From contig OY987249.1 of assembly GCA_963920765.1 (NCBI GenBank), positions 19,626,483 through 19,690,482 of the forward strand: DNA of 64,000 nt, written 5' to 3'. Each line of letters starts with the position of its first letter. The first letter of the stretch is position 1. Under the pieces are notes generated by a model. That model saw only the letters and a program-made list of their open reading frames with translations, was not told the origin of the DNA and made no database searches. The position numbers were made by a program, and so were the translations under genes. The DNA comes from Ulota crispa. Its lineage: Eukaryota; Streptophyta; Bryopsida; Orthotrichales; Orthotrichaceae. This document shows positions 1-64,000 of the stretch, one piece after another.

Positions 1-1173
1 ATGCCACTTTTGCAAGCCCTTGATGAAAGACGTGAGCATGAGCTGTTGACGGGCTATGATGCTTTCCGGAAATCTATTATTGGGATTTACGGTAACTTGG
101 ATAGACAAGGTAACGCAAAAGACCGTTTAGGTCGTCTTAGGCAAACCGATTTGACGGCATCATATATTTCTACGTTTAATGAATATGCCGCTCAAGTTAA
201 ATGGAATGAAGCTAGCTTGGTGGCTTGGTTTTAAAGAGGACTCAAAGATGAGATCTTGGATTCCATAACTACTGCAGAGACCCAACCACAAAGACTTCAA
301 GATTGGATGGCAATGGTGTCCCGGATTGATAAGAGGCTTTGGAGTTGACGGCAAAATTGGCGGGTACAATCCAATTCCCAAAATGTTAGAGTTCCAACCA
401 TTCCTTTTTGTGATCCAAGTGCAAGGTCTCAAGCAAATTCGGGTTTAGTGCCTATAGAGCTTGGCGTGACTTGAGCCACGCAAGCTTTGGCAAAAACTGT
501 AGCGGAACGGCTAGAGTATCAACGCCAATGGCGATGTTGGGGTTGCGGCGAATTAGGACATATCAGAGCTAAGTGCCCACAAATTCCTCTAGGCCACTTT
601 CAATTTTGGCTACTATGAAGATGGAAGAAACAGCCTCGGGAAAAGAGGAAGCCCGGGACTGAGTGGAAGGATTCAGTACCCGGACATTGTTCAGATGGCG
701 GCGGCTACAATTCCAAAGCAAAGCATGAGCACAAAACGTGGGGATGATGAGCTTGATCATGAGCAATATTTGCAATGGAGGGAACTTCTAGTGATCGACG
801 AGGATCCGAGAAATGTATTGACTCCATTGTCTTTACGGCTACCTTGGATCCAGAGGCCCATGTAACATTGGATGCCACAATCAATTCTATAGTGGCCTCC
901 ACCCTAGAGGACTCAGGAGCCACATGAATCTTCATGCATCCTAGGTTTGCGGAGGAGTGCAATGCAATCCTAAAACTCAAGGGAGCACCAAGAGAAGTCC
1001 GGGTAATTGATGGCCGAATGCTTAATTCCGAGCTTATTACACACGAAGCGGTGATTGAACTTGTAATTAGGAGTCATTGTGAGAAGTTGGTGGCGGATAT
1101 TACCAACTCAGGAAGATACCCATTTATTTTGAGCATCCCTTGGTTGATTCGTCACGACCCAACTATTTGTTGA
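1..1173 (+). pseudogene. chromovirus gag-protease remnant
   Basis: Gag and aspartic protease in frame 1. Gag ends in a CCHC zinc knuckle at about 535-582 (CWGCGELGHIRAKC), the nucleic-acid-binding signature of nucleocapsid. In-frame stops lie at 232-234, 346-348 and 472-474. The protease active-site motif DSGAT is at 910-924 and is followed directly by a TGA at 925-927. The protein would capsidise and mature the element, but four nonsense codons make it non-functional. Gag and protease share one frame, as is common in plant chromoviruses. Confidence 0.9.
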
Positions 1174-1512
1174 TTACAAAGAAGTGTAATGTTCAACTCA
1201 GCGTATTGTGGAGCGAATTGTATAATGCCTGAAATAATGAGCCTCCAGTCCGGACTTGGGAATGATACTTGGTGACGATCAACAGATGGTGGAATTATCG
1301 CAAGTGCACTGCATTCACAAATCAAAGTTCACGAAGGAAGAATCAAAAAAGAAATTAGCAAAGAAGGAGGCGCCGCGGGCCTTGCAAGTGCTGCAGGCTT
1401 TTCAGGGTCCGCAGACAGCCTGCAAGTTGGCGCTGCGGGCCTGTCGGGACCTGTAGGCAACCCGGGCGCTGGCGCTGCGATCCTGCCGGAATCTGCCGGG
1501 CGGGCCTAGGCA

Positions 1513-4500
1513 GTGAGCCCCGCCCCGCCATCCGGCAAACCGATGCCAGTTGCCAGCTGCGGGCTAGCGGCTGAAGACACCTCCTTCTTGGTACCCTCTC
1601 CGGCACCCGGCATAGAGATACCAGATGCAGGGGCCGGTAAAGGGCTTAAAGGTACAGGGCCCGGTAAGCCAATGAAAAGTATCGGGCCCGTTACAAGAAA
1701 CTTAATTGCCCCAACGCACTCTTTTGTATCAGCGGCCGCTTTTCGTTTTTTGGTAAAGGATGTAGAGATTTTTGCACTCGATATTTCCGAAGTGAGTCTT
1801 TCTAGTACAAAGAATTCTTCAATTCCAGAAAAATACTGCAACTTGAGTAGAGCTTTTAGTAAGCAGGCATCAAATGAGTTGCCAAAACACGGCGTGGCGG
1901 ACATGAGGATTGAATTCAAGTAAGGCCAGGAGCCACAAAATACTGGTCTCCGACCTATGTCACCGGCGGAATTAGAAGAGCTTTGCAAGTATTTAGAGGA
2001 AAATTTGGGGAAATGATGGATTCAACAGTCCAAATCCCCGGTATCGGTATCAATTGTATTTGCCAAGAAGAAAGATGGTTCCATAAGAGTTTGCGTGGAT
2101 TATCAAAATTTGAATAAAATTACAATCCGAAATTACTACCCGTTACCCCTTATTTCGGAGCTCACAAACCGGTTGATGGGAGCAAAGATTTTCACTAAGC
2201 TGGATATAAGACATGCGTACCACCGAATGCGGATGGCATTGGGACATGAGTTCAAAATGGCATTCAAAACACGGTATGGCTTGTTTGAGTATTTAGTGAT
2301 GCCTTTTGGATTAACCAATGCGCCTGCCCAATTTCAATCTTACATGCAGGAAATCTTTGGAGATCTATTGGACATTTCCGTAGTAATATATTTGGACGAC
2401 ATCCTCATTTTTTTTTTAAAATCTGGAAGAACATATACGAGTCGTACGGGAAGTTCTTTAACGATTAGAGAAACATGGACTTTATGCCAAGGAATCAAAG
2501 TGTCAGTTTCATTATCAACCTGTTGAGTTTTTAAGAATGGTGGTGTTTGCTAAAGGGTTGAAAATGTGCCAGGACAAGGTTCAAACCATTAAAAATTGGC
2601 CCACACCAAAAATCGTGAAGGAAGTGCAAGCATTCCTTGGCTTTGCCAATTCTCATTGGCGTTTTATATGTAATTATTCTAGGATTGCCGTTTCTTTTAT
2701 CATGCTGACAAAAAAAGATAAAAAATTTGAATGGACTATAAAAGTGGACTGGGCTTTTATAGAACTTTAATCAAGATTTTTCCAAGCACCGGTATTGCTC
2801 CACTCTAATTTTGAACGACCATTCATTATAGAGGCAGACGCATTCGATGTAGCAACAGGAGCTATTCTTTCGCAGCACGGGGATGATGGGCATCTCCACC
2901 CTTATGCGTTCCGTAGTTCAAAGATGTCTCCAGCAGAACAAAACTATAATATCTATGATAAGAAGCTCTTAAGTATAATTTTGGCGTTTCAAGACTGGTG
3001 GATATATTTGGAAGGATCACCGCATCAAACCCGGGTATTCTCGGACCACAAAAATTTCGAGTATTTTCTTACTACAAAATAGTTAAACCGACGCCAAGCT
3101 TGATGGTTTGAATTCCTATCTACTTTTAACTTTGAAATTCACTACTGGGCGGGATCGCTAAATAAAATGGCAGACACTCTTTCTAGACAAGTGGATGTCA
3201 CCAAAGGACAAAATAAAGAGAATCGACCTTTACTGCGATTGGCTGCGCTTGAGTCTCATGAACCGGTATGGGCGGATGTACAGATTATAGAACAATTTAA
3301 GACAGCATTGCAAGAGGATGCTACACTACAATCACTATTGTCATTTTTTAAAGACAATTTCAAGCAACCTCCCCGAGATATACGCCGACGACTTCAAAAA
3401 TACACGTTGGATGATGGAATCTTTTGCTTTAAGGATTTGATATATGTACCAGACAATGAAGAACTTAAGTGGCAAATGTTGCAATTTTGGCATGATGCAC
3501 TAGCCGCGGGACACTAAGGGAAAGCTAAAACTTTGGATTTGGTTAGTCGAATTTTTTATTGGCCCACATTACGCCGTTATGTTCACCGATACGTTGAAGG
3601 ATATGACTTGTGTCAACAGTTGAAATAAACTCACCATCCTAGATATAGACTAATGTAACCCATTCCAGCCGGTCATGCACCGTGGAAAAGAATTTCTACC
3701 GATTTCATAGTAAAATTACCAAATAGCAGTGGACATGACTCTATCATGGTGGTGGTCGATAAAAACACAAAACTGGGCCACTTTATTCCTACAAAAGAAA
3801 TGGTTACCTCCAACAAAACTGCTTCATTATATCTACATAATATTTGGAAGCTTCGTGGCATACCAGAGGAGGTAATTTTGGATCATGGGCCAGTTTTTGT
3901 CTCCAAGTTCATGAGAAGACTTTGCGAACTCCTTAAGATTCGGCCATCTCCAACCACGGCTTTTTATCCTCAGGCGGACAAACAAATCAAAAGGGTAAAT
4001 CAAGTGCTTGAGCAATTTCTTCAAACTTTCACTACAACCCGGCAAGATGATTAGGCCGATCTCCTCCCAATAGCGAAATTTGCGTATAATAACGCAAGTC
4101 ATTCTGCAACAGGATTCTCTTTTTTCAATGCTACTTATGATTATCATCCAGCATTTTTGGTTTCTACACCAACCGCATCTACAGTGCCTGCGGCAAAAGA
4201 CCGAGTGCAACACTTACAACAAGTCCACAAAGAACTTAAGGTCATGATAAAAATTGCAGGGGAGGATGCCAAACGCAACTATGATCGCAAAGTACAATTA
4301 CAACCAACATTTCAAATAGGCGACAAGGTTCTTCTTTGGCACAATAATATAACAACAACAAAGTCGTATCGAAAACTAGCCCCAAAGTTTTTGAGACCAT
4401 TTACACTAATTGCTAAACTCTCCAATATTGTTTATCGCTTACAATTACCAAAAACATTGTAGATTCATGATGTGTTCCATGTCTCCTTGCTTGAAAGATA

Positions 4501-4740
4501 TCGTCATGATTCCATTCCGGGACGACACCAATTACCACCCCCACCAATTACCACTCCTGATTGAGATGTTGAATGAAAAGTCCACAAAGTTCTTAATTTA
4601 CGGATTTTTGGTCAGGGAAGAAGATTGCAATATCTAATCTCTTGGGAGGGCTACGGACCAGAAGAGAATTTTTGGGAGCCGACGGCAATCTTAAAGAATG
4701 CACCACTAGCGGTGGCAAAGTTTCATAAGAAGCATCCTGG
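1513..4740 (+). pseudogene. chromovirus pol remnant (RT, RNase H, integrase, chromodomain)
   Basis: RT: the pre-RT connector starts near 1820, the KKKDGS motif near 2070 and the YLDD catalytic box at 2389-2400. Stops fall at 1921-1923 and 2014-2016, and the frame shifts in a T-run just after YLDD. RNase H runs about 2790-3190 (IEADAF, then MADTLSRQ). Integrase follows to about 4150, with catalytic-core context STDFIV, LDHGPVF and a degraded third motif. A chromodomain (YLISWEGYG, then FWEP) at about 4580-4735 closes the frame. Chromodomains steer chromoviruses to modified histones (family knowledge). Further stops include 2768-2770, 3080-3082, 3515-3517, 4052-4054 and 4460-4462. Confidence 0.92.
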
Positions 4741-4774
4741 GGCGCCAGCACCAAATCGTAAGAAAAATCTACCT

Positions 4775-5450
4775 AAAAAAGGGGATAATATTACGAACTA
4801 GTTCGTAATGACAGTTACGTTGGTTAAAGGTTGGTTACCCTTCCTCTTTCCTTCTTAAACCAAGTGAGGAGGTTTGTTCTTCACTTGACATTTTGTTGAA
4901 TACAATGGAATATTTTCAATGTCACCTTTGCGTTTCTTAATGTTTGTTTCTACATTAGGTTATGATCTCAAAATAGGAAAGGAATGTCGACTCTTGATCT
5001 TGTATCTTAACATGAACAGTGTCTTGAAGGGTCCTTGCTATACACAATAAGATATAGTGTCTTGAGAAGATTTTTGAAAGGGGCATCAATACTTTTCATC
5101 CACTTTGAGCGTGTTTGAGCCCTGGTGGAGATGCCCTAAGGATCGTCTAAATTTCTCATTTTTGAATCTAGGCTTTTCTAAGATGATGATGGAATTAGAT
5201 TACATAAGATAGTATTTATGGGATATTAGAATTTTTGTTGTATCCATCCTATGGCCATAATGTAATATGGAGCCATATTTTCTTACGTTATCTCCAAGAA
5301 AAATAACAAAAAATCTAAAGTATAAATAAAGGCCCGGGTGAATAACTTACCACATTTTAGATTTAGCATGTGGCATAATATAGGGAGGGGTTTATTCTTT
5401 TTAGCTAAAAATTATAACAAACTTAGAACTAATAAAGGGTACATTAAAAG
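4775..5450 (+). repeat. polypurine tract and probable 3' LTR of the chromovirus
   Basis: A purine run (A6G4, 4775-4784) sits directly after the chromodomain, where plus-strand priming is expected. The LTR should start just behind it. Its first bases include a perfect 18-bp palindrome at 4791-4808 centred on ACTAGT. A TATA box (TATAAATA) lies at 5321-5328, fitting an LTR promoter. I cannot fix the right end because the 5' LTR is not in the window; 5450 is an estimate. Confidence 0.55.
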
Positions 5451-5790
5451 GGCTACATTTATTACAAATAATATAGGGTGAAAACAAACATGGGATATTA
5501 ATTATTATTACAAGTAATGAAGGGACCAAAGACATGGGTAGCCTATGGCAATTGTTGTATTTAGTCTGACAGGGTGGTATACAAGGTGCCAAGTGTTATT
5601 GGATGAAAAATGAGACCAATGATTGCAAGAATGATTATGAATTTTCTTACAGAATACATACATGTAAATGAAGATCATTCACTTGGTTTGATTTTTAATT
5701 TAGTTACTTATGCACTTTGGAAGTTATATTCTTGTATGTTTTTTAAGAATATGCTCTTTGTTTTTATCTTACCTATAAGACTATGGTGCA
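5451..5790. other. non-coding, AT-rich
   Basis: No gene, RNA or clear repeat seen. May include the last part of the LTR. Confidence 0.5.
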
Positions 5791-5794
5791 TTAA

Positions 5795-6028
5795 CCCCTA
5801 ATGCACCAAGCAGCCCTTTGCGACCAATACAATATGGGGTATTTTTCTTGTATTTGGAATGCATTTGCATCTTTATTACAGTTGAGATCAACAAAGAAGT
5901 TAGAATATAGATCAATGTTGTTCTAGTGAGGTAGTCAAGATTCCAAATTAAAACTTTTTGTTGGTAGTAAATGCCAATTATACAGCACCGTTCATACTAC
6001 ATATTATAGTAGTTTGGTCCTTTCAAGG
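5795..6028 (+). mobile_element. TTAA-type MITE, copy A (234 bp)
   Basis: A 234-bp element flanked on both sides by TTAA (5791-5794 and 6029-6032). Its ends, read inwards, are CCCCTAATGCACCAAG and CCTTGAAAGGACCAA, an imperfect terminal inverted repeat. A second copy of identical length lies in opposite orientation at 43542-43775, about 85% identical by eye. No coding capacity, so non-autonomous. TTAA duplications with CCC ends fit piggyBac-type (or Sola3-type) transposition; the superfamily is an inference. Confidence 0.85.
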
Positions 6029-6032
6029 TTAA

Positions 6033-7748
6033 ATCCCCAAAATGTCACTTTGCTTAACAATCCATGTTTTTTTTTATAAGTAAAATAGCCTAGGAAAAAA
6101 AGAATTGTCTAGCTCTTATAAGTAATTGAAGAGTGCCCTAAAATAGGTCATTTGACCAAATTATATAATTATAGAGACCCTTTTATTCAGCCAAAAAAAC
6201 TAAATAGCCCCCTAAAATTTACCCACTTGCCGCACGTGGGGAAGAGTGATCCACCCAAGAATAAAGGTCACTCCTCATTTTGTAGAAGTGCATGACCCAA
6301 AAACCTTTGTCCAATCAAATGCTAATCTTAAAACTAAAATTTAAGAGATCAAGTATTCTAGAGTCCTAGACAAAAACTTGTAGTCCATTTCCTATAACTC
6401 TCTCATGTAATCAATACCTTACCACTTTTATAACTATTTACATATTTGAAAAGCTTAGAAAAAAGGTCAAATTGTACTAAAATTTAACATAAATCTAATT
6501 AGGAGAAGTATTAGGAAAAATAAACATTTGAAAAAAACATAAAGTCATGATTTAAATGCTTTTGAAATCACTAGAAGTTCATCAATGATTTACAACCAGT
6601 TTTTTCTCAATCTATCCTCAATGTATAGTACCCTAAAGAAAGAGTACACAAGTCCTTCCTTTGGGATTCAAAGAAGTTTGTACTATAAATAAATTAGTTT
6701 TTGGCAAAATAAACACATCATCATGTTTAAAGGTACAAACTTAATCACAATGTATGAGTCAAAAAATAATGAAAACTAATTTCTATAAAGAAATATATAT
6801 TTTAACTAAATTTGGTCATAATCACCCTAACATTAAAATCTCTATAGAAAAAAATTTGATTTTTTTTGGAAATGATTGTTTGAAACAAAGATGTGCAAAT
6901 GGATGTCTCCTACATATCCATGCAACCAAATCTCAAAAATTCATCACCAATGTTTCTTAATCTATTTTCTTGTGAAACCATGATTTTGACTCAAAACAAT
7001 TTACCAAAAATAGGATTTTGATTTTTAGTAACTCAAATTTGGTATGATTGATCATGACTGCACAAGGTTCACATACAAAAAGTCTAAGGATAAAATGCCA
7101 ATTGTATTCTTTGTTGTACCAACTTTTATGGATGCCATGAAAGAGACTTATGTACTCTTTCTTTTGGGTACTGTACAATAGGCTTGCTTGAGTTGAGACA
7201 ATTTCAAGTTCTAAAAGGGTTAAAAATCACAAAGATGTTGGTGATGTTGATAAAAGTTGATGAAAATGGCATTCTCATCTGTACAAAACTGCATTTACAT
7301 GGATTAAAAGCATGGATTAGGGATAATCTACTCTTCATAATTTTGAATCATTTTGTCCCCCTTACCAAGCTTCTCAAATATGTAATCATTTTTAGATTTG
7401 ATGAAGAATTGTGTGTATGAGAGGGGTTTGAGAGAGGACTATGACTTTTTGTCTGGGACTTTATCTTATTATAAGCTAGAAATTCAACATAAAATTTCAA
7501 AGTGGAAACTAGCAATTTCCAGGTATATAACCAAGAAAAATTAGTGTTTGAAATTTCTCAATTTAGAATAATGTTATGATTGTGGTAACCAGAAATAAAA
7601 TTTGAAATTACTTGGATATCCTTGGGTGTGATCAGCAATCCAAGTTCATTAAATTTGCCCTTGACTTTGACATGTAGATCTTACTCTTAAAAAACCCCTT
7701 TGATTTTTGAGTTTTATTAGAACTTATTAAGCAAAACAAAAAGTAGAT
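6033..7748. other. non-coding, AT-rich
   Basis: No supported gene. The short open frames here have AT-driven composition and no recognisable motif. Confidence 0.6.
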
Positions 7749-7752
7749 TTAA

Positions 7753-8291
7753 CCCCTAAATGCCCAAGGGGGTAAGGGCAAAACATAGATGCGTTATAAT
7801 TGATACTTTTGTAACTTTAATGAAGATTTCTTCAAAAGAGAAAACAAGAATCATGATCTTTAGTAATTATCAATATGGTCAAATATTCCAAAAAAGATTT
7901 GGACTCTTATTTAATGAATTTAGAATCATTTACCATTTAATATTCATCAAAATTACAAATTTCATTAATAGTATTTGAATTGTGGTATGATTGGTTAATA
8001 ATAGACATTCTATTCATGACTTCAAAAATGCAATCCTCTTGAAGGAGAGAACATCATTAGTTTTTTAAAATGGTAAATTTTGTAACACTAGCAAAAATTG
8101 AAGTGTTTGCCTTTGAAAAATTCTCCTTCATAAAGTCTAACTTGAATTGACATGATACAAATTGGGTTGGAAAGTAGACTTAATTTCCTATATAAATTTT
8201 ATTTTATTTTTTTCAAAAAATATTTTTTTAATTTTTGAGCAGCCTGCAAAAAGGGCAAAAACCAAAAAATGGTCAATTGGGCATTTAGGTG
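7753..8291. mobile_element. TTAA-type MITE, copy E (539 bp)
   Basis: Flanked by TTAA at 7749-7752 and 8292-8295. The inward-read ends are CCCCTAAATGCCCAAGG and CACCTAAATGCCCAATT, matching at 14 of the first 15 positions. The interior is AT-rich and non-coding. Its termini resemble those of the other TTAA elements in this window but the interior differs from copy A, so it is a separate subfamily. Confidence 0.8.
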
Positions 8292-8295
8292 TTAA

Positions 8296-9058
8296 GAAGG
8301 CTTCATAGAAATTCAAAAAAACATACACATATTCTAACTATTGAACTAAAGTATTTGAGTCAAATTTTGAAATTTTAAAGTGTCTATATTTTATCAAATG
8401 TTAAAAAAATTAGCACAAAAACAAAAGCTTTGAAATGAAGAAATTTTCCATTGAGCTCAATATTAGTTAGTTATTGGTTACAAAAAATAGATTAAAAACC
8501 AAATTTGAAAAACCAGAAATTTACATCTTCCTAGAATAGTAATCTCACATACTGTGGGATAACAAAAACGAGGTACCAAGTAATAGAGAAACTTATTTTG
8601 AATTTTCATATCTTCATGCCTTTTATGCGTGATAACTTCATTAAATACAACTCCTTAAAGTTGTTATAGTTTTCTTATTTTAAAAATTTATGACGTATTG
8701 AACTACTTTTGACATACTCATGTAATTATGAACTTGCTGTGTCCTCAAACATCTAGTGAACTCTTAATGTTTTGTATTCAATTTTTGATTTGGTTATATC
8801 TCTCTATATTTTACAAGCGTCTGTATATGTTTTACTAATATTTACAGTGCTTTGCAAACAAAAAGAGTCTCTTGATTAAAACTCTTGGATTTTGGATAGT
8901 CCATAAACAATTAAATATTGAAGGTTTCCTATAAAAGTTCAAAAAAAAAGTTACAAAGTTGAGAAGATACACAAAATTAGATTTTTGTGATTGAATTTCA
9001 AATCACATCTATATCATCAAATTTGTAGTTGCTATCACCAATGATGTGATTTTAAGAT
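8296..9058. other. non-coding, AT-rich
   Basis: Nothing recognised. Confidence 0.5.
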
Positions 9059-9066
9059 TTAAATTA

Positions 9067-9458
9067 GGGAATCACTATTGCAACACCCTAAATTGCTAAT
9101 AAGACACCCCATGTGAACATGAAATGTAATTTTTAATGCTGATTTTTTAATTTGGATCAAACACCTTTATGATCCTAAGGCTATAGTAAAAAAAATAAAA
9201 TACGTGTGCTTAAATTTGAAATTAAAAATATAGGACTTTTGAGTTACTTAAAGCAAACATACATCAAAAAATAGTATTGGTGCAATAATACTTCAACAAA
9301 AATTTGTATTTTTCATGATTTCTTTCAAGGAAGTGAAAACACCATGATTGAATGAATGATGAACCACTTGAATAAATCAAAAATAGCACTAAATGATCAA
9401 ATTTCATGCTCACAAGAGGTGTCCTGTTAACAATTTAAGATGTTGTTGTAGTAATTTC
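9067..9458. mobile_element. long-TIR element with 8-bp TSD, copy 1 (392 bp)
   Basis: Direct-orientation relative of 30605-31004, alignable along nearly its whole length. The ends form an inverted repeat of roughly 50 bp containing repeated ACACC / GGTGT motifs, more decayed at the right end. Flanks are TTAAATTA (9059-9066) and TTAAATTT (9459-9466), an 8-bp duplication with one mismatch. Non-coding. An 8-bp TSD suggests hAT; the long inverted repeats would suit a Mutator-like element. Unresolved. Confidence 0.8.
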
Positions 9459-9466
9459 TTAAATTT

Positions 9467-12191
9467 AACTTCAAACAACAGTAATGACAACTTTGAGTAG
9501 AATTTTTTAGACTAAATTTGAAATCACACCTTTGTGTATTTGCAAAATGTATTTGGGAATTAAAATGAGCAACGTGGTTAATGTGAGAAAAAGGGGACTA
9601 ATAAAAAAAAGGATGCTGGTTTATCACATCTACAACGTTCTACAATCCAAATGATGTGCAACCCATTCTACATTAGGTGAATATTTTTGTTTATTTTAGA
9701 ATCAATCACGTTTAATTGGATATTGCATATGATAGAATATGAGTTGTATGAGTAAACCACCTATTTCATTGGTGAATGATTTTACATTAATTTGGATTTG
9801 AATGGATGGACCAGTAGTGAAAGATATCATTTCATTGCTTTTATTGAATGATCAATTTTTAAAGTACCATGAGTCCAAGTGACATTTTGATTTTCATGTT
9901 GAAACCTCTGAGGGCAATCTTTATGGGACATATTTCAAAAATGTAATATCATTCAAATTCAACATGTGACAATTTTGCACCTCAAACTAGTAATTTGATC
10001 TCCTATAGGATGGGTGGAACTTTCAATACCCATTCTAATTGGTGAATTCGCATGTTAACTTCAATGTTTCTTGCCACTTAAGAAACTCAACTTTTTTTAC
10101 TTTGTAAGGGTTATAATATAAAGTGGGTTTCTATCTTGCCATTGAAATACAAGTTTGTAAATAGTGCTAGTATTAAGTTATAAATTTAGAACTTGAATGA
10201 AAGATGACTTTTGTAATAAAATGGTTCAAAATAATGGGATCTACCACATGGACTTAAACACAATAAGTTTTGGAATTCTAACTCATAGAATTATTAGAGG
10301 AATATTATTGCATCCAAACAGGGCAATCAATGAATACACAAATTGCCTTTATACCAAGCTTGGACCCATCTTTCAAATTCCCAAATTAAAGCTTGGAGTT
10401 GCTTTTTTGTTTTTATGTTCAAAACACTTGAAAGAAGCACTAGAAATCAAATGCTAATTACTAGGACCCTAGTATTAATAACTTGTAGTATATTACATTT
10501 ATGTTAAAATGTGAACAAAATCTTAACATTTACTATTGAAATAAACTTATTAAGACTACAATAACACATACAATTATTATTTGTACTCAACTTGAATAAT
10601 AATCAAATTCATAGTTATTAGCAAATTAATAAGCACATATAAGTTTATGGATTACCACAAACAAAGTTATTCACTTTTAAATTGTTGCTTTCTAAAAATA
10701 ATTTAAGATTTTTTAAAATGCAATGGTGAATTTGGTTTTTTCTCTATAATTGATTATTGATCTCACATTTTGAGCAATTGCTATTATGCTAAAATCAAAT
10801 TCTCAATAATTCTATTTGGTCTCCTACTTCATTCCTTTTCTTATGAAACTTTTATAGCTTGTAGTTGTGACTATAACTTTTTGACATCAAGGCTTTTGGA
10901 CATGAGAGTAAAAACATATAGTAATTCCATTTTACAATGAGTGTTTGAGGCCATTTTGACACCCATAGGTTAAAAATTTTGATCCAAATTGTTCCAAATT
11001 TTGATGTCCTTGTTTGCTAGTGTAAATCAACATTTATAAGAAACAAAGCTCTAAAGAAAATTGGTTCTATGCAAAACATACAAGGACACTTTATTGGCAA
11101 ATGCTCCAAATTTGAAAAATAAATATCCTAATCATCATGATTTGAATGATCTTCATCGGCTTTGTCTCTTACAATGACTATATGTTCATAGTGCTCTTTC
11201 AATAAATTAATGATTTGTATTCCATTGGTCATCCAATTTTGGTACAATGCTAGCCAAAGTACTTGTTGGATATTGTAACTTTTACACTAATTAATTTTAT
11301 TCTTTTGAATCATACATGCTAACTATCTTAAAAGAACTTGTTGAACCCTTAGAAAATGGTGGTATGCATAAAAGTAAATTGTAATTTGGCATGCACTTAA
11401 AAAGGTTCTCCAAAGAATCAAAAAAAAAAAGTTCTACATAATGACTATGTGAACAAGTGCAAATACTCCTATAAACATACTCCAAGATCATCAACACAAA
11501 AACCTATTTTAATTGTTTAATCTATATGCACTTCAAAACACATACTTCCAAAGTTCATGTTTTGAACAATAAAGAGAGTGAATCAAAGTGATGTTTCATC
11601 CATCAAATTTTTTAATCATCCAAAGTAATGCTTGAATTTTCAAATGTTACTTTTGGTTAATGACCAATTTTAAAAAATTAAAAATGATAATAAATTTTTA
11701 AAGAAAAACACAAAGATTCAAAAAATCATAGTAATAAAGCATTTAAACTCTAGCACAACATTTCAATGCTTCTCATGGATTTTTTTCAAATTGAGCTTCA
11801 TTTCAAATTCCCTTTTGCTTCTCTATCAAATTTTGTTCTATGAAGTTCCACTCAATTCAAAATTGAACATTATTCTTTTATTCATCATTATATGTTTTTT
11901 GAGATTTTCGATTAATATAAGATTGAGTCTTATTTTATTAATTCTAAGTAGAAAAAAAACAAAATCAATTGAAATAAACAAGTATGAAGCAAACCAATTG
12001 CTCTACTATAATTGCTAATTGTAAAAAACTTGAATTGCACAAGTTTTCAAAACAGTGAAAATTTCAAAGATAATGTTTATAACAAGTAATTCATTATAAG
12101 ATAATATCTTTACAAAAAAAAAAAAAACGTCCATTGTATTGGCAAAATCATAATGGAATAATCACCATTAAGATTCACAACTTGAATGAGA
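9467..12191. other. non-coding, very AT-rich
   Basis: About 2.7 kb between the repeat cluster and the 3' end of the GH31 gene. Several weak open frames exist (for example 10197-10457 on the + strand), but none has a recognisable motif or splice context. An A-run at about 12114-12126 precedes the GH31 stop codon. Confidence 0.55.
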
Positions 12192-15100
12192 TCAATCTAC
12201 AATCCATTTGAGCTCAAATGGCTCACCTAAAAGGTGAGCTAATCCAGAAACATACACCCCTGATTCACCTAACAACTCAATTCTAGGATCTAGTAATGCT
12301 CCATTGAAATAAATAGTAGGAGTATCTCTCACCCCTAATAAAACCACATGGTCTACAATCCACCCTTGATGAAGAGCATATTCACCATGTTTTACATTTG
12401 ATTTTAAAGCTCCACTCTTACCATTAAGAGAAGCCTCAAAACTAACAAGACTGGATTGGTTTATTTTCAAGTCCATAATAATGTCATCACCACTATCCAA
12501 AAATATGTAACCATTTGCAATGCTCAACAAAGCATCACTAGGAAATGCCACCACCAAAGTAAAAGGAGTCTTCCGCACCTCCATAGACGTCAAGGCACTA
12601 TCTTGCAGTGGAATAATTGAACCTTCGTGAACATGCACATTGATTGAATCCCATGGTGCATCCAATGTGAAGTTTTGGCCCGTGCTCTCTACTTTGGACC
12701 AATCAAACATATTATACCAAGTACCTTTGGGGTAGTACGCCTCCACTCTTGTAGCATTTGCCGTCACCACGGGAGATACCAAGATGCTATTACCAATGAG
12801 GAACTGATAATTTACATCTAACGTATTGACATCCATTGGAAAAGCAAAAAACAATGGCCTCACAATAGGGTATCCTTTCTTGTGCGCTTCATAATTCAAG
12901 GTGTAAAAGAAAGGAAGCAATTGATACCTCAAGCCCAAAGCTTTTTGAGCTGAGATGGTTACAGACTTCCAAAGATAAAGCTCCTTTGGCTTGTTGTTGA
13001 GGTTGTTATGCGCTCGAGAAAAGGGATAGAATGCACCAGTTTGAATCCATCGACTACAAATCTCCTCAGTGGTTTCATCATTGAAACCACATATATCAGC
13101 TCCAACCATAGGTATTCCACTCATACCAGAATTCAATATAGTCACTATTGAATATGCAAGATCATTAAAACTTCCACCATTATCTCCAGTCCAATGTGCA
13201 GCGTAGGACCCTGAACCAATAAATGTAGACCGGCTAAGAACAAATGCTCGTTTGTTGCGGACACTTGTCATTGCTTTGTTGGTTGCAATAGCCTCCGCAA
13301 TGCCATACAAGTTATGAGCATCATACTCAAGTACACCACCATAATGTTGTACTGTCATGGCTGCAGTGCGATATCCAAGGCCTTGGTAATCCCCATTATG
13401 GTTGAGTTTGTATCCAGGAACATCATACTTGGTGTGGTTGAACTCATCGGGGCATTGTAAATAACAGCTTGTATAATCATCAATAATGGTTCCATTCCAT
13501 GCGCATGATGTTCCAGTGCAAAAGTTAGAAACCTCATTCATATCAATCCACATCCCATCAAAAGGGATTTGGTCATGAAAAAGTTGAGTTTCCTTTGTCC
13601 ACCATAGGGTTACATTTGGATGAAGAAAGTCCGGGTAATACACGGGTCCAGGCCAAACTTGACCTAAATAATTTTCTCCATTTTGCTTTTTCATATAAAT
13701 ATCAGCTTCCAAGCCACGCAAATACGTTCCATAGTCTTTGTCAGCAATGCTAATGCCTGAAACATCCAATTACATTACATAAAATTGAATTAAATTAAAT
13801 CAATCGAAAGTAGATTAGAAAATGTAAATTCATAGCATCATCAACGTGTATTACATGTTGTAAAAGAAAGAACTATAGTGGACATTATAATGATAAGAAT
13901 GCATTGAAATAAAAAAGTGACAATAGATTTGAAATATATGTAACAAATCAAAATTTTACAAATTTTAAATACATACCAGGATCAATAATGAGGACATAAT
14001 GTTGTCCATTGGCATGCAATTCATCAACAAAAGAACTCCACTCCTCCATTGGAAATCTTGCTGGATCATTGGTGAAATCCTTATATTTCTCCATATAGTC
14101 AATATCATTCCACATTGTGTCAAATGGTATCTTAGCTTTTTTGTAATTCTCCACAACACTTTTGGTTATAGTTAAGTTTCTATAACCCCATCGGCATTGA
14201 TGAAATCCTGCAAATATCATTGTGTAACAATTACAAATGATAACAAAGACTAAAACTATATCAATAAACAAAATTGAAGTCATAATTTAAAATAATAAGA
14301 AGTGATGTAAACATTTTAAATTACCAAAACAATGTGCTTCAAAGATTTACCAAATGACCAATATGGTTGTGCTGCAGGCCTTCCAACAAGTTGAGTGTAT
14401 TGATCAACCACATCCAAAGGAGTTGGACCTAAAAAGAAATAGAAATCCAATACTCCTCCAAGCACCTTGTATGTTAGAAAATCATTGTTGTAAGTGATTT
14501 CCATACCGTTGCTATTAAGAAGCAAGACACCATGAGAGAGCCCACCTCCACGAATATCAAGATAAAATGGATATGAACCATACAAGTCCACATTCAAATT
14601 ATTGGCACCAGTATCAGTTGCCCACAAAGTGTAAGTATGGTTCTTGCTAAGCTTCAAACCATCAGGCCGTGTACTCTCACCCAATCCATAGAGAGATGCA
14701 TGATGTGGCAATTGTGTGGAAACCTCCAAATATTGATCTTTGAATATAAGTGGATTGAATAATAACTCATCCCTAGTGCCAATGTGTGGAGGCGTTGAAT
14801 TAAACAACACTTCTCCATTTGATGTACGCGTGACCGCAAATCCAAACGGCATCTTGGTATAAGAAACAGCCAACTCATAGGAAGAAACATGCTTCAACTT
14901 TGAACCCAACTTGGGGCGAGGAATTAGAGAGTGAGGCACCTCCCATCGAGAATTTGAAAAGTCTGAAACGTAAACCCTCAACCTTGCTTCTTCTTCAATC
15001 CTAAAACAAACAAAAACACCATAAAACATTAGAATTTTAACATCAATTATCTAAAATGAAATGAATGTGATTTGACACATTAAACAATAAACACAACAAG

Positions 15101-15655
15101 TAAAAAGGCCTTCAACACTTATATGCTATGCTCCACTAATTCTAAATTATGAAAGGCAAAATCTAAATTGTATAATGCCATAGTAATTGGGAAATTCTAA
15201 TACCATACACATTCTTCAAAACTAAACTTTCTAAATATGACCAAGCCTTCCGATCAAAGAGTCTCTTGATGCAATCTGTATACCGAAAAATCAACAAACA
15301 TTTCTAATTACTCTGCACTTCATAGCAAGCAAGGTTTATAGTACAGTACGGAATTTGTTGTTTAAGCATGAATGATTTGATACCTGACAATAAGGCGCAA
15401 TGGATTGACATCCGCCCCAAAAGTTTTGTTTCCAGAGTCAGAAACAAAACGCAACGTCGCTTCAAAGCCTTGCTTAAATTTATACTCCTTCACAGCAGCG
15501 ACCTCATGCACGCCGCCAAGTACACGGTTGCTAGAATGTTCCTCCGCCGATAAGGAAGCCTCGGCTCCAGGAAATCCTCCGAAAATCAGAAAAAATGCTC
15601 CCGAAATCAAGAGCACAGGTGGTAAAAACGCAAAGAAACTCTTCTTTCTTGCCAT
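12192..15655 (-). CDS. GH31 alpha-glucosidase (maltase/alpha-xylosidase type), 4 exons
   Basis: Secreted glycoside hydrolase family 31 enzyme that releases terminal alpha-linked glucose or xylose; plant members act in the apoplast, vacuole or cell wall. Exons: 15384-15655, 14351-15000, 13977-14207, 12192-13756. All junctions are GT-AG and the phases close to 905 residues, the usual family length. Residues 1 to about 33 form a signal peptide ending GAEA. The nucleophile is in WIDMNE (Asp about 456) and the acid/base in HWTGDN (Asp about 576). I chose the ATG at 15655 because it sits in a strong context (gccgccATGg) just inside a likely splice acceptor; an in-frame ATG nine codons upstream (15682) is the alternative. 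Glucosidase versus xylosidase specificity cannot be settled from sequence. Confidence 0.95.
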
Positions 15656-17792
15656 GGCGGCAATCTGCAACCAACGAAACATACACTTGAATCAATACAT
15701 GGAAAAAGCAACACTATTCTTAAGAAAATCTTAAAAACATGCACACAGCATCGTTCCAGCAAATTCAACAGAGAATGACGCGACTGGACCTTATACGGCA
15801 AGTGAAGAGAGTCCTGCATCAATCACTAGCTTGTCCATATACAAGCAAATTGTTGTAGAGACACTACTAAAAACAACAAGAGAGAAGAAAAAGACGACAG
15901 ACCGAAGATACAAACGAGGAATCGCGGCAAATGTAAAAAAAAACAGACAGAACCGAGGCTAACTCTGTCGAGGCTCTGAAAGTGGAGACGCCGCAGCTCA
16001 GAAGGAAATCCGAAAGAAACAATAAGAGGAAATTTAAGATCCAGCGACTCGTTAAAACTAAGCACGTAATCGAAGTTGCAAGCGTTTGCGCAGTTTCAGA
16101 AACGCTTGCTCAACTCTGTTCTGAATTTTAACAAAAAGAATGGAATCGTGGCGTGGAAAGCAAACAATTGGTTGAGGAATCCATTCTTTGAGGAATGAAC
16201 TAGCCTGTCAACGAGCATGCTTGAGCAATAACGTAAATTGCTCTTCGATTTGCTGGATACGCGGCGTCGTAGATGTTGTTGACAGCACCGCGACTCAGAA
16301 ATCCTATGCATGTTGCGACTTCCAAGCATTTGACGCCAATTTTTTTTTGAAACAAGGCCGAATCTAATGTTCTCCTGTGCTAGCGACTCTGTTTTAGGTC
16401 CATCGTGAGTGCAAACAATTGTGAAACCACAAGCAGGAGATGAAATCTTATGCGCTCGGGATTGCCTCGCTTACGAGAGTGCACTCAAATGGTAGATTGC
16501 AACTCCGTGCATCGCCATATCCACGCCCTAATGTTCTTCCTGCGTCTTGCATCTATGCTTAAATTCATTCCGGATTCAACGCTGACATTTCGTCTAACCG
16601 AGATTACCGAAATCGAGACATTTCGTAATGGTGTCGACTTCTATCGTATTCTCTAGAGTGATGAAATTCGCACGACTCGTAGCAACAAACACTCGCAGAA
16701 TTTCGAATCTAGAGAAAAACCTAAATTCTGTAATAAGTACACGACAATCTCCTTCAACCGCGAAGTATCGACACAGGCTCTCAGTGGCAATTTTCAAGGA
16801 GGATTCACACAAAACACCGTGTCTTCCCTTCTTAATTGCAAATTCCAGAACGTGATTTAACCGCAGAACTAAACATCCAATCTAATGAGCCTCTAGTGTT
16901 GGCGACTCTCTGTCCAAAGGTATAATAACTAGAACTACAGATGGAGTCTCCGAAAGCTGCTTGGAAAACAAAAAATAAAGCAAATTCGAAGTCCTAACAC
17001 TAAGAGCGCTCCTAAGTCGAAATGTTTCACAAGAAACGGAACGAATCGCAGGGCAGAGGTGATGAAGCCTCCAAAGTTCCATGGAAAATCTAGACTGCAA
17101 AGACGACGCCGCGCAACTAGATATCACGATCGCAATCTCCCCTGTCGCTACGAGAGCGGTGCTGGTTTTAATACCAGAACCACAGCTTACATCGGCATGG
17201 CTCGACTATTGCCGAGCACTACGCCGGCAATGCGACTCCCCTCCGCCATATCTCTCGAACAAAAAAATATTACAGGGTGCTCTCTAGCATGCCAGGAGAA
17301 TAATCTAGGACACCGCTACAGTGCTACTGTTCAAACAATCTAATTCTAATAACATATCCTAAAACAGAGATATAAAGCCACAAAAGCTCCAAATATGTAG
17401 TCATAAGGCACCTGAAATCGTCCGATCAAGCATCCGAGCATGGTTGATGTTATTACGTCCTCCTACTTTTCGCGGAGTCTAGCTATTTCACCATGGAAAA
17501 GATACTCCATGTTCACTACAAATTTTTAATATGAAAACCACGTATGAACGAATTACGAATTTTCTAATCTCTACTAAAAATCGAAATCACGTTCTCATGC
17601 TTATTAAAAGATAAGGCAGCAATCTACACGACTCGGTCTTCCAAACAGAGTCGCAATTTGCACTAAACTTTAAAACTTCAAGCACTCTAGACCATAAAGA
17701 AGCTTAAAACTAGAAAGCAGATGAAGCAATCCTCAAATTCATACCAAAATAACAAGAAGACAAGAAACCGCAGATTGAAGCTCCCAACTCAC
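15656..17792 (-). other. probable 5' leader intron region of the GH31 gene
   Basis: A pyrimidine-rich tract ending in gttgcag lies 12 bases before the GH31 ATG and reads as a splice acceptor, so the leader is probably spliced. The region is less AT-rich than the intergenic DNA but contains no open frame I can defend. Inference only. Confidence 0.4.
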
Positions 17793-18130
17793 CGGAATAC
17801 GAACCGCCGGATTGCGCGCACTTGGAACTAGCAACGAGAGCTCTGCCAATTTAGCTCTGCAAAACGAAGAGCGCGAGTATTAATCTAACGTCGTCGAAAA
17901 TATCGCCTTATAAGCTTAATTCACATTAGATAAAGAAAAAAGATTCTTACAATTGCTTGACGTCGGCTGCGTTCGGAGAGCTGCTTGCGAGGGTGAAGAA
18001 ATGCGCCAGAAACGAAGGTGTAAGTAAGAGCGGTACCGTTGCCGTCTTCGATCAGAACTTGAGTTGCAGATGCGCTGCACGTTGTCAGAAATGACAAGTC
18101 AGAGTTCTCCTTTTTTGCTGTCGTTCTCAT
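17793..18130 (-). other. candidate non-coding leader exons upstream of GH31
   Basis: A 64-bp block at 17793-17856 is bounded on the minus strand by a good acceptor (ttttgcag) and a good donor (GTGAGT). A longer block ending at 17951 has donor GTAAGA and an open frame beginning at 18130. Joining the two puts a stop at the start of the second block, so they do not make one continuous protein. The simplest reading is 5' UTR exons of the GH31 gene, with an upstream open frame in the first. The alternative is a separate short gene. Confidence 0.35.
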
Positions 18131-18508
18131 TGGCTAGTTCTCTCAACTCTCAAGTCCTTTTATCTACTTGACTCTTCTTGACTGTACGTTTCTCTCTCTT
18201 TTTTTTGTATAGTTTATTCGTTTTTGCTTATCTTGACGTATGACAATACAATCCCTGAATTGCGCATGTTGTTGAAAACAACCAGTGATTCCCCAGTTCT
18301 CTCTCTCTCTGTTCTAGAACTGTACGGAAAGCTCTTGCAATTGGAAGTTCTATTATGGAACTGTGAGTTGGTCTAACGTTATCTTTTAGTGAAATGTTAT
18401 CTCCGTCCTTCCCTTTTCTTACACTGATGTTTTCTTAAAATCTACTTTTGAGTTATTGATATTTGTATTAGAGGCAGTTTACACTATGTCTTACATGCCA
18501 CTAAAACA
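18131..18508. other. non-coding; likely promoter side of the GH31 transcript
   Basis: CT-rich stretches (near 18190 and 18300) but no motif I can assign firmly. Confidence 0.35.
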
Positions 18509-18511
18509 TTA

Positions 18512-18825
18512 GAGCATCTTTATTGGTGCCTCAAACTTGTTCAAATTGGCTGAAAAATGTTGAGGGTCCTCTCAAAACTTTCTCAAGGCACTTTGTCCAA
18601 CCGTTTTTAGCAAGGGCCCTTCAAGACACTATTCATCATTATTCATTCAAAGTTTCATGAACTTTATCCTCTATTTTCCTTGGTAAGTGGTCCAATGATT
18701 ATTTATGGGACGTGTTGAAGTGCAAGGTCACCTTTTTCAAATGCATGGGTGGAGATCAAGGAGCTTGAGGGCCCTTCAAAAATAGATGGAAACCTTTGAA
18801 CGTGCAAGGGTTGGTGGAGATGCTC
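18512..18825. mobile_element. Tourist/PIF-Harbinger-like MITE (314 bp)
   Basis: Flanked by TTA at 18509-18511 and 18826-18828. The inward-read ends are GAGCATCTTTATTGG and GAGCATCTCCACCAACC, and the subterminal regions also pair imperfectly. GAGCATCTCCA-type ends with a 3-bp TTA duplication are typical of plant PIF/Harbinger-derived MITEs. Non-coding. Confidence 0.75.
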
Positions 18826-18828
18826 TTA

Positions 18829-19551
18829 GAGTCTAATTGCTTGCAAGAAAGTTAGCAACTCACACCATGTCCCAAGTTCCACGTCTTGATTCATTACAAT
18901 TTGCCTACATTTTTGAGAGTTTTGGCATCAAGATGGTGAAATTTCACTCAATTACTTAGGATTTCAATTCATCATTTTGTTCAACTTAGTTTTTAGTTAA
19001 AGTTCCACCAATATTTTTTGCTTAAAATATTCATAACTTTTGTTTATAATCCTTTTTACCAATAAATACGTAACAGTTCTAGAATCTTGCTTTGAGGTAG
19101 AACTTGCACAAATATGATGTGGGATATAGTACGTCTAAACATAGATCTAAGTATCTTTGCTATCAGTTCTTTTTTAACTTATTTTCCTCTCATATAAGCC
19201 CCTTTATATTTTGTAGAATAGTTTTGAGTTAACTTCTTTGTTACAAGATCTTTATTGATTTATAGATTTTTTTTTTTTATTTAACCTTTTATTTAGTTTT
19301 ACTTTAAGGTTAAACTTAATGCGACATGAATTGATTTGTTTTGCTTTCAAATATAAAAGAATTTCTCATTTTTCTATTGTTAACCTTTGAATGACTTGAT
19401 TCATCTCTTTACGTAAGGTTTTGAAAGGATGAGATACAAAAAATAGTAGCCTGAATTTGTGGCTTTGTGCCTTATAGTGTTGTAGGGGCTTAGGAGGTTA
19501 TGGAAAGTGAACATTGATAACAAGACCTTAACTGAAAATAAGAAGCCCTCC
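18829..19551. other. non-coding
   Basis: No gene or repeat recognised between the Tourist-like MITE and the copia element. Confidence 0.5.
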
Positions 19552-19556
19552 TTTAG

Positions 19557-19737
19557 TGTAAGAAACAAGGCCGAGTATCTTCTTGTCTTATGCTAGTGCT
19601 ACAACTAATACTACTTACAGTGATAAACTGCCTTTTATTCTAAGTCTCTGTGACCTAAAACACTAACGAAAACATGGATGATAAAGGCTGGATGAAACCC
19701 TAACTCATCCTTTGACATTAGTTGATACATTCCAATA
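19557..19737 (-). repeat. 3' LTR of copia element (181 bp)
   Basis: Same length as the 5' LTR. On the minus strand the terminal TGTTGG has decayed to TATTGG. A purine-rich tract (GAAGAGGGG) abuts it on the internal side at about 19739-19747. Confidence 0.95.
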
Positions 19738-19880
19738 GCCCCTCTTCAACCGATAGACACGTGGAAGTCTTTAGTTCTTCCTTTGTTTGTTGTTGCTTCT
19801 GCGTTGCATCTTCTGAGCTCTTGCTTGTTGGGAGGCTTGGTCTTTTTAATCCTTGTTGTCTGAGTGATCTCGCTTTGAAG

Positions 19881-20384
19881 ATGGCTTTAATTTGTGAGCA
19901 ACAAGGGGTCAAAGATCGTATTGCAGGCGTCTCAATCTTTCGATTGGTGGCTGTTCTTCTGGTGATATTTTTCTTAGTCTTGGGGTGCCAATGTGAGTCC
20001 TTGTCCAATTGGATTGATCATTTGTGGTGTGAATCAAAGACTTCTATGGCGGACGAAGGTTTTGATGACAATGTGTACCCCAAAATTGTCTTGGCTGGTG
20101 CGTGTTCCACTTCAAATAGGACAGTTGCCAATCGGAGAGACCAGGAGTAGATAGAGGTTGTAGAGCTGGGGTTACAAAGCAAGAGCGTGGAATTAGGGTT
20201 GAGGAGCAAATTAGGAGAACCAAAGTCAAGATTTTATGTAGTCCAAAGGGGTAGGAAACCTGGCTTGTATTTTTTGTGGCTGGACGCGTCTAAACAAGTG
20301 AACGGTTTTAGTGGGGCTGTACACCAAAGCTTTCAGTCGTTAAAGGAGGCTAAACGGTATCTCTTTGAGGATATTTTAGGTTAG
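19881..20384 (+). pseudogene. antisense ORF in the copia element with an RNase H1/viroplasmin-type domain
   Basis: On the + strand, opposite to the retrotransposon, between the end of pol and the 3' LTR. One reading frame runs from the ATG at 19881 to a stop at 20382-20384, interrupted once by TAG at 20148-20150. The N-terminal half has a membrane-type hydrophobic segment (VAVLLVIFFLVLGC). The C-terminal third (about 20225-20384) has RFYVVQRGRKPGLYF, QVNGFSGA and SFQSLKEAKRYL, matching the RNase H1 hybrid-binding / caulimovirus viroplasmin domain. Family members bind RNA-DNA hybrids or form virus inclusion bodies. Whether it is a captured host fragment or an element-encoded accessory protein is open. 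One stop makes this copy a likely pseudogene. Confidence 0.6.
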
Positions 20385-20424
20385 TCCTACGGCAGTTAGG
20401 GTTTGGTTACTATAAGCTAATATG

Positions 20425-21234
20425 CTAGCGGGATAGCAGTTGAGCTAGACTTTGGAGACCTAAAGTTGCACAATGTTCCTTGAATTTCAACCTGCCAAGC
20501 TGCTTTGTCAAGGCATCTGCGGGTTGAGACTTTGTGTTGATATAATCTAATTCTATTTCTCCTTTCAAGACTTTTTCTCTCACAAAATGATAGTGGATCT
20601 CTATATGTTTCAAATGAGCATGAAATACTGGGTTGTGTGACATTTTGATTGCAGCCTGGTTGTTACAAAATATTTTCACAGGGTGTTGCATTTTTGTGTC
20701 AAAAGTCGAGGCTTGTTTGCTTGGCTGTGGTAGCAATACTTCAAGTTCCAAAAGCAGTCGACAGAGCCACACCGCCTCTTGAGTCCCATCTCTAAAGGAT
20801 CGGTATTCAAACTCTGTGGAAGATCTAGAAACGGTCAATTGTTTTTTTGTCTGGCAGCTCACGGGTCCTCCCGCTAAGGTGAATACATATGCCCCTATTG
20901 ATCTTTGTGTTTCAGAGCTTGAATCCCAATCAGTGTCCGTGAACCCTAAAATTTGAAATAGTGCGTTTTTGTTGTAATGGATTTTATAATCTAGGGTTCC
21001 CTGTAAATACCTTAGGATGTGCTTAATGGCTTCTAGGTGAGCTTGTTGTGGATTTGACATGTAACTGCTGACTTTATTCACGGCAAATGCTATGTCAGGT
21101 CTAGTCACTGCCAAAAACATTAACTTTCCCACCAGTTTGTAGTATTTTGTTGAGTCCACGTAAGGAGAGTTCATATTGGTTTGCAATACGTGTCCCTCCG
21201 GTAGTGGCAATGGAACTGGCTTGCAGGTGTCCAT
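20425..21234 (-). CDS. copia RNase H domain, still open (269 aa)
   Basis: C-terminal pol region of the copia element, open over 269 codons. It contains TRPDIAFAV and the RNase H motifs GFTDTDWDSS (where GYSDADWAG is usual), TVSRSSTEFEY and CNNQAAIKMSHN, and ends after the ADALTK motif. It is not an independent gene, and upstream pol is dead. It is the best-preserved part of the element. Confidence 0.9.
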   Translation of the reverse strand: MDTCKPVPLPLPEGHVLQTNMNSPYVDSTKYYKLVGKLMFLAVTRPDIAFAVNKVSSYMSNPQQAHLEAIKHILRYLQGTLDYKIHYNKNALFQILGFTDTDWDSSSETQRSIGAYVFTLAGGPVSCQTKKQLTVSRSSTEFEYRSFRDGTQEAVWLCRLLLELEVLLPQPSKQASTFDTKMQHPVKIFCNNQAAIKMSHNPVFHAHLKHIEIHYHFVREKVLKGEIELDYINTKSQPADALTKQLGRLKFKEHCATLGLQSLAQLLSR

Positions 21235-21239
21235 CCCAG

Positions 21240-21970
21240 ATTGCTGCAGAATGGCTGTTGTATATGGTTTCTAGTGCAAGAATGTTCTGGTTGGGAGATC
21301 CTTGAAAGAAATGCCTAGGTATCGTTTTACTCTTCCCAGGTTGGTCATCTCAAACTGGGTGTGTAAAAACGCCTTTAGCTAGATAATGAGCTCTAGTGAA
21401 CTACCAGTAATAAAAAGGTCATCAACATAAAGCATTAAAATCAACGTTTCTCTTTTTTTGTGCGTGTAATATAGATTTGCATCAAACGTGCTTCTTTCTA
21501 ACCCTAGGTTTGTGAGAGCTGTGTCAATTCTCTCATACCAAGCCCTCAAGCTTTGCTTGAGTCATTAGAGAGACCGATTTAGTTTGCAAACCAGTTGCTG
21601 TTGAAGTTTGATTTCAAAGCCGGGAGGTTGTTGCATATAGACTTGCTCTTTTAGGATTCCATTCAAAAAAGCTGTCCTAACGTCCATATAATGAATGTCC
21701 CAACCCTTTGTTCCTGCAATGGCAATTGCGGTACGGATTGTTGCCCACTTTATTACAAGAGCAAAAATCTCAATGAAATCTATTCAGAATTTTTGTTCAA
21801 ATCCCCTCACGACCAAACGTGCTTTCTTCCTCTTAGGTAATCCGTTAACTCCTGGCTTAAGTTTAAACACCCATTTGCACGTAATTGTCTTTTTTCCGTA
21901 AGGGAAGGTATCAATAGACCAAGTGTCGTTCTTCTTTATACTGTCCATTTCCTCTTGCTATGCAAGAGGC
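21240..21970 (-). pseudogene. copia reverse transcriptase remnant
   Basis: No long open frame remains, but the catalytic box reads LYVDDLFI, with YVDD at 21418-21429 (minus). Flanking motifs are recognisable across broken frames. This RT cannot be active. Confidence 0.85.
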
Positions 21971-22746
21971 TAGCCAGAGTCGCTGTTTGCTTGTTGGAAA
22001 GTTATTGGTTCATCTTGGTTGTGTGTTATTGGTTTAGGTTTTTCCAATGCTGTGGTGATCAAACAGCAGTCAAAGTCATCGACCAATACATAGAGATTGT
22101 ACTCGTCTAACCTAACGTTCTGTTTACGGGATCTCTCTGAGCATCTAGGTTGCAAGGGAGGGTTTGAGTTAGTCGGTTCTTGGATTATTGGTGGTGCCGT
22201 GTTTGTTGGAGAGCTTGGCGTGTTTGGCAAGAGTAAATCCGGTTCAAGGAGGTCGTTGGAAGCATTTGGATATTGTTGCAAGTCAGCTGGCGATAGTGGT
22301 ACGGGAGCCGGGATAGGTGGGACTAGAGTTTGTTTCTATTGTAAAAAATGATTGTGTAAGGGTTTGGTCGTCTTTGTCAATTTAAGGTCAAAATTTGACT
22401 CATCGAAGCGCACGTCCCTATTGATGATGATGGTTTAGGTCACCGGGTTATAACACCAATATGCTTTGCTACTTTCATCGTAGCCTATGAAAAGAGTTGG
22501 GATAGATTTTTGATCAAATTTTCTCCTCTTAATGTTGAGGATGTGACAATAAGCAATACACCCAATTACACATAGATGACTAAGTGTAGGCTTAATCCCT
22601 GTATATGCCTCTTCTGGAGTAATTGCCTGTAGGGCTTTTGTTGGGGACTTGTTTTGGATGTAATTGACAATTTTGGCTGACTCTTGCTATAGATGCTTAG
22701 GTATTTGTGTGCCAGCAACAATCGTCTAAATCCCTTCCAGAACCGT

Positions 22747-23800
22747 TCAATTTTTTCTCTCTGCCACCCCATTTTGGTGGGGAGAATATCTAGCTATCAA
22801 TTGCCTATGGATGCTGTGGAGCTGACAATAATCTATGAAATCTTGAGAGAGGTACTCTCCTCCTCTATCACTACGTATGGTTTTCATCTTATGAGGGCCT
22901 TCAACTTGTAATCTGAACTGTTTGAAGCAAGTCAAAGTTTGTGATTTCTCTGCCAAGAAATATAACCAAGTCTTTTGAGTATAATCATCAATAAAGGTCA
23001 ATATGTATCGAGATCTGGTTTTTGAGGAAACCGGCATTGGACTGCATATGTCACTATGTATCAATTCAAGTGGCTGGTAGTTCATTGTTGTCTTTTGCTT
23101 GGGTTTTATGTCCCGAGGCATTTTGCCTAGCATACATGAGCTATATACATGCTTTATGAGAGGAATCGAGGGAGTACTTGCCACTAACGCACGTGAAGTC
23201 ATATGGTAGAGGGATTGAAAATTAATATGTCCAATTCACTTGTGCCACCGTATAATCTCCTGTTGTGTTGGTATAGTGTTGACAATATTTGTAGTCGGAA
23301 TCGCTTGTGTGAGAGACAAAGATGTTGATCGTATTGAAGCGGCAATATGTATTGATGTAGGCTGGCTCAATGTTGTGGTTGTTACTCTATAGAGTTTGTT
23401 GTGTAAATCTCTTAAGCCTTTTAGTAAAATGTTGGGTAGAGTTGTCAATGTCATAAATATAGCAATATGTCAAGTCAAATAATATTTTGTATCCCAAATC
23501 AACAAATTTCCCCACCAAAAATAAGTTTGTCTTGACACGCGAGACATACAGAACGTCAGTCACCTCTTTTATTTCACCATGCATATCTGAGGTCTTTAGA
23601 ATGCCCTTTCCGGCTACCTTCATAAGTTGACCACCAACAATCTTAATGTGGCCAGTAGGTGCCGGAGTGATGCTCGTAAGTAGAGTTGGGTTACTAGTTA
23701 CATATGATGATGCCCTTGAATCTAAAAACCAATCATCTTTGACGTTGTTGGATGTGATACAAGCATTGATTGTCTTGTAATTGGTGTTGTCATTGAACAC
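22747..23800 (-). pseudogene. copia protease and integrase remnant
   Basis: The protease motif appears as LDSRASSY at about 23720, where DSGAS is expected, so the catalytic-loop Gly is replaced by Arg. Integrase is open at 22747-23202 and keeps the three acidic positions: HSD, then TIRSDRGGEY, then GVAERKN. A frame break separates the two parts. Confidence 0.88.
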
Positions 23801-23977
23801 GAAGATGTAGTCGGTTAGCTATTTGGATTGGTGGCCGCCTACTTGATTAGCCTGGTCACCAATGTCGTTGCCGTCCTCAGGGTCTTCTGCAATATTGACG
23901 TTGTGAGCCTGATCAGTTTTTAGCTTGACAAGTTGAGCTTGCATGTGAGCTATCTGCTCTTCTAGAGTAGCCTGCTC

Positions 23978-24841
23978 ACAAGTGCAGGCAAAATGTCCCC
24001 ATTTCCCGCATTTGTGACATTGTATATTTTGCTTGGAAAAACTCTCTAGTCTGGTAAACTGAGAAGATCTCCCACCGGGTGGGAAGGATCGACCAAATCT
24101 ACCAAAGGTTCAAATAGTTCCTCTAGATCTAGGGATAAATGTGGATCTAATGTAATTAGCCTTTTCTATATTATCACGCGTAGATTCTAAGGATTCTGTA
24201 AGCTCTTCCTGTATAAGAAGGCCCTCAAGCACCATGAAAGATGGTAGAACGTCTTTTGACTTTTGGATCTGGCAAAATACCGTCCAACTCCTTGGCAGAC
24301 TTGTAAGTGTCTGAGCGACAATATCTTTGTTTGGAAGTTGGTATCCCAAGCCAACTAGGTATGCAATAATAGAGTTGATGTCTTGGAGATGGTCAACAAT
24401 TTTTCTACTTTCAACACAACCTAGAGAGTGAAACTGCTCCCGCAATGCTAAACATTTGGACGATGTGTTTACATTGCATACACTCTCCAAACGATTCCAG
24501 ATCTGATAAGGATCTTTCAAGTGCACAATGTTAAGCAACATGGAGTCACTTACCAAAGAGACAATCAAACGAGTTGCACAAGATCGCTGATCTCTTCTTC
24601 TAGCGTTAGGGGCGTCGAAACTGTCTAGATGGCGTTGGACCGGTGAGGAAGAACCTTGTTCAAGCTATCCAGTTAATAGCTGGGAGGAGGAGCTTGGCTC
24701 AATAGCAACAGATGGGGTCTCCACAAATTGCCAGAGGTCTTTTTGAATGAGGAGGATCATGATCTTGTATTGCCAGATGACATAATTTGTCGTGCCCTTA
24801 AGCTTCATAGACTGTGGGATGTCTTTGACAGACAAAACCAT
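23978..24841 (-). pseudogene. copia gag remnant with CCHC zinc knuckle
   Basis: Begins at an ATG at 24841 (MVLSVKD), breaks at about 24665, and continues open at 24568-24110. It ends in a zinc knuckle at 23978-24019 (CHKCGKWGHFACTC, pattern CX2CX4HX4C). Nucleocapsid function is implied by the family; this copy is interrupted. Confidence 0.85.
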
Positions 24842-24999
24842 GGTTGGATGGGGAAGGAAGTACGGAGCTAGCGCTTTGACTAGCAATTGGAAACAAGCTA
24901 GTGCTTTGACTAGCAACGCAATTACTAGCTAGCTCTTTGACTAGCAAGACTGAACTGAGGTGGACCAAAAAGGAGATCAAAGAGCTATTGTCTAGTACA

Positions 25000-25010
25000 C
25001 TCTGATACCA
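25000..25010 (-). other. primer-binding site for initiator tRNA-Met
   Basis: TGGTATCAGAG on the minus strand, immediately internal to the 5' LTR. It matches the 3' end of plant initiator tRNA-Met, the standard copia primer. Confidence 0.93.
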
Positions 25011-25191
25011 TGTAAGAAACAAGGCCAAGTATCTTCTTATCTTGTGCTAGTGGTACAACTGATACTACTTACGGTGATAAACTGCCTTTTATTCTAAGTC
25101 CTTGTGACCTAAAACACTAACAAAGACATGGATGATAAAGGCTGGATGAAACCCTAAGTCATCCTTTGACATCAATTGATATATTCCAACA
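25011..25191 (-). repeat. 5' LTR of copia element (181 bp)
   Basis: Read on the minus strand it starts TGTTGGAATA and ends TTCTTACA, the TG...CA form typical of copia LTRs. It is unusually short. Confidence 0.95.
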
Positions 25192-25196
25192 TTTAG

Positions 25197-25505
25197 ATTC
25201 CATTCAGGTGGTTACATTTCATAGAAAATCTCAAAAGAACCATTTGCAAAAAAAATTCCATGAATTCTATTGTTGTCACGGCACTTCCAACCAATTTAGA
25301 ATGACAGGTGGTAGTAATTTAGCACCTAAAAGTATACTTAAAAGTTTTGTGCAACCACTATTTGGAATTGGTCTAGAGAAGGACACATGCTAAAATCATG
25401 GTATGAGTTAAACTTTACTTTTTTTGGAATGTACTCACAAGTCATAAGATCTTGGGTGCAATTATAACCATTAGCGGCCTTCGAAACTTCAGCACCAAAC
25501 TTGTT
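25197..25505. other. unassigned stretch right of the copia element
   Basis: Contains a + strand open frame (25166-25393) that starts inside the LTR. The portion outside the LTR could be an exon or transposon relic interrupted by the copia insertion. I recognise no family. Confidence 0.3.
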
Positions 25506-25509
25506 GTAA

Positions 25510-25759
25510 CACCATATTAGGTAAATTGGGAAAAAGTGTTTTTTTGGATTTTTGAAGGTTTTAGGTGATCACCTAAAACCAAGCTCAGTTTTTTTTTGGG
25601 TACACGTGTCGTCACCTGAGAAGAGGAATTTGTAAGGGAAAAAATCTTAGTGGCTCAGACTAAATTTGATAACTTCAAATTTGGTTTAGGGTGACTTCTC
25701 TGAATCCAAGTGACATACAAATTGGGACCCCTCGTTTTCCCAATTCACCTAATATGGTG
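25510..25759. mobile_element. GGGAAAA-TIR MITE, copy 1 (250 bp)
   Basis: Inward-read ends are CACCATATTAGGTAAATTGG and CACCATATTAGGTGAATTGG, an inverted repeat of about 25 bp with one mismatch, both continuing GAAAA. The interior contains a palindrome around GGTGATCACC and a block shared with copies at 31162-31594, 35934-36176 and 37189-37432. Non-coding. No certain target duplication. Confidence 0.85.
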
Positions 25760-26364
25760 TTTTGTGGTTTGAGAAATCATTAGGTTGAAATTTGTGTAGT
25801 CATGGCATATTTTATTTTGAAATGCTAAAGTCTGGGTAGCTATTAATTCTTGAAATGAGGTTTTTACACATTTGGAATTGGCCGTATGGCTTGTGCTTGC
25901 CAATAATCTGAGTGCTAAACTAGTTAACTTATGGTCCATACACACTTGGCCTTTCAAAAGACCCGATCAATAGTAGTGTTAAAACATATCATCTTGGTAT
26001 GGGGACACCCTGATTCAAGGGAATGAGTTGGCGTTGCTTCTACTGCGTATAAGTACACAAGTAAATGAGAAGGTGTTCATACTATAAGCGCTACAGTGTT
26101 ATTTTGGGATTTTTAAAACAGTACGACTGGCAAATTAAGAGCGGTTGGTCACACATGTTCATCCCTATTACAAGATGTTGTGAGGAGAGAGCTTGTGCTT
26201 GTCCCTATCTTGTCATTCTCATTCAGCTCGTAGCCTCCATCTAGTTCAATTTCTTCTCATCTTTGAATTATGGAGTTGTTCTTGTGATTTGCTCATGCTA
26301 TTTGTAGCATGGCTCTTATTGTGATTTAGGATTATGGACTTTGTGCTCTGTTTTTCCATCCTAG

Positions 26365-29300
26365 CATAGTCAATGTCATTGAATCTGCTGCACGACTTTG
26401 CGGAAGGCCAATTCTAGAGAAGGTGCACGCCTGGAGTTTGGCAGAGAACCCGAATCAACACCCTACACCTTCAAGAACACACGGTGAGAGATTTGAAGAT
26501 CAGAAATTGAATTCTTAGCACTTGGTAGTAGGCGGTTGTGAGATTCAAAAGATGCTTTTCACTTTTTGTACTTGCAATGTGGCGTTTGGTTTTCTTTTTC
26601 ATCACACAGCAGTTATTTGTTTTGCAAGTGCAATATAGCATGACACAATAATATACGATATTGGATACGAACACTCACGGTGTGGAGAGACAAGGCTTGC
26701 ACTAGGAAGCGTGGGCTACAACCAAATTGCAGTACCTTGCACCAATGTGAAAACCAAAACTTGTACATTATTTAACTTCATCATCAGCATGTGTGTTCTA
26801 AGTGTGTAGGTACAAGGAATTCAAAGGGAAATGCATGAGAGATTATTGGAGAACAAGACACACCGTTCATGGAAGCTACATAGATAGCGCCATATGTTAA
26901 AACATCCATAATATTTTTCATATTTCTATCCCTGCATTGTACACAAAAGTTCCGTCCACCTAAAATTGTTAGCTTGCATACAATGACATAAGACTCCTTC
27001 AAGCACTAAAATGTAAGAGTAGTCACTTTTTATCAAATGCGATAGTTGATACAAGAAGCCAAATTGACAAAAAGAAGAACAACTTGCTAGGGGCGTGATG
27101 TGAATTTTTATCAAGAAAAGTAGGTTTGAATGAAGCAACACTTGATTCACGCTCCTTAATAATAGCGCTCTGTAACAATAGCGCCAAAATCAACTCGCAC
27201 CAAGAACAGTAATGTACAGACAATAGGAGGTTGCAACAAACAATTTGATGGACCAATTTAACACAACAACCACTCAACAAATTTATACGTGAAGATATGC
27301 TTGGTGTACCTTTGCATAGTCAATGTTGAATTTTGCTTGATCCAATTCTTGGCTGCGGCAGCCGACTTGCAAATCAAGCACCAAAGTTTTGTTCTTAACA
27401 ACACCGCTCCTTATTAGTTGTGGTTCCAGAGTCACATTACGTAAAAGCAATACTAAAACCCTAAAATCTTCACTTTTGTTTGCTCTAAACTTATGTGAAA
27501 CCTGCCGCACATCGCGAAATGGCTCCCTTAGTTCAGCGTTTTACGAAGTGATTCACCGCTCTTATGCAAGGACAACTCAGCTTCCATGTAGGATTGGTGG
27601 ATAGCAACTACTAGAAGTGTGAACAACACAAGGAATTTCAATATTACTTTTCTCCTAAGCACTCTCTGTAAGCCCAAGTCTGAATGTACCTTTATTTTTG
27701 GTTTTCATAGTTCTTGAAAACATAGGACATATGGTAAATGAATTAAATGTATAGTGCTCTACCAAAAAGATTGTCGCCTCTCTAATTTTCCACCTTTTTC
27801 ATAATCATTTTTGGCAACAAAAATTATCAGCACCTTCCCTTTTAATCTTGACAAGTTGCTTATTGGGAAGTATCATGGCTATAGTGGAGGTTTGGTGTAT
27901 GTCAATTTAACCTTAAAGTTCCTCAAGGCTATGAAAGGAAGATAAAAAAAATAAAAAAATGCATCAATCTTTTTGGTAGGCCATTGTACATGGAGGTTTG
28001 CAACAACATCGTTTACAAAGTGAACTCTTTGAAATATCTCCTCACAAGAGGTTGCATTCAAAAATTGAATTGGTCATGACATCCTTTGTCATAATTCATT
28101 TTAAAATAGGTTATTTTCTCTTTAAGGCTTGAAACATTCAAATTGTATAAGCAAAGAGTCTGTCACTACACTTAAGAGCCATGTACAGTACATGGTGAAA
28201 GAAACTAGGTCTAGCTTTTGTGCTCAAGATACCATCTCTCTACCTAGCTTTCTTCTCTTCTCATTACTTGCGCTTACTACCCTTATCTTGTGAAGAAAGT
28301 TTTAGCATTGTGTAATTTTTCTTGCTTGCCATGCTTGATTTGAAAAAAAACCCCCACATTTACTACAATAACTCTTTACCATTTTGTCTAGTATTTTTGA
28401 AAATTAATGTACCAAAAAGGTACTCTTTGTACAAAATTTATATTAGAATTGAAAATGAAAATAAAACAAGTTTCACAACTAGATGCCCAAAATTGCTATG
28501 TGGCCAAAAAAACATTGTAAAAAAAATTTATATTGGTTTTTGTTCAATATCAGTTCAAAAACATCTAAATGCATCCTAGACATAGGATTCTAAGTGAAAG
28601 GAGAAAAAACAAAATTACAATGTCTATACAAGTAATGAAAATTTAAAAAACTCTAAAAGTATCAAATGGATCTACCTTAACCCCTTATTGCCTAAGGGGA
28701 CAATTTCCGTCCTCTAGTAATCCATCTTTGCTACTAAAATTGTTGTAACTTTTGCGCTAATTGTCCAAATTTAGTAAAATATGTTGGCAAAGTTGCACAT
28801 AATAGTTTAGTTTCTATGGATAAATTTTCAGATCAATCTAAATGTTATTGAGTTTGTGAAAGCCATTCAAAGTTCACATGATCAATTTGAGTTCACCATA
28901 CTACATTGTGATGGCTGCAACTTTGGGGGCTTGTATCCTTTTCATCAAATGTTTGTTTTCAATAAAATTTGTTGGGTTTTGTTCCCCTTAAAGTTTAGTA
29001 ATTGTGGTAGAATTTTCATGTCAATCCAAGTTTTCTTGGATGTTTGGGAGCAACTCAAAGTTCAAAAATCCACACATTTTTGCAGTACAGTGAACTTTGG
29101 TGGCTTATAACTTCTTCATAGGAACTTTTTTTCAATGTTTTTTTTGGAAAAGTTGCGTTTGCTAGTCTTGTTTTTGTGGATAAAAATTCATATCAATCCA
29201 AGAAGTTATGAGTGAATGAGAAGCATTTTAGTAGAGGAAGGTTTAGCCATAGATGTGATTTTTTGCTACTTTTTTCAATGTTTTTGGCATTTCAAAACAA

Positions 29301-32167
29301 TTTTGCAAACAAAATGAGTATACTGATTGGTATTTTCTTTCACTAATGTGTTTGTATATAGCAGTGCCTCTTTAAGATGAACCTTTATAAGAAAAAAAGC
29401 TTAGCTAAGATGAAGGAAATGTAGCGGAGCTACAAAAGATGTGTTTGGTTACAATGAATGCTTTCCTTACATGAAATGAATATGCTGTTCAGATACCTTC
29501 ATCTTATCGAGGCACCACTATAGTGGTTTGAATCACTTAACATTTTAATTTTTTTTCATTTGAGTAGGTTTAGGAATCAAATTTCACCTCCAAATGTGTT
29601 TTTAGAAAAGTTTCAGCATTTATTTTTAGCACTAAAACATTATAATCTTCCAATCTATGTGGTCAAATGATCCCACATTTGATCCACATTATCTACAACA
29701 TGCACACTACAAGATTGTACGGTTGAGATTTTCATACTCCACTAGCATTGAGATTTACAAGACTTAAACACCAAGGATACCCCAAACCCTCTTTCGGCAT
29801 TAGGCGATGAGGGGTTAAGAATGGTTTCCAAGAAAATGTTATGTTCTGACGACTCCTTCACGGTTTTCCTTATATTTTTGGTTTACCTACATGCTTTTAG
29901 TATTAAAAAGTTTCAAAACACCAATAGTTTTTTTTTTTTTTCCATTCTTGATTTTTAATTTCATTGAAAATTTCTTGATTTTCAAAACCTTTTAGCTCTA
30001 TGAAATGGAATTACATGAGAATATCCTATCCTGCAAAGGAGATTTTGATACCTTAAATATTTCGACAAGGATAAGTTTTTAGTTCCTATTTTTAGGCTGG
30101 TTGTTTAAAATAATGAAATTTGCTTTTCCCTTTAGAACTTTCTAATCATATTTCGCAAACTGCTTTTACATTGTTGTGAAATAACAAAATGTTACTTGAA
30201 GACCTAACTTTCAACACTTTCAAGAACTATACAGAGCAATTTTGTTCAAAGCCGCCTTGGGAAAAGGCCAAAAACTACTAAGCTATAATAAATACTAGAT
30301 TGGTTAACTTGTTAACACCCTACGATATTTTGCAATTTATAAGTTTGTAAATTATATCACTCGGAATATATATATAGCTTAACCATGTTTATTTTCCTGT
30401 ATTTCGATTTTATATAATAAGAAACTAAGCAAAATTCTTTCTATTTGAATTACTCATTCTCGTAATCTTCTATATAAGAGCTCTCAACAAACTTATAAAC
30501 AACTATAGCTTATGTTACACTACATACCACAGACTGCAATTGTTGTAGTCCTCATCATGAAACGTTGATCCATATTAGCAAATGATTCTACATATAAAGT
30601 TTTAAGAATTGCTAACGCAACACCCTAACTTGTTAATGGGACACCTCTTGTGAGCATGAAATGTGATTTTTAATGCTGAATTTTTTATTTGCATCAAGAA
30701 ATTTGTTTTACCTTTATCATTCTAAGACTATATTTAAAAAAAAATAGGTGTGCTTAAATTTGAAATTAAAAATATAGGACTTTTGAGTTACTTACAGCAA
30801 AAATACATCAAAAAATAGTATAAGTGCAATAATATTTCAACAAAAATTTATATTTGTCATGTTTTCTTTCAAGGAGGTGGTAATGCCATGATTGAATGAA
30901 TGATGGATCACTTGAATAAATCAAAATAGCACTAAACTATCAAATTCCATGCTCACAAGGGGTGTCCCATTAACAATTTAGGGTGTCCCGTTAGCAATTC
31001 CTTGAAGTTTTATAGCCACTATCGTCTTAATCTATAATTGATTTGTGGGCACCGCACCACTTTCCTTTGAAAATTAACAAACCTTTGGATTCCACAAGTT
31101 TGCACTAAAGACTACAAGGACATCCTCCAAGAGATTAAAAGGAGCTAGTGAAACCCAAAAACACCATATTTGTTAATTTGGGAAAAACAAGTGTCCTACT
31201 TTGTACTCCAACTCAAATCCAAAAAGTTACCTTAAACTAGATTCAAAGGTATCATATTCAATTTGAGCCACTAAAAATTTTTCCCTTGTAAATGCCTCCT
31301 CTCAAGACACGTGTACAAAAAAAACGTTGTGAGCTAGGTTTGAGGAGACCTCAAACTCACCTCAAAATTTGAAAGTCCCAAAATGTATGGTTTTTCCCAA
31401 ATTAACAAATACGGTGATCAAAGTTTAGAACACGTTACACGTGCCCTCACCTGAGAGGAGAAATTTGCGAGAGAAAAAATCTTAGTGGCTCAAACTGAAT
31501 CTGATAACTTCAAATCTGACTTAAGGTAACTTTTTGGGTTTAAGGTGGAGTACAAAATGGTACCTCTATTTTTCCTCATTTAACGAATATGGTATTTTAG
31601 ATTTAACTGTCCTAGATTTTATTTTATAAACACATATGTTAACGTATAAAATGTAGCAATAAATTAGAAATCCATCCAAATTTTAAGTCAGAATTACTTC
31701 CAATGGACATACGTAATTTCATTGCATTTATTTATTGACAAAAGGTGTCTAATTCTGATAAGAGGAATGATATAACTTAAGTGATAAATACATTTCAGCC
31801 TTCTTTTGCTCCTTAAGAAATTATTTTAGAAAGGGTTGAATGATATTCAAGACTTCGTTGCAGGTTCTAAGACCCAAACAACAATGAACTTTATACAACA
31901 ACCTTTGAGACTGCCATTTGATAACAAAAACATACCAAGTCAAAGACACAACAAACAAAATAGTACGTTACAAAGCTCGACCACTGTAGAATGTCCAGTA
32001 AACAACGCAACAGCAACGATAGAGGTTTATGGTATAGAGGAGAAACCTGATGCCAGCTCCGAAATTGCTTTCAGGTTATGAAAAGCATGAGCTCTTCTCG
32101 TCCTTTTCTTCATTAATGCTGTATTCTGTTATTTTGCTCCGATTGCAGGCATCGTGGCAATAATTAA
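26365..32167 (+). CDS. 3' part of an unrecognised spliced gene (three exons)
   Basis: Three blocks with matching splice signals and phases: 26365-26483 (acceptor after a T-rich tract ending ctag, donor GTGAGA), 31864-32074 (acceptor tgcag, donor GTTATG) and 32149-32167 ending in TAA. The first leaves one base and the second two, and the joined frame is open to the stop. It reads SAARLCGRPILEKVHAWS and later NNATATIEVYGIEEKP, then FRHRGNN. I recognise no family. AATAAA at 32247-32252 could be its poly(A) signal. The first intron would be about 5.4 kb and is filled with MITEs. Upstream exons were not found; the copia element lies in that direction. The gene model is an inference. Confidence 0.4.
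26484..28676. other. non-coding; inside the large intron of the + strand model
   Basis: No repeat with clear ends. A minus-strand open stretch at 27283-27510 was considered and not accepted. Confidence 0.4.
28681..29814. mobile_element. TTAA-type element, copy F (1134 bp)
   Basis: Flanked by TTAA at 28677-28680 and 29815-29818. Inward-read ends are CCCCTTATTGCCTAAGG and CCCCTCATCGCCTAATG, 12 of the first 14 positions matching. It is the longest TTAA element here. It has no transposase-like open frame and carries a nested smaller inverted-repeat element at 29357-29522. Confidence 0.78.
29357..29522. mobile_element. small inverted-repeat element nested in the TTAA element (166 bp)
   Basis: Ends read inwards as TATAGCAGTGCCTC and TATAGTGGTGCCTC, with pairing continuing imperfectly through an AAGATGAA motif. 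It lies wholly inside the 28681-29814 element and therefore inserted later. Target duplication not clear. Confidence 0.65.
29819..30596. other. non-coding, AT-rich
   Basis: Nothing recognised. Confidence 0.5.
30605..31004. mobile_element. long-TIR element with 8-bp TSD, copy 2 (400 bp)
   Basis: Flanked by a perfect 8-bp duplication AAGTTTTA (30597-30604 and 31005-31012). Inverted ends of about 54 bp run from GAATTGCTAACG through ACACCCTAA and TTGTTAATGGGACACC to a GTGAGCATG motif. Direct-orientation relative of 9067-9458. Non-coding. Confidence 0.88.
31162..31416. mobile_element. GGGAAAA-TIR MITE, copy 2 (255 bp)
   Basis: Ends CACCATATTTGTTAATTTGG and CACCGTATTTGTTAATTTGG (inward) differ at one position and both continue GAAAA. 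The interior shares the CACGTGTA block and other segments with the copies near 25.5, 36.1 and 37.3 kb. Confidence 0.85.
31425..31594. mobile_element. GGGAAAA-TIR MITE, truncated copy in opposite orientation
   Basis: Directly follows the copy ending at 31416 and matches the same interior (TCTTAGTGGCTCAAACTGAA block) in the other orientation. It keeps only its right terminus (GAATATGGTAT). Confidence 0.7.
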
Positions 32168-32252
32168 AATGGCGAAGTATCAAAAGATTGGACAATGATT
32201 AGAAGGTGCTCATAAACTGCAGCCGTTAATATCTCTAGTACGCCTAAATAAA

Positions 32253-33812
32253 CGATTGCTCTTGTCAAGAACTATCTTAAAACGGAGATACCAGAGTGCC
32301 ACTGGACTCATTCGAAAAACTCAAACAAAAGTTCGACAGAAGGATCACTATAGATCACATAAATTCTTGTTCATATACAAACATCTACACTCATTTTTAC
32401 TCATAATCAACTATACATATATAGCCTGAAAGGGCTACAAAGCCGGAGAGAATGTGAAATTCAACAAGCAGTAAGAATCAAACTCATTCATCGGTCACAC
32501 GAAAACGCTCTGAAAGAAAGTAACGTACCGATGGAACGATGTCGATTGCAGAAAAAAACAATAAAAATTCGGTATCTACATGTCGTTTGCGGGCGCAGAT
32601 TGATATGGTACTTCTACTGTTGCGCAATTAAAGGTTGAACATGACCTTGATAGCACTTCCTCTTCTTTAGCACTAGTTTCAAACGGCATCCACCACTTCC
32701 TTTTGGTCGAACGCAAACCGGTGTGTGATTTAAGGCTTCACGTCAATGCGTCCACTGGCAAGCAAGTCCAAGCACAGCGGATACGTGTTGCGGTATCGAA
32801 ATACCCCGAGAATGTCCACCTCCCTATCATATAAACGCACTGAGAGATACAACCTGTTGCATGATTGTATAATAGAGACTTGAACACTTCGGGAGCTCTC
32901 AAATATCAATTTCGTTATTCACGCTCGTGTCCCTATCATCAACCCTGAGACAAAATTAAATCTACTGTAATAATGTAGTACTGGTAATCACGAGAGAGGG
33001 CAACAATCCCATTTGTCGCCGAAATGGGTTTGGGCTACAAGCAACCGTTACAGTGAATCCCTTGCAACATCTATTAACAGGGGACGGACCTGGAAGCACT
33101 ACTCAAGGTTTTGTACAAGGTCGTATGCCTCCATATTTGTATGAAATAAGTACTAAAATCCATATAAGTTATGGAGGAAATCCAGGTATCTCCCATTAAT
33201 AACCACGCTTTCATTCGTAAGTACAAACAATCAAGCTAATTCAACAGCAAGAAGACAGTCAAAACAAATTTGAGGTGGTCGCTAAAATTCTTACTGTCCT
33301 AAGAATACTAGATATCCATTAAAGAAACAATGACTACATTCTAAGATCCCATGTACGGCAATGAAAAAGAGATCACTGGCAAGACAGGTGCACTGTAATG
33401 CATAAAAGAGCGGTCCAACAACCCATTACATACGCCTGAAGAATACGACTAAAGTTCCTCTACTATCATGAATTTTCAGACTGACAGCCTCGAGAGCAAC
33501 AACTGCAAAGTTGGTTCTTATTCAAAGAAAGAACACTGATACACTACTCGAGAGCCAGGGATTCACTTCCCAATCCGCGTACAAAACTCGATCTCAGGTA
33601 TGGACTATACACCAGAAGTCAAGGGAGCACTCGAACCCTAGAGGGCAAATGATTCGCTCCTATGACAATGAAGATGGCTGCTAACCTCGGGCCACAAAAA
33701 AAATCAGTACGTTGAGCACCTGCTGCCAACCTATTCCTCCCATTTTCTCTACGGCGGATTATATAAAAAAACCCTAACCAGGTCAAGGGACCTTGCAGAG
33801 CGAACCTGGAGA
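32253..33812. other. non-coding between the + strand gene end and prohibitin
   Basis: Less AT-rich than surrounding DNA and probably includes the prohibitin 3' UTR. I see no other gene. Confidence 0.45.
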
Positions 33813-34667
33813 TTACGAAGAGCCGGACATGGATGGGTTGATTCCAAGCAGCATGTTGTTCCCAGATGGCAAGTACACCACATTCCGGCTCTTCGCGAGA
33901 GTGGCAGCGATTTCTCTAGAAGCTTCGATCCTGCGGAGCTCAATGAGGCCACCACCTGCATTCGCAGTGGCATCGGAGATGAGCTTGGCGGCCTCGCTCT
34001 CTCCCTCAGCGCGCACAATGGCAGCGCGCCGCTCCTGGTCGGCCTTCATCACTACAAATTTCGACCGCTCCGCCTCCTGCTGCGCCACTTGCTTTTGCTC
34101 CACGGCACGTGAGAATTCCGCTCCGTACGACAAGTGCGTGATGGCTACATCGTCCAAGAGCAAATTGAAGTCCTTGGCTCTCTTGATCAGTGCATCCCGC
34201 ACCAGCGCGGACACGTAGGGACGCTCGGTGAGAAGTTGGTCGGCGTTGAATTGCGCCACCACAGCCTTGAGAACCTCGTTGCCAATGGATGGCAGCACGC
34301 GATCATCATAATCGATACCTAGGGTTTTGAAAATGGTGGGCAGCATGGAGGGGTCGGGTTTCGACAGCACCCGAAGCGTAAGGTTGACCATCTGCAAATC
34401 CTTGGTGCCCGTGACGGTGGTGATGTTTCGGGGCCTGGTGCGAACATCAAAGAGGTAGGGCTTTTGCAGGATGGGAATCAAGAAATGCGTGCCTTCGCTG
34501 GATGTCTCGTCCAGAACTCCGCGGAACCGGTCGAAGAGCACCGCGCGGTGACCGCCATCGACGGTGTAGAGTGAGGTGTTGAGCACAGTGGCGCCTGCAC
34601 CCACCGCGATGGCCGCGCGGGCGATATTTTGCAGGAGTGCCACAGCGCGCGGCGTGCCCCCGCTCAT
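33813..34667 (-). CDS. PHB3: prohibitin, PHB3/PHB4 class (284 aa, single exon)
   Basis: Inner-membrane mitochondrial scaffold protein. Prohibitins form large rings of alternating subunits that stabilise respiratory complexes and regulate AAA proteases. The frame is intronless, [12 protein letters not shown] to PSMSGSS, close to the usual 277-290 residues. A hydrophobic N-terminal anchor (about 13-37) is followed by [17 protein letters not shown], the band-7/PHB domain, then the very conserved [20 protein letters not shown] charged coiled coil near 170-225 includes [20 protein letters not shown]. These match the plant PHB3/4 (yeast Phb1) branch. The region upstream has a typical leader, with no overlap with neighbours. 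Confidence 0.97.
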
Positions 34668-35376
34668 CTTCGACGATCAGACACACAAAAAGAAGCAAGC
34701 AAGAAGACAAGTCAAGACGACGACAGCAAGTGGAATCCGAGCAGAAGTGCAAGCAGAAAGAAACAAACCGAGCAGCAGCAACGGTACACACAACGCTAAA
34801 CTGCAGAATCTCGGTCTGACAGAGCATTAGGGCTTACGACGATGAGAGCGACTACATGACTCCACGACTCCATAGGAGTTCGCATAAGCGCTCCCACTTG
34901 TTCCCTCTACTTGAACGCCACGCAAACTCGGTGTGTGCAACCAGCCCCCCCCTTCGGCCCTTCCCCTTCGGGCATTAAGGTAGAAGCACCTAAATCAGAC
35001 ACGATTCGTTTACGGACACCTATAAATGAGCCCATTTATGATCTATCTGTTACCCAAATCAGATATGCAAGTTAACTAAAGTTCTTCATCATAATTGAGT
35101 ATTGGAACATAAATTATGTAGGTGGTAGTATGTGGTTGGGTCTTTTTGATGTCACATTTGCATTTCAATACAAGTAATTCAATGAGGGTCTAGTGTCTAC
35201 AATAGGTGTGTCTAAAGAGTTACCTCCAACAATTTGTAGTTTATTCATACAATCTTAAAAAATTTCAAAAACAAATTTCCAACACTTTTTACTGGTTTCC
35301 TATCCCTTCTACATTCTCAAAATCTCCATACAAACTCTCTGTGAATTGATGTAACAAAAATGTCCAATTAAGGTGC
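34668..35376. other. prohibitin upstream region, then non-coding
   Basis: Purine-rich leader at about 34680-34830, a C-rich patch near 34947, then AT-rich sequence. No gene recognised. Confidence 0.4.
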
Positions 35377-35576
35377 TCCTACCTTATGTGCTGTGATGTC
35401 TCAGGGACCCAGGCTCCTTGCCTTGCTGCATCGCCCGGTGAGCAGTGAGTGTACACAACACAAGCATGGAACGAAAGCCTGTAAATGAAATAAAGCAAGC
35501 TTGGGAACGAACTAAAATTCGAACATGATTTACAACATACAAGGAATTCTAAGAAGGTGACAAATGACGAAGGAAC

Positions 35577-35827
35577 GCGTTATTCATCAAATTGAGAAAA
35601 GGCACTTTTCCAAAACGGATTTTGGGAATACTAGATTTGCATTTGTGAGAATTTTTGGTGATTTGAAGTGAGTTTTTTTTGATAATTCATGTAAGATATT
35701 TCATCAACAATGAAAGGTCTTGAAGAGATCATCATAATATACACAAAATCACCTAAAAACTCTTAGAAATGAAAAATTCAAAAGTCCCCCCCATATGTAA
35801 GCTTTTTCCCAATTTAATGAATAACGC
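35577..35827. mobile_element. GGGAAAA-TIR MITE variant in the SDH pseudogene (251 bp)
   Basis: Ends GCGTTATTCATCAAATTGAG and GCGTTATTCATTAAATTGGG (inward). The interior differs from the other copies, but its ends and size belong to the same group. Dehydrogenase-like coding scraps lie on both sides, so it interrupts a former exon. Confidence 0.8.
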
Positions 35828-35933
35828 CCTTAGGACAGAGATGCCGATACTGTTGTGCAGCAGCTGCGAGGGGGAGTGCCATTTCAATGCCGGCCATACC
35901 AACAAGGGAAACACTTCCTCCGGATCGGGTTCA

Positions 35934-36176
35934 AACCCCATATTCATTAAATTGTGATTCCCAAACTGAACTTCACCTTAAACCCAAAAGGTTAACTTAA
36001 ACCAAATTCGAAGCTATCAAATTGGGTTTGACGCACTAAGATTTTTCCCTTGCAAATTCCTCCTCTCAGGTGAAGTCACGTGTACCCAAAAAAAACGTTG
36101 CAAACACGGTTTTAGGGGATCAACTAAAACCTTCAAAAGTCCCAAATTGTCCAAAAATTCCCAATTTAATGGTGTT
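35934..36176. mobile_element. GGGAAAA-TIR MITE inside an SDH exon (243 bp)
   Basis: Right end reads inwards AACACCATTAAATTGGGAA; left end AACCCCATATTCATTAAATT, with a short insertion relative to it. The interior carries the CACGTGTA and CTCCTCTCAGGTGA blocks typical of the family. On the minus strand the dehydrogenase reads STAVKAT on one side and RSGGSVSLVGM on the other, so the element sits within the codons joining these. Confidence 0.85.
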
Positions 36177-37188
36177 GTTGCCTTCACTGCAGTGCTCATG
36201 CTTTATGTCATCCCCAAGCAATCTATAGTAACATCGATATCTGCTCCCATTGCTTTTTGCAAAGCGTCCACCTCCGATTCCACATCCTGATAAACAACCG
36301 GCTCAAATCAAAAATCATCAATTTTTGTAGTTGAAGCTAAGTTCAATAATCTCTGATTTTGTATCATAAAGTGAACGAATAAGTTATTATAATTTGCGAA
36401 CAACCAAGCGCGTACCGCGTCATGCATGCATAAGTGTACACCAACACTCAGAGGCTCGCACATGGCTCCCTCCTCAAGCGACACATTCTGCGGTAGCTTG
36501 AAACACATATGTGCCGGATGAATCACCTGTTTATAATTCGACTCACGGCGCGGTTAGATCTCAAGCTTTCAATTTCTCCTGTCAAATATTGTGGGTATTT
36601 TCAGCAGCCTTTCACCATTTTTTGGTTCAAAAATGGAAACACGGCAAACGGGTGAGCTCTTGTAGTTTATTAGATTAAACCAAAAGATACGACGAACTAG
36701 ACCGATTTGGGAAGAAGCTTCTAGTATTTTACCATCGACTCCCGGAGTTCAACTTCCAGTAGTATATTATAAATTATCTACGGCAATTATTCGAGAGGTT
36801 AATTGAGTACAGATTTCAAGCATGCAGTCTTTCAGGAGTGGGTTCGACAAAGAAAGTAGAGTTGAGAGTGGTGAATCGAAGCTATAATGCAAAAAAATAC
36901 GGAGGTTTGAAGGTAGAGGATGCAGTGAGACTTACGTAATTAGCGAGGGATCCGTGGACTGGAGGAGTAGCGAAAAACTTCATGTCACTGCATAAGTTGT
37001 ACTGTCCGGACTTACAAAGCTTGCATTTGTTACAAGGAATGCCTTGCTCAAGAGCAACACGATCACCAACGGCCAGGCTCTTCACTCCCTTTCCAACTTC
37101 CTCAATGACGCCGGCACATTCGTGGCCGATAACCATCGGCTCTTTGACTTCAAAGTCCCCGCATCGCAAGTGCTGAGCGAATCGAAAA

Positions 37189-37432
37189 CGCCATAGTCAA
37201 TAATTTGGGAACTTCAAATTTGGGACTTCTGAAGGTTTAAGGTGATCACCTTAAACCCAGCTCTAGGTTTAAGCAACATTTTTTTGGGTAAGAGGAGGAG
37301 GAATTTGCTTTGGAAAAATCTTAGTGACTCAAACTGAATTTGATACCTTTAAATCTGGTTTAAGGTAACTTTTTGAGTTTAAGGTGAAGTTCAATTTGGG
37401 AATGGCGTTTTCCCAATTTAATAAATATGGCG
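37189..37432. mobile_element. GGGAAAA-TIR MITE in the second SDH intron (244 bp)
   Basis: Ends CGCCATAGTCAATAATTTGG and CGCCATATTTATTAAATTGG (inward). It lies within the intron between SDH exons 37562-37629 and 36936-37172. Same interior as copies at 25510 and 31425, including a palindrome around GGTGATCACC. Confidence 0.83.
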
Positions 37433-37828
37433 TTCAAACCTCCAAGTCAACATACTCGGAAGCACCTATAATCTTCGGAATATCATTACCGTGAAGGATT
37501 TTTGAAAACAAAGACTGGGAAGCGAAGAAAACTCAGGAGCTTAGATTTTCGAATATTTTACCTTGCAGTAATGAACATCGCTACCACAAATCCCTACAGC
37601 TTTGATCGCCACCTTCACATCGCTGTCACCTGCCATTTGATCATAATGTCACCACCATGGTCGTAACAAGTCCATGAATCGTCATAGTCACAGATAATGA
37701 AAACAAGCACATGCCTGAGAGAGAGGCGCCAGGGAGAGACCTAAGACGCGGGGTAAAATGAATGACTGAACTTTGAAATTATTGGCGCCACAAATCCACG
37801 CCGCCAGGTTCCCGCCTTCCGACCCCAT

Positions 37829-38775
37829 GGTGGCAGCTCAGACGGTGATTCTCAAATGCCAAACCCTGAAAAAACACAATAAAAAACACACAGAATCAAA
37901 GGCTGGGCTTACAAATCAAGACCTACTCCGAAAGTGAAGATGCGCTAAGCTGGAACCAAAACGAAACAAAAAGCAACATCATCAAACTCTATTACTTGCT
38001 AAAACTTCACGGTTGTGTAGGAAAAGTATTAGCCAAACCAAGTGTTAGCCTGTCCATGCACAAAAAAATAATGCACAAGCAACACTAAAACAAAGCGACC
38101 AACGGTAATTTACGCAACGCGTTTCACGCTTCACAGGCAGCATCAACTTCAAAAGAAAATTTACAAACTCATGCGTCAGGAACGTATGCAGAACTTGTGA
38201 AAAAAGCAATCAATTGTTCATATCTTCCTCAAACTCTGTTTTGAACTTTTGACGTTTTCTTAAGAAGAATGACCAAGTCGGTTTCATGAAAGCAGGCTCC
38301 TCAGGAATTAACGAAATTGATTGGTGCGCTATAGATTAAAGTTTAGTACAATCGTGAGAGCCGTTGCCATTTCTACTGAAAAAACGCGAGTTAAATAAAA
38401 ATTCTCTTACAATGTTGATAAAACTCGAAAGAACTAGCGACGTCCGACAACTTGAAACTACGCCAAGGTCGTAACTAACAATTGCAAAAAAAAACCAATG
38501 CATGCATGCTATCCACCACAGAAGCACTTCCGAATCACAGCATTTCACAAGGAAAGAGAGTGAAAACAGATGATAACCAAACCTCAAAGAATTCTTGACC
38601 GAACGGCGAAGAGCAATCGGCACTTATCTCCGATTGCCGGGTACTATTCATAAAAATTGGTATTACTCCGGCGGTACGACGACTCTACAACACACAAACA
38701 ACTGTCAAGCATGCCAAGTGGATGGCCAAGTGCTTCTGATCAGTTTCATTCCCGCCGGCATTTGAATAAATTAAG
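37829..38775. other. non-coding upstream of the SDH pseudogene
   Basis: No gene recognised. Confidence 0.45.
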
Positions 38776-38778
38776 GGA

Positions 38779-39168
38779 ATTGATATGTGCACACCGGGGT
38801 TGATATTTGCACACCCCCTGTGAGTAAATTATTTCAACCATCAAAAAGCTGAATTTGAGAACTTTGAATTCAGATTTGAACTTAGAGACCCTTGATGAAC
38901 CATAAAAAGGGTTGTAATTGAACAATACCCAATGAAAAAGTTTAGCTAGGGAAAAAGTGTTATTTTTACTTTTGTTTGTAAAAAAAATAAGCTTTTTCCA
39001 TTGAGTGTTGTTCAATTGCAACCTTCTTATGGTTCTAAACAGAATCATAGTCTCTAAGTCCAAATTTGAATTCAAAATTCTCAAATTCAGCTTTGTGATA
39101 GTAGAAATCTATAATTAATTTACCCCATGGGATGTGCAAATATCAACCCCCGGTGTGCACATATCAAT
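38779..39168. mobile_element. foldback element (390 bp) with arms of about 180 bp
   Basis: Almost the whole element is an inverted repeat. Ends read inwards ATTGATATGTGCACACCGGG and the same with one extra G. Both arms contain TTGATATTTGCACA, CTGAATTTGAGAA, ACTTAGAGAC and an AACAAYACYCAATG motif before a short A/T-rich loop near 38960-38990. Its transcript would form a long hairpin. No convincing target duplication. Confidence 0.85.
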
Positions 39169-39460
39169 GAACTCAGGCGGAAAGCGCAAAAGGACAAGCA
39201 TCCGACAGGACGAAACAGAATTGACAAAAACAGACAAATGTTGAGAATTCAGCTGGCTCACAGTTCGCACTGCACAGATCGAGCTCTTTCGAAGTGCACG
39301 TCGAACTCGTAACTGATTCTTGGAGTTCGCAGACCGCGCAAGGTCTGTCAAAATTGGTGGCTGGCTGGCTGCATATGTCTTCGGCAATAGCCATTTTATC
39401 GTACAAGCTAGCACAGTAAAGGTGTTTATCGAATGTCGAAGTCGCAAGGCTTCATGAAGC

Positions 39461-39742
39461 TCACGAGTGTTTCGAGATTCCTACAACTGGGAGAGAATGC
39501 GTGCAAGCTTCGGAAGAGACAAGGATCTGCAGGCCAGCTGCAGGCTCTCCTTGATCGCCGCAAATGCCCCGCTCCAGTTTGCCTTTTGTCAATTTATGAG
39601 CTTGACTCTTGTTCACCGCCACGTTGGAAGATTCCACGTCAGCTTTCTCCTTGTTCACTGCCACGTTGGAAGATTCCACGTCAGCTTTCTCCTTGTTCAC
39701 TGAAGATTCCACATCAGCTTTTGTTTTTTGGTTTAGATGCAA
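39461..39742 (-). other. weak ORF containing a 14-residue tandem repeat
   Basis: A 93-codon minus-strand frame whose first half is made of NKEKADVESSNVAV repeats. No family, no splice support. It lies in a gene-free region. Coding status is doubtful; listed because of the repeat. Confidence 0.2.
39611..39722. repeat. 42-bp tandem repeat, about 2.6 copies
   Basis: Period of exactly 42 bp with unit starts at 39611, 39653 and 39695. The first two units differ at one base (GTTCACCG / GTTCACTG). The third is partial with a 12-bp deletion. A period divisible by three keeps the frame open. Confidence 0.85.
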
Positions 39743-39765
39743 AACAACATAAACTAATAAATTTT

Positions 39766-40170
39766 GGGAATGACTAAGGAGGATACCCCAGTTGCTATGC
39801 GGACACCCCTAGCCCAACCTATTAGATTTGAGATTATTATTATGTACGTTGAAACATGAAATAAAATCAAAATAGTATTGTAGCACACATATGCATCTAC
39901 AAGCATTGCATACATATAGTAAATATCTCTCATTTGTGACATGGCTAAGATTTAAAATTATGAATGAAGTGAGCAATTGGTTTCACTCTTGATTAGGTCA
40001 AAACTGAGAGGTATTTATTATATTTTTGCAATGCTTGTATCTGCAAATGTGTGAAAAAATATTGATTTTATTTTATTCATGTTTCAACATAAGAAAAATC
40101 TCAAATTTAATAGGTTGGACTATAGGGGGTGTCCACATAGCAACTAGAGGGTGTCTCCCTAATCATTCCC
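39766..40170. mobile_element. long-TIR element with perfect 8-bp TSD (405 bp)
   Basis: Flanked by TAAATTTT at 39758-39765 and 40171-40178. Inverted ends of about 70 bp begin GGGAATGA(C/T)TA, pass through GTTGCTATG(C/T)GGACACCC and end near TTTGAGAT. Arrangement of ACACC motifs and length resemble copies at 9067 and 30605, but the interior is different. Non-coding. Confidence 0.9.
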
Positions 40171-40666
40171 TAAATTTTTGGCCAAAATGTTTCAAATAGT
40201 TGCCAACTTTAAATGGCAATAACTCTTTTTTTGGCAAACAATAACTCCAACTTATTTTTGTAACTTTTATTGTAAGACCATTCTTGTTCTTAGTTACAAA
40301 GAGTTTCACAATTTTGAGGGTGCTATGGACACCTCATATGGTTGTTAGGTCTTTGGTTACTTTGGTTACTTTATATTGTCTTGCACCGTAGGTTTGAAAT
40401 TTAAGAGATTTGTACTTGATCAAAGCTTTGGTTTAAATACTTTTTACTTCTAATTTATTAGAATAGGACTGAATTTAGAGAGTTAATTTGTTAATGATTT
40501 TGAATCAAAGGTTTTGGATCATGATCCATAGATCATATTCATAAAATATGATCTACTGTTGTACTAGTCATAAAGACAAAACAATCTTCTTCTTCATAAA
40601 CCAGAAGAAGTCAAAACAAAACAAATTGAATTTCCAAAAAGTAATATTCAACCAGTCTCACATTAT

Positions 40667-41603
40667 CCCCTAAACGACTGTTTGTCCGTTTGGGGGACAA
40701 ATGGATTTCAGGCATGTACCTATGGTTAAACTATTATGTGCAACTTTTTGAAACTTTTATTGTAGGTGGGGAATTCAAAGATCTATGTGGGCATTTAATT
40801 TTCTTTTCATTTTGACATTTGATAAAGAAATTATGCATGATTTTATGAAAATTTGGGGAGGACTATCCGTCCAAGTAGCCCAAAAATTTCTTTAAAAATT
40901 ACATTTTTTGAATTTTGTTTTTTGAAATTGGTTCTATAGATTTTTTTATACACGAGAAGTTTTGAATCATTCAATTTCAATCAATGAGATGAAAGTTATG
41001 AGTTTTTATTTGCGGGTAGTTAGGGATTCTCTACTCTAAAATAAACTTGAAGTTCTTTATTTTACTCAATTTTCATTCTTTTGGAAAAAATAAATAAACC
41101 TAAGGAAGTAAATTGTTTATTACAACATTATAACTGTTAGGATTTGCATTTTTCATTTTAATAATTAAATTCTTAACAATTTAGTGATTTGACTCATTCT
41201 CTACTTCTTTTTACTTACTATTTTTTTCTCAAGGGTTATATAATTCCATTTGATTTGAAAATTCTCCCACATATAACTAACTTGATCTCTTACATGGGAA
41301 AAATAAACCTCGACTTTGCGTAGAGTAATTTTTTTAATATAAGAGTGGTCAAAGACTTCTGAAATTTTTGGACACCAAGGAAAAAAAAAAAATTGCACTT
41401 TAAATGTAAATATCTCACTCCTCTCCATCTAATTTGACTTTAATTTTTTCCACAAGTTCCTCTAGCAGTCCAGAGCAAGATCCAGAGCAAGATCCTACAG
41501 CTAGATTTTAAAAGAAACAAATTTTCCTACTTTTCTACTCATTCCCCCAGAAGTGGCAGTTATCAGTAACTTAACTTGAAAAAAAGGCTCAGTCCTTTAG
41601 GGG
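40667..41603. mobile_element. TTAA-type element with TTAT flanks, copy G (937 bp)
   Basis: Ends CCCCTAAACGACTG and CCCCTAAAGGACTG (inward) differ at one base. Flanks are TTAT at 40663-40666 and 41604-41607, not TTAA. The ends match copy B (CCCTTAAAGGACTGAGC), so it belongs to the same group. Non-coding interior. Confidence 0.75.
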
Positions 41604-42405
41604 TTATTTAGAGTACAAGAACAATAATTGGAGGTCGTTGTCAAGGAATCTCCATCACCAAAAGTCTCAAGAAGTGAGTTCCAGCAAAGTCCAACAATTG
41701 AAAAATCATTTTTGAAACATAAATTAAAACAATTAATGTTCAACGACAGTGACCAAGTGAGGCCCAGAATGAAAAAAAATTGAAACTTCAAGTCTTGACT
41801 TTCTCTTCACTTCCAGTATTTCCATTAACTTAGTATTACAGTTTCCAAGCCTTTATACCCAAGTAATCTTGTAAATGACCTGAGTTAGACTACCTTCTCA
41901 ACAGTCCTTACAATTCCCAACTACACAGAAACGCTTACTTTTCATAAACATTCATCAACTCCAGAATAACCTCCAAAAATCTCAATATACGATACCAACT
42001 AAATCAAAACATCAACATATCATTCTCATGTTTCAGTATTTGATGAAGTAATCTATAGCTACAACACGACCCACGGCAAAACACACCAAACTTGCAATTG
42101 CAATCATTTTAAAGAATCTTACAAAATCACAAAATCTTCAAAAACGAGGATGTGTTTCCACGAATACCATCCATACCAAGACCATCCTTTGAATCACAGG
42201 GAATTCCAGTCCTGGGCAGCTCACATGAGAAACTATGTAGCTCAACTCTAAGATCTGTGCAGGTCCTCAGCATGTACAAAAGCAGCAGCAGATGGGTTAC
42301 AAAGTACCTTAGTCATGACAATATCGCCAATGAAAGGAAAAACCACTTCTTAAAACCTCCAAATTTTCTATGGTAAAATACCACAAAATCCCTCCATTTG
42401 TGATC

Positions 42406-45400
42406 CTAGACCTTCCCGTCGACTTCTAAAACAACTTTACCACCTGCAGTCTTGCTATCCCTTGCTCGGTGAGCTTCTGCCGCCATCTCTAATGGAAACG
42501 TCTGCCCTACCGGTATTTTAAGCCGCCCATCGGCTGCAAGTCTGCAAATTTCTTCAAGGCCTTCTGCATCTGTTCGCATGATCGGCCACCAATATTCTGT
42601 ACATAATAAACCCAAACCTACGTTAACAATGACAATTGAAAAATCAACATTTCATGTAACCAACGCAGACAAAGCCCATTGAAAAATTAAAAAGCAGGTA
42701 TTACAAGGACTAGAGCAGCAGACAATGACTATAACTAAACAAGTGCGCTTGCAATGAGAAATCCATTTGCAGCCTTTTAATAATCAACAATGTTAGCAAT
42801 TACCAACAATTCTCTCAATGCAAGGTTATACAGCTTTCAAAGTGGTTGACTATCGCAAACAGCCCTCATTTGCAAGGCTTCAAGATTCTATTGCAAACTT
42901 TTTCTTTACAGTTACATTTAGACAAGATTTTTGCACCACAAGCACTTTGGGAACATCATGTGCAGTTATATTGAAAAGATTATTATTAGCTCTTGTCCGT
43001 TCAATGAAATAAAAAAGCTACTGAACTAGGGTTGTGATGCACTAACCAACTCCGTGTGATCGTGCATACTCCATCTGCTTCTGAACCAATGCAGCTGCTG
43101 CAGCAGCACCGCCCGCAAAGAGACCGTACTTATCAGTAAAGGTAACTGTTTGCCCCTGTAAACAAATACGAAGAAATTTTAAGCCGCACACTTTAGCATG
43201 TACTCCAGAAAACAACCGGAATCTGATTTCTCCAAAACATTCTGTAGCTCATAGAGCACAATGAAGTTTGAGTAACTAATACCAGAATGACATGTGTACC
43301 TGCAGAGTCATGTACTGTCCACCACGTCGCAGAAGGTTGATGCCAGCAACTTCTGTCTCTGTTATTCCAATGGTGTCCAAGACCACGTCAAAACGCTCTC
43401 GAAATTGATCCTTGAGATTCTGGGATCAGCAAAATTGCATTCCATAATTAGGATAGCCCATGAGCAAAAACGATAATACTCAAGTGAGGTTGCTCTTTTC
43501 TTTTCTATGTATGTGATCCTTGAAAAAATGTGAGAACTTAACCCTTAAAGGACTGAGCTACTATAATACATACTATGTACGCTGCTGTATAACTGGCACT
43601 TGCTACCAACAAAAAGTTCTAATTTGGGATCTTGACTACCTCACTAGAACAGTATTGATCTATATTTTAACTTCTATGTTGATCTCAAATGTAATAAAGG
43701 TGTGGATGCTCTCCAAATACAAGAAAAATACCCCGTATTGTACTAGTTGCAAAGGGCTGCTTGGTCGTTTAAGGGTTAAGCTGCACGAATAACAATGTCG
43801 CACATTGCGCTCTTGCTTAAACAAAGATGGTTATAAGCGCACATCCAGAGGTGAATTTTTTTATTATATCAATTGAAGTTCACCACTTCAGCTACTTGTT
43901 TTTCACATCTGCTCCTAAGCTCTATGACTTTTAGAACTGCAAAGGTGCTATTGTGGAGTAAAAATGTGACTCACGGGACAAGTGTAGTCAACGGCTTCCA
44001 CAGCGCCCGCTTCCTTCACTATCTCCATACTCGTCTTGCCACATGTGCAGGAAACATAGCACCCTGCAGCTTTGGCCAAAGCGATCCCAGCAAGGCCAAC
44101 TGCTCCTCCACCTCCCATAATCAGGACTTTCTGGCTGCAGTAACATTGCCAAGACATCAACAAAATTTATTAATAAACAGGTAAAGCTTCACAATATTCT
44201 CGGCCCATCAAACTGCAGTTTGAGAGCCCTCCCAACTTCTCAGGCAATTACACCAACCATTACCAAAAGTGAACCCTACGGAATCTTGCCTGAACTGTAC
44301 AGAACGCAAACACTAAAGCCTACACGTTGTGTTCAAGAACACCTACAATCAGCACTTTGAATTTCATAGTTTCTGTATAGAAAAGTGTCCAAAACAGACA
44401 TATACACTTGCGTCATACAAGCCTATTTCAATGGTTAACATAAGATCTAACAATAGAGACCATGGCTCACATGCTTGTTTGGACGCCTTAAGATGCACAT
44501 GCCTAAATTTCTTGCGAGAAAAGTAATACGGAAATTCAATAGATCTTTTTTAGAAGGAATATGTAAATACCCCTTGCGAATTTTTGCTGTGCTTCTCAAA
44601 GCTCTCCAGGCAGTAAGTGAAGCAAAAGGAATAGCAGCAGCCTCCTGCATGTTCATGAGAGGATTAGAATAGAACGCCTAAAAAAAATCATTTCGAGGCA
44701 GGTCTCTCACGATTTTGAAAAAAGTTGGAATAACATTTGACAGGTTTGTTTCACATACAGAGTGAGATAGTGATGCAGGCTTTGGAGCCAGTTGTTCTTC
44801 TCCGAGAATGGCGTAATCACTGTAAGTTCCACGAGTAGCCGTTGGATGTAATGCTCCAAACACTGGATCTCCCACACGAAAATGTCTCACATTGCTGCCT
44901 ACTGCCGTGACTTCACCACTCACATCCCGACCCAGCACAAGAGGCAAGAGTGGCTCAAATAATGACCGCCCGTACCCTTCCCTCATCTACAAGAAAAAAC
45001 ACAGGTAACTTGAGTTCAGTACAACATGTAAGTTATCTGCACTTCAAAAGGCTACCAATGTTAGGTCTATACAGCACTACCCCATCTGTAACATCCAAGC
45101 AATGGAGAGCTAATGAAATCACAAACCAAATACAAGCAGGTGCTCTAACAATACACTACATGGTATAAAATCATCAATCTGAGCAGCGCAGTTAAACTCA
45201 GGAGTTCCATATCAATCTACGGATCACGGTAACAAACACACAGAAAGTGGATTTCAATCCGGATGCTCAACAGTGATAAAGGAAAGCACTCCAAACAATG
45301 CTCATACTTCCTAGAAGTGAAAATAACCTAAAATCTGCAATAATGCAGGGTTTAGGGTTCAGGAAAAAAAGAGGTAAATTGAAAGCATACCCGTATATCC

Positions 45401-45916
45401 AATGGATTGACTCCGACCGCGTGTGTGCGCACCAACACATCAGATGCACCCAGCTCTGGAAGTACCGAATCATCTCGCACCTGAAGTACCTGCCACCAAT
45501 CCATAAAGCAAAGCTAGTAAGTTCAAAATACAAAACTTCAAAGCTATGAGAAAAAAATTGCCATGTACTCCAATATCTGCAGTCGACTTATTTTAGGGTT
45601 TTGTAACCTAAGGCGTAGTACTGAACAGAGACGCTGAGACCGGATCAGGAACTACAAAACCCTAATCTCATATGCATGATCAGGTCAGGCACTCGAATAA
45701 CCAAAATCACTGATACTTTCATAATTCACTACAATTGCAGATTAATGAATGCTCTGAAGTCATAGTTTATACTAATTAGACGGAGTATATTACCTCTGGT
45801 CCTCCAAATCGAGGTAGGACTATAGCTCGGCATGTCGTCAGAGTGCGATTGCCAGAAGAACCTGCTGAAGCTCCCCATCGCTGAAGCGCCATTACCAACA
45901 CATGTTGCTTCGGCAT
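42406..45916 (-). CDS. RTN4IP1: RTN4IP1-type mitochondrial NAD(P)H oxidoreductase (MDR family), 8 exons
   Basis: Zinc-free medium-chain reductase/quinone-oxidoreductase of the type related to animal RTN4IP1 (OPA10), a mitochondrial NAD(P)H oxidoreductase tied to coenzyme Q metabolism. Exons: 45794-45916, 45391-45489, 44759-44986, 44571-44644, 43975-44134, 43300-43419, 43047-43155, 42406-42596. Phases close to 367 residues. N-terminal GroES fold (THAVGVNPLDIR, LGRDVSGEV, VGDPVFGALHP), hinge EAAAIPFASLTAWRAL, nucleotide-binding loop LIMGGGGAVGLAG (about 179-191), and C-terminal GRLKIPVGQTFPLEMAAEAH. The N terminus (MPKQHVLVMALQRWG) suits a mitochondrial presequence; Met9 is an alternative start. 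A 234-bp MITE lies in intron 5. Confidence 0.93.
43542..43775 (-). mobile_element. TTAA-type MITE, copy B (234 bp), intronic
   Basis: Flanked by TTAA at 43538-43541 and 43776-43779. Ends CCCTTAAAGGACTGAGC and CCCTTAAACGACCAAGC (inward). Exactly the same length as copy A at 5795-6028 and about 85% identical to it in inverted orientation. Lies in intron 5 (43420-43974) of the RTN4IP1-like gene. Its ends are better preserved than those of copy A. Confidence 0.9.
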
Positions 45917-46637
45917 TTTGCTTATCCACACTAACGTCCCCTACTTTCTACTTCTGGCTCATTTCTGATTCACTTTCTTTAATTCCAACAAAATAGATAT
46001 CAAACCCTAATTCTTCCCCAATTGCTGCAACGACAACTGGTCTCCGAGTTCAGAATTCGATGAGCTCCATTTCGACTTGAAGCAGCTTCAATTCAGCAAC
46101 AAAACCATCCAATTGAACTCAGACTGCTGAATTCAGTCAATCTGTCAGTGTAGAACCGGAAAAAAGGAATAACGGAAATCCCAAGCTCCGAATCCGTGGA
46201 AATGGGATCCAAAATTCTGGTTAACTCTCAGTCACTGTGACAATTGCTGGATGGCCATAGCCGCTCCGAGTAGGCTCCCGTCACGGAGATGGTGAGGGAG
46301 TGCAAAGGAATGGAGAAGAAGTAGACGTGGCATTGTCACTGGATGCCACGTGGAGGGGTTGAGTCATTGGCAGTGATAGGATTTCAGTGTTGACGTCATG
46401 CAGGAGCCCTTTCACTAAAGTAACTTACGTCATACCACTTTGAGGTCAACATATCCACTATCATCCATATAATAAGCCATTTTCATCTATTTAAGAAGTC
46501 ATTATCATCCATTTAACTATGCTATCCTCATGTACCTGTAGTGTGTGTTTGAGCTTACAAATGCATGTAATGAACGAGGGCGGGTTTGAGTGCTAAGTGA
46601 TAATGTGTATAAGGTAACCGCACCCATACATGAGCGT
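45917..46637. other. upstream region of the RTN4IP1-like gene
   Basis: Presumed 5' UTR and promoter. No other gene seen. A GC-rich patch near 46250-46370 includes GCCACGTGG. Confidence 0.4.
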
Positions 46638-46641
46638 TTAA

Positions 46642-46963
46642 CCCCTAACCGTCCAAGAGGACAAAAATTGTCCTTTTCATGCCAAAAACACACCTCAAGG
46701 GTGAAAAACATATTTTTTTCAAATTTTTTTTAATGTCACAAATAGCTGCTTTCAATACCTTCATATTTTTAAAACACCAATTTGTAATGAGATGTACAAG
46801 GTCCTTGCTGCCCTTTTTGTGAGGGCAGGATACACTATTGACTTTTCCTTCTTTTAAGGAGAATATTATCTCTCTTGGAGACATGCCACAAGCTGTTCAC
46901 TGTCCATGAACAGTGCACATTCTCCTGGTTTGAGCCACGGGTTTAGGATCAGTCTTTTAAGGG
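46642..46963. mobile_element. TTAA-type MITE, copy C (322 bp)
   Basis: Flanked by TTAA at 46638-46641 and 46964-46967. Ends CCCCTAACCGTCCAAGAGG and CCCTTAAAAGACTGATCC (inward) share the group signature but pair imperfectly. Non-coding. Confidence 0.7.
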
Positions 46964-46967
46964 TTAA

Positions 46968-47852
46968 GGGCATTTAAGGGTTTAGGGTACTTCAGAGTCT
47001 TGGAAAATTCAGGATTTCTTTTGTAGGGTTAGCCTTTCAACAAGCTATCATGGAACGTAGTTTTTGTAGAAAAAAGTATTGTAGATTATTTTATATTAGA
47101 GGGCAAAGTTGCAGCTCATAGGTCCCTATCAATAGCTCTAAGTTACCCTTGAAGCTGCTTTGATGTGTTCCTATACATGTGCTTGACAATCCCAATCCCA
47201 ACCATCTCACAACAACTTAGCAATTGACATGTGGCAAGATTTTCTTGTGCAAGGGATATTCATTGCTCCACTTTGGGTTCACAATGAGTGGTGAACACCT
47301 CAAAAGTAGAACTACACTTTGGGGACTGCTCATGTATGAGTGTTGTTACCTTACTAGCGTTTTTTTTGGGCAATTTAAGGCTAAATTGCCTCAAAAAAAT
47401 GGTGAGCTTGAAGCCCATAGAAAAAAATGGGGGAAAAATTTCATAAAATGCCAAATTGCAATAACTAAAATTACATTGCAGCCTAGGCTTCCATAGAATT
47501 CTCACAAAACTAAAATTTGATGCCATCATATTAAAATTATCAATGAGGTATTGTCTAATCCAATTCCATGCAATAATTAAGTAATGTCAATGGTTTAATT
47601 TGAATATTTTCAAAAAAAGGCCAATGAACACTTTTTGCCTACTAAATATCCCATGGTGATGCAAAAATCCATGCATAGAGGCACCTTTGACTCCAACTAA
47701 AATAGGGATGAAGCCCACAAGCTACAAACCATTTTCAATAATGCCACGTAAGCATTGGTCAAAAAACCCAAAAAAAAATCTTGGTGTATACTTATCTAGT
47801 TATTTATAAATTTGAATCAATATTTGTAGAGATTACCATTAACATTGATATT
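46968..47852. other. non-coding
   Basis: No gene. The two overlapping open frames at 47224-47529 on opposite strands have no motif. Confidence 0.5.
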
Positions 47853-47856
47853 GATA

Positions 47857-48864
47857 AGGGAAAATATCAAAAATGTCCCTCAGTTCTTTCAAAATATCAA
47901 ATGTAACCCTATATTATTTGAAATATAAAAAATACCCTTGTTTTTGTGTAAGGATATCCATTGTATTCCTAGTTATCTTTGAAAACCTCTAATACCCTTA
48001 GTATTTTTGTACCTCTTGAGTGCAATTTTTTGTAAATATTGAGATGACAATGGAATTTACAAAAACTAGATGCAAGTTAACCCCTAAAGGACCAAAGAGC
48101 CCAATATGGCCAAATGGGGTTCCTGAAGGTGTAAAAGTAGACAAAAAAGGCATTGCATGCTCAAGTTTTGGTTTGCCACTCAAGTCCAAATGGAGCTAAA
48201 AGTCCAACAAAACCTTTGGGTCGGCTTGTTGTTCCTTGAGGCCTCTAGATTTTGCACCCAAACATTTGAATTTACTATTTTTAATATTCAAACTATTAGT
48301 GTAGTGTATACACTATATAGGTATTGTCTCGAGCATTGTGCATTGCATTGAGGATGGAGAAATTTTGGATAGGATGGGTTGGAAGCCCACACTCCCATGA
48401 ATAGGGGAGAAGGTTGATTTATAGTTGGGAATAGCATGACCGGTTTGGATTGCGTGAATACTTGTTCAAGTTTTTAAAAATTGAGGGAATATGTTGAAGG
48501 TTCCATATTGGAGGTATGCTAAATTTTCTTAGCAAGACGCGTAAGGGTTAATGTAAGTCAAATCTTGGAGGCAAGCTCTTGAAGCTTTGTACAGGGTTTT
48601 TGCATTTAAATTTATTGTGGCCAAAACCATTGCATTGATTGAACAACGTACTTTTTCTTATCAATGTCTTTGGTACAAATGTGACTTACAAAAATTACAA
48701 TAAAAAAGCACAAGAAAACTAAGGATATAAGATGTTTTCAAAAATAACTAGAGGTATTATTGATATTATTACAAAAAGCCAGGAGTATTTTTGATATTTC
48801 ATATAATCAAGGGGTATATTTTGATATTTTGAAAGAACTGAGTGGCATTTTTGATATTTTCCCT
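47857..48864. mobile_element. long-TIR element carrying a nested TTAA MITE (1008 bp)
   Basis: Inverted ends of over 100 bp begin AGGGAAAATATCAAAAATG and continue CTCAGTTCTTTCAAAATATC on both sides. The middle contains an independent TTAA-type element (48081-48547). Without it the host element is about 540 bp. Non-coding. Target duplication unclear. Confidence 0.82.
48081..48547. mobile_element. TTAA-type MITE, copy D (467 bp), nested
   Basis: Flanked by TTAA at 48077-48080 and 48548-48551. Ends CCCCTAAAGGACCAAAGAG and CCCTTACGCGTCTTGC (inward). The left end is close to the group consensus, the right end weaker. Sits inside the 47857-48864 element. Confidence 0.72.
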
Positions 48865-49790
48865 AAAAATAATGCCATATATGACTATTCTTTAGAATAC
48901 ATAAAATTCATAAAGAATACTTGTTAAACTATTTCAGTGTACAAAAAATTTCAAGTATACTTGCAATACATCGAGAAATACTTGCAAAACGTGAAGAAAC
49001 CTCCAAATAAGCAAGGACATAGAAAGTCAACAATTACATGAATACACGATAAGTGGTTAAATAGGTCATAATGATTCTTGTGGCTCTTAGAATGGGATTT
49101 TCATCAAGTACATGCATAGCGGAATACATAAAAGTTCCTCCAAGGTGAGTGCCATGAAGGAAGTACAATGCAAATCTCTTATTTAAAATTTCCTCTGAAT
49201 CCTTGGAAGGCATACCCAATGAATGATCAAGTGGTCAAACATTAAAATCTTTCAATATGTATGGCTCATTTTGCCAAAGTAATATATAATTCCTGTTTTT
49301 TAAAGATGGAATTACATGCATTCTTTGATTTGGTCATAAAGCTTTCATAATATTTTGTGAAAACTTAATATTATTGTGAATTCTTATCAAAGAAGTGAAG
49401 AAAATTCATATCAAATTCATGATTAGCTATAAAACTTTGAAAACATTGTGATGTATCAAGAGTATATAATGAACGTGGAACATTGTGATGTAAGCTTAAA
49501 TTGAATTCTTGTGTAATATTTCAATCTGAAATTTTTGCAGCCCTTGGTTATAACCCAAAGTTCAAATCGCAAAACAATATACAAATTCTAAAGATTTTCA
49601 AATTTTCAAATTGGCAAAGGAACTAGATTTAGGAAGTTTCATTTTGTTAGTTGAGCTCAAATTCAAATATTGTTTTCATAGCTAAAATTCAAATTTAAAA
49701 CAAGACCATGGAAGTTATAAAGTACACTAGAAAGGTATCTTTTGTCACCCTTATATTTAATGTCTACTTCTGTAGAGAATTCACTAGAGC
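48865..49790. other. non-coding, AT-rich
   Basis: Nothing recognised. Confidence 0.5.
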
Positions 49791-49791
49791 A

Positions 49792-49985
49792 GGTATACCC
49801 AATCTCGATCATAAAACTAATTATGTCAGTATGTACAAGTATTATTCATTTTAGAACTCAAATCTAGGTACCCTATAGATAACTTATCTTATGTAACATA
49901 TAAGATAAGCTATCCTAGAGTTATAAAATGAACACTATGTGTACATAGTGACAGCATTAGTTTTATGACCGAGATTGGGTATTCC
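49792..49985. mobile_element. short inverted-repeat element (194 bp)
   Basis: Ends GGTATACCCAATCTCGATCA and GGAATACCCAATCTCGGTCA (inward) continue as TAAAACTAAT on both sides, about 28 of 30 positions matching. The interior also pairs (TAAGATAAG/CTTATCTTA), so the whole unit can fold. Superfamily not assigned. Confidence 0.75.
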
Positions 49986-50747
49986 AACCTTAGGTCCTCA
50001 ATGAGGGGCGTTCCATTGGCAAGAGTTGCACACACGTACTCAAAGAACTTTCCAAAAGACACTTGGATGAAAAACATCCATCATCAATAAGAGCAAGCCC
50101 AATTTCGTAATATGTAAGCCTTTTATATATAGTTGCACGGATACATCATGAAACCATGTGGATTCATTTTCATTTTCAGATGTCATAGTATACCATTTGC
50201 CATTGACCAAGATTCACTAAAGAATAAACAATGAATAATTTTTTGCTCCCCTCCTCCAAGACCGGAAATAAATACACACAAGCCATGGATTTTGAAAATT
50301 CAAAACCAGTTCCACAGATGTCCAAAATATGAAACAACGTACTTAAGTTAGATGCAACTTCCACTTGCCTTGCAAGAAATATGTACTGGAAAGAAATGCT
50401 TCGAGGGGTCAAAATCCTCAAACAGGAGACCCGACCTTAAGACACTACATGGACACCTCACCTCTAGATTTCATGCTATCTTCATAGGTTTTACAAGTTT
50501 GCAATACCTTTTTCGACCAGTAATGGAACTCTTTGAAAATTTCAAACAATCCAGTCACTAAGCTGTGCAGCTGAGACACAACATGCTACAAAAGTTACCA
50601 ATGCTAATGAAGCTAACCTTTACAGATAAATACACTAACCAATAGTCCGAGTAAAAAAGACTTGAACACCTTCAGCGATCGCTACTCAAGAATTTTCTAT
50701 AAGAATACAACCTCATACACGGCAAATAATTCAGAATCACTGGTCAA
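49986..50747. other. non-coding downstream of CAS
   Basis: Probably includes the CAS 3' UTR near its right end. No gene seen. Confidence 0.45.
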
Positions 50748-53381
50748 CTAATATCGTCCACCTGATAGAAATGTTGTACCTGCAGCAAAGGAGGAGTCTG
50801 ATGATTCTGTGCCAAGCCTGCTTTGAATCCAGCCCCTTCCGCCATCAAACCCGTCGGTGATTACCCAAGTGTTGTTGAATCCCAATGTTGACAGCGACCT
50901 GGCTATGATCTTGGCGATGTCTCCGGTCCTGACAAGTCAACCACACATATTTGAGATCAGTGCTATTGAATGAGACGCCGCAGAAATTCGGCAGAAGCTC
51001 TACTGCTTGAATGTCCTTATTTCGGAGAAGCCAACAAAATGATGCACATGATCAAGCAAAATAGTCATAACCTCACAGAACAGGGATAACTACTGCATCT
51101 TTTCCTTGTTTCCCAAGATCTGACGAACAAAATACAAGGAGCAGAGAGACTCACGAGTCGATAATGACGAGCCTGGAGCCCTTGTTGATTCTTTTTAAAG
51201 CGGCAATTTTGAGGGCTGTGATCTCAGCTTCGACCTTGCGAACGTTGCGTAACTGCCCCTTCAGCTTTCCAGCCACCTCCTCAATGCTGCCTCCAGCCAA
51301 AACTCAAAAGTCAAAGAGAAGTCGTATAGAACACAAAGTAGACGTAAGAATGGGTAAGCACTTGTACACTTTTTAACTCACTGCAAATGTTTCAAAGTAG
51401 TGGATTAGCAAACTCACGGGACTGAAGAGAACTTGTTCTTGGCATTCCTTGGCAAACTTGGGATACCAGACTTGACTTTCTCCTTTTCACTTCGCACGTC
51501 AATGAGAGTGTAGTCTTCCTCTGACAGAAGGTCTAGAGCCTGGAGTGCTGTGAGTTCGCCTGTACGTAACACTAGTATGTCAAGGACGTACTCAATTGAC
51601 CAAGACAACACCATCCTCGTGTACACATTATTGCTACTAGAAAAGTGTCAGCAAAGTATAACCGCTTCCATCTACGAGCCGTAAGAACACCTAAATTCAC
51701 GCTATACGGCTCTCAAATAAAAGTGCTCGTGGTCAAAGCACAGATCTTAATGCGAAGATGGCTATAATGAACTCACCCTTGAATCCTCGAAACGAATAGG
51801 CCACGGTCGAAAGCAGAGGAGGAGCCAGGAAATATAGAAACAGCAAGGCTCCGGATCCTGTGGCTAGAACGAGAGGATCCGATGACAGGATGTTACTGAG
51901 AGTGCTTGAAATTGATGGCTGAGCACCTTCAATGTACTTCTCTGCTTGTCCCGCTGCCTGACCCGCTACAATCACAGCTGTCTGTGGGCAATCATAAAAT
52001 ACTTCAATTAGGTCAGTAACTCACTTTCATATGCCATTGTTTCTCAAAAAAGCGACTGTCACCAAAAGAAAACTTAGCTGAAATAGATCAGTCTTGCATA
52101 GAAGTATTCGACGCTGACAACGTGAGTCATGAGAACAGGAAACACGTAAACAGAGGGCAGAATAACTAAACACGTCCAAAAAGCTTCCTTGCAAAGGATT
52201 ACCTGTGGTTTTAGTCTTTGTGCTAGTGACACATGCATACTAGAATCAATATAACATCTACCAAATGTATGCAAAATCTCCAGCATTCGCTTAACTTGTC
52301 CCCATGAGATCATCGAACATGACAAACGCTTTCTCAGCGTTTGAAATCAGCAAAAGGAAGCTTTTTAGTGGTACAAGAACTGTGCCATTTGGACGTTTTT
52401 AGAGGGACAGAGGGAGTAAAATAGAGCTTCAAGTGTGAGGACATTTCAGGAAGTTACTTTTGAGTACTCTGTGTTACCTTGGCAGCATCCACGACGGGTT
52501 TGGTGTCGACGCCATTGCTCTGGAGAGCCTGCTCAGCCTGCCTCTCAAGATCAGTTGCGAAGGGGACCACGGTTTGGTATGCGTAGTCTGCAGATTTTTG
52601 AGCGTATGGAGTTGCAACATCCACAGCAGGTTTGAAATAAGTAAACACTTGCTGAAAAACGTTCTTGGCAATGCCAAAGGCACTCCCTGCTGATTGCGTC
52701 ATTTGGGAGGCAACAGATTGCACCTGGAGCAAAGAAGAGGACATTGTCAGCATTCTGCACGATGTAACAAACAAGCAATGTACAACATTGCTCTCTTTTG
52801 TGGGTGAGCACTAACCCTAAATGAAAGCTCTCAACAAAAACATACAATTTACTAAACAAGTCTTTCCAGCTCATGCACTAATGGAAATTTCATCAGGAGT
52901 ACTCAGAGATTACTTCAAGCTAGATTAGCCTCTAATTAAGTTCCTACATTTAACATTACAAGACTCAAATTGAGTTGTCGCTGATTGCGCCAAGTCGCAG
53001 CTTGATTTCTGCTCACCAATCATGGAACCCTACACTAGGCCGTTTTCTTACTAAGAGGCATTCACAAAAGGAGTTTAGAAAACAATAAGCTACAATTTAA
53101 AAGAGAAAGACAGCAACAAATTCACTGAGGAGCATTCTCACCTTAAAGAAAGTTTCAGTGACATCTTCAGCCGTAAGAGCATTCGCTGCACCAGCATCGG
53201 TCAACACGATAATCGGCGCCGCAACTACTAGTTGGTCCTTCAGAGAAGTTCTCACTGAAAGAGCAGGGAGACGTGCTTTCGAAACCTTCTTCGTCGGTCT
53301 GAGTGACACGGATGTGTCAACGCTGCCTGCTAACGAGCCATTCAAGGCAGTCACTTGCATTGCCCTCGCTGCGTGCGCCAT
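50748..53381 (-). CDS. CAS: thylakoid calcium-sensing receptor CAS, 6 exons
   Basis: Thylakoid membrane protein involved in calcium-dependent stomatal and photoacclimation signalling. Exons: 53142-53381, 52478-52723, 51777-51981, 51418-51559, 51155-51286, 50748-50928. All GT-AG, phases closing to 381 residues (Arabidopsis CAS is about 387). Residues 1 to about 48 look like a transit peptide, followed by a hydrophobic stretch (QLVVAAPIIVL). The N-terminal helical part (81-190) is the low-affinity calcium-binding region of the family. A membrane segment spans about 199-224 (TGSGALLFLYFLAPPLLSTV). From 232 on comes a rhodanese-like domain (TALQALDLLSEEDYTLIDVR to VITDGFDGGRGWIQSRLGT). The catalytic Cys loop is replaced by VIIDSTGD, so no sulfurtransferase activity is expected. 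C terminus is short: AGTTFLSGGRY. Confidence 0.95.
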
Positions 53382-53681
53382 TTATGTCTCTTCCCTCACG
53401 AGAGAAAGAAAGAGACCGGTGGGTATCGTCACTCAGTTCACAATTCTGCACATATACTATGAAAACATGCAACCCACGACGGAACCTTATTCGTGGTGGA
53501 CGATTCGCTCAGCTCTCCGGGCTGCACAAACCAACAGTTTCTAGATGCACAACTGGACTTCATACGATATAGCGAACCAATGTAGTGAATCCACGTGCAC
53601 TAGTACATCCACTTCTAGTCATCTCGCCTCCAAGAGCCCTAAGTTTGCTGAAGTGAACTTGTGAGTGGTCTGTGTCTCTAA
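53382..53681 (-). other. CAS upstream region
   Basis: Only about 300 bp separate the CAS ATG from the inverted-repeat element at 53682. Presumed leader and core promoter; no clear TATA box. Confidence 0.4.
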
Positions 53682-54160
53682 GTTAAACCTGGTCGCCCCT
53701 CGTCCCGCAAGGGCTCAGCGAAGTCGAGGTCGTGCTTGCCTGCCCGGGCTGGGAGCTGCTCCTGCGGCTCGCCTCCATCTTCGTCCAAATCCTTTGTGCC
53801 CATTGTGAACCCAGGATGGAAAAACTCCGTTTTACTTACCAAACAGAAAAAAGAAAAATTCTGCTCTAATTTTGGAGCTGGTCAATTGTAACTAATCTAA
53901 CACTCATATGTTGATTCAGGGTCCTTGAATTTAAATATGAACTCAAACTTTTCAAATCTGGCCTATTGTGGTGAATTTATACATTTCAACGTTTTACCTA
54001 GGTGAAAACTGTGAACTACTTCACTCCGGGGTGCACACAAAGGGGGAAAGAAGGGATTCAGAGAAAGATGGATGCAGCCCGCAGGGGCATCTCCCAGACC
54101 GGGCAGGCGGGGTACCAACCTCGCTGAGCCCTTATTGGCGAGGCTGGTCGCCCGTGTAAC
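53682..54160. mobile_element. GC-rich imperfect inverted-repeat element (479 bp)
   Basis: Arms of about 135 bp pair imperfectly: both start GTTA(A/C)AC and share AAGGGCTCAGCGA, GCCTGCCCGG and CTGGGAG. The arms are much richer in GC than the AT-rich centre (53820-54000). Non-coding. No clear target duplication, so the transposon nature is an inference from structure. Confidence 0.6.
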
Positions 54161-54243
54161 TTCTAGCTTTACAGCGAGGATTAGGCTTGAGTCGGTGTGG
54201 GGCTAAGGATAAACTACACCGGAATATGCAAACGAATGATAAA

Positions 54244-54546
54244 TCAGCCATCATCACCAATACCTACTGTAGAGTTCCGGCGAAGATGCCCCCGAATGCC
54301 CCGATCATCTTCGTCTGCATTTCCAAAATGGAACCCCATGCCAGCTGGTGGTGGGCTGCAACTTGCAAAGTCAAACTCGAGCTTGCCAACAACCAAACGC
54401 CCCCCATTCGATACAGGGACGCGATGTGCGGTAAAGCCGCTACCAAGGTTCATGTTGATGTCGACTACTCTGTCGATTCCTGCAACTCCACTCACCGCTT
54501 CAAAGATCGAGTGACCGCCACTACTAAATAAGTTATAGTTACCCAT
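54244..54546 (-). CDS. possible small protein of unknown function (100 aa)
   Basis: Open minus-strand frame starting MGNYNLFSSGG, with Gly at position 2. Two + strand frames are also open over almost the same bases (54187-54531 and 54197-54514), so this may just be GC-rich sequence without stops. No family recognised. Alternatively an exon of a larger unit. Confidence 0.25.
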   Translation of the reverse strand: MGNYNLFSSGGHSIFEAVSGVAGIDRVVDINMNLGSGFTAHRVPVSNGGRLVVGKLEFDFASCSPPPAGMGFHFGNADEDDRGIRGHLRRNSTVGIGDDG

Positions 54547-55289
54547 CCATGCTTCAGAGTTCTCCGATACTGATTGGCTGTTATTTTACAGTGTTAGAGG
54601 TTGTGCTGCCTGTTGACATTCCTCGGTTGTACTCCTTTCACTCTGTCGTTTGCACTTAGCTCGTAGAAATCGAAGTCGGTTGCTAGCACAATTTCAGGGA
54701 GAGCAACTTAAAACGACATTGAAATGTCTTTAGAACCATATGGTTGTAACGTGTTGAAACGACGTGTGATTCCCATGGGATTTATTGTGATGTCGGAGAA
54801 CTGTGTCGTTCTAAGCACGTGCTCCCATAGTGCAATTGGGTTCTTTTCAAAGCTGTTATTCGAAAGAGCCCGACATATAAACCTGAGTGTGTCGAGGGTA
54901 AGATGCCACTAGTTTCCATCAATGCAACTTGAGAGAGCGAGAGTTTAGGGTCTCTCTGTAGTGCTTGTTTGTGCAACCCCACGAGTAGGTCCACACGTAC
55001 AGTCTGCCCATTGCTGACTCAGTTGTGTATTGGTTGCCGGTCCTACGCAAATCCAAATCCATCCTCATAGCTTGGACGCAGGCATGTTGTTCCGAAGCAC
55101 CTCCTTCAGCTACCTGCCTGTGAGGCAGTTGAATCAAACCACGCTCGTTACTCTGGTCATATGACTAACTTACAACGCATTACTGCATCGACTTAGATGT
55201 AGACTCTCTAGTAACGAGCATTTTGCATTACTGTGCAGGACTGATTTACATCGAGCAGGAGTAGCAACGGTCTTGTAGGTGGACATATC
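54547..55289. other. upstream region of the orphan gene
   Basis: No gene recognised; balanced base composition. Confidence 0.4.
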
Positions 55290-55688
55290 ATGGGTTGCAA
55301 CTCCTCGAAGTCACCGCCGCCAGAGGAGTTCAAAGCGGCAGTGGGGACGTGGAAGGGTCTGAACAGCGAAGGCGCCACCGTGACGTTCGTGCTGTTTGGC
55401 GAAGGAAGCTTCTTTTATAGCAAAGAAACAGGGCACAGCAGAGTGAGTATGAATGGCCCCATTAACAAGTGGAGCGGAGGCAACTTCGACAGCAAACCAT
55501 GTTGTTTCTGCTGGTGGCACTTCGAATTGGACAAGCCCATGGATGGATCGGAAGAAGGCCTCACCATGGTTGTCAACGGCGTCAAGCTCTCCTATACTGG
55601 CCTCCCTGTCGTTCCTCCGCATCCTGAAGCTACCTCGTCTTGGAACCAATCTGCTTTTGAAGTGTCTATGTGTCATAACGATTATTGA
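55290..55688 (+). CDS. orphan protein with N-terminal acylation signal (132 aa)
   Basis: Intronless frame starting MGCNSSKSPPPEEF. Gly2 with Ser at positions 5 and 6 fits N-myristoylation and Cys3 fits palmitoylation, so plasma-membrane attachment is likely (inference). The body alternates short hydrophobic strands and turns (GTWKGLNSEGATVTFVLF, WSGGNF, VVNGVKLSYTG), suggesting a small beta-rich domain. A CCFCWW cluster sits at 71-76. No membrane segment, no family I recognise. The ATG is the first in frame. It stands alone between CAS and Miro. Confidence 0.65.
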   Translation: MGCNSSKSPPPEEFKAAVGTWKGLNSEGATVTFVLFGEGSFFYSKETGHSRVSMNGPINKWSGGNFDSKPCCFCWWHFELDKPMDGSEEGLTMVVNGVKLSYTGLPVVPPHPEATSSWNQSAFEVSMCHNDY

Positions 55689-56669
55689 AAATGTAACTTA
55701 CGCCGTGTGAAATGAAACTTCGAAATGAAACGATATTGCGCTTCCTGCAAATTCCTCTCACATAGAGAGTTGCAGCACCAACTGATCATCTGTCAATTCA
55801 AAAACAAGCCTGTGTTGAGACTGAGAGTGTCAGGAGCTGGTACTCATTTACCATTACGCTGTCACAAAACGGTTGAGCAGCTCATGAGAAGTAGAAAACA
55901 TTAAACTTGCATCTGCAGATCTACTGAAATGATTCGTATTGTTGATTTAAGATACCAATCTTGTGTATCAGATGATCTTCCTTGCAATATATTGTTTTTC
56001 CCTGTAGTGGCTTCGAGTTCACGCCGTGGTTCATCTGGAAATCCGATGGAGGCGAAACCTATAAAATTACATAAGATGCACAGTATTACAAGCACTACAT
56101 TATGCTGTCCTACAACCGACAATTCTATAATCCTGGAATCTAGGATACCCACATAGTAGGCCGTTATCTCTATCACGTGCAAGTGAACCAGAACGCTGTA
56201 TTCATCACGATAACATTACTTCAACTACACAGAACTGGAACACAGCACAGTTAGTGGTCATGACAAGCCAACCGTTCATGGTCACTTGCCAGTATCATCA
56301 AAGTAAATGGATCACGATGGATTCTATTAGAGTATATATTCAACTCGCAGTACACACATAATGCCATAAGATACAGGTACATATGTTTCATAGCTGTGCT
56401 AAGATGATACAATTTTGTCATCTTAGACAAATGGACATAAAAACACATTGCAAAAATTCGCCATGGGAAGGGTACAGAATTAAATCATCAAGCATAGATT
56501 TCGCACGCAAGCAAGGCTTCCGCGAGGTCATGACGACGCAATAACCTTCTAACAAGTCACTTCAAATGAGCCTACTTGGCCAACTGAAACCATTCAATTT
56601 CACACTTAGTGAGAAATTATTTGATCACCTTAAAGTGGACTATCAAAAAGTTGAAGATGTGATCCTCAG
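55689..56669. other. non-coding between the orphan gene and Miro
   Basis: 3' flanks of two convergent genes. No repeat with clear ends. Confidence 0.5.
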
Positions 56670-62357
<5,688 letters not shown>

Positions 62358-63865
62358 CGCTAACGGGTTCTACTTAGCAAAAACCTCACAAAATCCTTTG
62401 TTTATTGAACTTGAGAGGCCTGTGCGTACAGTCTAAACTGGAGACACAAGCCGTATTGGAAGGCTGAAAGCCTATGGCACCAGAACCAAGAGGAATTCGG
62501 CTTGCTATGAGTAGTACGAAGTCGGTACACTGGCTCTCGGTCCACCTCTCATTGACGGACAAATTCACCAGCGTTAGGAAGTTGCAGCTACCACGCTTGA
62601 TAACTTCAAATTCAACAGGCGGCGTCAATGAACAAATAGATCTTTGTTATTTGCAAATATTCCAGTTATTGCTATGTCTTCATCACCAGAAACCTCCGTA
62701 TGGATGCTGTTACCTGTGCAACAAAATTCCAAATTATCAGTAAACTGTAGTAAACAAGCGTGACTATAAACTCCTGCCGGTTTTGAGCAAACAGGTGTAA
62801 AAATTCACTATGCACGGCTTATGCGGTTAAACTCCGAGGACCACCAACCTCTATTCAAATAATTTTATTCTTGCAGGCCAACGTGTAACCATTCTCTCCT
62901 GCTCAGATTCTGTGGTTAAAAACTTGCAGCTGCAAATCTAAATCTAAGGAGATTTTAACTTTCACAAGTAGCTGAATTCGACACTAAAGCCAGCATTCAC
63001 AAGTGCACGAAGGCTCAAGAGAAGCTGAATTTCTTAAAAATGCCAAAGAAGCTAGAAAATCATCTGGCACTAAAGAATAAACATTTCAAAAATCAAACGT
63101 AAGCGGAATTCCAGCCCCTGACTGTCAGTTTTTCGAGAGACGAATCCAGACCTAGAGAAAAATTATATGGAAATAAATCCACTAGTCGTGATCTAATGTG
63201 TACAATCTTCCATCCCCTTACAACCATGTAGAAGCTAATTTCTTGACACTTCATTTACTCTGTTATCTCTTTGCACGCCTGTGAAGACCACAACATACCA
63301 CGTCTGCAATATGGCTAGCTTAACTGGTCACCTCTCATTCAACACATACCTATTTCATTGCCTCGCATGAGAGCGCCAACTCAAGCACTAGATTCTCACG
63401 TCGTTGCCAATCATTGCCACGAATGCGACCGGGATGAAAAATTCAGAGCACAAGCGCGCACGAGGTAGCGACACAAGCGCAAGTTCACAAGAGAAAAAAA
63501 GAACGCCGCGATTATACTAGAGAAGCGGCTTCCAGCATTACAAGCTTCTAAAACCGAGAGCGTCAAAAACTCTCAAACACTCTAAAGAGACCTTTGTGAT
63601 CCTAGCAACACCGGTACTTGTCTACAAGGAGTCTAGGAGCATCAGAGATTGCAACAGAAATGGCGTGAATTGATCGATTTGCTTCCCAAACCCTAATTCT
63701 CTTCGTTCAATCTCGCGTTTCGCTAGAAGAGTCTTGAATGGAAAAGCGGGAAGGAGATGACGGCGAAACGAGAGCACTATACCAACATTTTCTCTTTATG
63801 CACTTCGACCTCTTTAATATCACACCCTCTGTTCTCTCACAATCACAAACCCTAAATGTATGTTT
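62358..63865 (-). other. Miro upstream region and probable leader
   Basis: A TTAGGGTTTGGG motif (minus, about 63685-63697), common in plant leaders, suggests a transcription start near 63.7-63.8 kb and a spliced leader. I did not find a firm donor/acceptor pair. Confidence 0.35.
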
Positions 63866-63968
63866 GCACTTGGTGTTAGGAGTATTAGCCAAGGAAAATT
63901 ATATGCATTTGGACACACTTTTAAACTACATTCATATTGCTAATATCCCTCCTAACACCAAGTGTGAA
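63866..63968. repeat. inverted repeat of about 103 bp
   Basis: Arms CACTTGGTGTTAGGAG and the same sequence inverted (CTCCTAACACCAAGTG), with flanking ATTAGC/GCTAAT also pairing, around an AT-rich loop. Probably a small MITE upstream of Miro. No clear target duplication. Confidence 0.6.
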
Positions 63969-64000
63969 CACACTCTAAAGTATGAATGCACCTAGTTTAA

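What the first reader, a model, noticed from the sequence alone, without database searches (positions are those of the whole stretch)
5791..48551. Seven elements with CCC(C/T)TAA ends between TTAA/TTAT duplications: a piggyBac- or Sola3-like MITE group in a plant
Elements at 5795, 7753, 28681, 40667, 43542, 46642 and 48081 share inward-read ends of the form CCC(C/T)TAA..G.C..A. Six are bounded by TTAA on both sides, the seventh by TTAT. Exact TTAA duplication with CCC termini is the mark of piggyBac (also Sola3) transposition. From memory, such elements are rarely described in land plants. Lengths of 234 to 1134 bp with no coding capacity imply an unseen autonomous partner.
Basis: partly seen in the sequence, partly recalled or inferred. 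Interest (0 to 1): 0.8.

Follow-up and report, generated by a model that had tools for sequence, protein, structure and literature searches.

The report
PiggyBac MITEs in an apparent plant
The seven elements are short, cut-down copies of piggyBac jumping genes, a kind best known from animals, and the same genome, apparently a plant's, carries thousands more of their ends together with diverse and mostly broken piggyBac transposase genes that could once have moved them.

Summary
In detail: all seven elements are bounded by exact 4-bp repeats (six TTAA, one TTAT) with facing CCC-type ends. TTAACCCYTAANNGNC occurs 29,055 times in the 274.8-Mb host genome, reversed control 22; about 83% of excess CCCYTAANNGNC termini follow exact TTAA. 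For the four elements with a second full copy in hand (E1, E2, E4, E5), homology stops at the 4-bp repeat. The predicted partner exists: 120 matches to piggyBac transposase PF13843, 110 with stops. Matched TTAA-CCC ends surround the domain at 7 of 12 fetched loci (one doubtful), against 9 of 216 control placements. Catalytic aspartates are mostly kept; a cysteine cluster follows the domain in 23 of 30 loci; PDB piggyBac and piggyBat match. In two pairs of coding copies, C-to-T differences concentrate at CG and CHG sites, as plant methylation would cause. Host not identified and the main empty-site search never ran, because the genome tool stopped answering. These are piggyBac MITEs; nothing supports Sola3, which was not searched for directly. 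The surprise is scale and diversity in an apparent plant.

The parts
5791..6032 (.). E1: 234-bp element with its two TTAA repeats; same family as E5 in the opposite orientation
   Evidence: homology to the L008 copy covers exactly the element plus TTAA on both sides
7749..8295 (.). E2: 539-bp element with TTAA repeats, CCCCTAAATGCC-type ends (right end CACCTAAATGCC)
   Evidence: homology to the L049 copy stops at TTAA on both sides; end type shared with transposase element L045
28677..29818 (.). E3: 1134-bp element with TTAA repeats, ends CCCCTTATTGCC and CCCCTCATCGCC
   Evidence: left end resembles the left end of transposase element L039 beyond the terminal 12 bp (p=0.005 against shuffles; right end p=0.259); no second full copy in hand
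40663..41607 (.). E4: 937-bp element with TTAT repeats on both sides
   Evidence: homology to the TTAA-flanked L007 copy covers the element and the 4-bp repeats bar the last base; right end resembles that of transposase locus L046 (p=0.005; left end p=0.532)
43538..43779 (.). E5: 234-bp element with TTAA repeats; second copy of the E1 family
46638..46967 (.). E6: 322-bp element with TTAA repeats
   Evidence: window 46610-46673 at its left edge is an empty site for a similar element in L045; no second full copy in hand
48077..48551. E7: 467-bp element with TTAA repeats, inside another inverted-repeat element (47857-48864); its right end departs most from the end motif (3 mismatches)
   Evidence: no second copy in hand; planned empty-site search did not complete

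Best explanation
The seven elements are non-autonomous piggyBac elements (MITEs). A piggyBac transposase with a DDD catalytic core, encoded elsewhere in the same genome by full-length elements of about 5 to 7.5 kb, bound their CCC-type ends, cut them out next to TTAA and joined them into new TTAA (rarely TTAT) sites, which became the flanking repeats. Shown here: exact TTAA bounds, matched ends, thousands of termini genome-wide, homology that stops at TTAA, piggyBac transposase genes between matching TTAA-CCC ends, and mostly conserved catalytic residues. Inferred: that these transposases moved these MITEs (shared end sequence only), that cutting was seamless, and that methylation silenced the family. 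110 of 120 transposase matches contain stops, and in the two pairs of copies compared the change is largely C-to-T at CG and CHG sites, so the family looks old and largely silent; one fetched copy (L042) has stop-free exon-like stretches and both ends.
For: TTAACCCYTAANNGNC 29,055 hits against 22 control; CCCYTAANNGNC 36,066 against 1,282, so about 83% of the excess termini follow exact TTAA. In 273,556 bases of window and transposase loci, 18 of 24 termini follow TTAA and 1 TTAT. Homology between copies stops at the 4-bp repeat in 4 of 4 comparisons, two of them to the same copy. PF13843: 120 matches, some being parts of one gene, best E 1.3e-73. Matched ends around the domain in 7 of 12 loci against 9 of 216 control placements; manual reading 6 of 12. 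L039 and L018, 90% identical, lose homology one base past the right-hand TTAA. DDD: aspartate at 31, 26 and 29 of 34 aligned rows. Cysteine cluster after the domain in 23 of 30 loci, 1 of 30 antisense. PDB: 6x67 E 3.6e-20 and 9c0f E 1.4e-16 with one protein; 1.4e-50 (9c0f) and 3.8e-42 (6x67) with the profile. MITE ends resemble autonomous ends beyond the first 12 bp: E3-L039, E4-L046, E2-L045.
Against: In one search, 8 of 14 MITE ends match an autonomous end at p of 0.03 or less, uncorrected for 14 tests, and 6 do not; partners are not assigned for E1, E5, E6 and E7. Five of 12 fetched transposase loci lack a matched pair at 5 mismatches or fewer. L041's pair is doubtful, and L039's best-scoring pair there is formed by flanking MITEs, its own pair having 4 mismatches. 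The 216 control placements overlap and come from one 64-kb window, and the 12 loci were not chosen at random. Only one empty site was found, 84% over 64 bp, from 194 candidate pairings. The cysteine pattern was loosened after a stricter one found 0 of 30, and no Pfam zinc-finger model fits above its cut-off in the 8 of 20 pieces tried. The only finished structure model was too poor to use.
Confidence: 0.95

Rival explanations
1. A Sola3 or Kolobok group (other TTAA-duplicating superfamilies, recalled) made the MITEs, and the piggyBac genes are unrelated residents.
For: TTAA duplication alone does not separate these superfamilies (recalled).
Against: Transposases lying between the same kind of ends are PF13843 piggyBac; end similarity to MITEs extends past the terminal 12 bp for several.
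Confidence: 0.02
2. The MITEs are moved across families by several piggyBac lineages rather than each by its own parent.
For: Seven transposase groups at 45% linkage among 36 pieces, with end types that differ only in a few positions of CCCYTNNNNGNC in most cases.
Against: Some MITE ends match one autonomous end distinctly better than the others (E3-L039, score 41 against 28 for the next).
Confidence: 0.4
3. A chance or low-complexity artefact: TTAA-CCC motifs paired by eye in AT-rich DNA.
For: TTAA makes up 0.6% of 4-mers in the window.
Against: 29,055 against 22 in the genome; full-length copies elsewhere ending at TTAA; 0 of 1,080 placements on five mononucleotide shuffles of the window give a pair.
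Confidence: 0.005

Closest known systems
piggyBac superfamily (PDB 6x67/6x68, recalled as Trichoplusia ni piggyBac; piggyBat, PDB 9c0f)
   Same: TTAA target, CCC-type ends, PF13843 catalytic domain with DDD, cysteine-rich stretch after it; sequence matches.
   Different: Elements of 5.0 to 7.5 kb here, and at least one gene appears split by introns (L042); the host appears to be a plant; seven divergent groups among 36 pieces; short MITE derivatives dominate by number of termini.
piggyBac-type MITEs and Looper-like elements of animal genomes (recalled)
   Same: Short, non-coding, TTAA-flanked, CCCY ends, high copy.
   Different: End consensus here is CCCYTAARNGNC, with a plant-type methylation decay signature in two pairs of coding copies.
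PiggyBac annotated in plants (C-fern table, PMC6890710; MITE review, PMC10004981)
   Same: Reported presence of the superfamily in plants (passages seen).
   Different: C-fern: 1,230 fragments, 122,417 bp. Here there are 29,055 exact TTAA-bearing termini plus transposase genes with ends.
Sola3
   Same: TTAA duplication (recalled).
   Different: No Sola3 transposase was shown or searched for here; the enclosed transposases found are piggyBac.

Membership tests
piggyBac superfamily | Exact TTAA target-site duplication | tested here: met
   6 of 7 elements TTAA, 1 TTAT; about 83% of excess termini genome-wide follow TTAA; homology stops at the 4-bp repeat in 4 of 4 comparisons
piggyBac superfamily | Short terminal inverted repeats beginning CCC/CCY | tested here: met
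   12 of 14 window ends begin CCC; the six transposase elements with both ends read by eye all begin CCCC or CCCT at both ends
piggyBac superfamily | DDE_Tnp_1_7 (PF13843) transposase between such ends | tested here: met
   120 matches; matched ends at 7 of 12 fetched loci, one doubtful, against 9 of 216 control placements
piggyBac superfamily | DDD catalytic triad | tested here: met
   Aspartate in 31, 26 and 29 of 34 aligned rows; 13 of the 16 exceptions at these three positions are D to N
piggyBac superfamily | C-terminal cysteine-rich domain | tested here: inconclusive
   Cysteine/histidine pattern 180-253 bp after the domain in 23 of 30 loci, 1 of 30 antisense; a first, stricter pattern found 0 of 30; no Pfam model above its cut-off in the 8 of 20 stop-free pieces tried
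piggyBac superfamily | Seamless excision restoring one TTAA | tested here: inconclusive
   Excision itself not tested. One empty site with a single TTAA (window 46610-46673 against L045 9026-9271); the larger empty-site search did not complete
MITE | Short, non-coding, high-copy, paired ends | tested here: met
   234-1134 bp, no ORF of 120 aa or more; 29,055 termini in the genome
Sola3 | Sola3 transposase in full-length elements | not tested
   No Sola3 model was searched; the enclosed transposases found are piggyBac

The most novel reading that the evidence does not exclude
A land-plant lineage in which piggyBac is an old, native and dominant DNA-transposon superfamily: at least seven divergent transposase groups, upwards of ten thousand MITEs, silencing recorded as CG and CHG C-to-T decay, and at least one copy (L042) with stop-free exon-like stretches and both ends that might still be mobile or have been taken over by the host.
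Probability: 0.5. Interest if true: 0.7.

Novelty: new member of a known kind. Interest (0 to 1): 0.58.

Why it matters
piggyBac is described as widespread in animals, fungi and protists, with only occasional plant occurrences (PMC12732532, passages seen). A plant genome with tens of thousands of piggyBac ends and many transposase groups would show long residence in plants, give native plant piggyBac enzymes to test, and let one study how CG/CHG methylation retires a cut-and-paste family while its short derivatives pile up. The precise TTAA rule also makes each insertion a clean marker for dating and presence/absence work.

Tried and rejected
Sola3/Kolobok: not pursued once PF13843 genes were found between the same ends. 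Chance: rejected. First protein clustering and the first look at ends near the domain took 13 minus-strand loci on the wrong strand; superseded. A too-strict cysteine pattern found nothing and was replaced. Rfam (gathering threshold) and tRNA scans of the window found nothing. A tblastn of one transposase against phage records found nothing. A PDB comparison of the GH31 gene said nothing on the host (best: 9kz6 maltase-glucoamylase, then 3w37 alpha-glucosidase). Ten paper searches: among the papers listed, none has a title or abstract start on native piggyBac in mosses, liverworts or Sphagnum. The lists were cut for (20 of 68; 20 of 274; 8 of 22; 10 of 13), the library holds only open-licence papers, and I saw listings, or passages for nine papers, no whole text. 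In PMC10619864 (moss) the one 'piggybac' passage shown reads 'piggybacking'. A guess that the host is a moss could not be tested.
Full report
Observation. The strict CCC(C/T)TAA start is at 9 of 14 ends, the rest departing by one or two bases. E1 and E5 are one family, 87% identical over 224 bp. None of the 19 ORFs of 120 aa or more overlaps an element.

Scale. TTAACCCYTAANNGNC has 14,466 forward and 14,589 reverse hits in the 274.8-Mb genome, against 12 and 10 for the reversed pattern. Without TTAA the count is 36,066 against 1,282. After subtracting controls, 29,033 of 34,784 termini (83%) directly follow exact TTAA. If each element had two exact ends this would be about 14,500 elements; elements with one or no exact end would raise the number. 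In the window plus transposase loci (35 sources, 273,556 bases), 18 of 24 CCCYTAANNGNC termini follow TTAA and one TTAT; the reversed motif occurs 3 times; adjacent TTAA-bearing ends (up to 2 mismatches) 60 to 2,000 bases apart face each other 16 times, face away 15 times and point the same way 6 times. The seven elements sum to 3,867 of 64,000 bases here (lengths).

Boundaries. With 400 bp of flank on each side, alignments of E1 and E5 to L008, E2 to L049 and E4 to L007 run from the left 4-bp repeat to the right one and no further (4 of 4 comparisons, two to the same copy; the E4-L007 alignment stops one base before the end of the right repeat, where TTAT meets TTAA). For E3, E6 and E7 no second full copy was in hand. 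A search of 194 candidate pairings in held sequence for junction-spanning empty sites gave one: the element at L045 9026-9271 against window 46610-46673, 84% over 64 bp with a single TTAA. It sits at the left edge of E6, so one element seems to have used the TTAA at the edge of another.

Autonomous partner. PF13843 gave 120 matches in the same genome, best E 1.3e-73; 116 of 528 first-look candidates were scored, some matches are parts of one gene, 110 of 120 contain stops, and 0 of 14 control genomes matched. Thirty-six domain pieces (two loci counted as two pieces each) fall into 7 groups at 45% identity linkage. Aspartate stands at the three catalytic positions in 31, 26 and 29 of 34 aligned rows (which positions are catalytic is recalled from T. 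ni piggyBac). One 436-aa frame matches PDB 6x67 at 3.6e-20 and piggyBat 9c0f at 1.4e-16; a 34-row profile gives 1.4e-50 for 9c0f and 3.8e-42 for 6x67. A cysteine/histidine cluster of the form CxxC...C...CF..H follows the domain by 180-253 bp in 23 of 30 loci (1 of 30 antisense). That pattern was loosened after a stricter one found 0 of 30, and of 20 stop-free pieces the 8 given to Pfam matched no model above its cut-off (one sub-threshold B-box match).

Ends of the partner. Twelve loci of 9.9 kb were fetched, chosen for open frames, score or to span groups, not at random. By eye 6 of 12 have matched TTAA-CCC ends around the domain, 5.0 to 7.5 kb apart: L039, L042, L044, L045, L048, L050. By a fixed rule (TTAACCC both ends, 5 or fewer mismatches of 16) 7 of 12 pass against 9 of 216 overlapping control placements in the window and 0 of 1,080 on five shuffles; the seventh, L041, is doubtful, and for L039 the rule's best pair is formed by flanking MITEs. 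L040, L046 and L049 show one clear end; L043 and L047 show no convincing end. L045 ends in CCCCTAAATGCC on both sides, as does E2's left end. Beyond the first 12 bp, E3 resembles L039 (p=0.005), E4 L046 (p=0.005) and E2 L045 (p=0.010) against shuffles, uncorrected; 8 of 14 ends reach p of 0.03 or less and 6 do not.

Decay and host. L039/L018 differ by 328 transitions and 51 transversions, L044/L031 by 335 and 40. Per site, C-to-T differences in these two pairs are 22-26% at CG, 19-22% at CHG and 6% at CHH. That is the footprint expected of CG plus CHG methylation, a plant habit (recalled), and unlike animal CG-only decay (recalled). Stops fall at columns whose commonest residue is Q, R or W in 63 of 118 cases. 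MITE pairs show a lower ratio (transitions to transversions 24:10, 96:85, 53:51), which I do not explain; greater age is one possibility. The window also holds a GH31 alpha-glucosidase and a Band-7 (prohibitin-like) gene. The species was not identified; the whole-genome search did not complete from then on.

An intact-looking copy. L042 (G000 C1) has stop-free stretches 2691-3335, 4250-4741 and 5012-5938 in two frames, as if split by introns, and ends at 111 and 7605. It may be an intact element or a host-adopted gene; expression was not tested.

Literature. PMC12732532 (passages) says piggyBac has occasional occurrences in plants, e.g. red algae. PMC6890710 (passage) tabulates 1,230 PiggyBac fragments, 122,417 bp, in C-fern. 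PMC10004981 (passage) lists PiggyBac among angiosperm MITE superfamilies, and PMC10794571 (passages) lists it among plant class II superfamilies. PMC8319324 (passage) reports one 75-bp hit in Stipa. None of the passages seen describes a plant system on this scale; the searches and their limits are listed under Tried and rejected.

Verdict. The elements are piggyBac MITEs; mechanism and family are well supported; what is unusual is the number and diversity in an apparent plant.

Noticed in passing
window 19557-25189: Copia-like LTR retrotransposon remnant (my reading of its ORFs) with short 179-bp LTRs that are 92% identical; Pfam matched nothing in the one ORF given.
   Followed up: partly
window 47857-48864: A separate inverted-repeat element with 45-nt, 96% complementary ends (AGGGAAAATATCAAAAA) that hosts E7.
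   Followed up: partly
window 38794-39153: Short inverted-repeat element with an 8-bp repeat TGTGCACA and CCGGGG ends; 8 bp is a hAT-like duplication size (recalled).
   Followed up: no
window 25590-25763, 31158-31598, 35937-37431: Repeat family with inverted arms of 80-147 nt and CCATATT-like ends, several copies in the window.
   Followed up: no
window 9055-9466 and 30596-31010: Two copies of another repeat, 80-91% alike over its parts, with inverted arms.
   Followed up: no
window 60298-60678: ORF with an EF-hand-associated domain (PF08356, E 2e-30), probably part of a MIRO GTPase gene (recalled).
   Followed up: no
L042 2691-5938: piggyBac transposase with stop-free exon-like stretches and both ends 7.5 kb apart: possibly intact or host-adopted.
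   Followed up: partly
L039, L018, L044, L031: Two pairs of coding piggyBac copies diverge mainly by transitions, concentrated at CG and CHG sites.
   Followed up: yes
G000 C7:18203169-18204302 and C7:18223004-18224137: Two transposase matches with identical score and stops in opposite orientation 20 kb apart, as in an inverted duplication.
   Followed up: no
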